A stretch of 64,000 bases of DNA from Lachnospiraceae bacterium (GTDB taxonomy: Bacteria > Bacillota > Clostridia > Lachnospirales > Lachnospiraceae). Under the pieces are notes generated by a model. It did not search any database. It saw nothing but the letters and a program-made list of their open reading frames with translations, and was not told the DNA's origin. A program made the translations under genes and the position numbers. Below are positions 1 to 64,000 of the stretch, piece after piece. Where the stretch lies: the NCBI GenBank assembly GCA_910575105.1, contig CAJTDK010000004.1, positions 248,001-312,000 on the forward strand, given 5' to 3'. Numbering within the stretch: the stretch's first letter is position 1; every line of letters starts with the position of its first letter.

Positions 1-2
1 CA

Positions 3-932
3 TTCGGCATAACTGGAACGCTGTTGGGAGCAGGTACGGCTTTGGGCATCGGCAGCAGGCCGGCAGGAATCATGGCGTCGGTCTGGCTTTTCGGCATCCC
101 GGGGACCGCCGGAGGGCTGCTGGCCTGGAAAGGCCTTAAGAAGCTAAAAAGAGTGGAGCGGTTCCGGGTATATGTGCGCGCCATTGGCATGCGGGAATAC
201 TGCAACGTAAAGGAGTTGGCGGAAAAGGCGGGACGAAAGACGGCTCCGGTACTCCGTGACCTAAAATATATGATAAGAAGGAACTGGTTTTTGGAAGGCT
301 ATCTAGTGGGCGATGAGACATGCCTGATCGTCACGGATTCGATGTACACGAAGTACAGGAGCCTTGAGGATGAGAGACTGCGAACCGAGCGGGAGGAGCA
401 GGAGAGAAGAAGGCTTGAGAAGACGAAAAAGCGAAAAGAGCAGAAGAGAAGGCAGGAGAAGAAGGATAGGATGGCGCCGGATATCCGCAGGATCATCGAG
501 GAAGGGGATAATTATATCCGGAGGATCCATGTGTGCAATGATGCGATTACCGGGCGTGAGATCTCGGCAAAGATTTCCCGCATGGAGGTACTGGTGGACC
601 GGATCTTTGAGCGGGTAGAGCAGAACCCGGAATCGGCGGGGGACATCAGACGGCTGATGGATTATTACCTGCCGACGACGGTGAAGCTTCTGGATGCTTA
701 TCAGGAGCTTGATGCGCAGCCGGTGCAGGGGGAGAATATCTTATCCTCCAAAAAGGAGATAGAGGGAACGCTGGATACGCTTAACATGGCCTTCGAAAAG
801 CTTTTGGATGATCTGTTCCAGGAGACGGCGTGGGACGTGTCTTCGGATATATCCGTGCTGCGCACGATACTTGCCCAGGAAGGTCTTACAACAGAGGACT
901 GGGAAAGAAGAGGACAAGTAGATGTTGACTGA
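3..932 (+). CDS. XpaC-like protein (5-bromo-4-chloroindolyl phosphate hydrolysis family), 5' end cut
   Basis: The open frame has no stop before the window edge, so the true start lies upstream; an internal TTG at 24 is only a fallback. The visible part opens with a hydrophobic stretch (about residues 20-40) that looks like a membrane anchor, then a basic winged-helix-like segment, then a long Lys/Glu/Arg-rich coiled coil and a helical C-terminus. It is followed 52 bp later by a TelA homologue; the xpaC-telA (yaaN) pairing is a known conserved gene pair, which is the main support for the family call. The name comes from a colony colour phenotype and does not establish an enzymatic role. Function in stress or toxic-anion tolerance is inferred from the partner. 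Confidence 0.75.
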   Translation, partial: FGITGTLLGAGTALGIGSRPAGIMASVWLFGIPGTAGGLLAWKGLKKLKRVERFRVYVRAIGMREYCNVKELAEKAGRKTAPVLRDLKYMIRRNWFLEGYLVGDETCLIVTDSMYTKYRSLEDERLRTEREEQERRRLEKTKKRKEQKRRQEKKDRMAPDIRRIIEEGDNYIRRIHVCNDAITGREISAKISRMEVLVDRIFERVEQNPESAGDIRRLMDYYLPTTVKLLDAYQELDAQPVQGENILSSKKEIEGTLDTLNMAFEKLLDDLFQETAWDVSSDISVLRTILAQEGLTTEDWERRGQVDVD

Positions 933-984
933 AACAGACCGGGAAACGAGATTCGGTAGAATAGATTAAAGGAGAACAGGAAAG

Positions 985-2118
985 ATGAATGAGTTTAAGG
1001 AATTTGAGACGGCACCGACGTTGACCCTAGAGCCTTTTGGAGAAGAGAAGGCAGCCGTCCTGAAGCCGGAGGAACCCCCAAAACCCAGGGAGACGTGGGA
1101 TGACAGCGTACTTTCGGAGGAGGAAAGAAGGCAGGTAGAAGCATTTGCCGAGCAGATCGATCTGACTAATTCTTCGGTGATCCTGCAGTACGGTGCGGGA
1201 ACCCAGAAAAAGCTGGCGGACTTTTCGGAATCTGCGCTGGAGAATGTTAAGACAAAGGATCTGGGAGAGGTGGGCGAGCTGCTCTCGGGAGTGGTGAAGG
1301 AGCTTCGGGATTTTGATGAGGAGGAAGAGAAGGGGTTTCTTGGGATTTTCAAAAAATCTTCGAATAAAGTGCAGGCGATGAAGGCGAAATACGCTAAAGC
1401 GGAGACGAACATCAACCATATCTGCCGGGTGCTGGAAAACCACCAGATCCAGCTTCTTAAGGATATCGCGCTTCTTGATAAGATGTACGAGCTGAACCTG
1501 ACTTATTTTAAAGAGCTGTCTATGTATATCATGGCGGGGAAAAAGAAGCTTGAGGAAGTGAGAAGCGTTAAGCTGAGGGAGCTTCTTTCAAAGGCGGAGC
1601 GGACAGGGCTTGCTGAGGATGCCCAGGCGGCGAAGGATCTGGACGCCATGTGCAGCCGCTTTGAGAAAAAGATCCATGACCTGGAGCTGACGCGGACCAT
1701 TTCCCTGCAGACGGCGCCTCAGATCCGTATGGTGCAGAGCAACGATACGCTGATGGCGGAGAAGATCCAGTCTACCATCGTCAATACGATACCCCTCTGG
1801 AAGAGCCAGATGGTGCTTGCCCTTGGTGTGGAGCATTCTGCCAGGGCAGCGCAGGTTCAGCGTGAAGTGACGGATATGACTAATGAGCTTTTGAGGAAAA
1901 ATGCCCAGAAGCTTCAGATGGCGGCAGTGGAGTCTGCGCGGGAATCAGAGCGCGGTATCGTAGAGATCGAGACCTTGAAGCATACTAATGAGACGCTGAT
2001 CGCCACGCTGGATGAGGTGATGAAGATCCAAAAGGAAGGCAGGCAGAAGAGGGCCGAGGCAGAGCAGGAGATGTACCGAATGGAGCAGGAACTGAAGGCG
2101 AAGCTGCTTAAGATATAG
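985..2118 (+). CDS. Toxic anion resistance protein TelA/YaaN family
   Basis: 377-residue soluble, strongly helical protein. The family (TelA of tellurite-resistance loci, YaaN of Bacillus) is cytoplasmic and of unsettled biochemistry; members are tied to tellurite, antibiotic or envelope stress resistance. The sequence shows an acidic N-terminal 45 residues, then long helices with the family's conserved 'IQSTIVNTIPLWKSQMVLAL' region near residues 260-280, and a charged coiled-coil C-terminus. Length matches the family. The start ATG follows AAAGGAGAACAGGAAAG. It is the second gene of a xpaC-telA operon and faces luxS; long hairpins lie between the two convergent genes. Confidence 0.88.
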   Translation: MNEFKEFETAPTLTLEPFGEEKAAVLKPEEPPKPRETWDDSVLSEEERRQVEAFAEQIDLTNSSVILQYGAGTQKKLADFSESALENVKTKDLGEVGELLSGVVKELRDFDEEEEKGFLGIFKKSSNKVQAMKAKYAKAETNINHICRVLENHQIQLLKDIALLDKMYELNLTYFKELSMYIMAGKKKLEEVRSVKLRELLSKAERTGLAEDAQAAKDLDAMCSRFEKKIHDLELTRTISLQTAPQIRMVQSNDTLMAEKIQSTIVNTIPLWKSQMVLALGVEHSARAAQVQREVTDMTNELLRKNAQKLQMAAVESARESERGIVEIETLKHTNETLIATLDEVMKIQKEGRQKRAEAEQEMYRMEQELKAKLLKI

Positions 2119-2146
2119 AAGACTTTTCTTTCACAGCCGTAATCGG

Positions 2147-2313
2147 CTAGTACAGCGAATATTAAGTAATTGGCAGTTTGGCTTGCCTATTTTCCTGATG
2201 GCACTACTCCCCAAGCCTCGACGTAGCTACCGCTACGCCTGCGTTTGTGAAGCAGCACTCTCAGAAAAATATTCTGCGCCAAGCTATCCGAAACTTAATT
2301 TTCGCTGTACTAG
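2147..2313. repeat. 167-bp imperfect palindrome between telA and luxS
   Basis: The outer arms pair CTAGTACAGCGAA at 2147 with TTCGCTGTACTAG ending at 2313. Inner segments pair imperfectly (TATTTTCCTGA with TCAGAAAAATA), and a perfect inner stem CGTAGC-tacc-GCTACG lies at 2222-2237, so all arms share one centre near 2230. It has no coding sense. It could be a MITE-like or REP-like element or a structured 3' end shared by the two convergent genes. Confidence 0.7.
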
Positions 2314-2345
2314 TACCGCGTTGCGCTAATTACGCAACGCAGTAC
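2313..2345. terminator. Hairpin at the 3' end of luxS/telA
   Basis: GTAC-c-GCGTTGCG pairs with CGCAACGC-a-GTAC around a 7-nt loop (ctaatta). It abuts the 167-bp palindrome and lies just past the luxS stop on the minus strand. There is no strong T run on either side, so a role as transcription stop or RNA 3' stabiliser is an inference. Confidence 0.45.
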
Positions 2346-2357
2346 TAAACGCAGACA

Positions 2358-2837
2358 TTACGCAGGATAGTTAAGCTGCTCTTCGGTAATATGCAGCAGC
2401 ACTTCATCCAGATATTTCCGGGAAAGATACTTTGCCATAGGAAGGTTCATATCCAGGTAATTCCCACAGTCCTTCGCCGCAGCGCCGGGGATTTCCCCTT
2501 CAAAATCAGCCATGAACTGATACATCTCGGTTAGGAGAGGCACGATATCCTTTGACTGATACTTGCCGGACAGGATCAGGTAGAAGCCGGTGCGGCAGCC
2601 CATGGGTCCGAAGTAGATGGTCTTGCCTGCGTAATCTTTGTGGTTCCTTAAGAAGGTTGCGGCTAAGTGCTCGATCGTGTGAACCTCTGCCGTGTTCATG
2701 ACAGGCTCGCGGTTGGGTCTTGTCATGCGCAGGTCAAAGGTGGTGACCGGATTTCCCGCCACGTCGTCAACCCGGGATACGTATACGCCCGGGACAAGCC
2801 GCAGATGATCGACAGTAAAGCTTGCTATTTTTTCCAT
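2358..2837 (-). CDS. luxS: S-ribosylhomocysteine lyase LuxS
   Basis: 159 residues, the standard LuxS length. It cleaves S-ribosylhomocysteine to homocysteine and DPD, the autoinducer-2 precursor, in the activated methyl cycle of the cytosol. The metal-binding HTIEH motif is at about residues 53-57, and the catalytic Cys is in PMGCRTGFYL near residue 82; the third metal ligand is the Cys in KDCGNY. The ATG is preceded by AAAAGGAGAATCAAC. The gene stands alone; its upstream region carries a 125-bp element bounded by inverted repeats, so its promoter may lie in or beyond that element. No SAM or SAH riboswitch motif is visible upstream. Confidence 0.97.
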   Translation of the reverse strand: MEKIASFTVDHLRLVPGVYVSRVDDVAGNPVTTFDLRMTRPNREPVMNTAEVHTIEHLAATFLRNHKDYAGKTIYFGPMGCRTGFYLILSGKYQSKDIVPLLTEMYQFMADFEGEIPGAAAKDCGNYLDMNLPMAKYLSRKYLDEVLLHITEEQLNYPA

Positions 2838-2874
2838 AAAGTTGATTCTCCTTTTCGTCGTATGATCTGTCTGA

Positions 2875-2999
2875 GTTACTGTTCACACAGGTTTGTGCAT
2901 TTACTGCATAGAACCGTGAGAAGATGATGCAGCAGTGCAAAGGTTCTGTTACCCGAGGCAATGTTATATGGATTTTGCCAAGGTTACGGTGAACAGTAA
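2875..2999. repeat. 125-bp element with terminal inverted repeats, upstream of luxS
   Basis: The ends are GTTACTGTTCAC (from 2875) and GTGAACAGTAA (to 2999), which are inverted repeats of each other and resemble the ends of the ~146-bp dispersed repeat at 3082, 13677/15413 and 27968. The interior differs from those copies. It may be a related non-autonomous element; it sits where the luxS promoter would be expected. Confidence 0.5.
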
Positions 3000-3081
3000 T
3001 CCCGTCTGATATGAGTATAACATTTTTATCCAGAATTGACTATGAAAAATCCAGGAAGTTGTGGTATACTATAAAATACGT

Positions 3082-3227
3082 GTTACTATTCACGGTCCAG
3101 GAGCCGCTCATAGCAACGATTCGTGGCGGCATTCTGAGTTTTGCTGCGCAAAAGCCGCCCTTCACTCCTGGATCATGTTCTTACGGAATGCGCAGCCAGT
3201 ACGCATTCCTGACCCATGAATAGTTAC
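3082..3227 (-). repeat. Dispersed ~146-bp repeat, copy A (inverted)
   Basis: Bounded by GTTACTATTCAC and its inverse GTGAATAGTTAC-like end; read on the minus strand it matches the copies at 27968-28112 and 13677-13692/15413-15549 nearly base for base, including the internal 'ggctgcgcattccgtaag' and 'ggcttttgcgcagcaaa' blocks. Non-coding; it lies between luxS and the histidine phosphatase gene. Confidence 0.85.
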
Positions 3228-3286
3228 AAATACGTTGCTGTTCAAATCTGTTTGAACGGCAGGATATCAGGCAGGAGGCGTGATGG

Positions 3287-3916
3287 ATGAGATTATACAT
3301 GGTACGGCACGGCGAGACCGATTGGAATAAAGCGCGCAGGATTCAGGGGCAAGTGGATATCCCGCTCAATGCATTCGGGAGGCATCTGGCATCAGAGACC
3401 GGCAAAGGTCTGGCGGATATTCCTTTTGAAGCCTGTATAAGTAGTCCGCTGGGAAGGGCGGTGGAGACGGCTGAGCTGATCCTTGCGGGCAGAGAGGTTC
3501 CGATTTTTACTGACAGGCGGATCATCGAGATGGCGTTCGGCATCTGGGAGGGCGGGTGCTGTTCGGAGGAAGGATGGGATCTTCCGCAGGAATTCCGCGA
3601 TTTTTTTGATGCGCCGGAGCGATATCAGGCGCCGGAGGGCGGCGAAGATTTTTATCAGGTGAGAAAACGGCTTGAGGATTTCCTGACAGAGCTTTATCAG
3701 AAAAGTGAATGGCAGGATAAGAATATTCTGATCACCACCCACGGGGCGGCGCTCTGCGGGATGCTGAATGTGATAAAGGATAAGCCGGTATCTGGCTATT
3801 GGGGCGCGGGCGTGCATAAAAACTGCGCAGTCACTGAAGTGGAGGTGACAGACGGCGTGCCGGTGATACGGTCAGAGAATCATGCTTATTATAAGGATGA
3901 AGTGAAGGCATGGTAA
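3287..3916 (+). CDS. Histidine phosphatase family protein (phosphoglycerate mutase-like)
   Basis: 209 residues. The N-terminus MVRHGETDWN carries the RHG signature with the phospho-accepting His, and the second catalytic His is in the 'ITTHGAALCGML' segment near residue 155. An acid residue of the core is in the 'IIEMAFGIWEG' segment. Such proteins dephosphorylate small metabolites or act like alpha-ribazole phosphatase (CobC); no cobalamin genes lie nearby, so the substrate is unknown. The ATG at 3287 follows GGCAGGAGGCGTG. It lies 76 bp upstream of trpS in the same direction and may be co-transcribed. Confidence 0.85.
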   Translation: MRLYMVRHGETDWNKARRIQGQVDIPLNAFGRHLASETGKGLADIPFEACISSPLGRAVETAELILAGREVPIFTDRRIIEMAFGIWEGGCCSEEGWDLPQEFRDFFDAPERYQAPEGGEDFYQVRKRLEDFLTELYQKSEWQDKNILITTHGAALCGMLNVIKDKPVSGYWGAGVHKNCAVTEVEVTDGVPVIRSENHAYYKDEVKAW

Positions 3917-3992
3917 GCCATATCTGCCGGCAATTCAAAGCGACAGATATGGCTGTAAGAATAAAGTGACAGATGATTTGGAGGATGAAGAG

Positions 3993-4997
3993 ATGATTAA
4001 TGGCAAGAAGGTATTGTTCAGCGGTATGCAGGCGACAGGTAACCTGACTCTTGGAAACTACCTGGGAGCGCTGAAGAACTGGGTGACTCTCAGCGACGAG
4101 TACGAATGTTTCTACAGTGTGGTAGATCTGCATTCCATCACTGTGCGGCAGAATCCGGCGACTCTGCGCAAGCGCGCGCGGGCGCTCCTTACGCTTTATA
4201 TCGCTGCGGGGATAGACCCGGAGAAAAATTGCATCTATTATCAGTCCCATGTATCCGGGCATGCAGAGCTTTCCTGGATACTCAACTGTTTCACTTATAT
4301 GGGCGAATTAAACCGCATGACTCAGTTTAAGGATAAGTCGGCAAAGCACGCGGACAATATCAATGCGGGTCTTTTCACTTATCCGGTTCTGATGGCGGCG
4401 GACATACTTTTGTATCAGGCGGATGTGGTTCCGGTGGGCGTGGACCAGATGCAGCATCTGGAGATCACGAGAGACATCGCAGAGCGTTTTAACAACATTT
4501 ACGGCGATGTATTTACGGTGCCGGAAGCTTATATCGGTAAGGTAGGAGCGAAGATCATGGGCCTGCAGGATCCGTCGAAGAAGATGTCTAAGTCTGACGA
4601 GAATCCTAATGCCAGCATCTACCTGATGGATGATACGGATACGATTATGCGCAAATGCAAGCGCGCAGTAACCGATTCTGAGGCACAGATTCTTTACAGA
4701 GATGAGCAGCCCGGGGTCAGGAACCTGATTGATATCTACAGTGCCTGCACAGCGAAGACGCCGGAGGAAGTGGTAAAGGAATTCGAAGGAAAAGGCTACG
4801 GCGACTTTAAGATGGCGGTAGGAGAGGCAGTTGTATCTGTATTAAAGCCGCTTCAGGAGGAAGTGGCAAGGCTCGAGAAGGATAAAGCATACATCGACAG
4901 CGTGATCAAGAACAATGCCGGGAAGGCTGATTATTTTGCCATGAAGACATTGCGCAAGGTACAGAAGAAAGTAGGATTCCCGGAGAGGATACGGTAA
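3993..4997 (+). CDS. trpS: Tryptophanyl-tRNA synthetase
   Basis: 334 residues from the ATG at 3993, chosen because TTGGAGGATGAAGAG precedes it; a GTG at 3966 in frame has no such site. Class I synthetase charging tRNA-Trp in the cytosol. The HIGH-type motif is seen as TGNLTLGNYLGAL near residue 15, and the KMSKS loop is intact (GLQDPSKKMSKSDENP, about residues 190-205). Length matches bacterial TrpRS. No T-box leader is visible in the short upstream gap. The stop overlaps the start of the next gene (TAATG), pointing to translational coupling. Confidence 0.97.
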   Translation: MINGKKVLFSGMQATGNLTLGNYLGALKNWVTLSDEYECFYSVVDLHSITVRQNPATLRKRARALLTLYIAAGIDPEKNCIYYQSHVSGHAELSWILNCFTYMGELNRMTQFKDKSAKHADNINAGLFTYPVLMAADILLYQADVVPVGVDQMQHLEITRDIAERFNNIYGDVFTVPEAYIGKVGAKIMGLQDPSKKMSKSDENPNASIYLMDDTDTIMRKCKRAVTDSEAQILYRDEQPGVRNLIDIYSACTAKTPEEVVKEFEGKGYGDFKMAVGEAVVSVLKPLQEEVARLEKDKAYIDSVIKNNAGKADYFAMKTLRKVQKKVGFPERIR

Positions 4998-5530
4998 TGG
5001 TCCGGATTCAGACAGCGGGGGAGCAGAGGTATTATGATTTTATCAGCGGCAGAGCCAGACAGGTGCGCACCGGTATGATCGTGTGGGCCAGTCTGTTAAG
5101 CCTTGCCCTGATCAGCCTGTTTAACAATATTGTGGTTGCGCTTGTACTGGCGGCAGCAGCGGCGGCCCTTGCCGTCTCCAACGTAAAAGCCCAGAGGGAA
5201 TTAAAAGAGAAGCTCAGCCGCATACCTGACAAAGAAGAATTTTTCCGCCAGCTTGCTGACCCGGAGGTGCTGACGGCACAGGGCGGACATGTACTGGTGG
5301 CCAGAGATTATGTGCTGACTGATAAGACAGATATATCCATTTACTTTATCCCGGATATGGAAAAGGCAGAAGCCGGGCGGATAAGGAACGGGAGAAAAAC
5401 GCTGTTTCTGACAGACAGGAGCGGGAAACGGCATGAGATCATGTCCTGTACAAAGGAAGGAGAGGCTTTAAAAGAATTTGACGCGGTGTACCATGCGCTT
5501 AAGGCGGGTGCAGGGGTGAAAAATGACTAA
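4997..5530 (+). CDS. Small membrane protein of unknown function downstream of trpS
   Basis: 177 residues, family not recognised. A basic N-terminal 25 residues is followed by two adjacent hydrophobic segments (about 27-45 and 46-65, the second alanine-rich), then a soluble cytoplasmic-looking domain of about 110 residues with alternating beta/alpha character. No catalytic motif is evident. Its ATG overlaps the trpS stop, so it is probably translated with trpS and is bounded downstream by a hairpin terminator. Confidence 0.7.
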   Translation: MVRIQTAGEQRYYDFISGRARQVRTGMIVWASLLSLALISLFNNIVVALVLAAAAAALAVSNVKAQRELKEKLSRIPDKEEFFRQLADPEVLTAQGGHVLVARDYVLTDKTDISIYFIPDMEKAEAGRIRNGRKTLFLTDRSGKRHEIMSCTKEGEALKEFDAVYHALKAGAGVKND

Positions 5531-5542
5531 TCTGTATGGAAT

Positions 5543-5588
5543 AACTCTTCCATTTATCACAGGTGAGTGATAAGCGGGGGAGTTTTTA
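5543..5588 (+). terminator. Rho-independent terminator after the trpS operon
   Basis: AACTC(TT)CC-ATTTATCAC pairs with GTGATAA-GCGGGGGAGTT, followed by TTTTATT. Confidence 0.75.
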
Positions 5589-5774
5589 TTTGGGAGAATC
5601 GCTATAATGACTTATACGCTGATGCCTCAAATGCTCCGCTTGTCGCGCAGCTCATAAGTTAATTATTAAGTAATTTTAAATACTGCCTAGAAATAGAGTC
5701 CAACGAATGTCCTTTTTTGTTTCTGTATTGGTCGCCGGGGTCTTTGTCGGATTGTTGTGAGGGAGGTATAGTGT

Positions 5775-6445
5775 ATGGATTTACAGAAACTGGATAAGAT
5801 GGAAATATGTACGGATGAAGTGAAGGGGAGGTCCTGCCCAATGCAGGTTTTCACAGCCGGGTCTGGGATACCGGTCATCATCTTGCATGGAGCATAAATT
5901 TTGCCAGTTCGGATAAGATTTTAGAGATTTTATCTGAATTTATCAAAGAACATGTTCCAAATGGGCAATTTGTTCTGGCCGGTAATCCTATGGCGGGTAT
6001 TTGCAAGAGGTCTGTTGAGGGATTTTGGAGACAGAATCGGAGGAATGATGCTCCTTTGCCCTGTGATCGAACCAGTGAAAGAGAACCGCCATGTATCGGA
6101 ACATAAAATTTTGTCCCACAGCTTTGCGGATGAAATTGATATTGAACAGCCTATGAATAAGATGTATTCAAACATGTCTGTTATTCAGAATCAATATACC
6201 TATGAAAGATTTCTTTCTGAAATCCTTCCAGGAGTACAAAAAACGGACAAAGTGTTTTTGGAACATCTCCAAAAAATGGATATGAGTTTGCTTTTCCATT
6301 GCCAGATACTCAAAAAGAATTCCTTTTCCTGTACTATTTTTTATGGGAAGACAGGATTCCTGCGTGAGTTATCATGATGCGCTGAGACTGATAGATTCAT
6401 ACAGCCATTCTACAGTTATAGTTGCAGGCAGAGCGTGGCGGCCGC
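5775..6445 (+). pseudogene. Decayed alpha/beta hydrolase
   Basis: A good ribosome site (GAGGGAGGTATAGTGT) precedes ATG 5775, which opens a frame with the typical 'GSGIPVIILHG' hydrolase N-terminus but stops at once. Downstream pieces of the same fold continue in other frames: 'GQFVLAGNPMAG' (nucleophile elbow with the Ser replaced or shifted), 'ARGLLRDFGDRIGGMMLLCP' around 6000-6060, and 'GRQDSCVSYHDALRLIDSY' near 6345-6405, which corresponds to the acid-residue region. At least three frameshifts plus internal deletion make function impossible. The remnant ends just before the terminator at 6480. Confidence 0.8.
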
Positions 6446-6479
6446 CGGAGGCGCACGCAGTCATCATACAGGCAGTTTC

Positions 6480-6517
6480 GGGGTGCCCGGCATGGATGCG
6501 GGCGCCCCGTTTTCTTC
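6480..6517 (+). terminator. GC-rich terminator between hydrolase remnant and ABC-F gene
   Basis: CGGGG(TG)CCCGGCA pairs with TGCGGGCGCCCCG, followed by TTTTCTT on the plus strand. The stem also lies just past the ABC-F stop on the minus strand. Confidence 0.7.
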
Positions 6518-8151
6518 TAATCATCATCTTCTTTCTGGATTGTGTAAGTCTGTCTCTTTCTTGCCATCTCATCACTCTCCAGATATTCATCATAAGTGGT
6601 GATCTTATCGATCAGCTTTCCGCCCGGGACGATCTCCATGATCCGGTTCGCCGTTGTCTGTACGATCTGATGATCTCTGGAGCTGAAAAGCAGCACGCCG
6701 GGGAATTTCGTCATCCCGTTATTGAGCGCAGTGATGGATTCCATATCCAGGTGGTTCGTAGGCTCATTTAAGACTAAGATATTGGAGCCGGAGATCATCA
6801 TCTTGGAGAGCATGCAGCGCACCTTCTCTCCTCCGGAAAGGACGTTCACCCGCTTAACGCCGTCGTCGCCGCCGAAAAGCATACGTCCAAGGAAGCCCCG
6901 GACATAAGTGACATCCTTTTCCTCAGAATACTGGGTCAGCCATTCCACGATTGTATAATCGTTGTCGAATTCATTGCCGAAATCCAGCGGGAAATAAGAC
7001 TGGGAGGTGGTGATTCCCCACTTATACACACCCTCGTCCGGCTCCATCTCGCCCATAAGGATCTGGAAGAGCGTGGTCTTGGCAAGCTCGTTGCTCCCGA
7101 CAAATGCTACCTTATCGTCGTGGTTCAGGGTAAAGGAAATATTATCCAGCACCTTCTCGCCGTCGATGGTCTTGCTTAAGCCTTCAACGGTCAGCACATC
7201 GTTGCCGATCTCCCGGTTGGGGCGGAAATCGATGTAAGGGTACTTACGGCTGGAAGGCTGGATCTCATCAAGCTGGATCTTTTCCAGCGCCCGCTTTCTG
7301 GAGGTCGCCTGCTTGGATTTGGAGGCATTGGCGCTGAACCGGGAGATAAATTCCTGCAGCTCTTTGATCTTCTCCTCTTTCTTTTTATTGGCCTCCTTCA
7401 TCTGGCGGATGAGGAGCTGGCTGGACTCGTACCAGAAATCATAGTTTCCGGCATAGAGCTTGATCTTCCCGTAGTCGATGTCCGCGATCTGGGTGCAGAC
7501 CTTATTAAGAAAATACCGGTCATGGGATACGACGATCACGGTGTTGTCAAAATTAATTAAGAACTCCTCCAGCCATGCGATGGCATCTAAGTCAAGGTGG
7601 TTCGTCGGCTCGTCGAGAAGCAGGATGTCCGGGTTGCCGAAGAGTGCTTGCGCAAGCAGAACCTTTACCTTCTTCGGGCCGTCCAGATTCTTCATGGGCT
7701 CGTAGTGAAGCTCCGTCTCGATGCCCAGTCCGTTTAAGAGAGACGCAGCGTCTGACTCTGCCTCCCAGCCGTTCATAGTGGCGAATTCCGCCTCAAGCTC
7801 ACTGGCCTTTATACCGTCCTCATCGGTAAAATCCTCCTTCGCATAGATCGCTTCCTTCTCCTGCATGATCTCATACAGCCGTGCATTTCCCATCATGACA
7901 GCGTCAAGGGCAGGAAATTCGTCGTATTTGAAATGATCCTGCTGCAGGAAGGAGAGGCGCTCTCCCGGTGTGATAAAGACCTCGCCCTTAGACGGCTCAA
8001 GCTGGCCGGAGAGGATTTTTAAAAATGTGGATTTGCCTGCGCCGTTCGCCCCGATCAGGCCGTAGCAGTTCCCTTCCGTGAATTTGATGTTCACATCTTC
8101 AAATAGAGCTTTTTTGCCTACGCGCAGTGTAATGTTACTTGTACTGATCAT
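6517..8151 (-). CDS. ABC-F family ATPase (ribosome-associated)
   Basis: 544 residues with two ABC domains and no membrane segments, as in ABC-F proteins, which bind the ribosomal E site and act in translation or antibiotic protection. Domain 1 has an intact Walker A (GANGAGKS, near residue 35) and LLLDEPTNHLD. Domain 2 is unusual: its P loop reads GSNELAKTT, its signature LSGGEK is intact, but the Walker B reads VLNEPTNHLD with Asn for the usual Asp. The interdomain linker is Lys/Glu-rich (about 240-300). Which ABC-F subgroup and whether it confers resistance cannot be told; no leader peptide is seen in the short upstream region. Confidence 0.92.
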   Translation of the reverse strand: MISTSNITLRVGKKALFEDVNIKFTEGNCYGLIGANGAGKSTFLKILSGQLEPSKGEVFITPGERLSFLQQDHFKYDEFPALDAVMMGNARLYEIMQEKEAIYAKEDFTDEDGIKASELEAEFATMNGWEAESDAASLLNGLGIETELHYEPMKNLDGPKKVKVLLAQALFGNPDILLLDEPTNHLDLDAIAWLEEFLINFDNTVIVVSHDRYFLNKVCTQIADIDYGKIKLYAGNYDFWYESSQLLIRQMKEANKKKEEKIKELQEFISRFSANASKSKQATSRKRALEKIQLDEIQPSSRKYPYIDFRPNREIGNDVLTVEGLSKTIDGEKVLDNISFTLNHDDKVAFVGSNELAKTTLFQILMGEMEPDEGVYKWGITTSQSYFPLDFGNEFDNDYTIVEWLTQYSEEKDVTYVRGFLGRMLFGGDDGVKRVNVLSGGEKVRCMLSKMMISGSNILVLNEPTNHLDMESITALNNGMTKFPGVLLFSSRDHQIVQTTANRIMEIVPGGKLIDKITTYDEYLESDEMARKRQTYTIQKEDDD

Positions 8152-8366
8152 TCTTCTACTCCTTATTATAATAATGATTGGACTAATTGCGGTTCTTGTG
8201 GTATGATATTAATATTATGTTAAGATGCCGGGGATGCAGGAGCACAAGGTACGGTGCAGTCCGCAGCATCCGATTAAAAAAATTGCATGTAAGGCTTATC
8301 TTACCAAATATATGCGCAAATGGCAAGAGATGTTTCAATATTTTGACGTGAGGAGTGTATGGATAT

Positions 8367-9224
8367 ATGAAGGCAGGAACAATTGTATTGGAGGGCGGCG
8401 CCACGAGAGGCGTATTCACTTCGGGAGCCCTCGATTTTCTGATGGAGAAGGAGCTCTATTTTTCACATGTGATCGGCGTGTCGGCAGGCTCATGCAACGG
8501 TGTGGATTATGTATCGCGCCAGCCAGGGAGGACGAGGGACTGTATGATCCATAAGGAAAAGGAATATGATTACTATAGCGGTATCAGAAAGCTTATCCGC
8601 AAGAAAAGCCTTCTGGATATGGATCTGATCTTTGATAAATATCCTAATGAGCTGTTTCCTTTTGATTACGATACCTATTTCGCTTCGGAGATGGAGTGTG
8701 AGATCGTGGTGACCAACTGCGTCACCGGCGAGGCGGAATATATGACGGAGAGAGAGGACAGGGAGCGTCTGATGAGGATCTGCAGGGCGTCTAGCAGCAT
8801 GCCTTTGGTGGCGCCTATGGTGAATGTTGACGGGATGCCTTACCTTGACGGCGGGTTGGCGGATTCGGTCCCGATCGACAGGGCCATAGCGCTGGGCAAT
8901 GAGAAGATCGTCCTTATCCTGACCAGGAATCCGGGATATCGTAAGAAGATGACGAGCCATGCGACGGCGAATCTCTACCGGACAGCTTACCAGAATTATC
9001 CAAAGCTTGCGCGCTCTGCCATTCGCCGCAATTTTGAGTACAACAAGGTGATGGGTAAGATCAACGAGCTGGAAAAGCGGGGGGAGATCTTCGTGCTGCG
9101 CCCGACCATCCCGCCGGTTTCAAGGCTGGAGAGAAAGTATGATGCCCTGATGCAGTTTTATGAGCATGGATATGAGTCCATGGAGGCAAGGTATGATGAG
9201 CTGTGCGCGTATCTGGAAAAGTAA
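8367..9224 (+). CDS. Patatin-like phospholipase
   Basis: 285 residues from ATG 8367, which lies a normal distance after GTGAGGAGTG; a GTG at 8355 overlaps that site. Patatin fold with a Ser-Asp dyad: oxyanion segment GGATRGVF near residue 11, nucleophile elbow GVSAGS near residue 40, and the Asp in DGGLADSVP near residue 160. These are cytoplasmic or membrane-peripheral lipid acyl hydrolases resembling E. coli YjjU. Substrate unknown. The gene is 52 bp upstream of an SNF symporter gene in the same direction. Confidence 0.9.
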   Translation: MKAGTIVLEGGATRGVFTSGALDFLMEKELYFSHVIGVSAGSCNGVDYVSRQPGRTRDCMIHKEKEYDYYSGIRKLIRKKSLLDMDLIFDKYPNELFPFDYDTYFASEMECEIVVTNCVTGEAEYMTEREDRERLMRICRASSSMPLVAPMVNVDGMPYLDGGLADSVPIDRAIALGNEKIVLILTRNPGYRKKMTSHATANLYRTAYQNYPKLARSAIRRNFEYNKVMGKINELEKRGEIFVLRPTIPPVSRLERKYDALMQFYEHGYESMEARYDELCAYLEK

Positions 9225-9276
9225 ATGCGCCGCCATTATATAAGGAAATGAGAGGAAGTACAGGAGGTAAGTTATT

Positions 9277-10671
9277 TTGGAGACACATGGAAAGAGAAGC
9301 AATTTTACGGGTTCGATCGGATTCGTGCTGGCGGCTGCAGGAAGTGCGGTTGGATTGGGAAATATCTGGCGTTTTCCGTATCTTGCGGCGAAGGGAGGCG
9401 GAGGACTGTTTATCTGCCTTTACATCATCCTGGCGCTGACCTTTGGTTTTGCGCTTCTGACTACGGAGATCGCTATTGGAAGAAAGACGGCCCAGGGGCC
9501 GCTTACGGCCTACGGGAAGATTCATGAGAAATGGCGCTTTATCGGCTTTTTCGCGTGGCTGGTGCCGATCATCATCCTGCCCTATTACTGTACCATCGGC
9601 GGATGGGTGCTGAAGTATTTTGCGGAATTTGTGGTGGGGCATGGAACGGATACGGCTGTGGACGGATATTTTACCGGATATATTACAAGCCAGTGGGCGC
9701 CGATCATCTGGATGGTCATCTTCCTTGCGGCAGTTGCGTTTGTCGTATTTAACGGGGTAAATAAGGGAATTGAGAATTACAGCAAGGTGCTGATGCCGAT
9801 TCTGTTCGTTCTGGTCATTGGAATCGGATTTTTCTCGCTGACGCTCAGCCATACGGATGCGGACGGTGTTACGCGGACAGGGCTCGAGGGGCTTAAGGTA
9901 TATCTGATCCCGGACTTTACCGGGGTGACGGTGAAGAAATTTTTCGTGATCCTTATGGACGCCATGGGACAGCTTTTCTTCTCCATCAGCGTGGCTATGG
10001 GAATTATGATTGCCTACGGCTCTTATGCGAAAAAGGATACGAACCTGATGAAGTCTATCAACCAGATTGAGTTCTTTGACACGCTGGTAGCGCTGCTTGC
10101 AGGTTTGATGATCATCCCGGCGGTATTTACCTTTATGGGGCTGGAAGGGATGTCTGCGGGTCCGGGGCTGATGTTCGTATCCTTGCCGAAAGTATTTGAG
10201 GCTATGGGGAAGGCGGGAGGCTTTATCGGAATCCTGTTTTTCCTGATGGTGATCTTTGCGGCCGTAACCTCGGCGGTGTCGGTTATGGAGGCGATCGTAT
10301 CCAGTATTATGGATAAATTCCATTATTCAAGAAGAAAGAGTACTACGATCGCGTCTATATATTCATTGGTCTTCGGGCTGATCGTATGTCTTGGCTACAA
10401 TAAGCTTTACTTTGAGTTCGAACTGCCTAACGGAACGGTGGGGCAGGTGCTTGATATTATGGATTATCTCAGCAATAATATCTTTATGCCGTTAGTCGCA
10501 CTGTGTACTTGTATCCTGATCGGATGGGTGGCGAAGCCGGAGACGGTGATCGACGAGGTGACTATCGGAGGATATAAGTTTGGAAGAAAGGTGCTTTATA
10601 TCGCGATGATCAAGTATATCGCACCGATTCTTCTGGCTGTGCTTCTGGTACAATCCTTCGGGATCTTCTAA
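9277..10671 (+). CDS. Na+-dependent amino-acid/neurotransmitter symporter (SNF family)
   Basis: 464 residues from a TTG start placed 11 bp after AGGAGGTAAG. LeuT-fold membrane transporter with about 11-12 hydrophobic helices. The Na+ and substrate site of helix 1 is visible as 'AAGSAVGLGNIWRFPYLAA' near residues 20-38, and the helix 5-8 Gly/Ser-rich regions follow. Such transporters import amino acids or related solutes with Na+. Substrate cannot be assigned; Gly-rich GGGG after helix 1 and a short C-tail are seen. It ends before a strong terminator. Confidence 0.93.
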   Translation: METHGKRSNFTGSIGFVLAAAGSAVGLGNIWRFPYLAAKGGGGLFICLYIILALTFGFALLTTEIAIGRKTAQGPLTAYGKIHEKWRFIGFFAWLVPIIILPYYCTIGGWVLKYFAEFVVGHGTDTAVDGYFTGYITSQWAPIIWMVIFLAAVAFVVFNGVNKGIENYSKVLMPILFVLVIGIGFFSLTLSHTDADGVTRTGLEGLKVYLIPDFTGVTVKKFFVILMDAMGQLFFSISVAMGIMIAYGSYAKKDTNLMKSINQIEFFDTLVALLAGLMIIPAVFTFMGLEGMSAGPGLMFVSLPKVFEAMGKAGGFIGILFFLMVIFAAVTSAVSVMEAIVSSIMDKFHYSRRKSTTIASIYSLVFGLIVCLGYNKLYFEFELPNGTVGQVLDIMDYLSNNIFMPLVALCTCILIGWVAKPETVIDEVTIGGYKFGRKVLYIAMIKYIAPILLAVLLVQSFGIF

Positions 10672-10743
10672 GATGGGGCCGGATTTAACACAGGACAGTG
10701 TGGGGATTTGGTTCGCTGAGCGATTATGGACTGGCAGAAAGAA

Positions 10744-10779
10744 GGCCGGATACAGGATGAGAACCTGTATCCGGCTTTG
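10744..10779 (+). terminator. Terminator after the SNF symporter gene
   Basis: GCCGGATACAGG-atgaga-ACCTGTATCCGGC, a near-perfect 12-13-bp stem, followed by TTTGATC. Confidence 0.85.
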
Positions 10780-10838
10780 ATCATTTACAGATAAAGCTGT
10801 GCCGATTAATGCGGCTGTATCTGCAGATGCAGGGAAGA

Positions 10839-11576
10839 TCAATAAGTGATCTCCTGCAGGTAGAGTCCTTTGGGGTCACAGGGTGCGCTTGCAGGAAGCT
10901 CACCTTCGAAGATATCGTCGATCTCGTTCGGGTCGCGCATCCGCAGTCCGATCTCGATCAGGGTTCCGATGATGATCCTTACCATGTTGTGCAGGAAGTC
11001 ATCGGCGCAGATGGTGATCAGCATCTCCTCGCCGTCATCGTAAATATCAATATCGTAGATCTCCCGGATCGTAGATTTGGCCTTTTTTACGGTAGAAAAG
11101 CTGCGGAAATCGTGGACACCGATGAGCATGTCGGCGGCTTCCCGCATAAGCTGTCTGTCCGGGATCCGGAAACAGTGGAAGGTATGCTTGCGCTCAAATA
11201 CGCTGGGGACGTCAGAGACGGTCATCCGGTAGACGTAAGTCTTTGATGTGGCGTTAAGCTGTGCGTGAAAACGCTCAGGAACCTCCCTGACGTCGGTGAT
11301 CGCAATGTCCATGGGAAGATAGCGGTTCAGGTAATGCTTGATGTCTCGGATATCTGCATTGCTTTTCAGCTTAAAATTGGCAGTCTGGGCATATGCATGG
11401 ACGCCCACCTCTGTCCGGCAGCCGCAGTTGAATTCCTCGATCTCCTCTCCGGTCATCTTCTTTAAGACCTCCCGGATCTTGTTGGATATGGTGTTGCTCG
11501 ATTCGGTCTTTCCCAGACGGGTCCAGCCCTGATAGCGGCTTCCGTCGTATTCTATCGTAAGCTTGATGTTTCTCAT
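10839..11576 (-). CDS. truA: tRNA pseudouridine(38-40) synthase TruA
   Basis: 245 residues from the ATG at 11576, preceded by TAAGGAGATTTAT; a longer frame to 11603 lacks a site. It converts uridines 38-40 in the anticodon arm of many tRNAs to pseudouridine. The catalytic Asp is in the 'CGCRTEVGVHAYAQ' region, near residue 52; notably this position reads RTE-VGVHA where most TruA have RTDxGVHA, so the usual Asp appears as Glu. The C-terminal 'FLHNMVRIIIGTL' motif is intact. It may be the last gene of an operon with the two small genes upstream. Confidence 0.93.
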   Translation of the reverse strand: MRNIKLTIEYDGSRYQGWTRLGKTESSNTISNKIREVLKKMTGEEIEEFNCGCRTEVGVHAYAQTANFKLKSNADIRDIKHYLNRYLPMDIAITDVREVPERFHAQLNATSKTYVYRMTVSDVPSVFERKHTFHCFRIPDRQLMREAADMLIGVHDFRSFSTVKKAKSTIREIYDIDIYDDGEEMLITICADDFLHNMVRIIIGTLIEIGLRMRDPNEIDDIFEGELPASAPCDPKGLYLQEITY

Positions 11577-11669
11577 ATAAATCTCCTTATCTATATCAGG
11601 CAAAATAGCATATTGATAAGTATATCAAATCTCATATGAGAAGAAAAGAGGGAATTTCTTAATGTGTGA

Positions 11670-11945
11670 TCATTTTTTCATGTAGGAGGTTACCATTTTT
11701 ATCATATTTTCAAGCTGGTCCTGCTCCTCCTTCGGCTTGCCCTCTTTCAGAATGCTGATAATGAGGGACATCTCATCGGGGGTGAACTGGATTCCTTTTT
11801 TGTTGGCATTAGTGATCAGCGCCATCATGATGGGCGCCAGTGATTTGCCTGTCTTACCCTCAGTCTGTCTTGCCGCTGCTTTGATCAGCTCAAGCTTCAT
11901 GGGGGCGATATTTTCCATCGCAGGATGGTTAAGCCATTCATTCAT
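11670..11945 (-). CDS. Small hypothetical protein, partner of the next gene
   Basis: 91 residues, Met- and Lys-rich, all-helical in character, no signal or membrane segment. Family not recognised. Its start overlaps the end of the 159-residue gene by 8 bp, so the two are surely co-translated. The composition (repeated M, K, E; hydrophobic patches) would suit a small protein that pairs with its neighbour. Confidence 0.65.
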   Translation of the reverse strand: MNEWLNHPAMENIAPMKLELIKAAARQTEGKTGKSLAPIMMALITNANKKGIQFTPDEMSLIISILKEGKPKEEQDQLENMIKMVTSYMKK

Positions 11946-12417
11946 CGTTGTCTTCTCCTTTCTGGGTGTCAGAATCTGCGGGATTTACCGCGTGATTAAA
12001 AATGTCATTGTACATATCGAACATACTCTGCTGTTCCGGGTCAAGCATTCCCTTCATCAGATCGAAGGGCGAAGTGCCGCCGCCGTCAGAGGATGAGTCT
12101 GTATCTGCCTGCATCTGCTTCATCATTTCCATCATATTCATCATGCCCTCTGCCTGTTCCATCATTTCCTGTTCTTTCGGATTCATATAAGGTTTCAGGT
12201 CATTAAAAATGGCGGCGGAGGAGATGGGTTTGCCGGTATTGCCAAAGCCGTAGAACATCTCCATCGTCTGCCGGAATTCAAAAAATTTGACAAAGATGGC
12301 CAGAGTCCGCTGCAAAGAGGATGGCATGTATGGAAGGAGGAGCTTCATGGTGTACAGGGATGGCGGGGTGACAAGCTCATCCAGTGGGGTCATCGGTTTC
12401 GGGGGGAATCTTTCCAT
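11938..12417 (-). CDS. Hypothetical protein, Met/Gln/Asp-rich C-terminus
   Basis: 159 residues. The N-terminal half (PLDELVTPPSLYTMKLLLPY...) is helical with aromatic residues; the middle is Met-rich (MMEQAEGMMNMMEMMKQMQ near 85-105), then a Ser/Gly/Asp linker and an acidic tail. No known family recognised; no signal peptide. The start ATG follows AGCAGGAGGCGCT. It lies first in a probable three-gene operon with the 91-residue gene and truA. Confidence 0.65.
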   Translation of the reverse strand: MERFPPKPMTPLDELVTPPSLYTMKLLLPYMPSSLQRTLAIFVKFFEFRQTMEMFYGFGNTGKPISSAAIFNDLKPYMNPKEQEMMEQAEGMMNMMEMMKQMQADTDSSSDGGGTSPFDLMKGMLDPEQQSMFDMYNDIFNHAVNPADSDTQKGEDNDE

Positions 12418-12532
12418 AGCGCCTCCTGCTTAGTAACGTTGTAAATATATATGAAGCTTTTGCCAAAAATATACGTCATCGACGCACAGGATACCGGATC
12501 AGGAAGAATGTCCGGCGGTGCAAAGGCCGGGG

Positions 12533-12570
12533 AATAAAAAGGGGCATCCCAGGTAAGACCTGGAAGCCCC
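12533..12570 (-). terminator. Terminator after the Cys/Gly-rich gene
   Basis: On the minus strand GGGGCTTCCAGGT-ctt-ACCTGGGATGCCCC is followed by TTTTTATT. Confidence 0.85.
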
Positions 12571-12606
12571 GTTCTTCTTAAAGAGTATTAAGCTTTGGAA
12601 ATTCAA

Positions 12607-12858
12607 TTAGCATCCGCAGCCGTTGCCGCAGCCGCCGCCGCAGCAGCAGAGCAGAAGGATGATCCACAGACAGCTGTCGTTGCCGCAGCCACCGCCGAAC
12701 ATACTGCCGTTGCCGCAACCGCCGCAGCAGCAGAGCAGAAGGATGATCCACAGGCAGCTATTGTTGCCAAGACCACATCCACTATTGCTGCAACCGCATC
12801 CACCATTGCCGTATCTTGCCGCATCTTCACATCCGCATCCACAATTTAATTCGCTCAT
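12607..12858 (-). CDS. Cys/Gly-rich small protein with duplicated hydrophobic module
   Basis: 83 residues with about a quarter Cys and a quarter Gly. It holds two near-identical modules, each (N/D)(N/D)SCLWIILLLCCCGG(C)GNG, at about residues 32-50 and 59-78, and an N-terminal CGCGCED motif. A similar class in Clostridia is often labelled 'chorion class high-cysteine' by composition only. Each module has a short hydrophobic core (LWIILLL) flanked by cysteines, suggesting membrane or coat association and metal or disulfide bonding; function unknown. Ribosome site GGAGGATTTTTAGT precedes the ATG; a strong terminator follows. The opposite strand is also open but reads as Ala-rich low-complexity and is rejected. 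Confidence 0.75.
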   Translation of the reverse strand: MSELNCGCGCEDAARYGNGGCGCSNSGCGLGNNSCLWIILLLCCCGGCGNGSMFGGGCGNDSCLWIILLLCCCGGGCGNGCGC

Positions 12859-12932
12859 ACTAAAAATCCTCCATAAAGGTTATTTACAGTACATAATATG
12901 CGCCGGGAGGGGATGTGTGAGAAAAGACAAAC

Positions 12933-13568
12933 CTAATATTTTAAAAGTTTTTTTACAGAGCGCTGATAGTGGAGTGCCTTGTTCTGCATGCGGAGCTTTT
13001 CAAGCCTACCGAATTCCTTCTTCTGGTATTCATCGTATAGGGTGACCAGATATGCGGCTGTGTAGTTGCGGTTCTTGAACCATCTGAACAGCAGCCAGTT
13101 CATGATGTCGGGATGCCAGTACTTTTCCGGTATCTGAGATTCCCTTAAAATAAGGATATGTTTGATCGCCTGCATGGCAAGCTGGCCGAGCCTTGCCGTC
13201 TGGTTCTTGATGCGGTAGAGCTCGTCACTCTCTGTGATGATATCATACAGATCGTTGGATGCCTTCCAGTATGTAACAAATATAGGTTCCTCAGACTGTT
13301 CTTCTCCGGCGGCTTCATGAAGGTCGAAGGTCTGCATGACCGCCTTCCTTCCTGCGATCTGGCGGTCGTAGTCGGCGCGGCGGGCAGGGTCCGAAAGGAC
13401 ATTGTAAGCTTCCAGTATGGCTTGCATCTGCTCTGTCGTGTCGATGCCGTCCTTTAAGTTGGCGTCCGGGTGGTATTTTTTTGCAAGTGCATTTTTCGCT
13501 GCCGTAATGTCCTCCAAAGAAGCTTTGGAGGGAACCCCTAATATCTCATAATAATTCTGGTTCTCCAT
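12933..13568 (-). CDS. J-domain protein (DnaJ-like co-chaperone)
   Basis: 211 residues. The first 70 residues form a J domain: YYEILGVPSKAS, the diagnostic HPD in KKYHPDANLKD near residue 33, and YNVLSDPARRADYDR. There is no Gly/Phe stretch and no zinc-finger region, so it is a class C J protein that would stimulate DnaK ATPase at a specific client. The C-terminal 110 residues are helical and aromatic-rich, with no recognised domain or membrane segment. Ribosome site GGGGAGGATATT precedes the ATG. Confidence 0.87.
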   Translation of the reverse strand: MENQNYYEILGVPSKASLEDITAAKNALAKKYHPDANLKDGIDTTEQMQAILEAYNVLSDPARRADYDRQIAGRKAVMQTFDLHEAAGEEQSEEPIFVTYWKASNDLYDIITESDELYRIKNQTARLGQLAMQAIKHILILRESQIPEKYWHPDIMNWLLFRWFKNRNYTAAYLVTLYDEYQKKEFGRLEKLRMQNKALHYQRSVKKLLKY

Positions 13569-13676
13569 AATATCCTCCCCTTATTATATATGGAAATCGA
13601 ACAAGTTTATCTTACGCTATATTTTCTCAGAAATCAATCCTTTTTCTATTTTTGGGGCGGCTGTTGTGCAGATGGT

Positions 13677-13692
13677 GTTACTGTTCATGGGT
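13677..13692 (+). repeat. Dispersed repeat copy B, left piece
   Basis: GTTACTGTTCATGGGT is the first 16 bp of the ~146-bp dispersed repeat; the rest continues at 15413 after the insertion sequence. Confidence 0.8.
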
Positions 13693-13792
13693 CAATGTCA
13701 TTTAGTTAAATATCAGAATAAATTCTGCTATAGGGTCTAACCTAAATTTTTGTAAAATTTTTTAAAAAGGGTTGACAAAAAGGCCAAAATAT

Positions 13793-13884
13793 GCGGCCGC
13801 TCTCGCTACTGATTGATTTTTCCAGAGGTAGCGAGATCGGCCCTTGAAATTGGAACTATCATTTTTATTTCAATTTCAAGGAGG
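13793..13884 (+). promoter_or_regulatory. Hairpins in the IS leader that may mask the transposase start
   Basis: CTCGCTAC/GTAGCGAG (about 13802-13836) forms a first stem. CTTGAAATTG at 13843-13852 pairs perfectly with CAATTTCAAG at 13871-13880, which runs directly into the GGAGG ribosome site at 13880-13884. Such stems are known in IS elements to block translation from read-through transcripts; the role here is inferred. Confidence 0.6.
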
Positions 13885-13892
13885 TACACATT

Positions 13893-15217
13893 ATGTTCCA
13901 GGATAAAATTAAATCCCTTTTCTCATCTTCTATTCAAGCCGTTGTATCCAGAATCTCAGACTTCGCGGTTCATCCCGAAAAAGATTTTACGCGTCGCAAA
14001 AAATTCCCCGCCGACATACTTTTGGCATTTCTCATTTCAGAGGGTTCTTCCTCTACCAAGATTGAACTGCTTGATTTTTTTGACATGGATATTGACAAGC
14101 CTTCGGATTCTGCGTTTAATCAGCAAAGAGCCAAACTCAAACCGGAAGCCCTCGAATCCGTGTTCCGCAAGTTCAATGAATCCGTTGATCCCCTGCATGG
14201 CCAGACGGAGTATCGTTTCCTCGCAACAGATGGTTCTACCGCCACCTTTTTCAGCAGACCCAAGTTTTCCCCTGCTGAATATTTTGTGGAACCGGGACAT
14301 TCCGCGAAAGGATCTTACAGTATCCATATCAATGCTTTTTATGATCTGGATCGCCATACTTATACCGATGCCATTTTTCAGCCTGTCCACCAGAAAGATG
14401 AATTCCGCGCCTTTTGCGAGGTTGTTGACCGGTATCCGGTCTCTGATGGGACAAAAAATGTATATTTCGGGGACCGGGGGTACTGTTCTTATAGTAATAT
14501 GGCACATGTCATAGAAAACCAGCAGTACTTCCTCTTCCGTACGAAAGATATCCATTCCAAGGGACTGGTCAGGGGTTTTGATTTCCCGGAGGAAGAGTCT
14601 TTTGATATTGACGTAGACGTGGCTCTTGTCAGAAGCCATTCCTCAAAAATTAAAATTGAGGGCAACTGCCGCCGGTTTGTAGACAAGGCAACTTCTTTTG
14701 ATTTCATTGAATACGGCTCAAAAGACACCTACTGTCTGGCATTCCGCATTGTCCGGTTTTCCATTTCTGACGAAAACTGCGAGTGCATTGTCACAAACCT
14801 GCTAAGAAACGACTTCCCACCGGAACGCATCCAAAGGCTGTATTTTTCCCGCTGGGGAATTGAAACATTATTTTGTAAGCTGAAATATACGGTCGGACTC
14901 AGTAACTTTCATGCATATAAACCCGAATACGTGAAGCAGGAAATCTGGGCGAGGATGATCGCTTATAACCTTACGGAGACCATAGTGAACCATGCAGTGA
15001 TTGAAAAAGGGGAAACCAAGCATGAATATAAAATAAATTTTAGTTCCGCAGTCCAATCTGCAGGTCTTTCCTCCGTCCGGCAACGGAAGAAAGACCAATC
15101 AATGTGACAGTCCTGCTGCAAAGAGAACTGATACCTATACGAAGTGAGCGGCAGTATCCAAAATTGAAAACCACGCATTTTCGAAAACCACGGTATTTTA
15201 TTTACCGAGCAGCATAA
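13893..15217 (+). pseudogene. IS4-family transposase with a 3' frameshift
   Basis: DDE transposase. First Asp in LATDGSTATFF, second Asp in YFGDRGYCS, Glu in the Y-x2-R-x3-E-x6-K signature 'YFSRWGIETLFCKLKY'. The uninterrupted frame (404 codons) ends at 15107 with an atypical tail. Reading in the +1 frame from about 15055 gives a standard IS4 C-terminus (ICRSFLRPATEERPIN ... PRYFIYRAA) up to a TAA at 15215. One base is therefore missing in the CAAT run near 15054. The catalytic core is complete, but the basic C-terminal helix region is lost unless ribosomes shift frame. Confidence 0.8.
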
Positions 15218-15412
15218 GGAAACCATCATATAATATTTTACATATTTTTCAGGCAGATGTAAATCTGTCTTTCTGGGATGTCCAAAATTCAAAAAATCCG
15301 GTTGAAAACCCAATATTTTTCTATTAAGTCATTTGCCAATATGAAGATCATCTGCAAATCAGATGTATTTTCCAGAATTATTTTTAATCCGATTCTAAAC
15401 TAAATGACATTG

Positions 15413-15549
15413 GTTCACGGGCAGGAATGCGCACTGGCTGCGCATTCCGTAGGAACATGATATAGGAGTGAGGGGGCTTTTGCGCAGCAAAACTTGGAAT
15501 GCCGCTGCGAATCGTTGCAATGAGCGGTCCTTGGGCCGTGAATAGCAAC
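15413..15549 (+). repeat. Dispersed repeat copy B, right piece
   Basis: Continues the repeat begun at 13677; same order of blocks as copy C at 27968 and, inverted, copy A at 3082, ending GTGAATAGCAAC. Confidence 0.85.
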
Positions 15550-15629
15550 CAGTCGGTCAGAATATCATAGTGGGTGTGACAATTCTGTGACAAATTTAAT
15601 GCGAACGGTAGTTCGTAAAGAAAAAACAC

Positions 15630-15658
15630 TTGACACCGGTTGCATTTTGGTATAAGAT
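15630..15658 (+). promoter_or_regulatory. Promoter of the ylxM-ffh operon
   Basis: TTGACA at 15630-15635, 17-bp spacer, TAAGAT at 15653-15658 (sigma-A type), 17 bp upstream of the ylxM start. Confidence 0.6.
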
Positions 15659-15674
15659 ATCACAGGTGAGTAAC

Positions 15675-16019
15675 ATGAATGAGATTTTGGAACAGTCATT
15701 ACTTTACGATTTTTATGGTGAGCTTCTGAACGACCACCAGAAGGAGATCTATGAGCAGTTTGTCCTGGAGGATCTGTCTTTGGGGGAGATCGCGAAGGAG
15801 GCGGGCATCAGCCGCCAGGGGGTACACGATCTAGTTAAGCGGTGCAGCCAGACCCTTAGGGGATATGAGGATAAGCTTCATCTTGTGGCAAGGTTTATGT
15901 CCATCAAGGATAAGGTCGCCAGAATGAATGAACTGCTGGAGGATGGCGGGCAGAAGAGCAGGGAAGAGCTTGTGTCGGATATCCGCAGGATATCTGATGA
16001 GATTATAGAGGAGTTGTAG
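15675..16019 (+). CDS. ylxM: YlxM-type DNA-binding/SRP-associated protein
   Basis: 114 residues from ATG 15675, following CAGGTGAGTAAC; an upstream in-frame extension would cross the promoter. Sigma-like helix-turn-helix: DLSLGEIAKEAGISRQGVHDLVKR at about residues 38-60. YlxM is nearly always encoded just before ffh in Firmicutes and can stimulate the SRP GTPase; here one base separates it from ffh (TAGT-ATG), so they are coupled. Confidence 0.93.
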   Translation: MNEILEQSLLYDFYGELLNDHQKEIYEQFVLEDLSLGEIAKEAGISRQGVHDLVKRCSQTLRGYEDKLHLVARFMSIKDKVARMNELLEDGGQKSREELVSDIRRISDEIIEEL

Positions 16020-16020
16020 T

Positions 16021-17376
16021 ATGGCATTTGACAGCTTGACCGAAAAACTTCAGAATGTATTTAAGAATTTAAGGAGCAAAGGCCGTCTTACGGAAGATGA
16101 CGTGAAGGAAGCCTTGAAGGAGATCAAGCGGGCGCTTCTTGCGGCGGACGTTAACTTTAAGGTGGTAAAGGACTTTGTTAAGAGCGTACAGGAGAGGGCC
16201 GTCGGCCAGGATGTGATGAACGGCCTTAATCCCGGGCAGATGGTCATCAAGATCGTGAACGAGGAGCTTGTCAGCCTTATGGGCGCTGAGACTACGGAGA
16301 TCAGGCTGCAGCCGGGAAGCGCTGTTACGGTAATCCTGATGGCGGGGCTTCAGGGCGCAGGTAAGACGACGACGACAGCCAAGCTTGCGGGTAAGTATAA
16401 GCAGAAAGGAAAGAAGCCGCTCCTGGTGGCCTGTGACATATACCGGCCGGCTGCCATTAAGCAGTTGCAGGTGAACGGCGAGAAGCAGGGTGTGGAAGTA
16501 TTTTCCATGGGCGAAAGCCACAAGCCTGCGGACATTGTCAGGGCGTCCTTAGAGCACGCCAGAAAGAACGGCAATAATATCGTGATCTTAGATACTGCCG
16601 GCCGTCTGCATATTGACGAGGATATGATGGCGGAGCTTCAGGAGATCAAGGATACGGTGGACGTTCACCAGACCATCCTTGTTATCGACGCCATGACCGG
16701 GCAGGACGCGGTGAATGTGGCCAAGGAGTTCAATGAGAAGGTGGGCGTTGACGGCGTGATCGTCACCAAGCTTGACGGCGATACGAGAGGCGGTGCGGCG
16801 CTGTCGGTCAAGGCAGTGACCGGTAAGCCTATACTTTATGTGGGGATGGGTGAGAAACTTTCTGATCTGGAGCAGTTTCATCCGGACCGGATGGCATCCC
16901 GGATACTTGGCATGGGAGACGTGCTTACGCTGATCGAGAAGGCGGAGGCCGAGATTGATGAAGAAAAAGCGAAGGAGATGTCGAGGAAGCTTAAGAAAGC
17001 CCAGTTCGACTTCGAGGATTATCTGGAGAGTATTTCCCAGATGAAGAAGATGGGCGGTATTGGCAGCATCATGAGCATGATTCCGGGTATGGGCGGCATT
17101 CCCGGCATGGGGAAGATGAAGGGCTTAGATGAAGATGAGACAGAAGCCGCCGAGAAGCGCATGGCGCGTATGGAGGCGATCATCTACTCCATGACTCTTG
17201 AGGAGAGAAGGAACCCGGATGTTTTAAATCCGTCGAGGAAGCATAGGATCGCCAGGGGAGCCGGCGTAGATATCAGTGAAGTGAACCGCATGGTGAAGCA
17301 GTTCGGCGAGATGAAGAAGATGATGAAGATGATGGGAAAGGGCGGCCGCAAGGGTAAGTTCCGGATGCCTTTTTAG
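16021..17376 (+). CDS. ffh: Signal recognition particle protein Ffh (SRP54)
   Basis: 451 residues. N domain (1-85), GTPase G domain with P loop GLQGAGKTTTTAKL near residue 107, DTAGRLHID (G3) near 190, TKLDGDTRGGAAL (G4/closing loop) near 247, and a Met-rich M domain from about 300 with MMKMMGKGG at the end. It binds SRP RNA and signal peptides and docks with FtsY to bring nascent membrane proteins to SecYEG. Length is normal. It lies in the ylxM-ffh-rpsP-khpA-rimM-trmD cluster. Confidence 0.98.
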   Translation: MAFDSLTEKLQNVFKNLRSKGRLTEDDVKEALKEIKRALLAADVNFKVVKDFVKSVQERAVGQDVMNGLNPGQMVIKIVNEELVSLMGAETTEIRLQPGSAVTVILMAGLQGAGKTTTTAKLAGKYKQKGKKPLLVACDIYRPAAIKQLQVNGEKQGVEVFSMGESHKPADIVRASLEHARKNGNNIVILDTAGRLHIDEDMMAELQEIKDTVDVHQTILVIDAMTGQDAVNVAKEFNEKVGVDGVIVTKLDGDTRGGAALSVKAVTGKPILYVGMGEKLSDLEQFHPDRMASRILGMGDVLTLIEKAEAEIDEEKAKEMSRKLKKAQFDFEDYLESISQMKKMGGIGSIMSMIPGMGGIPGMGKMKGLDEDETEAAEKRMARMEAIIYSMTLEERRNPDVLNPSRKHRIARGAGVDISEVNRMVKQFGEMKKMMKMMGKGGRKGKFRMPF

Positions 17377-17479
17377 CGGGAAGTTTTCGGCAGCTCTTTT
17401 GGGCAGATGATTAATGGTTATACCGCAGTCAAGTGCGATATACAATATATTTTTTGAAAATTCATGGAGGTGAAAGAAA

Positions 17480-17725
17480 ATGGCAGTAAAAATCAGATTA
17501 AGAAGAATGGGACAGAAGAAGGCTCCTTTCTATAGAATCATCGTGGCAGATTCCAGATCACCAAGAGACGGTAAATTTATCGATGAGATTGGAACCTATG
17601 ATCCGAACTGTGATCCGAGCGCTATTTCCGTAGATGAGGAAGCGGCTAAGAAGTGGCTCAGCACAGGTGCGCAGCCGACAGAGACGGTAAGCAAGATCTT
17701 TAAGGCGGCCGGCATCGAAAAATAG
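17480..17725 (+). CDS. rpsP: 30S ribosomal protein S16
   Basis: 81 residues. Start [20 protein letters not shown] and the family's [22 protein letters not shown] block are intact. Small-subunit protein needed for 30S assembly. Ribosome site CATGGAGGTGAAAGAAA precedes the ATG. It leads the conserved rpsP-khpA-rimM-trmD order. Confidence 0.98.
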
Positions 17726-17752
17726 GTATATTATGCCCCGGAGGTATATAAT

Positions 17753-17983
17753 ATGAAAGAACTGGTAGAAGTAATCACAAAGGCCTTGGTGGATTCCCCT
17801 GAGGAAGTGGTGGTGACAGAGCGTGAGGATAAGAAGACGACTGTCCTTGAGGTCAGGGTGGCCGAGTCCGATATGGGCAAGGTCATCGGCAAGCAGGGAC
17901 GCATTGCCAAAGCGATTCGCTCGGTAGTGAAGGCTGCCGCTGCCAAGAAAGATAAAAAGGTCGTTGTGGATATTATGGATTAA
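17753..17983 (+). CDS. khpA: KH-domain RNA-binding protein KhpA (YlqC)
   Basis: 76 residues, a single KH domain with the GxxG loop in 'DMGKVIGKQGRIAKAIRSVV' near residues 40-55. In Firmicutes KhpA pairs with KhpB (Jag/EloR) to bind small RNAs and influence cell elongation. It lies 27 bp after rpsP in the usual position. Confidence 0.95.
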   Translation: MKELVEVITKALVDSPEEVVVTEREDKKTTVLEVRVAESDMGKVIGKQGRIAKAIRSVVKAAAAKKDKKVVVDIMD

Positions 17984-17998
17984 TTTAAAAATTTTTAT

Positions 17999-18034
17999 CA
18001 GAGACAGGTCAGAAAAGTACGGCCTGTCTCTCGT
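17999..18034 (+). terminator. Hairpin between khpA and rimM
   Basis: GAGACAGG-tcagaaaagtacgg-CCTGTCTC, followed by GTACATTTTT. It could partly terminate or attenuate transcription inside the operon. Confidence 0.55.
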
Positions 18035-18093
18035 ACATTTTTGCATAATTTAAAAAAAATCTATGCAAGGCGGTATAAGGAGTAGTAAAATAT

Positions 18094-18600
18094 ATGGAAG
18101 AGATGCTTAAGGTGGGGGTGATCACTTCCACCCACGGCGTGCGGGGTGAAGTGAAGGTATTTCCTACCACAGACGATCCGGCGCGTTTTCGGAAATTGCG
18201 GAAGGTAATTCTTGATACTGGAAAAGAAAGCTTGTCCCTTACGATTCAGAATGTAAAGTTTTTCAAGCAGTTTGTCATTGTGAAGTTTGAAGGGATTGAT
18301 GATATAAATGATATCGAAAAATATAAAAAATACCCGTTATATGTGAGCAGAGAGGATGCGGTGCCTCTTGAGGAAGATGAGTATTTTATCGCGGACATGA
18401 TCGGGCTTGCGGCAGAGACAGAGGACGGGGAGTATTTCGGCATCCTGAAGGATGTGATCACAACGGGGGCAAATGATGTGTATGTCATTGACAGCGAAAG
18501 ACATGGCGAGGTGCTTATCCCGGCCATTAAGGAATGTATCCTCGACGTGGATGTCCGGTCGGGCAGGATGAAGATACATCTGATGGACGGGCTGATATAA
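18094..18600 (+). CDS. rimM: 16S rRNA processing protein RimM
   Basis: 168 residues. N-terminal beta-barrel with 'VITSTHGVRGEVKVFPTTD' near residues 9-27 and a C-terminal PRC barrel with 'DDVYVI ... EVLIPAIKECIL'. It binds S19 and aids maturation of the 30S head. Usual length and usual place before trmD. A dyad around 17998-18035 (AGACAGGTC.../...GGCCTGTCTC) lies upstream and may end or attenuate the rpsP-khpA transcript. Confidence 0.95.
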   Translation: MEEMLKVGVITSTHGVRGEVKVFPTTDDPARFRKLRKVILDTGKESLSLTIQNVKFFKQFVIVKFEGIDDINDIEKYKKYPLYVSREDAVPLEEDEYFIADMIGLAAETEDGEYFGILKDVITTGANDVYVIDSERHGEVLIPAIKECILDVDVRSGRMKIHLMDGLI

Positions 18601-18626
18601 CAGATGAGATCAGACAGGTGAAGAAT

Positions 18627-19451
18627 ATGGATTTTTATATTATGACATTGTTCCCGGACATGGTGACGGACGGGCTGAATACGAGTATTACCGGAAGAGC
18701 CGCCGGGAAAGGGCTTTTATCGATCGAGGCGGTGAATATCCGGGATTATGCGTTTAATAAGCATAACAGCGTGGATGATTATCCTTACGGAGGCGGAGCG
18801 GGGATGCTGATGCAGGCAGAGCCGGTGTACCAGTGCTATGAGGCCGTGAAGGAGAAGATCCGGATGAACCGTCTGAAAAAGGAAAAGAAGACCGGCGCGG
18901 CCAAAGTCTGCGGTGCGGTGAAAGCTTCTGATGAGGAACGGTCTTTTAGGGTAGTCTATCTCTCCCCCCAAGGGCGTACCTTCTGCCAGTCTATGGCAGA
19001 GGAGTTTGCCAGGGAAGATGAACTGGTTCTGCTCTGCGGACATTATGAAGGAATTGACGAGCGTGTACTGGAGGAGATCGTGACGGATTATGTATCCGTG
19101 GGAGATTATGTGCTGACCGGGGGAGAGCTTCCGGCCATGATCATCGTGGATGCAGTTGCAAGGCTTGTGCCGGGCGTGCTCCACAACAACGCTTCGGCAG
19201 AATTTGAGAGTTTCCAGGACAATCTTTTAGAATATCCCCAATATTCCAGGCCAGAGGTATGGCATGAGAAAAGAGTTCCGGAGGTTCTGCTTTCCGGCCA
19301 TCATGCCAATGTGGAGAAATGGAGGCGTGAGCAGTCAGTCATCCGGACGGCCAGAAACAGACCGGATCTTTTAAGGCGGGCCGAGCTTACCACCGCAGAA
19401 CAGGAACTGGCAGAAGAGATAATACGACAAAATGAGGAGAAGGGATGGTGA
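18627..19451 (+). CDS. trmD: tRNA (guanine-N1)-methyltransferase TrmD
   Basis: 274 residues from ATG 18627 after CAGACAGGTGAAGAAT. Makes m1G37 in tRNAs that read CNN codons, preventing +1 frameshifts, using SAM. The trefoil-knot SAM site is visible: 'LLCGHYEGIDERV' and 'VGDYVLTGGELPAM'. It is about 30 residues longer than typical because of a Lys-rich insert (MNRLKKEKKTGAAKVCGAVK, near residues 78-97). Confidence 0.97.
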   Translation: MDFYIMTLFPDMVTDGLNTSITGRAAGKGLLSIEAVNIRDYAFNKHNSVDDYPYGGGAGMLMQAEPVYQCYEAVKEKIRMNRLKKEKKTGAAKVCGAVKASDEERSFRVVYLSPQGRTFCQSMAEEFAREDELVLLCGHYEGIDERVLEEIVTDYVSVGDYVLTGGELPAMIIVDAVARLVPGVLHNNASAEFESFQDNLLEYPQYSRPEVWHEKRVPEVLLSGHHANVEKWRREQSVIRTARNRPDLLRRAELTTAEQELAEEIIRQNEEKGW

Positions 19452-19452
19452 T

Positions 19453-22365
19453 ATGGTGGATATTAAGGAGAAGGGAAAAAGCCTGGATTCAGCACCGATT
19501 ACCGGACATATGCAGGCGATCAGCGGCACTTATCACAGGATACTGCGCGTGGATCTTTTAAGGGACCGGTATGATGTGGTGAAGATGAACCCGGAGGACA
19601 GGAGTTTCGGGTACGGCACAGACAGCTTTGCAAGCTGGCTTGGGCAGTTTATTTATAATGGAGGAATCCATTCGGACGATATGAATAGTTTTATTTCATT
19701 CACGCGCCCGGAGCATTTAAAACAGGTTCTCGATTCCGGGGGAAAGACGCTGAGCTGCTGCTACCGGAGACGGTCGGGGAATGAATTCCGCTGGAACCTG
19801 ATGGAGGTCGTGCCGGATACACAGGAAGGCAGTCCGTATATCTTTCTGTATGTGAAGGATATTCATGACATCCTGCAGGAGAGTCTGGAGCTTGACGATG
19901 CCAGTGTGCGTGTGCAGGAGGTCATCCGTACGCTGGGAGAGCAGAATTTCGGCGTATATGGGATTGACCTTAATACTGGGGAGGCGAATCTTGTCCGGGA
20001 GAACGGACATACCCATACAGGGTGGAGATCCTGGACGCTCCAGTGGGATGAGCTTATGGAGTCCCGTCTGATGAAGCAGATCCATCCATCGGATAAGGAC
20101 AAATTCTATGAAAGATTTTCCCTGGAGGGACTGCGCCGGACGAAGAATACGGATGTGCAGAAGATGGATATGCTCTGCCAGTGGCGCGGGGAGGAGGACC
20201 ACGAGTACCGGTATATGGCTGTGATTGCCTATTACGGACAGAAGCACAGTACAAAAAATTATACGATCCTTGCCCTGCAGAATGTCGACAGGCGTGTCCG
20301 CCAGGAGCATACGCTTTCACTGCGGGATATGCAGCTTGCAGCGATCTTAAAGTCCCGCTACAGCGTCATGACTACCGTTTATCTGGAGAACGGCCAGTGC
20401 GACCGGATCTGGATCAATGAAAACAGCCAGATGAACAATGTCCTTTCGGGTAATTATAACCAGTATTTTCACCAGGCGCTGGAGAATTCTGTGCATCCTG
20501 ATGATGCAGAGGTTTTCCGGCAGGTGATGAGTCCGGAGCATCTGTATCAAAAGGCTGCCGGCACGAGAGAGTATTCGGAGGAGATCTGCCAGTACCGCAT
20601 GACGGGGTCGTCCCTGCGGTGGCTTGAGCAGCACGTGATTTATTCCCGCCAGGGCAGCAGGGTGTCGGTCAATATTCTGGGTCGGGACATTACCAGGAAG
20701 AAGATCGATGAGGAACTGCGGCATAAGGAAGAGCAGGAGAAGGCGGATATCATAAGGACTCTCGGCGGTATGTTTTTTGCTACCTATTACGCAGACCTTG
20801 ATCAGGACTCTTTCCAGAGCGTGACCCATCTTAAGGAGGTGGAGCAGGCGACAGAAGGAAAAGTAGATTATGCCACAGGGCTTAAGATCTACGCGGATAA
20901 TTTCATTCATCCGGACGACAGGGAGGAATATCTGCGTGTCTTAAGTGTCCAGAACTTGAAAAAAACATTAAGTCCCAGCAATCCTTATGTGACGCTGGCG
21001 TATCGAAAGATGCCGGAAAATCCCGATACGAAGCCGGAGGACTACGGGTGGATCCGCAGCACGGCCGTTATGTCTCAGACTGATGCATCAGGAAGAGCCA
21101 GGTCCATCGTGTATGCGGCACAGGATGTGACGGAGAGCAAGCGCAAGGAGATGCGGGAGCAGCAGGCGCTGCAGGCGGCCTGCGAAGCGGCGGATTATGC
21201 CAATGCCTCCAAGCAGGAGTTCTTATCCTGCATGAGCCATAATATACGTACGCCCATGAACGGCATTATGGGGATGATCAAAATCGCCGCGGACAATGTG
21301 GATAATCAGGAGAAGGTAAAGAACTGTCTGGATAAGGCTTCATTGTCAAGCCTCCAGCTTCTTTCCACGTTAAACGAGGTACTAGATATCAGCCAGATCA
21401 AGTCCGGAGGCTTCCATCTGGATACGGAGGCGTTCAATCTGTCTGAGCTTATGCAGGATATCGTATCGTCCATCATTCCCAGTGTCAGGGAAAAGGAGCT
21501 TCATCTGGAGGTTTATCCTATGCAGGTGGAGCACAGTGATGTCTACGGAGACTGGCAGAGGCTTCAGCAGATGTTCATGAACATATTGGGGAATTCCGTC
21601 AAATATACGCCGCCGGGCGGCACTCTTGAGATATCCGTGATTGAACGGGAATCCAGGGAGCGGGGCTGCCGGTCGTACGACTTTATGTTCAGTGACAACG
21701 GCATTGGTATGGAGGAGGAGTTTGTCCGGCATATTTTCGAGCCCTTCAGCCGCGCGGCGGATTCCAAAGTCAGCCAGATTGACGGTATCGGCCTGGGCAT
21801 GTCCATCGCCCAGAATATTGCCCGCATGATGGGCGGGGCTATCAGCGTGGAGAGTGAGACAGGAAAGGGGACGACGTTTACCGTCACGCTTATCCTGAGG
21901 CTGCAGAATCCGGCGGAACATTGCGAAAGCCTTTCCGTTGCGGACGCGGCTGAGTTGTCTGAGACAGTATTCAGAGGCTGCCGGATACTTCTGGTGGAGG
22001 ATAATGAGCTGAACCAGGAGATTGCCATGGAGCTGATCGGGGAGATCGGGGCTATGGTGGAATGTGCGTCGGACGGGCGTAAGGGGCTTCAGCGGTTTGC
22101 CGAGATGCCGGAAGGGTATTATGACATGATCCTTATGGATATCCAGATGCCGGTGATGAATGGCTTTGAAGCTACCAGGGCTATCCGCAAGCTTCCCCGG
22201 GCAGATGCTGCCGCCATACCGATCATCGCCCTGTCGGCAAACGTCTCGCCGGAAGATATTGCCACAGGCCGGGAGTCCGGGATGAACGAGCATATCGCCA
22301 AGCCTCTAGACATTCCGCAGCTTATGGAGCACATGGCCTACTGGCTGAAGGACAGAAGGCAGTAA
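19453..22365 (+). CDS. Hybrid sensor histidine kinase with PAS-type sensors and receiver
   Basis: 970 residues from ATG 19453, one base after the trmD stop. No membrane segments, so a cytoplasmic sensor. Residues about 30-570 hold several PAS-like sensor domains (three repeats with HPDD/HPSDK-type turns and 'VTESKRKEM' exits). The phospho-accepting His 596 is in MSHNIRTPMNGIMG; the ATPase domain has N box, DNGIGM and GIGLGMSI. A C-terminal receiver has Asp 896 in MILMDIQMPVMNG. No HPt domain or output regulator is encoded nearby, so the target is unknown. Its position between trmD and rplS, which are usually adjacent, makes it an insertion into a conserved cluster. Confidence 0.92.
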   Translation: MVDIKEKGKSLDSAPITGHMQAISGTYHRILRVDLLRDRYDVVKMNPEDRSFGYGTDSFASWLGQFIYNGGIHSDDMNSFISFTRPEHLKQVLDSGGKTLSCCYRRRSGNEFRWNLMEVVPDTQEGSPYIFLYVKDIHDILQESLELDDASVRVQEVIRTLGEQNFGVYGIDLNTGEANLVRENGHTHTGWRSWTLQWDELMESRLMKQIHPSDKDKFYERFSLEGLRRTKNTDVQKMDMLCQWRGEEDHEYRYMAVIAYYGQKHSTKNYTILALQNVDRRVRQEHTLSLRDMQLAAILKSRYSVMTTVYLENGQCDRIWINENSQMNNVLSGNYNQYFHQALENSVHPDDAEVFRQVMSPEHLYQKAAGTREYSEEICQYRMTGSSLRWLEQHVIYSRQGSRVSVNILGRDITRKKIDEELRHKEEQEKADIIRTLGGMFFATYYADLDQDSFQSVTHLKEVEQATEGKVDYATGLKIYADNFIHPDDREEYLRVLSVQNLKKTLSPSNPYVTLAYRKMPENPDTKPEDYGWIRSTAVMSQTDASGRARSIVYAAQDVTESKRKEMREQQALQAACEAADYANASKQEFLSCMSHNIRTPMNGIMGMIKIAADNVDNQEKVKNCLDKASLSSLQLLSTLNEVLDISQIKSGGFHLDTEAFNLSELMQDIVSSIIPSVREKELHLEVYPMQVEHSDVYGDWQRLQQMFMNILGNSVKYTPPGGTLEISVIERESRERGCRSYDFMFSDNGIGMEEEFVRHIFEPFSRAADSKVSQIDGIGLGMSIAQNIARMMGGAISVESETGKGTTFTVTLILRLQNPAEHCESLSVADAAELSETVFRGCRILLVEDNELNQEIAMELIGEIGAMVECASDGRKGLQRFAEMPEGYYDMILMDIQMPVMNGFEATRAIRKLPRADAAAIPIIALSANVSPEDIATGRESGMNEHIAKPLDIPQLMEHMAYWLKDRRQ

Positions 22366-22406
22366 CCGGACCAGGATTCTGCGCAAAATATTTTTGTCGA
22401 AAAACC

Positions 22407-22435
22407 TTGCTATTATATCCTAAGTGTGCTAAACT
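22407..22435 (+). promoter_or_regulatory. Probable rplS promoter
   Basis: TTGCTA at 22407-22412, 17-bp spacer, TAAACT at 22430-22435 with an upstream TG (extended -10). It lies about 80 bp before rplS and would allow expression apart from the sensor kinase. Confidence 0.45.
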
Positions 22436-22516
22436 ATAACATGTTGTGAAGAAATGGATGGTCCTCTGGTATAAGTATATATTAAGAACATCTAAAACAT
22501 AAGGAGGTCACACATC

Positions 22517-22861
22517 ATGAATGATATTATTAAGAGTATTGAAGCTAAGCAGCTTAAGGAAGTATCAGCGTTCAATGTAGGCGATACCGTGAAGGTATAT
22601 GGTAAGATCAAAGAGGGGAATCGCGAGAGAATTCAGGTTTTCGAAGGCACTGTCATTAAGAAGCAGGGCGGTAGCACAAGAGCTACATTTACCGTAAGGA
22701 AGAGCTCTAACGGTGTCGGCGTTGAGAAGACATGGCCGCTTCACTCACCGAATGTTGAGAAGGTTGAAGTGACAAGAAGAGGTAAAGTAAGAAGAGCGAA
22801 GCTGTTCTACTTAAGAGACCGTGTAGGCAAGAGAGCAAAAGTAAAAGAATTAGTAAAATAA
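22517..22861 (+). CDS. rplS: 50S ribosomal protein L19
   Basis: 114 residues. Family blocks '[22 protein letters not shown]', '[11 protein letters not shown]', '[22 protein letters not shown]' and '[19 protein letters not shown]' are all intact. It lies at the 30S-50S interface. ATAAGGAGGTCACACATC precedes the ATG. A terminator follows. Confidence 0.98.
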
Positions 22862-22872
22862 GAAACCAGATA

Positions 22873-22905
22873 AAAGGACAACTACATACCGTAATTGTCC
22901 TTTTT
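22873..22905 (+). terminator. Terminator after rplS
   Basis: AAAGGACAA-ctacataccgtaa-TTGTCCTTTTT. Confidence 0.85.
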
Positions 22906-22927
22906 GTGTTTATGCGTGGAGAGTTGT

Positions 22928-23611
22928 ATGAGAAGAATAAGGGGAGCTGCCGGCCGGGACAGGGTGCGTCCGGGGAAGCGCAATTATGACCTTGAAAAGA
23001 GGCGCCGGCGCCTGGAGAGGAAGAGACGCCGTCAGGAGATGAAGGAGGACGGCACGATCAATGAGGCGGTCCAGGTCATCCGCGAGGGTCTGCCCTATGT
23101 GTGCGGCTGGATCATTAAGATCGGGGTCGTCCTTTTGTTTGCATTTGCCTACGTCTGGTTCTTCGGGCAGAAGGTGAGCATGGTGGGAGATTCCATGAAG
23201 CCGGTCTTAAGTAACGGCGATATGGTCTTAGTAAACCGGATCGTTTATAATGCCATGACGCCTGGACGGGGGGATGTGGTGGTGTTTAAGCCTAAGGGCA
23301 ACAAGAATTCCCATTACTATATCAAGCGCGTTATCGGGCTTCCGGGCGAGACGGTAGAGGTTATAGAGAACAGTATTTTTATCGACGGAGAGAGACTTGA
23401 GGAGGAATATGAGACGAGCGATATCTCGGATCTGGGGATCGCCGCAGACGGGGTAGAGCTTGGAGAGAATGAGTATTTCGTGCTGGGAGACGACAGAGAG
23501 AACAGCGAAGACAGCCGCAGTGCGGACGTGGGAAATGTAAGGCGTAAAGATATCTACGGGAAAGCGTGGTTCGTCTCATCTCCCTTAAAGCACGCCGGAT
23601 TTATCAGATAG
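22928..23611 (+). CDS. lepB: Signal peptidase I (first of two)
   Basis: 227 residues from ATG 22928. A very basic N-terminal 50 residues (RRRRLERKRRRQ) is followed by one membrane helix (about 70-90), then the catalytic domain: nucleophile Ser in MVGDSMKPVL, general base Lys in YYIKRVIGLPGE, and the box E GDDRENSEDSR. It cuts signal peptides from exported proteins on the outer face of the membrane. The long basic cytoplasmic tail is unlike the second copy at 24511. Confidence 0.93.
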   Translation: MRRIRGAAGRDRVRPGKRNYDLEKRRRRLERKRRRQEMKEDGTINEAVQVIREGLPYVCGWIIKIGVVLLFAFAYVWFFGQKVSMVGDSMKPVLSNGDMVLVNRIVYNAMTPGRGDVVVFKPKGNKNSHYYIKRVIGLPGETVEVIENSIFIDGERLEEEYETSDISDLGIAADGVELGENEYFVLGDDRENSEDSRSADVGNVRRKDIYGKAWFVSSPLKHAGFIR

Positions 23612-23622
23612 AGAGGTATAGT

Positions 23623-24468
23623 ATGTATTTTCAATGGTATCCCGGTCATATGACGAAGGCGAAGCGTATGATGCAGGAGAATATAAAGCTTGTCGATCTG
23701 GTGATCGAGCTTGTGGACGCGAGGATTCCCTTAAGCAGCAGGAACCCGGATATCGACGGGCTTTCAAGGAACAAAGCGAGAGTGGTGTTGCTGAATAAGT
23801 CTGATCTGGCGCAGGAGCGGTGGAATGATGCCTGGTGCGGATATTTCGAGGAGAAGGGTTTTCTGGCAGTGAAGGTCAACTCCAAGAAAGGCAGCGGTAT
23901 GAAGGCGCTCCAGAACGTGATCGGAGAGGCTTGCAAAGAGAAGACCTTACGCGACAGGAAGCGGGGGATATTAAACCGTCCTGTGCGCGCCATGGTGGTA
24001 GGCATTCCTAATGTGGGGAAATCTACATTGATCAATGCCCTGGCGGGAAAGGCCTGTACGAAGACCGGTAATAAGCCGGGCGTTACCAAGGGCAAGCAGT
24101 GGATCCGGCTCAACCGCCAAGTGGAGCTTCTTGATACGCCGGGGATCCTGTGGCCTAAGTTCGAGGACCAGAGGGTAGGGCTTTACCTGGCGTTTATCGG
24201 TTCCATCAAAGATGAGATTCTGAATACGGAAGAGCTGGCGACAGCGTTTATTGAACTGATGTGTGCCGAGTATCCCGGGGTTCTTGACGAGAAGTACAAG
24301 ATTAACGGATCCGACGACAGCTACCGGATACTGGAAGCAATCGCAGAAAGCAGGCACTGCCTTGTGCGGGGCAATGAGCTTGACGTGGACAAAGCGGCGG
24401 CTCTGCTTCTGGATGATTTCCGCAACGGCAGGCTTGGAAGGATCACGCTGGAAAAATGCGAGATATAG
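23623..24468 (+). CDS. rbgA: Ribosome biogenesis GTPase RbgA (YlqF)
   Basis: 281 residues from ATG 23623 (GAGAGGTATAGT upstream). Circularly permuted GTPase: G4 NKSDL near residue 65 comes before the P loop GIPNVGKSTLINAL near 130 and DTPG (G3) near 175. The N-terminal 'QWYPGHMTKAKRMM' motif is diagnostic. It drives late 50S assembly (uL16 entry). It lies between the two lepB genes, as in many Firmicutes. Confidence 0.96.
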   Translation: MYFQWYPGHMTKAKRMMQENIKLVDLVIELVDARIPLSSRNPDIDGLSRNKARVVLLNKSDLAQERWNDAWCGYFEEKGFLAVKVNSKKGSGMKALQNVIGEACKEKTLRDRKRGILNRPVRAMVVGIPNVGKSTLINALAGKACTKTGNKPGVTKGKQWIRLNRQVELLDTPGILWPKFEDQRVGLYLAFIGSIKDEILNTEELATAFIELMCAEYPGVLDEKYKINGSDDSYRILEAIAESRHCLVRGNELDVDKAAALLLDDFRNGRLGRITLEKCEI

Positions 24469-24510
24469 CTTTCCGGCTGTGAAATAAAGAGGTTAAGGGG
24501 CATAAAAAAG

Positions 24511-25098
24511 ATGGCGAAGCATAAAAAAGATGAAGAGCTGGAAGTTGAAAAAAGTAATGAGAAAAGTATAATGAGAGAGCTTTTCGGATGGGTGCTCTAT
24601 ATCCTGATCGTCGTAGGGCTTACCTACCTGATCCTCACCTATGTGGGGCAGCGTACGAGGGTGAGCGGCCATTCGATGGAGACGACGCTGAGCGACGGGG
24701 ACAATCTGATTGTAGATAAGCTGTCCTATCGGTTCGGCGACCCGAAGCGGTATGATATTATCGTATTTCCTTATAAGTATAAGGAAAATACATACTATAT
24801 CAAGCGGATCATCGGACTCCCAGGCGAGACGGTCCAGGTGACGGATGGGTATGCGTATATCGACGGGGAGCTTTTGGAGTCTGACGTTTACGGCGCCGAG
24901 ATTATGGATAATTCCGGTATTGCCGGCGAACCGCTTACTCTGGATGAGGACGAATATTTTGTGCTGGGTGACAATCGGAACAACAGCTCGGACAGCCGCG
25001 ACCCCAGCGTGGGTATCCTGACTAGGGATGATCTTCTTGGAAGGGCGTGGATCAGGATCTACCCCTTTGACAAGATGGGAGTGATTAAGCATGAATAA
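24511..25098 (+). CDS. lepB: Signal peptidase I (second copy)
   Basis: 195 residues. Short charged N-terminus, one membrane helix (about 27-47), Ser in [10 protein letters not shown], Lys in [12 protein letters not shown], and box [14 protein letters not shown]. It differs from the first copy in its short N-terminal tail, so the two may serve different substrates or growth stages. The last codons overlap the start of rnhB by 8 bp. Confidence 0.94.
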
Positions 25099-25750
25099 GC
25101 GGGAGGAGGAAAAGCTGCTGCGGCAGAAAGAGAAGCTTGAAAAGGAGCGCCAGCGCCTGAAAAAGATGCGGATATACGAAGAAGAGTATGGGATGTATGG
25201 GCGTATATGCGGGATCGACGAGGCGGGGAGAGGTCCTCTGGCGGGGCCGGTCGTGGCAGGGGCGGTGATCCTTCCTGCGGATGCACAGATCTTATATCTG
25301 AATGATTCAAAGAAGTTGTCGGAAAAGAGGCGGGAGGCGCTGTATGATGAGATCATGGAGAAGGCGGTCTCGGTGGGCGTCGGGATTATCGGGCCGGAGC
25401 GGATCGAGGAGATCAATATCCTCCAAGCCACTTATGAGGCTATGCGTAAGGCAGTTGCTGACCTTTCGTTGAAGCCGGATGTCCTGCTCAATGATGCGGT
25501 CACTATACCGGAGGTTGAGATCAAACAGGTGCCGGTGATCAAGGGGGACGCAAAGAGTGTATCCATCGCGGCGGCAAGCATTATTGCCAAGGTGACGAGG
25601 GACCGCCTGATGAAAGAATACGATCAGGCCATGCCCGGATATGGATTTGGCAGGCATAAGGGATACGGGACGAAGGAGCATATAGAGAGCCTTAAGAGAC
25701 TGGGGCCGTGCCCGATCCACCGGCGGACATTTATCCGGAAATTCGTGTGA
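25091..25750 (+). CDS. rnhB: Ribonuclease HII
   Basis: 219 residues. Catalytic signature [19 protein letters not shown] near residues 38-56 (Asp and Glu), [11 protein letters not shown], and later acid residues in 'LLNDAV' and 'HKGYGTKEH'. It cuts RNA in RNA-DNA hybrids, including single ribonucleotides. A charged 30-residue helix precedes the core. Translationally coupled to lepB upstream. Confidence 0.97.
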
Positions 25751-25774
25751 GCGGAGTATGGAATCGGAACATAT

Positions 25775-26143
25775 ATGACAGGCGGAATGTACAACAAGCG
25801 CCGGATCGGACGGCAGTATGAGCGGGCGGCGGGAGAGTATCTGGCCTCCTTGGGCTATGAGATCGTGGAATACAATTTTTCCTGCCGTATGGGCGAGATC
25901 GATATCATCGCTCAGGATGAGGAGTATCTGGTCTTCTGTGAGGTGAAGTACCGCAGCGGCCGGATGATGGGGCATCCCCTGGAGGCAGTCGGCTCTAAGA
26001 AGCAGCAGGTTATATCAAAATGCGCGGTTTATTATCTGATGGCAAAGGGCTTAGGGGAGGTTCCCTGCAGGTTCGATGTGGTCAGCGTAGAGGGAAAAGA
26101 GATTATTTTGATTAAAAATGCATTTGCATATGCAGGGAGATAA
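25775..26143 (+). CDS. YraN/UPF0102 family putative endonuclease
   Basis: 122 residues. PD-(D/E)XK-type core: 'GRQYERAAGEYLASLGYEI', then GEIDIIAQDEEYLVFCEVKYR with the Asp, Glu-x-Lys triad. Usually placed right after rnhB, as here. The biochemical role is unproven; nuclease activity is inferred from the fold. The ATG follows GGAATCGGAACATAT. Confidence 0.92.
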   Translation: MTGGMYNKRRIGRQYERAAGEYLASLGYEIVEYNFSCRMGEIDIIAQDEEYLVFCEVKYRSGRMMGHPLEAVGSKKQQVISKCAVYYLMAKGLGEVPCRFDVVSVEGKEIILIKNAFAYAGR

Positions 26144-26146
26144 AAG

Positions 26147-26980
26147 ATGCTGGGATTAAAATATAAAAATCAGGAAAGAATCTTTGAAGAGAAGGAATCG
26201 GGCGGGGTACCCTACCTTTCCTATCCGGTGTTTGAAGAGCTGGGGATCGTCTCCCATGGGTTTTCCACAAGGCTTGGGGGAGTGAGCAGAGGAAACTGTG
26301 CTACGATGAACCTGAGCACTACGCGGGGGGATGATCCGGCGGCGGTCGCAGAGAATACCCGGCGGATCGCAGCGGCGATCGGGGTGGATCCTTCGGATAT
26401 GGTCTACACCCATCAGACCCATACGACAAATGTGGCGGTCGTGGGTGAAGGAGACCGGGGGAAGCGGGTTATGGATACGGACGGCATGGTCACGGATGTG
26501 CCGGGGATCTGCCTGGTGACCTTTTATGCGGACTGTGTGCCGCTGTATTTTGTAGATCCGGTAAAAAAGGCGGTAGGGCTTTCCCATTCCGGATGGCGGG
26601 GGACTGTCGGCAGGATGGGGAAGGTTACGGTAGAGAAGATGCATGAAGCTTTCGGCAGCAGGCCGGAAGATATCTTTGCGGCGATCGGGCCGTCGATCTG
26701 TCAGGACTGTTATGAGGTGAGCGGGGACGTTATAGACAGATTTTCGGAAAATTTCCGTCAGGAGGTGCTGCCGGAGTTATTTTACCGGAAGGAGAACGGG
26801 AAGTACCAGCTTGACCTGTGGCGGGCGAATGAGGAGGTTCTTTTAGAGGCAGGTGTGAGGAAGGAGCGGATTACCGTTACCAATGTGTGCACCCATTGCA
26901 ATCCGGACATTTTGTTTTCACACAGGAGCCTGGGCGATAAGCGGGGGAATCTGAGTGCATTTCTCGCCCTGAAAAAATAG
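26147..26980 (+). CDS. pgeF: PgeF/YfiH-type purine nucleoside phosphorylase (laccase domain)
   Basis: 277 residues. Family motifs: 'VSHGFSTRLGGVS', 'THQTHT', 'ADCVPLYF', 'HSGWRGTVGRM' and 'TNVCTHCNPDILFSHR'; the His and Cys of these form the zinc site. Members cleave purine nucleosides or edit cell-wall precursors (they are often still labelled polyphenol oxidase or laccase). It is 3 bp after yraN and is likely in the same transcript. Confidence 0.9.
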   Translation: MLGLKYKNQERIFEEKESGGVPYLSYPVFEELGIVSHGFSTRLGGVSRGNCATMNLSTTRGDDPAAVAENTRRIAAAIGVDPSDMVYTHQTHTTNVAVVGEGDRGKRVMDTDGMVTDVPGICLVTFYADCVPLYFVDPVKKAVGLSHSGWRGTVGRMGKVTVEKMHEAFGSRPEDIFAAIGPSICQDCYEVSGDVIDRFSENFRQEVLPELFYRKENGKYQLDLWRANEEVLLEAGVRKERITVTNVCTHCNPDILFSHRSLGDKRGNLSAFLALKK

Positions 26981-27031
26981 GGGCGGCCGGCTTCGGGAAT
27001 AGATGGTACAGAGAGAAAAACGGAGGCTTTC

Positions 27032-27943
27032 ATGGAAGGAGAAACAACGAACGGGGTTGCGCAGACTACCCAGGATACAGTGGAGGAGGTCGTTCAGACT
27101 ACCCAGGATACGGTGGCGGAAGTCGGGAGGCTGACTTCGTACATTCAGGAAAATATCCCGGCGATCATTTCTTTCGGGCTGAAGGTCATCTTCGCTATCG
27201 TGGTTTTTTGCCTCGGGCGGATTCTGATCAAGTGGATAAGAAAGATCGTGGGCAAATCGTTGGAGCGCTCGAATGTGGACAAAGGCGTGGAGCAGTTTGT
27301 GGATTCTATGCTCAGATTTGGCCTCTATTTTGTGTTGATCTTTACCATAGCAACCAAGTTCGGCGTGGATGCGGCTTCTGTTGCGGCGGTCATCGCGTCT
27401 GCAGGAGTGACGCTGGGGTTCGCGCTACAGGGGAGTCTTTCCAATTTTGCGGGCGGAGTGCTGATCCTCATTTTGAAGCCCTTCAAGGTGGGGGATTACA
27501 TTATCGAGGATACCAATAAGAACGAGGGGACGGTAAAGGAGATACAGATTTTCTATACGAAGCTGTCTACCATCGATAATCGGATCATCGTTATCCCCAA
27601 CGGCATGCTGACGAACAACAGCCTGACGAATGTGACGGAGAAGGATGAGCGGCAGCTTGACTTAAGGATCAGTATTTCTTACCATGCGGATATCCGCAGG
27701 GCAAAGGAGATTATGGAGGGAATCCTCCGGGATGAGTCTGCTGTGCTTAAGGACGCGCAGAGGAATGTGTTCGTGGCGGAGCTTGCAGACTCTGCCGTCA
27801 TACTGGGAGTGCGCGCCTGGGTGAAAAGCGACGAGTTCTGGCCGGCGAAGTGGAGGCTTTTAGAGAATATTAAGCTGGAGTTTACGGACAATGGGATCGA
27901 GATTCCGTACCCGCAGATGACCGTGCATATGGGGCAGGAATAA
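27032..27943 (+). CDS. Small-conductance mechanosensitive channel MscS
   Basis: 303 residues. The N-terminal 35 residues hold a duplicated T-Q-D-T-V-E/A-E-V motif (VAQTTQDTVEEV and VVQTTQDTVAEV). Three membrane helices follow, the third pore-lining with 'GVTLGFALQGSLSNFAGG'; then the beta domain 'KPFKVGDYI' and a cytoplasmic cage with 'IPNGMLTNNSLTN'. It releases solutes under hypo-osmotic shock. Length is normal. Confidence 0.95.
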   Translation: MEGETTNGVAQTTQDTVEEVVQTTQDTVAEVGRLTSYIQENIPAIISFGLKVIFAIVVFCLGRILIKWIRKIVGKSLERSNVDKGVEQFVDSMLRFGLYFVLIFTIATKFGVDAASVAAVIASAGVTLGFALQGSLSNFAGGVLILILKPFKVGDYIIEDTNKNEGTVKEIQIFYTKLSTIDNRIIVIPNGMLTNNSLTNVTEKDERQLDLRISISYHADIRRAKEIMEGILRDESAVLKDAQRNVFVAELADSAVILGVRAWVKSDEFWPAKWRLLENIKLEFTDNGIEIPYPQMTVHMGQE

Positions 27944-27967
27944 AGCCCAGGCCGTGGCTACCCGGTA

Positions 27968-28112
27968 GTTATTGTTCATGGGTCAGGAATACGCACTGGC
28001 TGCGCATTCCGTAAGAACATGATACAGGAGTGAGGGCGGCTTTTGCGCAGCAAAGCTCAAAATGCCGTCACGAGTCGTTGCTATGAGCGGCCCTTGGGCT
28101 GTGAATAGCGAC
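27968..28112 (+). repeat. Dispersed ~146-bp repeat, copy C
   Basis: Begins GTTATTGTTCATGGGTCAGG and ends GGCTGTGAATAGCGAC; matches copies A and B block by block. It lies between mscS and tRNA-Thr. Confidence 0.85.
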
Positions 28113-28150
28113 GCTCAGTACAAAAAATTGAAAAAAGTTAAAAAAAATCC

Positions 28151-28178
28151 TTGCAAATATTAAGATTTCCGTTATAAT
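28151..28178 (+). promoter_or_regulatory. tRNA-Thr promoter
   Basis: TTGCAA at 28151-28156, 16-bp spacer, TATAAT at 28173-28178, 35 bp before the tRNA. Confidence 0.75.
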
Positions 28179-28213
28179 AATATTTGTGGCTGCGTGTGCG
28201 GCTCACAGGTCTT

Positions 28214-28286
28214 GCTGGAATAGCTCAGTCGGTAGAGCACTTCACTCGTAATGAAGGGGTCGTCGGTTCAAGTCCGATTTCCAGCT
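28214..28286 (+). tRNA. tRNA-Thr (anticodon CGT)
   Basis: 73 nt. Acceptor GCTGGAA pairs with TTCCAGC; D arm with AGCTCAGTCGGTAGAGCA; anticodon stem CTTCA/TGAAG around loop CTCGTAA (anticodon CGT, reading ACG); T arm GTCGGTTCAAGTCCGAT. The 3' CCA is not encoded. A promoter lies upstream and a hairpin terminator downstream, so it is a single-gene unit. Confidence 0.96.
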
Positions 28287-28297
28287 TTTGTATAAGT

Positions 28298-28339
28298 GCT
28301 GCAAGTCCGGATCGTGTTAGGGATTTGCGGCATTTTTTG
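28298..28339 (+). terminator. Terminator after tRNA-Thr
   Basis: TGCTGCAAGTCC pairs with GGATTTGCGGCA, followed by TTTTTTGC. Confidence 0.8.
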
Positions 28340-28655
28340 CTTAAAATAACTTATTTATCGGATGATTATGCCGATAATAATATAAAAGAGGGTTTCTGAT
28401 AAGGGGAATTCTCTGTGTCTCTATGGAATTAGAAATTTAGAAGACAGGAGGATGAGAAACATATGATGATGAATTTATTTCAGGCGGGTTCATAGAGGAG
28501 TAGAGGACTGTCTGGGGCATCCGGGCAGTGCTAAGAATGCGGTTCTGGCTTGAAAAAGAGGCTGTGGAAATTAACAGTGATGCCGCCCAGCCGGTATGCA
28601 TAGAATGTATACTATAGAAAACAGGCATTAATACATACAAAGAGAGGATAACGGT
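28340..28655 (+). other. Leader region of the chemotaxis receptor gene
   Basis: 316 bp without a clear gene. It has an inverted repeat TTATCGG/CCGATAA at about 28355-28377, whose right arm GCCGATAA resembles a sigma-28 -10 element, but no matching -35 at the usual spacing is seen. A mini-frame MMMNLFQAGS after AGGAGGATGAGAAACAT (ATG 28462) is the only short frame with a ribosome site; it may be a leader peptide or a remnant. Confidence 0.35.
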
Positions 28656-30446
28656 ATGAAAAATTTAAACATGAAGAAAAAGATTATAGTAGCTTTCGGT
28701 ACTGTGATCATCTGCTTCATTATTGCCCTCGTATTTACAATCCTGGGTATGAGAAACACGGCTTCCAAGTATACAACGTTTTATTCTATGCGGTATGAGA
28801 GCACGATGCGTGCAAGAAATATTCGTATAAACCTACAGAGCGCGACTAAGAACCTCCTGCTTGCTATGGTTGAGAATGATCAGGCAGGCATTGATTCTTA
28901 TATTGCAGCGTCTGATGAGAATATGACAGAGATCGCTTCTGAGCTTGAATGGTTTGCATCAGATTTTGAGGGTGACTTGAGTCTGATTCAAGGTTTCCAG
29001 ACAGAGCTGACGGTTTTGGACGACATCCGTACTAAGGTCATAGATCTTCTGGAAAAGAATGATGATGCGTCGAATAGAGAAGCAGAGATGATAATGGTAG
29101 ATGAATATACTCCGGAGTGTGCGAAAGCAGAGGATAGTATTAAATCATTTACAGACAAGCAGAGAGAGATTTCTACCGAGAATTATGAGGGCGCTATGAA
29201 GAGCCAGAAGATACAGATGGTAATCGCTGTTGCTCTTTCTGTTTTAGCCGTATTGCTGGCGCTGACACAGGCGTTGAAGCTTGTTAAAGCGATTATTGTT
29301 CCTGTAAAAGAGATGCAGGAGGCGATGAAGAATATCGGAGAAGGACACCTTGATGTAACAGTAGAGTACGAGGCGAATGATGAGTTTGGCGAGTTTGCAG
29401 ACGGTATGCGTCATACTCTGAAGTGTCTGAAGGAAATTATCGGCGATATGAATTATCTGATGCTTGAATTGAGTAAGGGTAACTTTGTAGTGCGCAGCAG
29501 TATGCGCGAGAGCTATATCGGTGATTATGCATCCATGCTGGCATCTATCCGTAAGTTAAAAGATAACCTTAACAGTACACTGAATCAGATTAATGAGACG
29601 GCAGATCAGGTTGCTTCCGGTTCCGATCAGGTATCTTCCGGAGCACAGGCGCTCTCTCAGGGCGCAACAGAGCAGGCATCTTCTGTTGAAGAGCTTGCAG
29701 CTACAATTAACGAGATTTCTAACCATATTGGAGACAATGCTCAGAATGCAAAATCAGCAAGCACGAAGTCAGAGAATGTAAAAGAGCAGGCGGGCGAGAG
29801 CAGTATGCGTATGCAGGAGATGCTCTCTGCTATGCAGGACATCAGCAATAAGTCCGGCGAGATTGGAAAGATTATTAAGACGATTGAGGATATCGCATTC
29901 CAGACGAATATCTTAGCGCTGAATGCGGCTGTAGAGGCAGCAAGAGCAGGTACGGCAGGTAAGGGCTTCGCAGTAGTTGCTGACGAGGTGCGTAATCTGG
30001 CTGCAAAGTCTGCAGAGGCTTCCCAGAATACAGCTACTCTGATCGAGAGCACACTTCATGCGGTTGAGAGGGGAACCTCGATTGCGAATGAGACGGCACA
30101 GTCCCTGAGCAATGTTGTTATGGGTGTTGATGATATTACCGTTACAATTGAGAGTATTTCCAATGCCAGTGAAGAGCAGGCAGATGCGGTTAAGCAGGTA
30201 ACATTAGGCATCGACCAGATTTCCAGCGTTGTGCAGACTAACTCCGCTACGGCAGAGCAGAGTGCGGCGGCAAGTGAGGAGTTAGCAGGTCAGTCACAGC
30301 TGCTTAAGAATCTGACGAGTAAGTTCCAGATCGACGGCGCGGTAAAGAGCGTTGCGGTTGCAGAACCGGTTGAACCGGCGGCACCCCGCGAGAGTTCTTA
30401 CAGCAGTTCATCTTATGCACCGATGATGGATAACAGCAAATATTAA
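28656..30446 (+). CDS. Methyl-accepting chemotaxis protein
   Basis: 596 residues. First membrane helix about 9-31, extracytoplasmic four-helix-bundle sensor about 32-185, second helix about 186-208, HAMP about 210-262, then the long methylation/signalling coiled coil with the hairpin tip '[18 protein letters not shown]' near 414-431. It would signal to CheA/CheW. The C-terminus is a flexible Pro/Ser/Tyr-rich tail ([17 protein letters not shown]) with no CheR-binding pentapeptide. No other chemotaxis gene is near. It ends before a terminator. Confidence 0.95.
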
Positions 30447-30493
30447 GATAGATTCTTATCGGAATGCATTAAAAGAATAAAGGATATGTATAC

Positions 30494-30527
30494 AGGAGAT
30501 GTGTAGAGGTTCTATGCATCTCCTTTT
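30494..30527 (+). terminator. Terminator after the chemotaxis receptor gene
   Basis: AGGAGATG-tgtagaggttctat-GCATCTCCT followed by TTTTAT. Confidence 0.8.
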
Positions 30528-30557
30528 TATGCCCGGAAAGAATATAACTTTTCGGGA

Positions 30558-31355
30558 TCAGTAATGCCTGAGGCACCATTTTTCCAGAAGATTGATCAGT
30601 GCGTAGAGAAGCATCGCCATGATGCATAAAAGGACGATAGACATAAGCAGCCAATCCATTTTGAATACCTGAGAGGAATAGATGATCAGATATCCAAGCC
30701 CGTTTCTTGCGGCCAGAAATTCTCCAATGATGACTCCCACGAGGCACAGCCCGATATTTACTTTCATATTGCTGATAATAGCCGGGAGGGAATGAGGGAG
30801 CACGACTTTTGTGAGTGCCTGCAGGCGGTTTCCCTGCAAGGTGTAGATCAGCTTGATCTTTCCCGGATCCACAGTGATAAAGCTGGTATATAAGCTTAGG
30901 ATACTCCCGAAGATCGCCACGGACATTCCGGCAACGATGATTGTCATCTGGTTTGCCCCGAGCCAGACGATCAGGAGCGGGGCAAGAGCGGATTTCGGAA
31001 GACTGTTTAAGACGACGATGTACGGATCTAGGATCTCCGAAAGCTTTTTACTGAACCAGAGACAGACGGCAGCCAGCACACTGATCAGAATGACCAGGAT
31101 AAAGCTGATGATCGTCTCATAGAGGGTGACTCCTACATGGAGAAAGATGCTCCGGTCAATGACCATCTCCCAAAAGCACAGGGCAATCTTTGACGGGCTG
31201 CTGAAGATGAAAGAATCGATCCAGCCCACATTTGCGGAGAATTCCCAGAGAAACAGAAAACTGAACAGGATCAGTACTCTGGAAATATTGACAATTCTCT
31301 GGTGCTTTTTCTGACCTTTGAGAAAATTAAGCTGTTCCGTTGAGAATTCATTCAT
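30558..31355 (-). CDS. ABC importer permease, NitT/TauT (SsuC/ThiX) type
   Basis: 265 residues with about six membrane helices. The EAA loop that contacts the ATPase is seen as 'LQGNRLQALTKVVLPHSLPAI' near residues 173-193. This family imports sulfonates, nitrate, taurine, or pyrimidine/thiamine precursors; the substrate cannot be fixed because no solute-binding protein gene is in view. Its start overlaps the end of the ATPase gene (ATGA-type overlap at 31348-31355). The ATPase has been split by the mobile element, so this transporter is probably not functional unless another ATPase serves it. Confidence 0.88.
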   Translation of the reverse strand: MNEFSTEQLNFLKGQKKHQRIVNISRVLILFSFLFLWEFSANVGWIDSFIFSSPSKIALCFWEMVIDRSIFLHVGVTLYETIISFILVILISVLAAVCLWFSKKLSEILDPYIVVLNSLPKSALAPLLIVWLGANQMTIIVAGMSVAIFGSILSLYTSFITVDPGKIKLIYTLQGNRLQALTKVVLPHSLPAIISNMKVNIGLCLVGVIIGEFLAARNGLGYLIIYSSQVFKMDWLLMSIVLLCIMAMLLYALINLLEKWCLRHY

Positions 31356-31981
31356 CGCAGTTCAGCTCCTTCCATATTAAATTGAAATAATTCTTAAATT
31401 CCGGGGAATTCCGGCGGTTCAGCGGCGTATCCTGCTCAAGGCTGAAGATCAGCGGGATGGTCTGGCGTATGGATGCCGGCCGGCCGGACAGGATGATGAC
31501 GCGGTCGGCGAGAGAGACTGCCTCCGACAGGTCATGGGTCACGAGGAGAGCCGCCTTCTCCTCCTGTCGGATGATCTGTCCGATATCGTCCCCTACCGTC
31601 AGCCGGGTCTGGTAATCCAGGGCGGAAAAGGGTTCATCAAGAAGCAGGATATCCGGTTCCAATACAAGAGTACGGATCAGGGCGGCCCGCTGGCGCATGC
31701 CCCCGGACAGCTCGGACGGATGGGATTTTTCAAAATTTTTCAGTCCGTAGATATCTAACAATTCATGTGCCCTTGCTTTCGTTTTGGCTGAGAGCATATG
31801 CTGGACTTCCAGGCCCAGCAGGACATTGTGGTAGATGGTCCGCCATTCGAAAAGTTCATCGTGCTGCAGCATGTAGCCGATGTTGGTGGTGCTTTCTCTT
31901 AAGTATTTCCCATTGATCTTTATCAGGCCCTTTTCGGGCGATATGAGTCCGGCGATCAGGGAGAGAAGGGTGGATTTGCCG
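31348..31981 (-). pseudogene. ABC importer ATPase, C-terminal part (interrupted by the mobile element)
   Basis: In-frame from GKSTLLSLIAGLISPEKG at the junction (31980) through the Q loop (MLQHDELFEWRT), signature LSGGMRQRAAL, Walker B DILLLDEPFSALD and the switch His in LVTHDLSEA. The first half, up to the GPSGCG of Walker A, is at 57771-57908. Together they would make an ATPase of about 250 residues with a normal P loop GPSGCGKST. A re-initiating ATG at 31872 could make a 174-residue fragment, but it lacks the P loop. Confidence 0.93.
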
Positions 31982-32004
31982 ATGGTATAGTAGTGGAAAC
32001 AAGT
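31971..32004. other. Left attachment junction (attL)
   Basis: Host half GGTGGATTTGCC, then element half GATGGTATAGTAGTGGAAACA. The element half carries CGATG and GGAAACA, which are the inverse of CATCG and TGTTTCC in the right inner end. Confidence 0.8.
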
Positions 32005-32457
32005 GGGTCTGTTTTATCTAAATCAGACAAAGTATTTGAAGGAATGTTTGCTGATCAGAATGTGATGAAACAGTCCATATCTGCCAGGATACGCTATTAT
32101 GCGCGGAAGGAGAAAGTATCACAGCCCGAATTGGCTAAAGCTATTGGATGCTCTCGTGACACGGTATTTTCTTACATGAATAATAAGACTTCCGAAAGTC
32201 ATATGGATATAAATGTGTTGAAAAAGCTGGCAGAATATTTCGAAGTAGATGAATACTATTTCTGTAATGCTTATCATATATTTGTGGATTCTCAGAATGT
32301 GCCGGAAATTTTGAAAGAGTTAAGGAGAAAAGAGGGAGCCACACAGAAAGCGTTTGCTGATATGCTGGAAATATCGTTGGCATCATATAAAAATTATGAA
32401 CAGGGCAGGATACGGCTGCCGGAAAGGTATTGGAAGAAGATTTGCAGTCTGTTATAG
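31993..32457 (+). CDS. XRE-type regulator with two helix-turn-helix domains
   Basis: 154 residues from a GTG 12 bp inside the left end; an ATG at 32044 would give 137 residues, and no clear ribosome site decides. Domain 1 (about 30-85) has KVSQPELAKAIGCSRDTVFSYMNNK; domain 2 (about 105-150) has GATQKAFADMLEISLASYKNYEQGR. Two HTH folds in one chain could bind two half-sites. As the first gene beside attL it probably regulates excision or element genes. A terminator follows. Confidence 0.8.
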   Translation: METSGSVLSKSDKVFEGMFADQNVMKQSISARIRYYARKEKVSQPELAKAIGCSRDTVFSYMNNKTSESHMDINVLKKLAEYFEVDEYYFCNAYHIFVDSQNVPEILKELRRKEGATQKAFADMLEISLASYKNYEQGRIRLPERYWKKICSLL

Positions 32458-32541
32458 GAGTGATTCTTTTTGGGATGGAAATATAGCAATGGAAGAAAGA
32501 TGCGGCTAATTTAATCAAATATACACTTTATTCAATTGGTG

Positions 32542-32583
32542 ACGTCAGATATTAATTTCGTTTGAAATATATCTGGCGTTTTT
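32542..32583 (+). terminator. Terminator after the XRE regulator gene
   Basis: ACGTCAGATAT pairs with ATATCTGGCGT, followed by TTTT. Confidence 0.75.
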
Positions 32584-33045
32584 CGATGCCAAAAGCAGTC
32601 TATAGACCGCTAAAAGTCGAAGTTTTCGGGCAATCTGAAGGTAGAACAAATGGAGCAGTTCCATAAGGGAGAGGAAATTTAATGACTATGTCTGAGGTTG
32701 GAAAGTGCATGAGATGGCAAATCACAGGAAAAGCATATAGAAGGCGGCAGAAATGCTAAATTATGTGCTGATGAAAATAATAATAAACAGACACAACTAT
32801 CCATCTGTATCTGTCAACAATTTGAAAATGTATAAACTGTCAAGTTGCATAGTACTAAACTGTGCGTTATGTGGTGTGGAAAAGTAAAATCTTCCCGAAA
32901 CCCATCGCTATAAACACATCCATCAATACCAAAAAAACAGCGCTTACTAGACGCCATCTTTTGAGGCACTTACATTTAAAACGATATTTTTATTAGGGGA
33001 GGAGCTGATATTTTAAGTCCCTCCCCAAAGAGATAAAGTATTAGT
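32584..33045. other. Non-coding stretch with gene debris
   Basis: No supported gene. Short in-frame scraps (for example MTMSEVGKCMRWQITGK at about 32681) follow a ribosome-like GGGAGAGGAAATTTA but stop within 26 codons. A GC-rich hairpin AGGGGAGGAGCT/AGTCCCTCCCC sits at 32995-33026, just past the stop of the minus-strand gene, without a T run. Confidence 0.4.
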
Positions 33046-35157
33046 TTAATCGTATTGTTCTGTAGGAGTTTCTCTTGATGTATATACATGCGGCCTGTAT
33101 GAGGTTGAGATTTCCGGTGGCAGGCTATTATAATTGATTGTAATACTTTGGTCAATTCCTTTTAATTGTTCAAAAAAAGCTTTCGCGTCCGGGGACGGGA
33201 AGGTGTTATCTGTTTTTTCATCTATGATTTCTTTATAGTTTTCTTTTAGTTCGATTCCCATAAATGCATAGGGATTACCTCCCGAGCGGCTTGTATGGGG
33301 CCTTTTATATTCAAAAGCTGCGCACAATTTTAATGTTTTTATAAACATCCTTTTGGTCAGGGCAGTACCTGCATATAAGTGATCATAAAAGTAGCAATAT
33401 GCTTTATGCAGTTCTTCAGCAGTAGTGAATACAGAAGTTTCCTTCTTTTCCATGCAGCACAGGCTGATAAATTCATTCAGAATACAGTCATGTTTGATGA
33501 CGGTGTGTTTGGTCTTTTTTTCTTTCATATTTGAGATTGCGTTGATCTGACAAAGACCATATAATGATAACTTTAAACGGAGCCAGTCATATGGGTCGGG
33601 GCGGAATGAAGTAGTTTTTGTGTTGGATGTATGGCTATCAAGTGTATGGTTATTAGGTGTATTATTGCAGGATGATTTTTGAGTGGTCATATCATCAGAA
33701 TCAGCAGTATAAGTTGTTTTGGAATTAAGAAAAGTTAATTCAATGCATGGATAATTGTTTTTCAAATACACAAAATCTTCATGCGAATTTGCAACACAGA
33801 TAATGGGAAGAGTGTTTGTGTAGGTTATTTTTCCCAATAGATCATCATTATAACAAATAGGTTTTCCTGTAATAATTTTTTTGAGCGTCTTTATCTCTTC
33901 ATCAATATATAAGTGATCTATTTTGTCTATGAAAAAATATTTTTTGCCAGAGGCTTGATATGAGCATAATTCTGGAATTGCTGCAGGAGCGGTAATCTCC
34001 CTGAAACTATGGTGTGGCATTTCGTAGGGCAGATTATTTCCCAGATTATAAAATGTCAGATCTAAAAAGTCATATACTAATTGCTTGTTCCCAGAAATAC
34101 ACTGGACGATAAATAGTTTTCTTGTCATATGTTCGCAGCTGGAGATATTTGCAAATAATGTGGCCCAGCAATTTAGCATCTGAAGATTCCCTGTTGTTAT
34201 CCGATAAAGGATATCTGATATTTCAGGTGTGATTTGAGGGTCATTTATAGAATGGATTTGGATTGCGTTACATTCTTTCAGGCGTTTTGGGACTTCATTT
34301 TCTGGCAGTAACGATACAAGAAAACATTTATGAAGCTCGGAATATCTGAATTCAAAATGGCGGTGATTGTTCATATCCTGGGCAAAGATGACGGCAGTGT
34401 CCCTTAATGGTTTTTGGATATAATTATGGGTGAGATAACTTCTGCATTGTCTGAACAACTGCTTTAAAAGTACAGGATTTTTGGGGTAGGGTAATCTCCA
34501 GATGCGGAACAATTCTTTTATACTGTTAGTGGATAGGCAAATAAGATAATCTTCGCAATATGTAAACAAATTTCCGCATATTGTGAAAAAAGAATTTTCT
34601 GGGGCATCAAATGGGGTTATCTGGCTCCCTTGCGCCAGTATATTTCTGTCCTTCAGATCATAAAACCGATACTTGTACAAAGTTCTGAAATATAGTGGAA
34701 TATTGTAGTTCAAATAACGTTTCAAACTGTTTATGAGTCTCTTTTCGAGGACGTTATTTTGTGTTATAGGAAGTCGGAGGGCCTGAAAAGCTGCTGGAAT
34801 ATTAATAAAGCTGATATGAGGATAGGGTATCAGTTTTAATGTTTTGTCCGCCATGACAAAGTACTCTAAAGGATTTTCAAAACAATGAATTAAGTCTGAG
34901 CAATCTTGGCGATGCGCATCACAAAAGCATTTAAACTCATAGTCATTATATAACAGAGTGGAAATGCATTCTTTATAATTTTTTAAACTGCTGAAGTATT
35001 CATTACGTATTTCAGAGGGCTTGGATATTTTGTGAAGCCGGCGTTCCAACGCACGAAAATTGGATAGCTGAATTTGGGAAACAGAATTGTTCTCTGATGA
35101 ATTTTCCTTTGATGATATAGTGTCTGATGATGGAGTATAGGTGATAAGCATTCTCAT
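33046..35157 (-). CDS. Degenerate D5/SF3 primase-helicase-like protein
   Basis: 703 residues, AT-rich. The layout matches phage/plasmid D5-type superfamily 3 helicases: 'ELLFRI ... E'-type region, then a P-loop position reading CISGNKQL (353-360), followed by 'LDLTFYNLG', a Walker B position reading KKYFFIDKIDH (405-415), 'LKKIITGKPICYND', a sensor strand LPIICVANSHEDF (450-462) and a C-terminal helix-turn-helix region 'TAEELHKAYCYFYDHLYAGTALTKRMF'. Family members read GxxGxGKS/T and DE; here Lys is kept but Ser/Thr and the acidic Glu are lost, so ATPase activity is doubtful. It may be a DNA-binding or regulatory derivative. A Ser/Thr-rich linker is at 485-520. The family call is moderate. 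Confidence 0.5.
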   Translation of the reverse strand: MRMLITYTPSSDTISSKENSSENNSVSQIQLSNFRALERRLHKISKPSEIRNEYFSSLKNYKECISTLLYNDYEFKCFCDAHRQDCSDLIHCFENPLEYFVMADKTLKLIPYPHISFINIPAAFQALRLPITQNNVLEKRLINSLKRYLNYNIPLYFRTLYKYRFYDLKDRNILAQGSQITPFDAPENSFFTICGNLFTYCEDYLICLSTNSIKELFRIWRLPYPKNPVLLKQLFRQCRSYLTHNYIQKPLRDTAVIFAQDMNNHRHFEFRYSELHKCFLVSLLPENEVPKRLKECNAIQIHSINDPQITPEISDILYRITTGNLQMLNCWATLFANISSCEHMTRKLFIVQCISGNKQLVYDFLDLTFYNLGNNLPYEMPHHSFREITAPAAIPELCSYQASGKKYFFIDKIDHLYIDEEIKTLKKIITGKPICYNDDLLGKITYTNTLPIICVANSHEDFVYLKNNYPCIELTFLNSKTTYTADSDDMTTQKSSCNNTPNNHTLDSHTSNTKTTSFRPDPYDWLRLKLSLYGLCQINAISNMKEKKTKHTVIKHDCILNEFISLCCMEKKETSVFTTAEELHKAYCYFYDHLYAGTALTKRMFIKTLKLCAAFEYKRPHTSRSGGNPYAFMGIELKENYKEIIDEKTDNTFPSPDAKAFFEQLKGIDQSITINYNSLPPEISTSYRPHVYTSRETPTEQYD

Positions 35158-35499
35158 TTTCCTCCTTTTTACCTTGTGTACCTAAAATAAATATGTACGT
35201 AAAAAACTATTTATTAATTCGTATTAATTGTAATATTGGCGATATATTTTGTCAAATAATAAAAAATTACGGCAGTGTTAACATCTAAAGATGTATTGAC
35301 ATATCCCTGCTTTTCATCTCGCGGGATATAATTCTCCTCAGCTTTGTTGTGGAGAATTTCGTTTTTGATTTTTTCCTTTTTAAGTTTAATTTGGTTCTGA
35401 AATTGAATTTTACAATCCTGTTAACAACTTGGAAAGAACGAATTTGACAGGCAGGGAATAAAATAAAGTAAGACCTAATGTCAGGAAAGTGTGTTGTGA
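35158..35499. other. AT-rich divergent control region
   Basis: 342 bp between divergent genes. It has stems TATCCC/GGGATA (35301-35330) and ATTCTCC/GGAGAAT (35331-35357), a TTGACA at about 35297 and a TATAAT at 35328-35333 too far apart for one promoter. No gene is seen. Origin, operator or promoter use is possible. Confidence 0.35.
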
Positions 35500-35694
35500 A
35501 TGGCAAAAAAGAAACAAAAAATCAGAGTAGTAGTACATATGAATACAAACAGCAAAAAAGTTTTTAACACTGAGATTGTACAAACGTTTTGGGTTGAAAA
35601 AATAACAGCGAAGGTGCAGGAAAGAACAGAAACAGGAGAGGAGGCGCATACATTTATTAAGGAAATTGTCGAAAAGCCGGGAATGAATCAGTAA
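35500..35694 (+). CDS. Small basic hypothetical protein
   Basis: 64 residues, beginning MAKKKQKIRVVVHMNTNSKK, likely a small beta-rich protein. No family recognised. It has a fair start context (AGGAAAGTGTGTTGTGA) and lies upstream of the candidate oriT and the first relaxase module, which suggests an accessory role in the same unit. Confidence 0.45.
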   Translation: MAKKKQKIRVVVHMNTNSKKVFNTEIVQTFWVEKITAKVQERTETGEEAHTFIKEIVEKPGMNQ

Positions 35695-35780
35695 GTCAAA
35701 GAGGGTTTTGTTTTCTGGAGAATAGAAAATGCGGGGAGGGTGAGAATTAAAAAGTACAAACGTGTAAACGAAAGAGTAAG

Positions 35781-35827
35781 GTTACCGGAGGTAACGGATG
35801 CGGGAAATGTCCGACATTCCGTTACCT
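35781..35827. other. Candidate oriT hairpins upstream of the first relaxase module
   Basis: GTTACC-gga-GGTAAC (35781-35795) overlaps a longer stem: AGGTAACGGA (35789-35798) with TTCCGTTACCT (35817-35827). Three GTTACC/GGTAAC half-sites occur in 47 bp, just before the RHH and relaxase genes, as expected for an origin of transfer. No nick site is identified. Confidence 0.5.
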
Positions 35828-35858
35828 GCTCAATGATGCAAACACGAGGAGGATAAAA

Positions 35859-36134
35859 ATGGTAGAACAAGCTTTAAAAGAAAAAAAGATTACAATCAGG
35901 CTGTCAGAGAATCTGTACAATGAACTGAAAAAGGAAGCAGATGAAAAAAATATCAAATTTAGTGAATATGTCAGATGGAAGCTGGAAAACAGAAAGATGA
36001 ACACAGAGGCAATGCCGCAGACATGCAGGTTTATGACAACACTGAATACAGTGTTCAGCAGGTATGATATCAAAGAAGAAGACAAAAAAACAATTGGCGA
36101 GGAGGCAGGAAAGTTATGGCAGCTTTTCAACTGA
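35859..36134 (+). CDS. Ribbon-helix-helix (MobC/relaxosome accessory) protein
   Basis: 91 residues. N-terminal ribbon-helix-helix: KKITIRLSENLYNELKKEADEKNIKFSEYVRWKLE (about 9-43), the fold of MobC-type accessory proteins that bind oriT. The C-terminus is helical. ACACGAGGAGGATAAAA precedes the ATG. Its end overlaps the relaxase start by 19 bp, so the two are co-translated. Confidence 0.75.
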   Translation: MVEQALKEKKITIRLSENLYNELKKEADEKNIKFSEYVRWKLENRKMNTEAMPQTCRFMTTLNTVFSRYDIKEEDKKTIGEEAGKLWQLFN

Positions 36135-36589
36135 TCATTCCCGAGGGAAATTATGAAAATGACGATGCAGTAGACAGAGTGATAGAGTATGTTTGTCGCC
36201 TTAACAAGCCAAAACAGATAGGCGGATTAGGAGTATATCCGTTGCAGCCTGAGTATATGATTTGCCAGTTTAAAGCGGTAAAAAATTATTATGGAAAAAT
36301 CGCAGGAAAACAGATTTTTCATCTGATTATTTCTTTCGATAAAAGCCTTAATTTCAGTATAGAAGAGATTGTAGAAATGGGATACGCAATAGCGGCTTAT
36401 TGGGGAGCAGAACGACAGGTTGTTTTTGCTGTGCATGATGATACTCTAAATAAGCATATACACATAGTAATCAATTCGGTGGCATATACAAATGGAGCGT
36501 ACAAAGCGTTTTACGCTCTCGATGAGATAAGAGATTATATAGATTCAGTTGTGCAGGCAGAAATTGACAGAAAATGGTTTGGAAAATAA
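36116..36589 (+). CDS. Minimal relaxase (MobA/VirD2-like), module 1
   Basis: 157 residues, only the nuclease domain. The likely catalytic Tyr is Y25 in RVIEYVCR; the metal-binding HUH set is H107 (FAVHDDT) plus H114-x-H116 in NKHIHIVINS. Most relaxases of this class are 300-600 residues, so this one lacks any helicase, primase or C-terminal region and may act with other element proteins or be a remnant kept by selection. It follows the RHH gene and candidate oriT. Confidence 0.7.
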   Translation: MAAFQLIIPEGNYENDDAVDRVIEYVCRLNKPKQIGGLGVYPLQPEYMICQFKAVKNYYGKIAGKQIFHLIISFDKSLNFSIEEIVEMGYAIAAYWGAERQVVFAVHDDTLNKHIHIVINSVAYTNGAYKAFYALDEIRDYIDSVVQAEIDRKWFGK

Positions 36590-36841
36590 AATGAAAATAA
36601 GCAGTAAATAAATGTCTCTGTCGGTTCATATGTAGACGATCCGAGTGTAGAGATCCAAAGTTTCAAAATCGTCCCGCCTAATTAAAGCAGATTCTCATGA
36701 AGTTTGTGCGCAGACATAAATTATGAAGAGGAACCTGCATCATTCGTTTTGTGTGACAATGTTTCTTTAGTGTGTTTCTTTAGTGATTGCCAAAGTAAGA
36801 TGACAGAGATATAATATAGATAAGATACCGAGGAGGATATA

Positions 36842-37732
36842 ATGAAAAATAAAAGCGAAATCACATATCATAATAAAGATGTCCTGTCCAAGATATTAGC
36901 AGAAAATTTTAAGGATAAGTCCTTAAAAGTTTATGGGATTGATGTGCCAAAGATTAAGCAGATCTTACCCACTAATCTCCCGGAGATACAGGTAAATGAA
37001 ATGCGGCTTGACAATCTCTTCCTGTTAGAGGATGATTCCATAGCAATCATAGATTATGAGAGTGAAGTCAGATGGGAGAATCAGTTAAAATATCTGAATT
37101 ATATCGTGCGTATTCTGGAAAGATACAAAAAGGAAGAGCTGCCAAAACAGATCCGCATGATTGTTATTTATACGGCAGATGTGGAAATGGCTCCGGAAGA
37201 ATTTTCGGCGGGCTGTCTTACATTAAAGCTGGAGCAGGCATTTCTTCGGAAGATAAATTCTGAAAGCGAGTGGGAAGAAATAACAGAGAAACTTAAGGCA
37301 AAGCTGCCGTTATCGGATGATGAACTGATGAAGCTGATCATCCTGCCCCTTACCTACAAAGGGAAGGAGAGAAAGAAACAGGCGGTAAAAGAAGCGGTGG
37401 AGCTTGCAAAGCAGATTGCGGATAGCGAAAAGAAGACATTTGTATTGTCCGGGATTCTGGTTTTTGCTGACAAGATCATTGATGCAGATACGGCGAAGTA
37501 TATTAAGGAGGTTGTGCGTATGACACAGGTTGCAGAATTATTGTTAGAAGAAGGTAGAGAAGAAGGCAGGGAGGAAGGCAGGAAAGAAAGCAGAGTGCAG
37601 GGTATCAATACGTTGGTCGACAGTCTGAAATCACTTTTGATTCCTGATGAAACGATTGCAGCCCAGCTTATGGAAAGGTATCAGCTTACCAGTGATGAGG
37701 CTGATGCGTTTATCAGGCAGAGACAGATGTAA
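36842..37732 (+). CDS. Rpn/PD-(D/E)XK-like protein with EGREEGREEGR repeat
   Basis: 296 residues. The N-terminal domain has 'MRLDNLFLLEDDSIAIIDYESEV' (about 54-76), an Asp then Glu-x-Glu placed like the PD-(D/E)XK core of Rpn/transposase-like nucleases. The helical C-terminal part includes LLLEEGREEGREEGRKE near residues 235-252, a charged repeat typical of these Clostridial proteins. Function is probably DNA cutting linked to recombination; activity is inferred. ACCGAGGAGGATATA precedes the ATG. Confidence 0.65.
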   Translation: MKNKSEITYHNKDVLSKILAENFKDKSLKVYGIDVPKIKQILPTNLPEIQVNEMRLDNLFLLEDDSIAIIDYESEVRWENQLKYLNYIVRILERYKKEELPKQIRMIVIYTADVEMAPEEFSAGCLTLKLEQAFLRKINSESEWEEITEKLKAKLPLSDDELMKLIILPLTYKGKERKKQAVKEAVELAKQIADSEKKTFVLSGILVFADKIIDADTAKYIKEVVRMTQVAELLLEEGREEGREEGRKESRVQGINTLVDSLKSLLIPDETIAAQLMERYQLTSDEADAFIRQRQM

Positions 37733-37767
37733 AGATGTATTGAAAAACAGAAAGAAGAGGGAAAATT

Positions 37768-38751
37768 ATGACATTTATGAAAAGAATCAGTGTTGCGCTA
37801 TGTATAATATCAGCAATCATATTTGCAGTACCGGCAGATGTATCGGAATCAGTGGCACCGGGACAGATCGTGCTCACCGTGCAGGCGGCGTCCAAAGTCA
37901 AACTGAGTAAGACAAAGGCTGTAATTAAAAAGGGCAGCACTTTGCAGCTAAAATTGAATGGGACAAAGAAGAAAGCGAAATGGAGCAGTTCGGATAAGAA
38001 AGTTGCGGCAGTCAGTTCTCACGGCAAGGTGACTGCAAAGAAAAAAGGGACGGCAACAATTACGGCCAGGCTGGGTCAAAAGAAGTATAGGTGCAAGATT
38101 ACGGTAAAAGCAGTGAAGACACAGCAGACAGCACATAAGCATTCCTACACAGAGCGCGTTACTTCTCCCACCTGTACAAAGAGAGGATATACAACATACA
38201 GTTGTTCCGGCTGCAGCTATTCATATAAAGACAAATATACAGAAGCTTTTGGTCATAGCTATGCCAAAAATACAGTGAGTGCATCGAAGAATGGAAAAGG
38301 GTATACATTATATACCTGCAGCAGATGCCAGAAAAGCTATAAGGGAGATTATACCGATTATCAGCCGTCAGAATCACAGGTTTATGAGGATATTGTTGGA
38401 TTGAGGACGAGATATCCGCAGGGAATGAAATGGAACAATGATGATTATTACGGATGGAGAGGCGGGATATATTCCGGCGGATACGGGTGTGCGGGATTTG
38501 CGTTTATGCTCAGTGATGAAGCGTTTGGATATCTGCCCGCCCGTATGCATAAAAACTTCAGCGAGATCAGAGTAGGGGATATTGTCCGTATGAATAATGA
38601 CGGGCACAGTGTTATCGTATTGGAAGTAAACGGCAGTGGTGCAGTTGTTGCGGAAGGGAATCTCAATAACTCGGTTTACTGGGGAAGGCAGATCTCTTTT
38701 TCAGAGATTCTAAGTACAGGGACCTATGTGATGACAAGATATCCAGATTGA
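37768..38751 (+). CDS. Secreted protein: Ig-like (BIG2) domain plus NlpC/P60-like amidase domain
   Basis: 327 residues. Signal peptide with hydrophobic core SVALCIISAIIFAVPA and likely cleavage near VQAAS (about residue 35). Residues about 37-118 form a BIG2-type Ig domain (VKLSKTKAVIKKGSTLQL ... GKVTAKKKGTATITA). Two short Cys-containing repeats follow (HSYTERVTSPTCTKRGYTTYSCSGC and GHSYAKNTVS...YTLYTCSRC). The C-terminal 120 residues resemble an NlpC/P60 or CHAP amidase with the Cys in SGGYGCAGFAFML and His in NNDGHSVIVLE. It probably acts on or binds peptidoglycan outside the cell. Unusual cargo for this element. Confidence 0.75.
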   Translation: MTFMKRISVALCIISAIIFAVPADVSESVAPGQIVLTVQAASKVKLSKTKAVIKKGSTLQLKLNGTKKKAKWSSSDKKVAAVSSHGKVTAKKKGTATITARLGQKKYRCKITVKAVKTQQTAHKHSYTERVTSPTCTKRGYTTYSCSGCSYSYKDKYTEAFGHSYAKNTVSASKNGKGYTLYTCSRCQKSYKGDYTDYQPSESQVYEDIVGLRTRYPQGMKWNNDDYYGWRGGIYSGGYGCAGFAFMLSDEAFGYLPARMHKNFSEIRVGDIVRMNNDGHSVIVLEVNGSGAVVAEGNLNNSVYWGRQISFSEILSTGTYVMTRYPD

Positions 38752-38923
38752 TTTTAGAGGATAACAGGGCATTGTTTTGCAAAGATTTCACGCAGGACAA
38801 TGCCCGTATGTTGTAAGTATAGATGATTTGGTAAATAATTATCTGGATGAAAGAGGATTGATAGGATCCTTTGCAAATTTTCTGATATAATTCAAAATTT
38901 CCCGTTTATTTTGACAGTTCTAT

Positions 38924-39127
38924 TCAAAGTTTACTTTTTCTCTTAATGTATTCAAATACGGATTCTCTTGATATCTTCCATATCCTTCCGATACGGAAGG
39001 CCTTAATATCCCCTGAGTTTAACAGAGAGTAGGCAGAATTTCTGCCGATGGATAACAATTCGCAAAGTTCATCTACAGTGATTAAATCTGAAAGTTCAGT
39101 CTGATACATCATATTACCTCCAGTCAT
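38924..39127 (-). CDS. Excisionase-like HTH protein
   Basis: 67 residues. MerR/excisionase-type helix-turn-helix: LITVDELCELLSIGRNSAYSLLNSGDIKAFRIGRIWKIS, spanning about residues 14-52. It would act as recombination directionality factor or transcription regulator. GGTAATATGATG start context: two nearby ATGs; ATG at 39127 or 39112. It lies opposite an AT-rich region with a 19-bp palindrome. Confidence 0.8.
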   Translation of the reverse strand: MTGGNMMYQTELSDLITVDELCELLSIGRNSAYSLLNSGDIKAFRIGRIWKISRESVFEYIKRKSKL

Positions 39128-39171
39128 TAGAAATTTGATTTACTGTAATGTTAAGGCAGAATAATTTTAGA

Positions 39172-39190
39172 AAAAGTGTCTGACACTTTT
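39172..39190. promoter_or_regulatory. 19-bp operator-like palindrome upstream of the excisionase-like gene
   Basis: AAAAGTGTC-t-GACACTTTT: perfect 9-bp arms with one central base, 45 bp upstream of the gene start. Confidence 0.6.
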
Positions 39191-39494
39191 GTAATCTTGT
39201 TAATATAATAGAAAGCTTAAGATAATTATGAATGATTTGAGAGACAATTAATACTGAATAGATAATCAATATTAAGAGATAGGTATTAATACAGATAATA
39301 GTGAAACTATGATTAAGAAAGGAATTAATGTAGAGTCATATATGAGAGGATAATTATTTTTTTTGATGAGATAAGGATATGTGATGAAGAGTTTATTGTA
39401 ATGAAAGTTATAACGAGAAATAATTCCTGTTAATGATAAATAATCAATCAACAAAATAGTAAAGAACCAAAGATAAAAAAGAAAGGAGAAAATT
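39191..39494. other. AT-rich spacer before the second relaxase module
   Basis: 304 bp, over 70% A+T, no gene. Many short direct and inverted repeats (TTAATA, GATAAT, AATCAATC). Could hold an oriT or promoter for module 2; no clear stem with GC content is seen. Confidence 0.3.
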
Positions 39495-39747
39495 ATGAAC
39501 GATAATAGGACTAAGATTGAATTTCGATGTACAGAAGAGGAAAAAAAGAGGGATGAGTGTAAGGGATTATGTGTTAAATTCGACGATTTATAAGAGGGGA
39601 AGAAGCGGGTTCAACACAAGGGAGAAAGCATGTATATGCAGGATAAAGACCAGCCTTAATAAGATCAACAGTGGAATATGTGTTGAAAAAGAGACAAAAA
39701 GATTATTTGAGGAGTGTGAAGAGCTATGCCAATATTCAAAGCGGTGA
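39495..39747 (+). pseudogene. MobC-like ribbon-helix-helix gene with frameshift, module 2
   Basis: AAGAAAGGAGAAAATT precedes ATG 39495. The start reads MNDNRTKIEFRCTEEEK and then stops after a 7-A run at 39541-39547. Dropping one A joins it to RGMSVRDYVLNSTIYKRGRSG..., which reads on to 39747 and completes an RHH motif (EFRCTEEEK-RGMSVRDYVL). It overlaps the relaxase start. Either a decayed gene, a sequencing slip in the A run, or a +1 programmed shift. Confidence 0.6.
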
Positions 39748-40241
39748 ATGAAAAGTATCATACAGAAAAAGATATGAAGAATTTGGTTAATTATGCGATA
39801 AGAACTGATAAATGTATGGAGGAGATTTATGGAGCGCAAGGGATCATGCTTGGTACGGCCCGTGAAATGTCCGGGCAGATGAAAGATATCCGACAGTATT
39901 ATCATAAGAGCACGAAAAGATTTGCCCTGCATTTCATATTGTCTTTCAGCAGGGAAGAAGAGAAGTTTATCGGACTGAAAGAAGCGCTGGAGATAGGATA
40001 TCTTATGGCAGAATGTTTCCAGGGATGGCAGGTTGTATTTGGAGTGCATACAGATACGGATAACCTGCATATTCATTTCGTGGTAAATACTACATCTTAC
40101 GAAAACGGTAAGAGTATTTCGATCGGGATACAGTCTTTACAGATGCTGCAGGCTGCAGCGCGCAATATTGTGAATAGTTATTATGCGGAAACTTTGCCTG
40201 AAGAGGAAAAAATGGAATGGGTGATGAACCGGCTTCAATAA
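39726..40241 (+). CDS. Minimal relaxase (MobA-like), module 2
   Basis: 171 residues, nuclease domain only. Likely catalytic Tyr Y23 in LVNYAIR; H108 in FGVHTDT; H115-x-H117 in NLHIHFVVNTTSYENGKS. It has the same gene order as module 1 (RHH gene then relaxase), but is only distantly alike, so the element holds two separate lineages of short relaxases. No C-terminal domain. Confidence 0.72.
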   Translation: MPIFKAVNEKYHTEKDMKNLVNYAIRTDKCMEEIYGAQGIMLGTAREMSGQMKDIRQYYHKSTKRFALHFILSFSREEEKFIGLKEALEIGYLMAECFQGWQVVFGVHTDTDNLHIHFVVNTTSYENGKSISIGIQSLQMLQAAARNIVNSYYAETLPEEEKMEWVMNRLQ

Positions 40242-40423
40242 GAAATATATAGTTGGAGCCTGCTAATCCGCACTTGTGCATTAATAAGAGCTAAGGAGTT
40301 AAAAGAAGAAAAAATGATTGCATATTATAATAGTGAAGAATGGTAAAAGCCAGAGCAGAGATGTTCCGGCTTTTTCTATACTGAAAAACAAATGCATATA
40401 CAGGTGCGGAAAGCGAGGAAAAC

Positions 40424-40516
40424 ATGAAAGTGATCAATCTACTTAACATGAAAGGCGGTGTAGCCAAATCTTTCACGGCAGTGAACATGGCCTACGAGCT
40501 TTGGAGGAGAGGCTAT
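40424..40516 (+). pseudogene. ParA/Soj N-terminal fragment
   Basis: Reads MKVINLLNMKGGVAKSFTAV and NMAYELWRRGY, the deviant Walker A (KGGVAKS) start of a ParA partition ATPase, then joins unrelated sequence at about 40516. A deletion or recombination fused this fragment to the HerA-like gene; the ATG of that gene lies at the junction behind TTTGGAGGAGAGGCT. Confidence 0.75.
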
Positions 40517-42815
40517 GGCAGGACAGGCGGTTCTGGGCGGTATAGTGCCGGAAACTTATACAAAAGGCACATCCACATCAACCAGCAATACCGTCAGCAG
40601 CTCCCAGACAGAGAGCCGTACCTCCGGCACTTCCGAGAGCCGGTCCGAGAACACCACCCATACAAAGGGCGTTACCTCCGGCACATCGAACAATGTACAG
40701 CTGACCATGCAGAATAAGAGTCTGCTTGATACGATGGAGAAGATCGAGCAGCAGCTTAAGCGGATCGACGAATGCGAGAGCGTCGGCATGTGGGAATGTG
40801 CGGCATATATCCTTTCCGACACGCAGGAGACAGCGGAGATGGCCGCGGGTACATACAAGGCCCTGATGAAAGGGGAGCAGTCCGGGGTAGAGACTTCCTC
40901 GGTCAACCTCTGGGGCTATCAGGAAAAGGCAAAGGTTTCCATCTTAAAGGATTACATCACAAACTTCATCCACCCCGTGTTCGAGTACCATTCCGGGGAG
41001 ACGAAGGTTCCGGTCACCTCCGCATCCCTGGTGAGCAGCAACGAGCTGGCCATCCAGATGGGCCTTCCCCGGAAATCCGTCTGCGGCTTCCCGGTGATCG
41101 AGCATGCGGATTTCGGGAAAGAAGTGGTTCAGTATGGAAAGAGCGAAGGAAAGAGGACATTCCCCCTCGGCAAGGTGTTCAGCATGGGAAGGATCACCAG
41201 TACAGAAGTGGATCTGGACAGCGATTCCCTGACTATGCACACCTTCGTCACCGGTTCTACCGGCGCCGGGAAAAGCAATACCGTCTATGAGATCTTGAAC
41301 CAGCTGAGGGAGGCTTACCGCATCCCGTTCCTGGTAGTAGAGCCTGCAAAAGGAGAGTACAAAAATGTATTCGGGAACTTTAAGGACGTAAATGTCTATG
41401 GGACGAACCCGAAGAAAACACATCTTTTAAGGATCAACCCGTTCCGCTTCCCGGGCGGCATCCATGTGCTGGAGCATATGGACCGGCTGGTAGAGATCTT
41501 TAACGTCTGCTGGCCCATGTATGCGGCGATGCCGGCCATCCTTAAGGAAGCGATGGAGAAGGCTTACATTGCAGCCGGGTGGGATATCAGCACGTCCGAG
41601 AACAGGTACGGGGAGAGGTTCCCCAACTTTGCTGACCTTTTAGAGCAGATCGAATGCGTCATCGAGGATTCAAAGTATTCCTCAGACAGCAAAGGCGACT
41701 ATTCCGGCGCGCTGCTCACAAGGGTGCGTTCCCTGACCAACGGCCTGAACGGGCAGATCTTCTGTGTGGATGACTTGAAGGACGAAGAGCTGTTTGACAA
41801 AAATGTGATCGTGGATCTTAGCCGGGTAGGTTCATCGGAGACAAAATCCATGATCATGGGACTCCTTGTCATGAGGCTGAGTGAATACCGCATGGATTCC
41901 GGGAAGATGAACAGCCCGCTGTCCCATATGACAGTTTTGGAAGAAGCACACAACCTGTTAAAGCGGACTTCAACAGAACAGTCTGCGGAAGGCTCGAACC
42001 TGATCGGAAAGTCTGTTGAGCTTCTGGCCAATTCCATTGCGGAAATGCGTACTTACGGGGAAGGATTTATCATTGCTGACCAGTCCCCGGGCTTGCTGGA
42101 TATGTCCGTGATCAGGAATACCAACACAAAGATCATCCTCCGTCTGCCGGAGAAGTCAGACCGGGAGTTAGTCGGCTATGCGGCGGGACTTGACGAAGAG
42201 CAGATTGAAGAACTGTCCAGGCTAAAGCGGGGAGTGGCGGCAGTATACCAGAATGACTGGGTCGAGCCTGTGCTGGTGCAGGTCAGCCGGTGCGGGATCG
42301 AGGAATCAGAGTTTTGCTATATCCCGGATACCCCGAAGGTCGGGGTGAAAAATTTCCAGACGCAGTTAATCCGCTTCCTCATCCAGGGAAGGGTAGACAC
42401 GCCGCTGGAATTTGATATTTCCGAGATAGAAAAAGGACTGTCCTCCTCCGGGCTGTCCACGGGCAATATAGAATTTGTGGAAGACTGCATCGCGCAGTAT
42501 AAAAAGGATAAGAAAGCAGATTTCTGGAGCGACAGGAATTTTAAGAAGCTCTCAGCAAAGATTACGGATATCTTAGGCGTCCGCAGCCGGGTGGAGAACT
42601 GTGTGTTAAGCGCGGCGGACGACGGCGAGCTTACGGACATGCTCTTTAAGACCGTGCACCAGAGCTTCCCGGGGGCACAGGCAAAGGAAGCGCTTGCCTT
42701 AAGCCAGTGCCTGATGAAAGATATGAGCATGAACGAAGAGGAAAATGAGATGCGAAAAAAGATTTATTTCCACTGGATGGATTCCATGAAGGAAGGGGGG
42801 AATACGGTATTATGA
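40515..42815 (+). CDS. HerA/DUF87-type ATPase, probably 5'-truncated
   Basis: 766 residues. HerA/FtsK-like motor: Walker A FVTGSTGAGKSN at 244-255, then 'PFLVVEPAKGEYKN', Walker B MTVLEEAHNLL near 478, and the sensor/arginine area 'FIIADQSPGLL' and 'NTNTKIILRLP'. The N-terminal 60 residues are Ser/Thr-rich low complexity and look like an interior linker, so the original protein likely began further upstream and was cut by the ParA junction. Relatives act in DNA end processing, conjugation or phage defence with a nuclease partner. The next gene overlaps by 4 bp (ATGA). GC-richer than its surroundings. Confidence 0.75.
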   Translation: MAGQAVLGGIVPETYTKGTSTSTSNTVSSSQTESRTSGTSESRSENTTHTKGVTSGTSNNVQLTMQNKSLLDTMEKIEQQLKRIDECESVGMWECAAYILSDTQETAEMAAGTYKALMKGEQSGVETSSVNLWGYQEKAKVSILKDYITNFIHPVFEYHSGETKVPVTSASLVSSNELAIQMGLPRKSVCGFPVIEHADFGKEVVQYGKSEGKRTFPLGKVFSMGRITSTEVDLDSDSLTMHTFVTGSTGAGKSNTVYEILNQLREAYRIPFLVVEPAKGEYKNVFGNFKDVNVYGTNPKKTHLLRINPFRFPGGIHVLEHMDRLVEIFNVCWPMYAAMPAILKEAMEKAYIAAGWDISTSENRYGERFPNFADLLEQIECVIEDSKYSSDSKGDYSGALLTRVRSLTNGLNGQIFCVDDLKDEELFDKNVIVDLSRVGSSETKSMIMGLLVMRLSEYRMDSGKMNSPLSHMTVLEEAHNLLKRTSTEQSAEGSNLIGKSVELLANSIAEMRTYGEGFIIADQSPGLLDMSVIRNTNTKIILRLPEKSDRELVGYAAGLDEEQIEELSRLKRGVAAVYQNDWVEPVLVQVSRCGIEESEFCYIPDTPKVGVKNFQTQLIRFLIQGRVDTPLEFDISEIEKGLSSSGLSTGNIEFVEDCIAQYKKDKKADFWSDRNFKKLSAKITDILGVRSRVENCVLSAADDGELTDMLFKTVHQSFPGAQAKEALALSQCLMKDMSMNEEENEMRKKIYFHWMDSMKEGGNTVL

Positions 42816-43372
42816 TAGGAGCAGAGACTTTTAAGGATGTCAGGGAGATGTCCGGCGGCAGGTTCGAAAACAGCCGGCTCGGCAGGCAGGCGGAAGGAAT
42901 GACAGGGTACCGGGATATGGAGGCGTATGATGCACCGCTTATGCTGAAAAGCGGGAGCGAGCTTCTGCTGGATGCGCAGTTCTCCCCGGATACCCTGGCG
43001 GACAGGGCCGTTTGTGAAGAGGATGCAGTACAGATTAAAAAACTGTGTGAGGATATTTCAGACAGAGCCAGCGATGACAGAGAGATTGAACCGCAGGGAG
43101 GCCTTCTTCCAAGATATCAGCGGCTGATGGAGGAAAAAGGCTATGAGAACGAGGAAGAAATGTGCAATGCAGAGTGTCTGAACTGGGATGATATCTATGA
43201 TGATGAGCCGTCTACTTATGCAGAGGAATACAGAAAAGGTTTTATTGACTGCATCGATAAAAATAGGGATCCTTATGCTGTCGATGAAGAAGAATACAAT
43301 GAAGCCTATTGTCAGGGGCTTGCGGATGCCCAGGCGCTGAGAGACATCACAGGCAGATCGCAAGAGCATTAG
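42812..43372 (+). CDS. Acidic hypothetical protein coupled to the HerA-like ATPase
   Basis: 186 residues, acidic, not recognised. The first 50 residues include 'GGRFENSRLGRQAEGMTGY'; the rest is helical with many Asp/Glu/Tyr. No nuclease motif, signal or membrane segment. Its start overlaps the ATPase stop (TTATGATAG), so the two are translated together and probably work together. A palindrome and terminator follow. Confidence 0.6.
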   Translation: MIGAETFKDVREMSGGRFENSRLGRQAEGMTGYRDMEAYDAPLMLKSGSELLLDAQFSPDTLADRAVCEEDAVQIKKLCEDISDRASDDREIEPQGGLLPRYQRLMEEKGYENEEEMCNAECLNWDDIYDDEPSTYAEEYRKGFIDCIDKNRDPYAVDEEEYNEAYCQGLADAQALRDITGRSQEH

Positions 43373-43390
43373 TATAGGTAAAGTAAAAAA

Positions 43391-43407
43391 GTGTCCAGAT
43401 TGGACAC
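43391..43407. promoter_or_regulatory. 17-bp palindrome, copy 1
   Basis: GTGTCCA-gat-TGGACAC, perfect 7-bp arms. Same family as copies at 49932 and 49979. Confidence 0.7.
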
Positions 43408-43413
43408 CGACAG

Positions 43414-43443
43414 GGCCGGGGCAGTAAATGTCCCGGCTTATTC
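43414..43443 (+). terminator. Terminator-like hairpin after the HerA operon
   Basis: GCCGGG-gcagtaaatgt-CCCGGC followed by TTATTCT. Confidence 0.55.
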
Positions 43444-43444
43444 T

Positions 43445-43615
43445 ATGGCGAGAGATATTTCTGCATATATGGGAATAACAGAATTGGAACTGAAATATCA
43501 GCGCACCTCCCGGATCACACTCATGAATGAACTGCTTACTTGTTACCAATACCTGAAAGAACATGATATGTTGCTTTTATATGAGGCTTATAGAAACGGT
43601 GATGTTACCCTTTGA
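43445..43615 (+). CDS. Short hypothetical protein or gene fragment
   Basis: 56 residues from ATG 43445 (MARDISAYMGITELELKYQRT). Helical, no family recognised, no good ribosome site. It could be the C-terminal remnant of a larger gene since it follows the terminator-like hairpin directly. Confidence 0.3.
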   Translation: MARDISAYMGITELELKYQRTSRITLMNELLTCYQYLKEHDMLLLYEAYRNGDVTL

Positions 43616-43989
43616 TTGAGCTTCAGACAATAAATATGGCGGTCATATGACCGTCGAAAAGAAAGTATCAGATTATGTGTGTAAGTCCTCTGGACTGCCA
43701 CAATGAATTTACTTAACACACCCTGACAGCCCGTCAGGCTACATTATTCCATTCTAAATTTTTCCCCTAATCCCAACTGATAGTTATCAACTCAACTTTC
43801 CCAGCCGATATCCGATAACGTCAAAATGTGTTCCACAAACAAAGAGACAACACTCTCGAACGCATTCTTCCGCCCCATACCCTATAACGTCTTCACAGAA
43901 CATGAAGAATAACTTATCTTTACAAGATTGACTTGCTTAATGAATCAGACACTGCATCCATTTTTTAATGGCCGGGAAAGTCGAATTAT
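43616..43989. other. Spacer without recognised gene
   Basis: 374 bp; nothing supported on either strand. GC content falls steadily toward the AT-rich gene at 43990. Confidence 0.3.
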
Positions 43990-44238
43990 TTATTTTAATA
44001 ATTCTTTGATTTCCTCAATGCTCTTCCCAGACTCCGCTATTAATGTAGCGACTTCTTGAATTTGCCTTTCTTTCATTTCATCTTCCAGCATTTTATCGTA
44101 GATAACTTTATCTTTTTTTAATTGCTTTAAATTCGCTTTTTCTGATTTTAAATCAGCAGTTAAAGCTGCTATCCGTTCTTCTGACCCTTGAATTAATTCG
44201 TCATAATTCTTTGCTTCTACTTTTTTTCTTCTTGCCAT
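43990..44238 (-). CDS. Small coiled-coil protein
   Basis: 82 residues. Basic start (MARRKKVEAKNYDEL), then a strong coiled coil (about 15-60: EERIAALTADLKSEKANLKQLKKDK) and a short amphipathic end (VATLIAESGKSIEEIKELLK). Similar to small DUF4315-like proteins of Clostridial mobile elements, but this assignment is by appearance only. AAGGAGGTCATTATT precedes the ATG. Confidence 0.6.
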   Translation of the reverse strand: MARRKKVEAKNYDELIQGSEERIAALTADLKSEKANLKQLKKDKVIYDKMLEDEMKERQIQEVATLIAESGKSIEEIKELLK

Positions 44239-44861
44239 AATAATGACCTCCTTATAACATTACGAAAATAATTGATAAATAATATAATAAAGATATCATT
44301 AATTTGCAAAATAGTAAAGGTAAAAATGTAAATTCGAAAGTTTGACAGTATACCTCTTTTTTGTTTGTTAAAATCTTCTCTCCCCATTATAAATTCTGGC
44401 TTCCCAGTATTATTTTTTGTCAAATTCTGTAAATATTCTTGAAAGTTAAATGTTCTCCCGCACATGAACAAGCTTCCCGGCGAAAACTATACGCTTTGTG
44501 ATTACAAGTACTTTCTCAAAGTCCCTGATAATACCATCTTGAGTACGATGCCTACTACAATTCTGTATTGTATAACTGGCTTGGAAAACCTGCAATCCTT
44601 AAGGCATTCATGACAGAGATCCGTATCTGCGATGAATACATTTTAATGTTCCAATATGCAAGCTCTATTTTAAAATAGGATATCTTCAGATGAGGCCAGA
44701 AAAGAAATAGAGCAGGCTATTCTGGCGGCCCTAGATAATCCCGATTCCAAGAAACGGGCAGAATTTAAGAAACAGTTTGGAGATAGAATCCCAACCCCGG
44801 AGGAGTTCATTTATGTTGTAACCAAGGAAATAAAAGAGCAGCCAGTAATGGAGGTTGATCA
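44239..44861. other. Decayed coding debris
   Basis: 623 bp. At 44464-44660 plus-strand frames give broken pieces (KLPGENYTLCDYKYFLKVPD; then AILKAFMTEIRICDEYILMF in another frame). At 44690-44865 a 57-codon open piece reads DEARKEIEQAILAALDNPDS up to VMEVDQ-stop without a start, overlapping the next gene by 4 bp. They look like the tail of a lost upstream gene. Confidence 0.45.
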
Positions 44862-45674
44862 GTGAAAGAAGTACAAGACATCGAGACAATAGAGCATATT
44901 ATTGACGAGATGAATTTATTTGATGATGATTTAATGTCTATGGTCTTTGACGGTAATATTCCGGCTGCAGAACTTTTGTTAAAGATTATACTGAAACGGG
45001 ATGATATCATAGTAATAAGTGTTGCCTCACAGCGGGAGTTTAAAAATCCTATTGCAGGAGGCCGTGATATCCGTTTAGATATTTTAGCAAAAGACAACAA
45101 AGGAAAACATTATGATATTGAGGGACAGAAGAGACCGGAGGGAGCACATGTGCGGCATGCCAGATTTAACAGCAGTATGATGGACGTGCGGATGCTGAAA
45201 GCGGAGCAGGAATTTTCAGAGCTTCGGGATTCATATATGGTGTTTATCACACAGACAGATATATTTGGCCATGGGATACCGATTTATACGGTAAACCGCC
45301 ACTTTGAAGAAACTGAGGATTGGTTTAATGATGGTCCTCATATTGTATATGTAAACGGCAGTTATAAAGGAGAAGATGCAGTTGGTAAGCTGATGCATGA
45401 TTTAGGATGTAAAGAATCAAAAGATATTTATTATCAAGAGCTGGCAGAAGGTGTGAAACATTTTAAAGAGGAAGAAGGAGGTCGGAAGCTTATGTGTGAA
45501 GCAGTAGAAAAGTATGCTGACAGAAAGATACTGGATAAACAATTGGAAATGGTTCGGAATCTGATGGATTCTATGAAATTAACTGCTGAGCAGGCAATGA
45601 CAGCTTTAAAGTTTTCTGATCAGGAAAAAGCTGTATTAATGAAAAAAATGAGAAAATCATCAGTGAGGTTATGA
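44862..45674 (+). CDS. Rpn-family PD-(D/E)XK nuclease/transposase-like protein
   Basis: 270 residues. Core signature: 'REFKNPIAGGRDIRLDILAKDNKGKHYDIEGQ', with Asp (RLDI) and Glu-x-Gln (IEGQ) near residues 70-90, then 'RARFNSSMMD'-type and 'DSYMVFITQTDIFGHG' blocks typical of the family. Rpn proteins are recombination-promoting nucleases. Start GTG at 44862; it overlaps the remnant before it. A palindrome and a terminator follow. Confidence 0.85.
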   Translation: MKEVQDIETIEHIIDEMNLFDDDLMSMVFDGNIPAAELLLKIILKRDDIIVISVASQREFKNPIAGGRDIRLDILAKDNKGKHYDIEGQKRPEGAHVRHARFNSSMMDVRMLKAEQEFSELRDSYMVFITQTDIFGHGIPIYTVNRHFEETEDWFNDGPHIVYVNGSYKGEDAVGKLMHDLGCKESKDIYYQELAEGVKHFKEEEGGRKLMCEAVEKYADRKILDKQLEMVRNLMDSMKLTAEQAMTALKFSDQEKAVLMKKMRKSSVRL

Positions 45675-45732
45675 TTATTGGTTATAACAAGGCTGCATAA
45701 GAATGATATTTGCGCATTATAACACTGGGAAA

Positions 45733-45749
45733 ATGTTCGAATCGAACAT
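45733..45749. promoter_or_regulatory. 17-bp palindrome after the Rpn gene
   Basis: ATGTTCG-aat-CGAACAT, 7-3-7 layout like the GTGTCCA copies but with different arms. It is not the Firmicute LexA box, which has CGAAC left and GTTCG right. Confidence 0.5.
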
Positions 45750-45756
45750 CATAAGG

Positions 45757-45781
45757 CCGAGACAGAAACGTCTCGGTTTTT
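45757..45781 (+). terminator. Terminator after the Rpn gene
   Basis: CCGAGAC-agaaac-GTCTCGG followed by TTTTTG. Confidence 0.8.
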
Positions 45782-46388
45782 GTGGTGAAAAAATGCTTAA
45801 AAGGCCAGGTAAAAGTCCGCAGAATCAGTTACATATTATAAACGTGAAGCAGTCTTAGGCCAGCGGCAGGAGAAAGGTTCTGCCGCTTTTGCCGCTGGGA
45901 TTATATTGAAGGAGGGGAGGAAGAACAGGCTGCAGCGAAACTTGTAAATCAGATAAAATAAAGAAAGGAAGCATATCAGTAAATGCATTTTATGGTTTGG
46001 TGAAAAGGGCAGGAAGATTTAGAGAATGAAAAAATATTATGGTAAAGCAGGACTTAACACCCCTGCTTTTTTTTGTGAAAGGGGGAGTGGAAAAACAGAT
46101 GTTTGAGATCTTACTGGTAGTAAAGAAGACCGGACAGACGTTACTGGATATTGTGTTTAGGATATAGGAAAGGGGATGTTGGTCATAAACGGCACTAAGA
46201 TAGCCTTACTTCTGATCGGCTGCGCAGTTGAGGTGTGCAGGATTCTTGCGGAAGAAATGGATGGATGGATAATCTAATCTGGATATTGGATTAAGCCAAC
46301 GACATAAAAGCGGGCGGAGGACTGTTTTATCGTGGTGCGGGTCTCTTTTTCAATGTATAAAAATATGAACATGATATCATACATTAGC
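45782..46388. other. Spacer with two more terminators and no clear gene
   Basis: Hairpins AGCGGCAGGA/TTCTGCCGCT+TTTT (45862-45890) and AGCAGG-acttaacac-CCCTGCT+TTTTTTT (46044-46074) suggest small lost transcription units. A 33-codon frame, MLVINGTKIALLLIGCAVEV onward (ATG about 46177, after GGAAAGGGG), is the only short frame with a ribosome site; it may be a small membrane peptide. Confidence 0.4.
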
Positions 46389-46417
46389 TTGCGTTTGGAA
46401 TACAATAGATATATAAT
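46389..46417 (+). promoter_or_regulatory. Promoter of the relB-yoeB pair
   Basis: TTGCGT at 46389-46394, 17-bp spacer, TATAAT at 46412-46417. Confidence 0.7.
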
Positions 46418-46450
46418 GGATGTAGATAGAACACGAAAGGAGACGGGTCA

Positions 46451-46720
46451 ATGGCTCTGACAACAATAACCGCGCGGGTAGACGAAAAAGACAAAGCCAG
46501 TTTTGATGCTTTTTGCTCGAACGTCGGCTTAAACACTTCCACCGCAATCAATCTTTTTGTAAAAGCAGTTTTGCGTGAAAAGCGTATCCCATTTGAGATT
46601 GCACAGACTCCGGATCCATTCTTTTCAGAAGCAAATATGGCCTATGTGAAGAAATCTGTCAGGGAATTAAAGGCTGGTAAAGGTACGGCCCATGAACTGA
46701 TCGAGGCGGATGATGAGTGA
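46451..46720 (+). CDS. RelB/DinJ-family antitoxin
   Basis: 89 residues. N-terminal ribbon-helix-helix (TTITARVDEKDKASFDAFCSNVGLNTSTAINLFVKAVLRE) that dimerises and binds its own operator; C-terminal tail binds the toxin. GAAAGGAGACGGGTCA precedes the ATG. The stop overlaps the toxin start by 11 bp. Confidence 0.9.
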   Translation: MALTTITARVDEKDKASFDAFCSNVGLNTSTAINLFVKAVLREKRIPFEIAQTPDPFFSEANMAYVKKSVRELKAGKGTAHELIEADDE

Positions 46721-46982
46721 AAAGATATGGTCAGATGATGCCTGGGAAGATTATCTTTACTGGCAGGCGCAGGATAAGAAAACATTGAAGCGGATCAACC
46801 AGCTCATTAAGGATATTGAGCGGAATGGATGCATGGAAGGTATCGGGAAACCCGAACCTCTCACGGGCAGTCTGCAGGGCGAATACAGCCGCCGTATTAA
46901 TGAAAAAGACAGGCTTGTTTACCATATGGAGAAAGGACGGATTTATATTGCTCATTGCAGAGGCCACTATGGAGACAGGTGA
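46710..46982 (+). CDS. yoeB: YoeB/Txe-family toxin (mRNA endonuclease)
   Basis: 90 residues, RelE fold. 'WSDDAWEDYLYWQAQDKKTLKRINQLIKDIERN' start, 'GKPEPLTGSLQGEYSRRINEKDRLVY' core and the C-terminal catalytic His/Tyr segment 'IAHCRGHYGDR' are all intact. It cuts mRNA at the ribosomal A site. The pair has its own promoter and a terminator follows, so it is a free-standing addiction module. Confidence 0.92.
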   Translation: MMSEKIWSDDAWEDYLYWQAQDKKTLKRINQLIKDIERNGCMEGIGKPEPLTGSLQGEYSRRINEKDRLVYHMEKGRIYIAHCRGHYGDR

Positions 46983-47082
46983 CTTTAAGGTATCCTGATA
47001 CAGGAGAATGGCAGAGAAGTATTTGAAACGGGAAGTTGCGAGTTGAAAATGGGAAATACAATTAAATAACAGAAACAGAATA

Positions 47083-47119
47083 AAGGCGTATGGAGCAGTG
47101 CTGTTCCATGCGCCTTTTT
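47083..47119 (+). terminator. Terminator after relB-yoeB
   Basis: AGGCGTATGGA-gcagtgctgt-TCCATGCGCCT followed by TTTTC. Confidence 0.85.
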
Positions 47120-47230
47120 CAGCACTCCAAAAAGGAAAACAATGTATCACATAATCATCCATGTGCCAGAGCACGGAACACAGAAGAGATCAGGAAAAGT
47201 AGTCTGGATAAAACCAACTGTAAAATATTA

Positions 47231-47290
47231 AACCAAACGGAACGAAACGGATCTAAATAGAACTAAACAGAACTAAACTGAGATTAAACG
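47231..47290. repeat. Six tandem 10-bp units
   Basis: Units aaccaaacgg, aacgaaacgg, atctaaatag, aactaaacag, aactaaactg, agattaaacg, exactly in register. Consensus AACTAAACGG with an AAA core every 10 bp (one helical turn). They lie 75-130 bp upstream of the DUF932 gene. Iteron-like or curved DNA. Confidence 0.7.
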
Positions 47291-47363
47291 ACAGAAAACA
47301 AAGAAGAATAAAAACTAAACATCAAAAAGAAACAAAATACAAAGTAAAATGGAGGGAATTCAG

Positions 47364-48296
47364 ATGGCAGCAAATGTTGAAAGTATGTTTTACGTAAGGG
47401 AAACCCCATGGCACGGCCTGGGGATCAAGGTAAATGAAGCCCCCGCATCAAAGGAGGCTTTAATAGTGGCAGGACTGGACTGGAGCGTCCTTCAAGAGCC
47501 AATCTACACAGAGACAGAGGAGCTGATCGCCGGATACAAGGCAAATGTGCGGGATTCCGACCGGCAGGTACTTGGTGTAGTGACTGACCGCTACAAGGTC
47601 ATCCAGAATACGGAGGCGTTTGCCTTTACCGATTCCCTGTTAGGGGAAGGCGTGCGCTACGAGACGGCGGGGAGCCTGCTGGGAGGGCGGAAGGTCTGGC
47701 TTCTTGCCCATATGCCCCATGAATATATCATTTCCGGGGAGAGGATAAGTCCGTATCTTTTATTCTCCAACGCCCACGACGGCTCCGGGGCCGTAAGGAT
47801 CGCGCTGACACCGGTAAGGGTCGTATGCAACAATACGCTGAACCTGGCGCTGTCTACGGCAAAGCGCTCCTGGTCTATGATGCACACCGGGGATATCAAA
47901 GGAAAGATAAAAGAGGCAAAGGATACCCTTTTCCGGGCGGAAAGCTACATGGGTGAGTTGGGAAAGGAATTTGAAAACTTGAGGACAAAGAAGCTGACGG
48001 ACAAGAAAGTGATGGAATACATCGAGATCCTGCTCCCCATCGAAGACGGCTCCACGCCCCAGCAGGTACGGAACATGAAACGTCTCCGGGAGGATATGAA
48101 GATCCGTTACTTTGATGCGCCGGACCTGCAGCATGTAGGGAAAAATGCTTACCGCTTTGTCAACGCCGTATCTGACTTTGCCACTCATGCGCAGCCCTTG
48201 AGGAAGACGGCTAATTATAAGGAGAACCTGTTTTCAAGGACGGTGGAAGGAAACCCGCTGATTGACAAAGCTTATCAGATGGTAAATGCTGCGTAG
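47364..48296 (+). CDS. DUF932/phage-plasmid-like protein
   Basis: 310 residues from ATG 47364 (ATGGAGGGAATTCAG before it). Typical family blocks: 'VRETPWHGLGIKV', 'ATSKEAL'-type start, 'GVVTDRYKVIQNTEAF', 'LGGRKVWLLAHMP', 'NAHDGSGAVRIALTPVRVVCNNTLNLAL'. These proteins are common on phages and plasmids; the role is unknown but they often lie with recombination genes, as here. GC-richer than flanks. Confidence 0.88.
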   Translation: MAANVESMFYVRETPWHGLGIKVNEAPASKEALIVAGLDWSVLQEPIYTETEELIAGYKANVRDSDRQVLGVVTDRYKVIQNTEAFAFTDSLLGEGVRYETAGSLLGGRKVWLLAHMPHEYIISGERISPYLLFSNAHDGSGAVRIALTPVRVVCNNTLNLALSTAKRSWSMMHTGDIKGKIKEAKDTLFRAESYMGELGKEFENLRTKKLTDKKVMEYIEILLPIEDGSTPQQVRNMKRLREDMKIRYFDAPDLQHVGKNAYRFVNAVSDFATHAQPLRKTANYKENLFSRTVEGNPLIDKAYQMVNAA

Positions 48297-48471
48297 AACA
48301 AATGCGATGGAAAATAAATGAATGGCAGGAAAGCAATAAGGCGGAGAGAAGGAAGAGACAGAGTGAAGATGGCGAAAGAAGAGGGCGTGCTTATTTATAT
48401 AGGAAGAAACAGCATATGGAAGCTTCCAGAGACGCCGGATCAAAAGCAGACAGAGGAAGGAGGATGAGGAC

Positions 48472-48963
48472 ATGCGTCCATACCGGAAACAATTAGAAAA
48501 AACCTTCTGCCGGAAGCTCGGCAGGGAGTTAGATCAGTTTAAAAAGCGGATGATGGAGAAAGGCAAGGAAGAGATATACTGCTTGGCGTACCAGATCGAC
48601 AGCGTGATCTGTATCTATGAGGCGCTGATAGAACTAAGCGGCAGGATACCGGAGGAAACCTTAGAAGCAGTGACGGTATTTCCAGGGCTTCTTAACTTCC
48701 TCTATGACAGATGGATGAAATACGAGGATTCCCATATGGAGGACATCGCTTACTGCCTGAACGGGGAGCTGTCAGACATCCGGGGCAGATACCGGGAGCG
48801 CAGGAAGGAAAAAATGAAGAAGATGAAAAAAAGAAAAGAGGAAAAAGAAAGAACAGGAAAAAGAGAAAACAAGAAAAAGCGGGAACAGGAAAAAGCAAGA
48901 ACAAGAAAAAGCGAGAAATGGGCGGCAAATAAGATTGTCGAGAGAAAGGAGCTGGCAGGATGA
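48472..48963 (+). CDS. Hypothetical protein with Lys/Glu/Arg-rich tail (possibly DUF3848-like)
   Basis: 163 residues. The N-terminal 100 residues are helical (LEKTFCRKLGRELDQFKKRM; 'YCLAYQIDSVICIYEALIEL'), followed by a 60-residue low-complexity K/E/R tail. Strong ribosome site GAAGGAGGATGAGGAC. It overlaps the YqaJ gene by 4 bp. The DUF3848 resemblance is slight. Confidence 0.6.
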   Translation: MRPYRKQLEKTFCRKLGRELDQFKKRMMEKGKEEIYCLAYQIDSVICIYEALIELSGRIPEETLEAVTVFPGLLNFLYDRWMKYEDSHMEDIAYCLNGELSDIRGRYRERRKEKMKKMKKRKEEKERTGKRENKKKREQEKARTRKSEKWAANKIVERKELAG

Positions 48964-49907
48964 AGAAGCTGATATCTACATTAAATCTTGATAAAAAAGA
49001 ATGGCTAAAATACCGTAAACGCGGACTTGGCGGTTCGGATGCCGGGGCAGTCTGCGGCCTCAATCCCTATCGGACGGCGATGCAGGTCTGGCAGGACAAG
49101 ACGACGGATGGCATTGAAGAGATGGACAATGAGGCCATGCGCCAGGGAAGGGAATTTGAAGATTACGTTGCACGGAGATTTACGGAGGCGACAGGAAAGA
49201 AGGTTCGGAAGGCCAATTTTATGTACTATGATGAGGAACATCCTTTCATGCTGGCAGACGTAGACCGGATGATCGTCGGGGAAAATGCGGGGCTGGAGTG
49301 TAAGACTGCCAGCCCTTATATGGCGGAGAAATGGGCTGACGGCAGGATCCCTTTGTCCTATCAGATCCAGTGCCTCCATTACATGTCCGTCTGCAATGCA
49401 GATGCCTGGTATATCGCGGTGCTGATCTACGGGAGGGAGTTTAAGTATTATAAGATAGAGCGGGATGAGGATATGCTTGAGGACTTAATCCGGATAGAGG
49501 AAGATTTCTGGGAGAACCATGTGTTAAAAGGAGTGCTGCCAGAGCCGGACGGTTCGGAGCTGGCGGACAGCGTGATCGCAGAGTATTTTAAGAAGTCGGA
49601 GGCAAAGACCATTTTCCTTAATGGATTCGATGAGAAGCTGGAAAGGCGGCAGGAGCTTGCAGAACTTATCGAAAGCCTTGAAAGCGAGAAGCGGCAGATC
49701 GAGCAGGAGCTGAAACTTTATATGGGGGAGGCTGAGATTGCGGAGAATGAGCGGTACAGGATCTCGTGGAAACCGGTGAGCAGCCAGAGGGTTGATGAGA
49801 AGAGGCTAAAAGAAGAGAAGCCGGAGATTTATGAGAAATACCGGAAAGTGTCCCGGTACCGGAGGTTTATGGTGAAGGCAGCGAAGACTGTGGAGAAAGC
49901 GGCTTAA
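48960..49907 (+). CDS. YqaJ-family viral recombinase (exonuclease)
   Basis: 315 residues. Lambda-exonuclease fold: 'GLGGSDAGAVCGLNPYRTAMQVW', 'GREFEDYVARRF', 'LADVDRMIVGENAGLECKTAS' (catalytic Asp, Glu-x-Lys near 99-113) and 'PLSYQIQCLHYMSVC'. Makes 3' single-strand ends for the annealing protein encoded next. The C-terminal 100 residues form a helical region. Confidence 0.92.
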   Translation: MKKLISTLNLDKKEWLKYRKRGLGGSDAGAVCGLNPYRTAMQVWQDKTTDGIEEMDNEAMRQGREFEDYVARRFTEATGKKVRKANFMYYDEEHPFMLADVDRMIVGENAGLECKTASPYMAEKWADGRIPLSYQIQCLHYMSVCNADAWYIAVLIYGREFKYYKIERDEDMLEDLIRIEEDFWENHVLKGVLPEPDGSELADSVIAEYFKKSEAKTIFLNGFDEKLERRQELAELIESLESEKRQIEQELKLYMGEAEIAENERYRISWKPVSSQRVDEKRLKEEKPEIYEKYRKVSRYRRFMVKAAKTVEKAA

Positions 49908-49931
49908 AGGATGGGAAAAGGATGTTGGCGG

Positions 49932-49948
49932 GTGTCCAATCTGGACAC
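49932..49948. promoter_or_regulatory. 17-bp palindrome, copy 2
   Basis: GTGTCCA-atc-TGGACAC, perfect 7-bp arms, between the YqaJ and annealing-protein genes. Confidence 0.7.
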
Positions 49949-49978
49949 CTTCGGCCCATATTTTACAGCGATTAAAAA

Positions 49979-49995
49979 GTGTTCAGTTTGGACAC
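49979..49995. promoter_or_regulatory. 17-bp palindrome, copy 3
   Basis: GTGTTCA-gtt-TGGACAC, one mismatch between arms, 47 bp from copy 2. Confidence 0.65.
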
Positions 49996-50077
49996 TTTTA
50001 GGGCGTGGGAAGGATAAAAGCGAAAATATCATCAGAAAGGCAGAAGGCGGCTTTCTGTTTCCAGGAAAGGATAACCT

Positions 50078-51028
50078 ATGGCAGGAAAAAATGTGATCAA
50101 AGAAGAACTTGCCAGAAAGGCAGGATGTATAGAAGAAAAGAACAGGGAAAATATATCGTCCCCTGCAAAAGAAGGTGAAGAAAAAGGAGGAGCAGGAGAT
50201 ATGGCAGGAGCAGGAAAGTATAGTAACAATGATGAATTTGTACGGCTGTTAAGGGCGGATGAGATTGAGTGCAGGGTGGCCATGGTCAATGAGAAGGGTT
50301 TAAGTCTTCTTCTGTTTAAAGATGCCCGTGTGGACCAGAAAATCTTAGATGAGACATTTACTCCTTTCGGATGGAGGAGGACCCACCAGAGCATTGACGG
50401 GAACCTTTACTGTATGGTGGAGATCTGGGATAAGGAAAAAGGTCAGTGGATAGCGAAGCAGGATGTAGGGACGGTCAGCTATTCGGAGAAAGAAAAGGGA
50501 CAGGCCTCGGATTCTTTCAAGCGGGCGTGTTTCAATTGGGGTCTGGGAAGAGAGCTTTATACTGCGCCATTTATCTGGATTTCGGCAGAAAAAGTGGATA
50601 TTAAGCCGAAAGGTGACCGCTATGTAACGTCAGAAAGATTTTCCGTCCAGTCAATATCCTATAATGAGCAGCGGGAAATCGTATCCCTTGTGATCATAAA
50701 CAGCAAGGGAAACAAGGTGTTTGAGACGGGAAAAAGGCAATGGCAGGGGCAAGAGGCCGGCAGAAACAGCATTGGAAGTAATGCCGTGAATGATAACGAT
50801 AAAGAAGCCGGTATTAATCCCGGCATCAGGAGTACCAATGCAGATACCGAAAACAGCAGCATTACGGATATCCAGCACAAGGCATTGGAAAAAGAATTAC
50901 AGCGTACAGGTGTGTTGCTGGAAACAGTGCTCGGAAGATACAGCATCTACAGCCTGGATGAAATGACAGAGGAAATCTATACCAAGGCGCTTAACAGTTT
51001 AAAGAGGACAAAGTCAAAAGCAGCATGA
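50078..51028 (+). CDS. Single-strand annealing protein (Rad52/Sak-like)
   Basis: 316 residues from ATG 50078; a second ATG at 50201 behind AAAAAGGAGGAGCAGGAGAT would give 275 residues and has the better site. Core: 'RVAMVNEKGLSLLLFKDARVDQKILDETFTPFGW', 'CMVEIWDKEKGQWIAKQDVGT' and 'KGQASDSFKRACFNWGLGRELYTAPFIW', the signature of Rad52-like phage annealing proteins. The C-terminus is low complexity. It pairs with YqaJ as a recombination module. Confidence 0.85.
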   Translation: MAGKNVIKEELARKAGCIEEKNRENISSPAKEGEEKGGAGDMAGAGKYSNNDEFVRLLRADEIECRVAMVNEKGLSLLLFKDARVDQKILDETFTPFGWRRTHQSIDGNLYCMVEIWDKEKGQWIAKQDVGTVSYSEKEKGQASDSFKRACFNWGLGRELYTAPFIWISAEKVDIKPKGDRYVTSERFSVQSISYNEQREIVSLVIINSKGNKVFETGKRQWQGQEAGRNSIGSNAVNDNDKEAGINPGIRSTNADTENSSITDIQHKALEKELQRTGVLLETVLGRYSIYSLDEMTEEIYTKALNSLKRTKSKAA

Positions 51029-51056
51029 TAAAGGCAATGAGCAGGAGGAAATAAAG

Positions 51057-51695
51057 ATGAGTGAAGGTAATCGTAATAAGAAGATAAGCCCCGTATGGGA
51101 AGAATTAAAGCAGAAGGTCAGGTTCCGGCTGATCAACAGAGAGCAGAACCAGGAATATCTAAAGAAGCATGTTCACCGGGAATATCTGGATCTCGCCGCA
51201 GTATTTGGAGTGGAGGCGGCAGATCTTAAGGCGGGGAAGGCCCTCATCCCGGTAACGGAAACGATGGCATCAGAATGGGGAGTTGCTGCGGATGATCTGT
51301 GGGCGGCGGCGCTTGCTAATCTGGAAGAAGAGAAATGCATAGTTGTAGATATCCGATACCTTATCCCGGGTGGCATGGAAATGAAGGGGGAAGACATAAA
51401 GATGTTCGTCTGCATGACACAGGACGGAAGCGGGAGTGGCGGCGCAAGGGCGATACTGAAGAAAGACCTGCTGAGACAGTTTGCAAAGGAGCATAAGGAG
51501 AAGATCTATATCCTGCCAAGTTCAATAAACGAAGTGCTCCTGGTGCCGGATGACGGGGAGGGCGCTGAGAATCTGCTGAAAGAGATGGTGCGGGAGGTAA
51601 ATGACGGTTTCAGGTATGTAACGCCGGAGGAATGGCTGTCGGATTCGGTGTATTATTATGACCGGGAAAAGAATGAAGTCAGGGTGGCGGCATAG
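51057..51695 (+). CDS. DUF5688-family protein
   Basis: 212 residues. Family blocks 'NREQNQEYLKKHVHREYLDLAAVFGVEA', 'IPVTETMASEWGVAADDLWAAALAN' and 'LPSSINEVLLVPDDG' are seen; usual members are larger, so the N-terminus may be short here. Function unknown; frequent on Lachnospiraceae mobile elements. GCAGGAGGAAATAAAG precedes the ATG. Confidence 0.85.
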   Translation: MSEGNRNKKISPVWEELKQKVRFRLINREQNQEYLKKHVHREYLDLAAVFGVEAADLKAGKALIPVTETMASEWGVAADDLWAAALANLEEEKCIVVDIRYLIPGGMEMKGEDIKMFVCMTQDGSGSGGARAILKKDLLRQFAKEHKEKIYILPSSINEVLLVPDDGEGAENLLKEMVREVNDGFRYVTPEEWLSDSVYYYDREKNEVRVAA

Positions 51696-51717
51696 GAGGA
51701 AAAAGGGAGTATGAGGA

Positions 51718-51757
51718 TTGAAAAAGAAGGACATTTGTAATATAATTGTATTACAAA
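51718..51757 (+). promoter_or_regulatory. Promoter and operator of the RelB-PIN pair
   Basis: TTGAAA at 51718-51723, 17-bp spacer, TATAAT at 51741-51746. The -10 lies inside a perfect palindrome with arms TTTGTAATA (51734-51742) and TATTACAAA (51749-51757), as expected for an operator that represses its own promoter. Confidence 0.8.
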
Positions 51758-51772
51758 AAGGAGGCGATTGTT

Positions 51773-52042
51773 ATGGCAAAAGAGGCAACTTTGCAAGTGA
51801 GAATGGATTCCGAGTTAAAGGAGCAGGCTGAATTACTATACAAGCAGTTGGGAACATCTTTTGCAGAAGCGGTAAGAATATTCGCAAGGCAGAGTGTGGA
51901 GGAGCAGGGAATGCCTTTTTCCATGCATTTATCAACAAACGGTAGGAAAAGAACATTGGGAATTGCTAATGGAAAATATAAGATTCCAGATGATATTGAT
52001 GCGAGTAATGATGAGATAGCAGAAATGTTTGGGGTGAAATAG
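51773..52042 (+). CDS. RelB/DinJ-type antitoxin (paired with a PIN toxin)
   Basis: 89 residues from ATG 51773 (AAAAAGGAGGCGATTGTT). N-terminal ribbon-helix-helix 'ATLQVRMDSELKEQAELLYKQLGTSFAEAVRIFARQ'. C-terminal half is less typical: 'NGRKRTLGIANGKYKIPDDIDASNDEIAEMFGVK'. The partner is a PIN protein, not a RelE-type toxin, so it is a mixed pair. Two bp separate the genes. Confidence 0.85.
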   Translation: MAKEATLQVRMDSELKEQAELLYKQLGTSFAEAVRIFARQSVEEQGMPFSMHLSTNGRKRTLGIANGKYKIPDDIDASNDEIAEMFGVK

Positions 52043-52044
52043 AC

Positions 52045-52448
52045 ATGAAAATCTTGCTGGATACGCATATTGCACTATGGGCGATTGCAGATACGTCAAA
52101 GCTTCCGGATAAAGTGATAAAGCTTCTCGAAGAGGAAAATAATGAAGTATTTTACAGTATGGCTTCTGTATGGGAAATTGCGATCAAGCATATAATTAAC
52201 CGGAAAACATGCCTGTATCAGAGGAAGAATTTGTACGGCTGTGTGAGGATACGGGATTTACCAGACTGCCGATAGAGAAAGAACACATATTTCTGTTAAA
52301 GACTTTATCACGGCCTGGTGACGCGCCAAAGCATAATGATCCATTTGACCGGATGCTGATAGCGCAGGCTAAATTTGAGGATTTAATGTTGCTTACCCAT
52401 GATTCTCAGTTTCCATATTATGGAGAAAAATGTGTGATAAATGTCTGA
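52045..52448 (+). pseudogene. PIN-domain (VapC-like) toxin, frameshifted
   Basis: The start MKILLDTHIALWAIADTSKL carries the first catalytic Asp and 'SMASVWEIAIK' the Glu. The frame goes wrong after INRK at about 52205: adding one A in the AAAA run gives ...NRKN-MPVSEEEFVRLCEDTGF..., which continues to 52448 with 'HNDPFDRMLIAQA' (Asp) and 'LLTHDSQF' (Asp). All four acidic residues would be present in an unbroken copy. As read, the toxin is split and probably inactive, or the slip is a sequencing error or programmed shift. Confidence 0.85.
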
Positions 52449-52468
52449 GTTGGTTCACTTATATTACG

Positions 52469-52506
52469 AGCCGGGAATCGAAAAACAGGTTCCCGGCTTT
52501 GCTTTT
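52469..52506 (+). terminator. Terminator after the RelB-PIN pair
   Basis: AGCCGGGAA-tcgaaaaacagg-TTCCCGGCT, then TTGCTTTT. Confidence 0.8.
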
Positions 52507-52563
52507 GAGAAGAAATGTTTTAAAGCAGTAAAAAAGAGGGCGGTCTGAAAAGGACAAATCGGC

Positions 52564-55110
52564 TTAGATGAAGCTGTATGTTGTATTAATTTTAAATTTT
52601 TTCATCGTATGGATAAAGTCCTGTATTCGTTCTATATCTGAATCGGATATATTTTTCTGGTCAATAAGGGTGTCACAGATTTCCGCTAATATTTGATCGG
52701 GGCGGATATCAGAATGAAGGATATCCAAAAACGGATAAGCAATCGCTGTACAATAAAAAAACAGTACAGTAGTATTAGAGGAACAGACACTATTTTGAAA
52801 TTGTTTGTATAACTCTTTATATTCGTTGACAAATTGACCTGGTTGTTCAGTGGTAAAAGGGTCTTTAATGCTGCTTTCCGCAGGTAGTTTTATGTCGTAA
52901 TAAAATTTCCACAGACGGGCTTTGAATGATAAATTCCAATCGGAACCCAGCTCAGAAAATTCCTCTGAATTCGTTAAGTTATGAAAATCTTCATTGGCTT
53001 TGCTTATGGCTTGCTCTGAATATTTACGTATACATGATAAATAATAATAAATCATCCGATAATAGCAGAAAATTGCAATGTTTTTTCTGGGAGGGGTGGT
53101 TAAAAAAGCATATAAACTTTTCAGGGTGTCATTTAAAAGCCTTGATCCAATAGATGGGCCAGGTATGACGAGAGTAATAACTTGTTTTAATAATAAAGAA
53201 TCTATCGCATCCATAATAAAGTTATATAGTTTTTCAAGAAGGGGCAGAAATAATTTATGCTGTGTTGGGGAAGCCTGCATCTGTGACATTATTTCGGGAA
53301 GAAGATCAATGGCGCTGTTAAGGGTTTTAACAGGTGAGTCAGCCAGGGCAAAATCAATATGTAACTGGAAAATCTTTCGATCCAGTAATTTACAGGATGG
53401 CACCAGATCTTCTTTTATGCCCTGTCTATTTTTGTAAATATACAAGCGGTACAAAATATTTTGTGCATCGCAAGTATTGCCTAACCGAATAAAATGTACA
53501 ATAAATTCGCTCAATATCTGATTCCACTCCAGGAAGGCTTCTTTATCATCCTTCGAAGGCCGTGTTTTCATTTCTGTCATCTGGAAATGGAAACGGTATA
53601 TCATTGTTACCGTATGTTCATATAAAGAACGGTAGGTTTGCTGCAGTTTTTGGCCTTCAGAAATATAAGCAAGATTTTGGGAAATCCGTTTTCGGTAATC
53701 CTTATAATTTATCGGATATTGCTGCCAGATAATATCCGCGATGATCGCAGGCATCTGCAACATCTTATTTTTATGGTCTGTATATTGCAGGAGATCTAAA
53801 TCTATAGCTTTGTTTATATCTTCTGGCGCAATTTCTTCTTCTAATACTGGTTGAGAGATTTCATTTTTAGCCAGTATGGAAAGTTTAGAGCCTGTGGTCT
53901 TGAGAAATTCTTCGTCGTAATCTTCAAGTATGCGCGCTGCCAGAGTTTTGACTGATAATTCGGATTTCCTGTTGTCGCTTTGGTAGGAGGCATGAATTTT
54001 CGGATTCATATCCAGATGCCAGGATTCGGTATCCAGCAGTTTATCCAGATTGAACGTGTCAGGGCATTTGCGGAAACATTTAGCTATCAAAGTCATTATG
54101 AAAGGATTATATGACACAATCTGGCATACGTTCCTGAGTACATTATCACTAAGAGCTTTTTGGGGGCAATATTCTCTAAAAATCAGTGATAAATTTTCGA
54201 CAGGACGTTTATCCAGGTTTATCGAAGCGAAAGCTTTGGAAATACCCGTCGTTCTTGTAGTGATGACAATTCTTAGTTCTACATCCATCAAGTTTTTCTT
54301 TATAAAGGAAAAATCTTCATCTTTTATAAAAGGGATGTCTATTACCAGTAAGGAAAAAGCAGTTTTCTCTTTCAATATCTTTAAAATGTCTTCGCTTTTC
54401 GTGGGCAAAACATTGTTGTTATTTTTAGCTTCAGCAGAAGGAGTGCCGTTTTTATTTATGAAATCTATGTATTGTATCCGGTCAGCTAACGGGATGCCGG
54501 GGTGCTCGTCCAGCCAAAATACATTGTTCCAATTGCCTAGATGGTGGACACAGTACCTGACAAGCTGGGTTTTACCGGAGGCCGGCTGGCCGGTGACAAA
54601 GACTATATTATGCGATTCTAAAAGCCGGCATAGTCGGGTTTCTTTCGCTTTCCAAGGTATGTAATTAATGTGAAAGGATTTATCGTTAGAGTTAAAAAAA
54701 ACAAATTCTTCATCTGACCCTGTGAAATGCGAAAGGACAAGAGAATGAATCATTGTACCGATAGACAGATCTGAGCAGCTATCAGAATTATATTCTAGAA
54801 AAAGTTTTTGAATTTTCTCGGTTATTTGAAAAATATATGGTTTTATGTTTAATTCCGGATTGAAAAATCTTAAATTGTCTATATCCCAATTAGTGTCACT
54901 TAAATCTGTAATCATTGCTATTCGGTTGGGAGACAGTTTATGACCTTGATATATATTATACAAAAAGGAATTAGAAAGAGTGTTTTCTGAAGCGCCTGCA
55001 GCTTCGCCTAACAGAAAAAGAGTGACATTCTCTATATTAAGGCCACGCGGATTTCCAAGAGAATTCTGTATATAACTGACAAGTTTTTGTAAAATGGTTT
55101 GTTCTGTCAT
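52564..55110 (-). CDS. STAND NTPase (NB-ARC-like) with novel N-terminus and helical C-terminus
   Basis: 848 residues, AT-rich. The NTPase core is intact: Walker A GQPASGKT at 174-181, Walker B LLVID at 254-258, and an RNBS-B-like VITTRTT at 282-288. A GLPL-like position (SYNPFIM near 330) and a winged-helix region with an MHD-like 'MLQMPAIIADI' near 459 follow. Residues 1-160 have no recognised effector domain; 480-848 is helical, repeat-like. NLR-like bacterial STAND proteins sense phage and trigger an N-terminal effector, so a defence role is likely but inferred. ACGAACCTATGACAG start context with CCTCC upstream: GGAGGAAACGAACCT precedes the ATG on the minus strand. Divergent from a zinc-ribbon gene. 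Confidence 0.75.
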   Translation of the reverse strand: MTEQTILQKLVSYIQNSLGNPRGLNIENVTLFLLGEAAGASENTLSNSFLYNIYQGHKLSPNRIAMITDLSDTNWDIDNLRFFNPELNIKPYIFQITEKIQKLFLEYNSDSCSDLSIGTMIHSLVLSHFTGSDEEFVFFNSNDKSFHINYIPWKAKETRLCRLLESHNIVFVTGQPASGKTQLVRYCVHHLGNWNNVFWLDEHPGIPLADRIQYIDFINKNGTPSAEAKNNNNVLPTKSEDILKILKEKTAFSLLVIDIPFIKDEDFSFIKKNLMDVELRIVITTRTTGISKAFASINLDKRPVENLSLIFREYCPQKALSDNVLRNVCQIVSYNPFIMTLIAKCFRKCPDTFNLDKLLDTESWHLDMNPKIHASYQSDNRKSELSVKTLAARILEDYDEEFLKTTGSKLSILAKNEISQPVLEEEIAPEDINKAIDLDLLQYTDHKNKMLQMPAIIADIIWQQYPINYKDYRKRISQNLAYISEGQKLQQTYRSLYEHTVTMIYRFHFQMTEMKTRPSKDDKEAFLEWNQILSEFIVHFIRLGNTCDAQNILYRLYIYKNRQGIKEDLVPSCKLLDRKIFQLHIDFALADSPVKTLNSAIDLLPEIMSQMQASPTQHKLFLPLLEKLYNFIMDAIDSLLLKQVITLVIPGPSIGSRLLNDTLKSLYAFLTTPPRKNIAIFCYYRMIYYYLSCIRKYSEQAISKANEDFHNLTNSEEFSELGSDWNLSFKARLWKFYYDIKLPAESSIKDPFTTEQPGQFVNEYKELYKQFQNSVCSSNTTVLFFYCTAIAYPFLDILHSDIRPDQILAEICDTLIDQKNISDSDIERIQDFIHTMKKFKINTTYSFI

Positions 55111-55290
55111 AGGTTCGTTTCCTCCAATAGTTTTAGCTTGTTTTATTGATCTTTGTTATTCGTTTGGTTTAGATATTTAACATTTCATAATTATAACATA
55201 GTTTTGTATTTTTGGCGCACCTTAGTGTGAATGCTTTTTTTGAAAAAAGAGAATAAACTGAAAAAAACAAAAGAAGAGGAGGCAATAGCA

Positions 55291-55596
55291 ATGGAGAAAC
55301 ATTTTGAAGCAGTGAAAGAGTCGGGGACAAATCAAACAATCCCAATCTTTTGTCCTAAATGCGGACGACCGTGCTGTGTAATTTCTGATATGGATCTGCA
55401 GAGGTATAGGAGGGCGTGGAGCCTAGCAAAGATCAAACCGCTGCCTAATGAGCTGAAGAGAGAATATATCGAGCTATGTAACACGGGCTTTCGGTACATT
55501 AACATTTGTTGTCCTGATGAGGAATGTGGATATGATGGTGCGATTCTGGATGAAGAGATGTGGAACGAGATGAAGGGGCAAATGGTAGTATTCTGA
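55291..55596 (+). CDS. Small zinc-ribbon protein, divergent from the STAND gene
   Basis: 101 residues from ATG 55291 (AAGAAGAGGAGGCAATAGCA); an upstream ATG at 55231 lacks a site. Two Cys pairs: FCPKCGRPCC (about 22-31) and NICCPDEECGYDG (about 71-83), spaced like a zinc ribbon split by a helical insert. No other motif. It shares an intergenic control region with the STAND gene and might be its regulator, sensor or partner; that link is inferred. Confidence 0.7.
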   Translation: MEKHFEAVKESGTNQTIPIFCPKCGRPCCVISDMDLQRYRRAWSLAKIKPLPNELKREYIELCNTGFRYINICCPDEECGYDGAILDEEMWNEMKGQMVVF

Positions 55597-56056
55597 AGAC
55601 GGAATAAAATGATGAGAGGGGCCGCCATAGTTGCGGCTCTGGATTCATTTTGTATCAAAACTAAGTCTGTTTGGCATCATTTGTGTTTCATATAACCCAG
55701 TAATACAATAACCAGTTGTACTTAAAAGAAATATATCTTATAATGTCCTTAACGAACAGCAAACGTGGACAATGAATGCAGAAGAAAATTATACATCAGA
55801 CAATATATGCGCTTCCAGAGAGAAAACGTGCAGAATTAATTGACGTGCAGATTTACGACATGATTTCGACAAGCAGGACGCATAGGATGCGATTTTCAGA
55901 ATATATGGATATTTTTCGCTGAAAGTGCCGAAAAATTTTTATAATATACAAAAATCACCTTAGATATCAGTTAATACAGCCATAGAATGGCTATATTAGC
56001 AGTTGGATTTATGGATTAAGGTTAAATTGGTTGAATTATGACAAAAAAGAAAGGAA
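55597..56056. other. Spacer with one possible short ORF
   Basis: 460 bp. A GC-rich hairpin GGGGCCGC/GCGGCTCT is at about 55618-55639, past the zinc-ribbon gene. A 48-codon frame at 55776-55922 (MQKKIIHQTIYALPERKRAEL) has no good ribosome site. An inverted repeat AGCCAT/ATGGCT at about 55979-55993 lies upstream of the recombinase and may be a control site. Confidence 0.35.
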
Positions 56057-57703
56057 ATGTTTATGGTCATTTTCATTTACAGCAGAAAATCAAAATGGAC
56101 CGGCAGAGGTGACAGTGTGGAGAACCAGATTGCCATGTGCCGGGAATACATACAATATAATATAGAAGGAGCGGGCAAAGCGGATATTATAGAATATGAA
56201 GATGAAGGATATTCGGGGAAAAATACGAAGCGCCCCCAGTTCCAGAAGATGATGCAGGAGATCAGACAGGGGAACTGTGATTATCTGGTATGCTACAAGC
56301 TGGATCGATTAGGGAGAAATATTGCGGATCTGGCAAACCTGATTGAAACGCTGAACAAACTGGAAGTTTCTTTTGTCAGCATCAAGGAGCGCTTTGATAC
56401 TTCTACGCCGATCGGCAAGGCGATGCTTTATTTTGCGGGAGTTCTGGCGCAGATGGAGCGGGAACAGATCGCGGAGCGGGTACGGGATAATATGATTATG
56501 CTGGCGAGAAAGGGCAGATGGCTCGGGGGAAATACGCCGTTAGGATTCAGAGCAGAGGCAGAGGAAAAGGTGTCTATCAACGGCAGGAGCAAAAAATCTT
56601 TCCGCCTGACCGTGGATGAGGGAGAGATGAAGGTTGTGCGGTTTATTTTTCAGGAATATCTTAAAAACCAGTCCCTTGTGGGAATTGTAAAATATTTCCT
56701 GAGCCGCGATATCTTGACAAAAAGGGGAAAAGAGTATTCGACGACAGCGATCAAGGATATTCTGACGAATCCGGTATACTGCACAGCGGACAGAGACGCT
56801 TATCAGTATTTCTGGGAGCTGGGGTGCCAGGTGTGCATGGACGAGGAAGAGGCGGACGGAAGGTACGGATTGATCGGCTATGCGAAGACTTCGTCGTCTA
56901 AGTATAAGAATCAGGATAATGCCCCGGAGAAATGGATTATTGCCCTCGGAAGACACAAAGGTATCGTATCGGGGAAGGATTTCGTGAAGATCCAGAATCT
57001 TTTGAAAAGAAACAGCTCCAGAGGCGACAGTTGGCACAAGCCTCAGAATCCGGTGGCGCTGCTGTCCGGGATTTTGTACTGCTCCTGCGGGCATCTGATG
57101 CGGCCGAAGAATTATTCGGCAGAGCAGGTGACGGAAAAGGGCGAGCGGAAATTTTCTTATATCTGTACATATAAGGATCTGACCAACAAAGAGAAGTGCT
57201 CGGTGGCAAATGTCCAGGGGAATACGCTGGATGAGCTGGTCTGCCGGGAGGTGCTGCGCTATACGGACGAAAACTCAAATATTCATCAGATGCTTGAACA
57301 AGCAGCAGAGAGGATTCAGGATACAAAGAAAGACAAGGTATCGGATGCAGAAATTTTGGAGCAGGAGATACAGAAACGCAAAAAAGAAGTAAAAAACCTG
57401 ATTACGGCCATTGCCAAATCTGGGGGAGATGAAGCGTTCCTTGGCCAGATCGAGCAGGAGATCACGAAGCTCAACGAAGAATGCGCCGCCCTGGAAAAAG
57501 AGAAAAGCGGAATAAGCGAAGAAGGATGCAGTATCGGCAGCGATAAGCAGCAGCTTGAAGTGCTGATGGAGCAGCTGTCTTCTTTTCAGAATCTGTTCGA
57601 CACTCTGTCGGTAGTGGAGAAGAGGGAGTATCTGCGGATGATCCTCAGCAAAGTTGTGTGGGATGGGGAGGAAGCCCATATTTTTATCTATGGCAGCCAT
57701 TGA
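56057..57703 (+). CDS. Large serine recombinase (integrase of the element)
   Basis: 548 residues. Resolvase catalytic domain (4-150) with the nucleophile Ser9 in IYSRKS, 'DSVENQIAMCREYI', 'DYLVCYKLDRLGRNIADL' and 'TPIGKAMLYFAGVLAQMEREQIAERV'; recombinase domain (160-275); zinc ribbon 'CSCGHLMRPKN ... CTYKDLTNKEKCS' (about 350-390); coiled coil near 420-490. It cuts and rejoins attP and attB with a 2-bp overlap. Last gene of the element, 66 bp from the right junction, as usual for this type. ACAAAAAAGAAAGGAA precedes the start. Confidence 0.95.
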   Translation: MFMVIFIYSRKSKWTGRGDSVENQIAMCREYIQYNIEGAGKADIIEYEDEGYSGKNTKRPQFQKMMQEIRQGNCDYLVCYKLDRLGRNIADLANLIETLNKLEVSFVSIKERFDTSTPIGKAMLYFAGVLAQMEREQIAERVRDNMIMLARKGRWLGGNTPLGFRAEAEEKVSINGRSKKSFRLTVDEGEMKVVRFIFQEYLKNQSLVGIVKYFLSRDILTKRGKEYSTTAIKDILTNPVYCTADRDAYQYFWELGCQVCMDEEEADGRYGLIGYAKTSSSKYKNQDNAPEKWIIALGRHKGIVSGKDFVKIQNLLKRNSSRGDSWHKPQNPVALLSGILYCSCGHLMRPKNYSAEQVTEKGERKFSYICTYKDLTNKEKCSVANVQGNTLDELVCREVLRYTDENSNIHQMLEQAAERIQDTKKDKVSDAEILEQEIQKRKKEVKNLITAIAKSGGDEAFLGQIEQEITKLNEECAALEKEKSGISEEGCSIGSDKQQLEVLMEQLSSFQNLFDTLSVVEKREYLRMILSKVVWDGEEAHIFIYGSH

Positions 57704-57739
57704 TCTTAAAAAAGCGGAGAAATATCAGTGGCTGCCTGC

Positions 57740-57774
57740 CGGAATGTTTCCGCTTCTGACACATCGCATTGCCG
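57740..57774. other. Right attachment junction (attR)
   Basis: Element half TGTTTCCGCTTCTGACACA-TCGCA-TTGCCG, then host half CAGCCCGAAGG. Arms TGTTTCC and CATCG are inverses of GGAAACA and CGATG in the left inner end; the joined 50-bp site has one axis between the two T of TTGCCG. Confidence 0.8.
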
Positions 57775-57908
57775 CAGCCCGAAGGCCCAACGATCGCCAC
57801 GAACTCGCCCTTATTCAGGGCAAATGAGATGTCGGTGAGCGCAGGCGTCTCCCCGTCCAGCGTGTGATAAGTATAGTGGATGTTTTTCAGTTCCAATACT
57901 TGCTCCAT
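57771..57908 (-). pseudogene. ABC importer ATPase, N-terminal part
   Basis: Reads MEQVLELKNIHYTYHTLDGE through ALTDISFALNKGEFVAIVGPSGCG, the first 46 residues of a NitT/TauT-type ATPase, then runs into the element for 28 unrelated codons. ACAGGAGGTATCT precedes the ATG. The rest is at 31348-31981. The host promoter would still transcribe this stub. Confidence 0.93.
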
Positions 57909-58427
57909 AGATACCTCCTGTGCGCGGGAATGTTACGCATTCCCGGTGAATATATATTAGTTTATTCAAAAACGGGTAATGAGTGCGGAAACTACACTAT
58001 CATATAGAAAGAACTATGCGCAGTACAGTAATGAATCAAAAAAAGGATTTTTGCATGCTGCCGGCCGCGAAGTGAACAATAACAATAGAAGAAATGAAGA
58101 AAATAAAATAATAAATGCTTGATTGTACAAAATGAGAAGGGTATAATTATATATAATCGAAAGCATAGATAAAGTATATTGATTTTGTTTTAGTATAAAT
58201 CATGGGAACATTCGATGGAAATCTCGACAAAATGTGGATAAATGTGTTAAAAATGTGGAAAATTTGGGGAAAGGTGAAAAAGGGGTTGCATTTTATAAAA
58301 TGAGGGGGTACAATAGTAGACGCATGAGGAATAATGCATTTTGTTCTGTTCACTTGAAGATGACAGAAGGCAGCAGAAAGATAACCTAGAGTAATGTGCT
58401 GTGGTATAAATACATAGGAGTAGATTT
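57909..58427 (+). other. Intergenic region before the exopolysaccharide genes
   Basis: 519 bp without a gene. It holds the start region of the split ABC gene (minus strand), several AT-rich stretches, and the promoter at 58286-58314. A 5' leader of about 105 bp lies between the promoter and the first gene. Confidence 0.5.
58286..58314 (+). promoter_or_regulatory. Promoter of the exopolysaccharide operon
   Basis: TTGCAT at 58286-58291, 17-bp spacer, TACAAT at 58309-58314. Confidence 0.75.
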
Positions 58428-59135
58428 ATGATTGATTTTCATACTCATATTTTACCGGCGATTGATGATGGGAGCCGGGATATAGAACAGACAAAAGAGT
58501 TATTGCGTCAGGCGCATGAGCAGGGGATTCACCATATACTGGCTACTCCCCATTTTTATGCAGACAGAGATTCTGCCGGACGTTTTTTGAAGAAGCGGGA
58601 AGAAAGCTTTGATGAAGTTAAGAAGCTCCGGGAGAAAGAAGAGTGGATTCCGGAGATCAGGACAGCGGCAGAGGTTTACTATTTCCCGGGTATTGGGAAA
58701 GCGGATGTGCTTCCGAAGTTGTGTATGGAAGGAAGCAGGCTGTTGTTATTGGAACTTCCTTTTGCGCAATGGACTAATGGGATGTACCGGGACGTGGAGG
58801 ATATCATTGATAAGCAGAAGCTGATAGTGATGCTGGCTCATGTAGAACGTTATTACGAGTTTCAGAAGGACAAGCGGACGTGGAGGGATATGTTTGAACT
58901 CCCGGTATATGCGCAGATTAATGCAGGGAGCTTTCTGAGACATGGCAAGCGTTCTTTTGGTCTGAAATTCATCAAAGCGGGACATCGGGTGATTCTTGGA
59001 AGCGATTGTCACAATCCTGAGATAAGGCCATCGAATCTGGGTGTTGGCCGGGAAGTTATCAGTAAAAAACTTGGGGACGGCGTGCTGGAAGAAATCGACG
59101 CCCGGGGAAGGTTGTTGTGGGAACATGCGGAATAG
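58428..59135 (+). CDS. CpsB/CapC-type tyrosine-protein phosphatase (PHP domain)
   Basis: 235 residues. PHP metal site: MIDFHTHILPAIDDGSRD at the start, 'HILATPHFY' near 37-45, 'AHVERY' near 136 and 'GSDCHNP' near 187-193. It removes phosphate from the BY-kinase encoded downstream, cycling polymer synthesis on and off. First gene of the operon, with the promoter about 115 bp upstream; overlaps the next gene by 11 bp. Confidence 0.94.
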   Translation: MIDFHTHILPAIDDGSRDIEQTKELLRQAHEQGIHHILATPHFYADRDSAGRFLKKREESFDEVKKLREKEEWIPEIRTAAEVYYFPGIGKADVLPKLCMEGSRLLLLELPFAQWTNGMYRDVEDIIDKQKLIVMLAHVERYYEFQKDKRTWRDMFELPVYAQINAGSFLRHGKRSFGLKFIKAGHRVILGSDCHNPEIRPSNLGVGREVISKKLGDGVLEEIDARGRLLWEHAE

Positions 59136-60291
59136 CTTGTGGGACAGAAAACAGATCAGGGCTTTGTTGATCGTAGCAGGAGTTATTGCGGCATTGGCTG
59201 TTTTTTGGTTTGTTTTACAGGGAGTTGAGCGTGCAGTTTCAAAGCGGAATCATCCGGCAAAAGAGACGGAAGAAAGAATTCCGGTCAGGGTTAAGAAGAA
59301 AATAGAGCTTAATGGGACGACCTATACCTATGACCACAGGATAGAGACATGGCTGTTTATTGGTACAGACGACAGTGGAAATGAGGAAGCAGAAGGAGAA
59401 GATTATCTTGGCAATATGGCTGATTTTCTGCTTTTGGCTGTAGTGGATAAAACAGATAAGACCTATGGTTTTATCCAGGTGAACAGGGACACGATAGCAG
59501 ATGTGACCTTGATGCAGAAGGATGGCAGTGGATTGGCGAGCGCTGAGCTTCAGATATGTACGGCTCATTGGTATGGCGGTAACCCTCAGCAAAGCTGTGA
59601 GAATACTGTGGAGGCGGTTTCTAATCTTATGGGCGGTATCTCTATAGACGGGTATTACAGTATTGGCATGGATGCGATACCGGCGCTGAATAAAGCGGTG
59701 GGCGGAGTGGAAGTGACAGTAATTGGCGATTTCTCAAAGGCTGACCCGACTTTAAAGGAAGGAGAGACGGTTCTTCTGGGTGATGAGCAGGCATATATGT
59801 ATGTGCGCGGTCGGATGAATGTGGGCGATGGATCCAATGAACAGCGTATGCAGCGTCAGGATCAATATATGAAAGCGCTGTTTGATAAAATCGAGCAGAC
59901 TTTTAAAGAGAATCCGAAATTTCTTAATACGCTGTATAATGATCTCGGGGAAAAAGCTGTTACGAACACGAAGGGAAGAGATGTCTCCCGCATTATCAGC
60001 AGCATGGCTGGTGGAGAGAGTAAAGGGATATATCAGTTCGAGGGTGAGTCGACGCTTGGCCAGCGTCTCGGAGACGGGATTGACCATGCGGAGTTTCTTG
60101 TGGATGAAGCGTCTGTTGAAAGTATTATGAAAGAATTATTTCATCTGGAAGAATCCGATGAACCGGACGAAGATGAGGAGTCTGAGGATTCGGAGGATTG
60201 GGAAAATGAGGATGACTCAGAAGAGATAGATGAATCGGAAGACTCGGACGGCGCAGAGGAACTGAATGAGCCGGGAGAGTTGGAGGAATAA
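59125..60291 (+). CDS. LytR-CpsA-Psr (LCP) family glycopolymer ligase
   Basis: 388 residues from ATG 59125 inside the end of the phosphatase gene. One membrane helix (about 10-32), then an extracellular LCP domain: 'TWLFIGTDDSGNEE', 'DFLLLAVVDKTDKTYGFIQVNRDT', 'GGVEVTVIGDF' and 'YMYVRGRMNVGDGSNEQRMQRQ'. It would attach finished polymer to the wall. The C-terminal 45 residues are almost all Asp/Glu/Ser (DEDEESEDSEDWENEDDSEE and on), an unusual acidic tail outside the cell. Confidence 0.9.
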   Translation: MRNSLWDRKQIRALLIVAGVIAALAVFWFVLQGVERAVSKRNHPAKETEERIPVRVKKKIELNGTTYTYDHRIETWLFIGTDDSGNEEAEGEDYLGNMADFLLLAVVDKTDKTYGFIQVNRDTIADVTLMQKDGSGLASAELQICTAHWYGGNPQQSCENTVEAVSNLMGGISIDGYYSIGMDAIPALNKAVGGVEVTVIGDFSKADPTLKEGETVLLGDEQAYMYVRGRMNVGDGSNEQRMQRQDQYMKALFDKIEQTFKENPKFLNTLYNDLGEKAVTNTKGRDVSRIISSMAGGESKGIYQFEGESTLGQRLGDGIDHAEFLVDEASVESIMKELFHLEESDEPDEDEESEDSEDWENEDDSEEIDESEDSDGAEELNEPGELEE

Positions 60292-60311
60292 CAGGAAAGG
60301 ATAAAAGGAAT

Positions 60312-61145
60312 ATGCAGGAGCAGACAGAGACAATACGAATGAGAGAGCAGGAAGAGGAGATGGAGATCGATCTCGTCGAACTGCTGTATTATTTCCGCAG
60401 TAAGCTTGTGTGGATAGTATCTGCATTTATTATTGGTGCAGTGGCTATGGGGCTTATTACTTATATCTGCATTACGCCGAAATATAAAGCGTGGTCGAAG
60501 ATTTACATGGTATCCGCGTCCAGCGATTCTATCGTAAATCTGACGGACTTGAATATCGGAGATTCGCTGTCCAGTGATTATGCAGAACTTTTGCGGACGC
60601 GTCCTGTATTTGAGGAAGCTATAGAAAATCTTAAACTTGATTATGATTATGACCAGCTTCTTAATATGGTGGAGATATCTACGGTGAATGATACCCGTAT
60701 CTTACAGGTTACTGTAGAGAGTCCTGACCCGGAAGAAGCGAAGAATATTGCTAATGAGCTGGCGGATCAGTCGGTATCGAAGCTGCCGGAGCTGATGGAT
60801 ACTTCGACACCGAACATTGCCGAATATGCAATTCTGCCGGAGAGCCCAAGCTCTCCAAGCTATGCAGTTAACATTATGGCCGGTGCGTTAGTATTGATGC
60901 TGCTGGTATTGGCGGTGCTGACATTCAGTTATGTGACTGACGATACATTTAAATCGGCAGAAGATGTGGAATCTGCATTTGGAATCATGCCGCTCACAGT
61001 TATTCCGGAAAGTGATATCGGAGAGCTGTCTGAGAAGAATGAGAGACACAGAAAGAAGAGCAGCAGATTTAAGAGATTTCTGACAAAGAGACAATCTAAG
61101 AAAAAGGTTAAGTCGGAAAAGAAGAAAGAGAGCAAAAAGAGGTGA
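60312..61145 (+). CDS. Wzz/CpsC-type chain-length and kinase-activator protein
   Basis: 277 residues. Membrane helices near 33-55 and 195-215 with an extracellular part between; 'PKYKAWSKIYMVSAS' at the loop and the 'ILPESPSSPSY' region before helix 2 match Wzz-domain adaptors. The last 45 residues are Lys/Arg/Ser-rich (KKSSRFKRFLTKRQSKKKVK) and cytoplasmic. Firmicute CpsC proteins present this tail to the BY-kinase. It is 5 bp from the kinase gene. Confidence 0.9.
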   Translation: MQEQTETIRMREQEEEMEIDLVELLYYFRSKLVWIVSAFIIGAVAMGLITYICITPKYKAWSKIYMVSASSDSIVNLTDLNIGDSLSSDYAELLRTRPVFEEAIENLKLDYDYDQLLNMVEISTVNDTRILQVTVESPDPEEAKNIANELADQSVSKLPELMDTSTPNIAEYAILPESPSSPSYAVNIMAGALVLMLLVLAVLTFSYVTDDTFKSAEDVESAFGIMPLTVIPESDIGELSEKNERHRKKSSRFKRFLTKRQSKKKVKSEKKKESKKR

Positions 61146-61149
61146 TGGC

Positions 61150-61875
61150 ATGAGTAAGGTTACAATGGCAAATTTCCCGGAGCTGCCTTACGCAGTAGAA
61201 GAGGCGGTGAACCGGCTCAGGATTAATATCAATTTCCTCGGCAATGATATCCGGAAAATCATGGTAGTCAGTACTATGCCGAACGAAGGGAAAAGCTTCG
61301 TGACAATGCAGCTCTGGAGACAGATGGCACAGGCGGGTACATCGTCTATACTGGTGGATCTTGATCTTAGAAAATCTATCATGACTGAGAAGTATGGGAT
61401 TACTTCTGATGATGGAGCGACCATCAAAGGGACTTCCTTTTATCTGTCTCATACAGTCGGTATTGAGGAGGCTGTATTTCAGACTGAGATTGAGCACGGC
61501 GATATTATGCCGAATACAGATAATGTAGTGAACCCGTCTATGCTTTTGGAGAGCAGACGTTTTGAGGAAATGCTGGAATATATGAGTGAGAAGTACCGTT
61601 ACGTGCTCCTCGATTCCCCGCCGCTTAATCTTGTATCTGATGGGGAGAGGATTGGTAATCTCTGTGACGGGGCGATTCTGGTAGTAAGGGGTGGTGAAAC
61701 GCCTAAAGCGATGGTGAAGCACTCTATCCTTCAGCTTGAGAGAGCGGGATGCCCGCTTTTGGGAATCGTACTAAACCGTGTACAGGGAGCAGGAAGCGGC
61801 TATTACTACAAAAAATATGGCGGCAATTATTATGGCGGTCATTATTATGGAAGTGAATATTACTACGGCAAATAG
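61150..61875 (+). CDS. CpsD/BY-kinase (tyrosine autokinase)
   Basis: 241 residues. Walker A-type 'STMPNEGKSFVTMQLWRQ' near 40-56, Walker A' 'SILVDLDLRKS' near 68-78 and Walker B 'YVLLDSPPLN' near 157. The C-terminal 27 residues after GAGSG are very rich in Tyr (YYYKKYGGNYYGGHYYGSEY and on), about 12 Tyr, the autophosphorylation cluster. Phosphorylated state is set with the PHP phosphatase at the operon start. Start is an ATG after AGAGGTGATGGC. Confidence 0.94.
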   Translation: MSKVTMANFPELPYAVEEAVNRLRININFLGNDIRKIMVVSTMPNEGKSFVTMQLWRQMAQAGTSSILVDLDLRKSIMTEKYGITSDDGATIKGTSFYLSHTVGIEEAVFQTEIEHGDIMPNTDNVVNPSMLLESRRFEEMLEYMSEKYRYVLLDSPPLNLVSDGERIGNLCDGAILVVRGGETPKAMVKHSILQLERAGCPLLGIVLNRVQGAGSGYYYKKYGGNYYGGHYYGSEYYYGK

Positions 61876-61972
61876 TCAGCCGAAAAGTTAATCTGTGAGT
61901 TCTCCGATAGGCATAAGTCTGTCTGGTTCTCAATATAATCAATCCATGAGGAGAAAGGAGGGAAATGAGGAG

Positions 61973-62551
61973 ATGATTCGTAAATTCAAAAAAGGTTTGG
62001 CATGCGCATTAGTTGCAGCTCTTACATTTGCAGCTGCAGCGCCTGTTACAGCTGACGCAGCTGACAGCCCGACAAAGGCGCCTGTTACAGAAACAAAGAA
62101 AGATGTACAGACAACTACAGGTGGTGTGAAAGCTACGGTTAACACATCCAAGAATGGTTCTGCTACATTGAAAGCAGTCGCTAAGACAAGCAAGAAGAGT
62201 GTTTCTGTTGGATCTACTGTTACAGTAAACGGTGTGAAATACACTGTTAAGACAGTTGATGCTAAGGCATTTGCTAACTGTACAAAGGCTACATCCATTA
62301 CTCTTCCGACTACGATCGCTAATATCAAAGCTAGCGCATTTACTGGCGCTAAGAAGGTAAAGACGGTTGTACTTAAGAGCACAGGAGCTGTTAAGGTTAA
62401 TAAGAAAGCATTCAAGGGTGTTTCGACAAAGAAGATGACCATCAAGGTTAACAAGAAAATGTCGAAGAAGAACTACAACGCACTTGTAAAAGCGCTTAGA
62501 AAAGCAGGCTTCAAAGGCAAAATTAAGAGAACAGCAAAGTCATATAAATAA
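61973..62551 (+). CDS. Secreted leucine-rich/BspA-like repeat protein
   Basis: 192 residues from ATG 61973 (GGAAATGAGGAG). Signal peptide: basic MIRKFKKG then ALVAALTFAAAAPVTADAAD. A Thr/Lys-rich middle is followed by a short LRR_5/BspA-type unit (VDAKAFANCTKATSITLPTTI and IKASAFTGAKKVKTVVL). The end is Lys-rich. No wall-anchor motif. It may bind the polymer or wall; it sits between the kinase and the dehydratase gene, with its own terminator, so it may be a separate unit. Confidence 0.75.
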   Translation: MIRKFKKGLACALVAALTFAAAAPVTADAADSPTKAPVTETKKDVQTTTGGVKATVNTSKNGSATLKAVAKTSKKSVSVGSTVTVNGVKYTVKTVDAKAFANCTKATSITLPTTIANIKASAFTGAKKVKTVVLKSTGAVKVNKKAFKGVSTKKMTIKVNKKMSKKNYNALVKALRKAGFKGKIKRTAKSYK

Positions 62552-62572
62552 TGATGGCGTGTGTTCAAGAGG

Positions 62573-62620
62573 AGCGGGACTGCATCGGAAGCAGGTTTTC
62601 TTGTGCAGTCCCCGTTTCTT
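62573..62620 (+). terminator. Terminator after the BspA-like gene
   Basis: CGGGACTGCA pairs with TGCAGTCCCCG, then TTTCTTG. Confidence 0.75.
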
Positions 62621-62899
62621 GAAATGGGCCTGTTTTTATGACATGAGGCCGATTTACTGATTATGAGTGACTCACAGATCATAAACCGACTCACGGATCA
62701 TGAGGTGAAGGTCTCTTGAAGACATGATCTATACGTAAGGACACATTGTTAAGGATTGAATAGAATACGCTGGGAAGACCGGCCGTACAGGCGGCTTTTA
62801 CGGTGTATTGTATTCAGTTTTTAATGATAGACATCTGTATTTCTCAGGAAGCAGACGGCGGCGATACAGGATTAGCGGAAGGAAGGAGGGGGAAAGACG
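62621..62899. other. Intergenic region before the dehydratase gene
   Basis: About 280 bp. Repeats of 'gactcac(a/g)gatcat' at 62668-62702 are seen as two near-identical blocks; no gene or certain promoter. Confidence 0.35.
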
Positions 62900-64000
62900 A
62901 TGGCTGAGAGAAAAGAGAAAAAAGGAAGACGCTTTAAACACTGGGAAGTCATCGCTTTCTATCTGGCAGCCTATGACATCGCCATGGTTAATTTTTCCTA
63001 TTTCCTTGGCCTGTGGCTCAGGTTCGATTTCCGTTTCTCCCAGATCCCGCCAGAGTACCTGCGTTCCTTTTTGAAGTTCACGCCCTTTTATACGGTATTC
63101 GCTATCGGCTGTTTTTATGCCCTGCGGCTCTATAACAGTCTATGGAGGTTCGCAAGCTTTGATGAACTGAACCGGATATTTGCGGCGTCTGTGATCACTA
63201 CGCTGTTTCATGTCATCGGAATCACTGTATTTGTAAAGCGGATGCCCATTTCCTATTACATGATGGGCGCGGTGTTCCAGTTCGGCCTGGTGACAGTGGT
63301 CCGTTTTTCCTACCGTTTTATCACTCTGGAGCGTTCCAGGCGGGAGAAAGCCGCTGGCGCCGCCCACCGGGTGATGATCATCGGGGCGGGCGCTGCCGGG
63401 CAGATCATCATCAGGGATCTGAAAAATAGTTCTGACTTTTATGCGATACCGGTGTGTGTCATTGATGATAATGACAACAAATGGGGGCGGTTCATGGACG
63501 GCGTGCCGGTTGTCGGCGGCCGGTACCATATCCTGGAGATGGCAAAAAAATATAATATCGACCAGATCTTATACGCCATCCCGACAGCTTCTGCGGAAAA
63601 TAAGCGCGACATCCTCAATATCTGCAAAGAGACGGGATGTGAACTGCACAGCCTTTCCGGCATTTACCAGCAGGCGGATAACCAGGCCCTGCTCAGTAAG
63701 ATGCGCCCGGTGGCTGTGGAGGACCTCCTTGGCAGGGAGACTATCAGGGTCAACATGGAGGAGATCTTCCGGCACATCAAGGGTAAGCGGATCCTGGTGA
63801 CCGGAGGCGGGGGAAGCATCGGCTCTGAACTCTGCCGGCAGATTGCCGGTCATAATCCGGAGCAGCTGATCATTTTTGATATCTATGAGAATAATGCCTA
63901 TGACATCCAGCAGGAGCTTAAGCGGAAGTATGGCAGCAAGCTGAACCTGGTGGTCCTGATCGGCTCCGTGCGCGACAGCCGGAGGGTTGATCAGGTGTTT
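62900..64000 (+). CDS. CapD/EpsC-type membrane nucleoside-sugar 4,6-dehydratase, 3' end cut
   Basis: 367 residues visible, running off the window. From ATG 62900 (GGAAGGAGGGGGAAAGACG). Four membrane helices fall within about 18-115 (EVIAFYLAAYDIAMVNFSYF, then FYTVFAIGCFYALRLY and on). A first Rossmann-like domain follows with MIIGAGAAGQIII near 158, and a second with ILVTGGGGSIGSELC near 296, the dehydratase NAD(P) site. Members make UDP-4-keto-sugars to start capsule repeat units. The catalytic Tyr/Lys region is beyond the edge. Confidence 0.9.
   Translation, partial: MAERKEKKGRRFKHWEVIAFYLAAYDIAMVNFSYFLGLWLRFDFRFSQIPPEYLRSFLKFTPFYTVFAIGCFYALRLYNSLWRFASFDELNRIFAASVITTLFHVIGITVFVKRMPISYYMMGAVFQFGLVTVVRFSYRFITLERSRREKAAGAAHRVMIIGAGAAGQIIIRDLKNSSDFYAIPVCVIDDNDNKWGRFMDGVPVVGGRYHILEMAKKYNIDQILYAIPTASAENKRDILNICKETGCELHSLSGIYQQADNQALLSKMRPVAVEDLLGRETIRVNMEEIFRHIKGKRILVTGGGGSIGSELCRQIAGHNPEQLIIFDIYENNAYDIQQELKRKYGSKLNLVVLIGSVRDSRRVDQVF

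Follow-up and report, generated by a model that had tools for sequence, protein, structure and literature searches.

A 25.8-kb insert splits the gene of an ABC importer ATPase in the 64,000-nucleotide stretch of DNA analysed here (the window). It is very probably a site-specific integrative mobile element that uses one attB in this single ATPase. The same high confidence, held for this explanation as a whole, applies to the dedication of its integrase clade to this ATPase ortholog in Lachnospiraceae. As read from the sequence, a segment of 25,793 bp (31976-57768) interrupts the minus-strand gene at Walker A, with one copy of TTGCCG at each junction, beginning at 31976 and at 57769. Joining the flanks in silico yielded a single open ABC ATPase of 255 amino acids, which includes the stretch IVGPSGCGKSTLLSLI and in which GPSGCGKST is restored. 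The original prediction of two ATPase halves about 25.8 kb apart, with TTGCCG at both junctions, was thus correct, as was its statement that the insertion costs the host an importer ATPase. It had placed the element at 31971-57908; the size of the insert stands, whereas 57908 is the start codon of the ATPase and the element ends at 57768. Near its left end, at 32-37 kb, the element has a G+C content of about 0.36, compared to 0.50-0.54 at 20-27 kb; parts of it reach 0.5, and the right flank is at 0.44-0.46. The features are compiled in Table 1.

Table 1. Features of the element, its attachment sites and the interrupted operon in the window.
Feature	Position	Strand	Basis or remark
Importer permease gene, same operon, whole here	30558..31355	-	second docking site near 30664 (residue 231) in relatives
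C-terminal part of split ABC ATPase	31348..31977	-	Lys47 to stop
Integrated element including one TTGCCG copy	31976..57768		joined flanks, empty sites in relatives
attL core TTGCCG, putative crossover TT 31976-31977	31976..31981		joined flanks and clade junctions
Predicted attP left arm (GCCGATGG... GGAAACA)	31978..32001	+	circle-junction symmetry and clade junctions
Left-end helix-turn-helix gene	31993..32457	+	relatives in at least 7 other elements
Small CopG/NikA-like gene and short MobA/VirD2-type relaxase-domain gene	35859..36589	+	domain search
Second short relaxase-domain gene	39726..40241	+	domain search
HerA/DUF87-type ATPase, 766 aa	40515..42815	+	domain search
RelB-YoeB type toxin-antitoxin pair	46451..46982	+	domain search
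Recurrent backbone: DUF932, YqaJ/RecE-like exonuclease, Erf-like annealing protein, DUF5688	47349..51695	+	domain search, relatives
848-aa protein, weak STAND/NB-ARC NTPase match	52564..55110	-	domain search
Large serine recombinase, 548 aa	56057..57703	+	Resolvase, Recombinase and Zn-ribbon domains
Predicted attP right arm (TGTTTCC... CATCGCA)	57745..57768	+	circle-junction symmetry and clade junctions
attR core TTGCCG, putative crossover TT 57769-57770	57769..57774		complement of first two bases of Lys47 codon
N-terminal part of split ABC ATPase	57769..57908	-	start codon 57908; residues 1-46 and first bases of Lys47

The search of close relatives for an uninterrupted ATPase revealed the whole gene with the predicted join in each of the five further genomes of the genus (L170, L171, L172/L153, L154 and L155), where the protein is 93-98% identical. 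In these genomes, the window flank that ends at 31981 adjoins the one that starts at 57769, and the two overlap by the 6 bp of TTGCCG only. In a sample of 397 family genomes, 211 contain an ATPase match at E ≤ 1e-55; five of the 211 (G146, G156, G245, G313 and G328) apparently possess a paralog only, with 41-47% identity. Details were taken from the matches listed and from 63 genomes that were searched again; among the matches listed, the ATPase is whole in most genomes. A Walker A split and a clade integrase occur together in nine family genomes (G000, G262, G104, G176, G204, G021, G202, G028 and G347), and all clade integrases of the sample (9/9) lie at the ATPase site. The ATPases of G123 and G105 end at contig ends, that of G123 exactly at residue 46. 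Apparent splits near residue 76 in G055 and G152 were rejected; the readout was a whole ATPase with a longer loop. An assembly artefact, conceivable in a draft genome of 86 contigs, has next to no probability: both junctions lie inside one contig, and the same structure is found in dozens of separate assemblies.

The serine integrase predicted at the end of the element is a large serine recombinase at its right end. The domains PF00239, PF07508 and PF13408, by which this family is recognised, all score above their cut-offs, and the reading frame stops 65 bp short of the right core. When one genome per species was scanned, 78 integrase loci were obtained, 67 of which fall into one clade and 11 outside it (L071 and L077-L086). 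With the window and G104 added, the clade comprises 69 integrases and has an SH-aLRT support of 100 in a rapidly computed tree (94 rows, no bootstrap). The loci L094, L095 and L097-L101 were excluded as repeat insertions, matching those of L017, L023, L058, L057, L060, L065 and L072. The clade was defined by the tree and not by identity, because L117 and L119, which are 44% and 43% identical over about 320 aa, are inserted in a sigma gene.

When the insertion sites of these related integrases were mapped, as the original prediction had proposed, all 69 clade members found were located in this one ATPase gene. The N-terminal half of the ATPase adjoins the integrase in 65 of the 69 loci; of the other four, L030 has a weaker match to this half, and in L037, L047 and L051 it is the C-terminal half. 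The joined ATPase was also searched for in the 66 genomes behind the 67 scanned loci, in two sets of 49 and 17. The first set gave matches in 44 genomes, mostly starting at residues 29-47; exceptions are G420, G421 and G423, which start at 76-77, and G414, which reads through with a stop. The second set contains one genome without a match and two (G454, G460) with paralog-like matches only. An extra whole ortholog-like copy exists in two of the 66 genomes (G416, 62%; G449, 60%), and no separate C-terminal half was found in G449.

These data also bear on the breadth of targets. An integrase that reads the Walker A coding sequence as such might enter many ABC genes, as was originally predicted; the targeted motif is indeed conserved, and each of the 20 paralogs examined has the TT core at its lysine codon. 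This reading is nevertheless very unlikely and was not borne out by the natural insertions: all 69 are in a single gene, and the genome of the window has 44 ABC matches, of which just this one is split by the clade. Weight matrices were derived from the host portions of the hit sites, with the window omitted and the other hit sites kept in. The window scored 59.0, 24 hit sites 50-66 and 31 whole orthologs 43-61, whereas 20 paralogs drawn from the 43 other ABC matches of the window's genome did not exceed 35.7. Shared ancestry contributes to this gap, and the argument is therefore carried by the 69 natural insertions. Where visible, the C-terminal halves of the ATPases are 43-86% identical to that of the window; the best paralog in the window's genome reaches 42%. 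Conservation of the P-loop seems to preserve the site from species to species rather than to provide additional targets.

In the predicted circle junction, 16 of the first 25 positions pair about the two T, compared to 5, 6 and 6 of 25 in attB, attL and attR, respectively. The attP arms GTTTCC (-23 to -18) and GGAAAC (+19 to +24), as well as CCAT/ATGG nearer to the core, recur in related elements, as counted over distinct junctions (65 right, 26 left). Conservation in the 65 attR is 0.92 for G at -23, 0.98 for T at -22 and 1.00 for C at -19; in the 26 attL it is 1.00 for both G at +20 and A at +21. Because the same arms recur across the clade junctions, the symmetry exceeds chance, in agreement with the attP of about 50 bp that had been predicted.

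TT is located at the lysine codon, as placed by alignment, in all 65 distinct attR, and is common to all 24 attL-attR pairs (23 distinct). In attL it is present by construction, because the search pattern for these cores itself ended in TT. Most pairs have TTGCC(G) or TTACC(G) in common; shorter shared cores are TTGC (L040), TTA (L041, L060) and TTTA (L075), and two independent elements (L074 and L057/L098) share TT alone. Given the 65 attR and these two elements, the crossover dinucleotide would most simply be the proposed TT, which is complementary to the AA of the AAA/AAG lysine codon; later mutation could likewise shorten a shared core. The element of L037 is reversed, with AA beside the integrase-side arm where the others have TT, and its other end lies beyond the contig; this orientation fits a role of TT as polarity signal. 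A search for the circle junction in viral contigs found none, and the sole attP-like junction seen is that of L051, between apparently two stacked elements. On comparative grounds, the system combines precise junctions, a short attB and a near-symmetric attP with a probable 2-bp crossover, as is characteristic of large serine recombinases.

It is very probable that the 548-aa recombinase joins the attP to an attB consisting of the Walker A codons of the ATPase, with exchange of the TT that is complementary to the invariant AA of the lysine codon. The circular element would enter in this way and split the gene, and precise excision would restore it. One clade would thus bring elements of widely differing size and cargo into the same ortholog. 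From the sequences we infer that the integrase is active and that an excised circle forms. The clade elements look mobile. Co-divergence of the integrase with the host ATPase gene is weak: the identities of the two proteins correlate with a Spearman rho of 0.15 (65 loci) and 0.16 (29 loci), the pairs not being independent, and integrases that are about 80% alike were found in ATPases with N-terminal halves about 50% alike. The inserts range from 2.4 kb (L057), by way of 24-25 kb (L011, L019, L021), up to about 38.5 kb (L040), all sizes except the first being read from contig positions.

The programmed excision of the skin-type element in sigK restores its host gene, and an intervening element of this kind, kept by the host and removed by regulated excision to restore the importer, is also conceivable at the ATPase. 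Precise rejoining of the junctions would be expected here as well, and related integrases in the tree, outside the clade, are inserted in a sporulation sigma gene whose best match was SigK for the three peptides tested. This explanation is nonetheless improbable. The window element occupies another gene, is absent from most relatives and shows no indication of a programmed excision; an intact ATPase is present in all five other genus genomes and in most of the family-sample matches listed. Moreover, the divergences of integrase and host gene are hardly correlated, and the size and cargo of the elements vary widely.

Relatives of the cargo proteins were found in other elements for DUF932 (at least 10), YqaJ (at least 12), the Erf-like protein (at least 13), DUF5688 (at least 15) and the left-end helix-turn-helix protein; double loci were merged, and the counts are lower bounds because most loci show at most 10 kb of element. 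The 848-aa STAND-like protein had no relative in the related elements compared. The elements of G431 and G410 also carry DUF932, YqaJ and DUF5688, beside restriction, GTPase, RNA-ligase or toxin-antitoxin families, and that of G410 contains a relaxase and NikA. Given the relaxase domains of the window and G410 elements, we would guess, with little confidence, at transfer between cells by mobilization. The route is unsure, since the relaxase genes of the window are short (157 and 171 aa) and no relaxase is among the 25 of 39 Pfam families listed for the 38.5-kb element of G431. Type IV secretion genes were not detected among the element proteins scanned with Pfam, which cover part of the reading frames; the HerA-like ATPase gave a weak coupling-protein match. 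An Rfam search of 30000-60000 produced no match. A prophage using the ATPase as attB would account for the RecE-like exonuclease and the Erf-like annealing protein, both common in phages, and for the match of the integrase to a phage integrase family. It is a most unlikely identity for the insert: no head or tail family was found in 10 element proteins compared with PHROGs, and the sole hint of packaging is a weak terminase match (3e-7) of the HerA-like ATPase. Furthermore, the seven integrase loci in viral contigs are all distant (24-41% identity) and none is a clade member, and the best phage record shows 35.7% identity.

In whole relatives, the ATPase and the permease form a two-gene operon. 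Their NCBIfam matches stay under the cut-offs; the best models are of the SaoA/SaoP type (best for whole relatives) and the SsuC and TauC types, and visual inspection of the operon's surroundings in L207, L208 and L170 revealed no binding-protein gene. The permease is itself a target. In 21 loci from 17 genomes (G057, G367, G398, G399, G262, G410, G384, G415, G442, G443, G106, G432, G105, G175, G253, G113 and G346) it is normal up to SQVF (or SQTF/SQVL; residue 231) and then departs from the family within a few residues, less abruptly in G442 and G346 than in the other 15. The ATPase is split as well in six of the 17 (G262, G410, G415, G442, G443 and G432). In ten of them (G398, G367, G399, G175, G253, G113, G346, G106, G442 and G443), a member of an unrelated family of serine recombinases (611 aa in L171) is encoded at most about 1 kb from the cut. 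This family is present in 21 of the 397 family genomes at E ≤ 1e-100: on the contig of the ATPase within about 12 kb in 14, with a permease remnant in the recombinase locus in G253 and G113, and on other contigs or far away in G105, G194, G342, G054 and G064. The permease is whole in 54 other loci, a non-random choice that includes doubles. The same ATPase family is also interrupted in G345, by a third integrase with 35% identity; the break is at THDISEA, which lies about 150 residues past Walker A. Tentatively, and with less than even confidence, the operon could be regarded as a convergent docking station, with the clade tied to the ATPase lysine codon, the unrelated recombinase family to one permease codon and the third integrase to the ATPase near its H-loop; loss of the importer, perhaps reversible, would then be useful to elements or hosts and not merely tolerated. 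If so, a benefit might arise, for example, from shutting an uptake route.

The mapped integrase clade provides a resource of 65 right and 26 left natural junctions, in which the putative crossover is confined to a dinucleotide. Comparing the sites that were used with the paralogs that were spared may reveal the means by which a serine integrase distinguishes a single gene from dozens of similar ones. The data also point to one dispensable importer as a docking operon that elements share in gut bacteria, and this operon might offer a natural landing site where genetic engineering is difficult.

Diverse large serine recombinases can target one conserved site within one gene, as the main text of Durrant et al. 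2022 (PMC10083194) reports. Those sets resemble the clade in that integrases share one conserved coding target, but they use other target genes; the terms 'ABC transporter', 'ATP-binding', 'transporter' and 'P-loop' are absent from that main text, the supplements being outside this scope. Serine-integrase ICEs and IMEs of Firmicutes disrupt the dispensable genes rumA, hsdM, mutT, snf2 and MAFF2, according to the portions of PMC5704250, PMC4701971, PMC7168690 and PMC12904643 considered, in which no ABC importer gene is among the targets. They are similar in that the integrase lies at one end, the direct repeats are very short, the target is dispensable and some carry mobilization genes; they differ in that conjugation genes were not found among the scanned proteins of the window element, whose relaxase genes are short. 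The literature searched (supplements and subscription papers lay outside) yielded no report of this ATPase target or of a doubly targeted importer. Because integrases with a shared target have been described and this target is unreported in that literature, the element belongs to a known class, the gene-targeting serine-integrase elements, and it is the doubly targeted importer operon that is unusual.

In elements of the clade, the 69 related large serine recombinases that all reside in this ATPase gene, the N-terminal half of the ATPase usually lies beside the integrase. Genome G442 contains an attP-like junction after one clade integrase (L051), and on another contig (L054) a second clade integrase, which is 62.5% identical, adjoins the N-terminal half; the two loci probably represent two elements stacked within one gene. 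In L037, the orientation of the element is reversed: the C-terminal half is joined to the integrase side, and the junction reads AA at the place where the other elements have TT. In L052, it is the C-terminal and not the N-terminal half that adjoins the clade integrase, the N-terminal half being located about 8 kb away; judged from this gene order, the locus appears to be rearranged or stacked. Contig 11 of genome G123 ends (L173) exactly at Walker A residue 46, and the exactness of this break suggests that an insert was left unassembled.

In 17 genomes, SQVF is the point at which the permease gene of the ATPase operon is interrupted, and in 10 of these a second serine recombinase family is found at a distance of at most about 1 kb from the cut. 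In genome G345, a member of the same ATPase family is split at another point, THDISEA, by a third integrase that is distantly related; the insert there comprises about 2.5 kb.

Coordinates and loci of the features (L, fetched loci; G, genomes)
Feature	Locus	Positions	Strand	Remark
attP-like junction	L051 (G442)	11680-11760
Reversed element	L037	4540-4610
C-terminal half at integrase	L052	9085-19926
Permease cut, SQVF	window	about 30664		position equivalent to the cut; gene whole here
Permease cut	L171	3056-4946
Permease cut	L170, L172, L155, L228, L213, L226
ATPase split at THDISEA	L177 (G345)	3376-6695
ATPase split at THDISEA	L115 (G345)
Sigma gene	L103, L104, L105, L106, L110, L112, L113, L116, L117, L119, L121, L122
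Large gene, 703 aa	window	33046-35157	minus	candidate cargo
Large gene, 848 aa	window	52564-55110	minus	weak STAND/NB-ARC match

Beside related integrases outside the clade, a sporulation sigma gene was recognised by eye in 12 loci; for the three sigma-gene peptides tested, SigK was the best match. For two further related integrases (L102 and L118), the host genes seem to be FeoB-like and CpaF-like (peptides recognised by eye).

Within the window element, two large genes look like cargo, possibly with a role in defence; a Pfam scan of the 703-aa protein gave no match. Recombinases 35.5-35.7% identical to that of the window occur in the Clostridioides difficile records NZ_CP149669, NZ_CP149734, and NZ_CP149756, which are about 24 kb long, are listed as plasmids, and may be excised elements.
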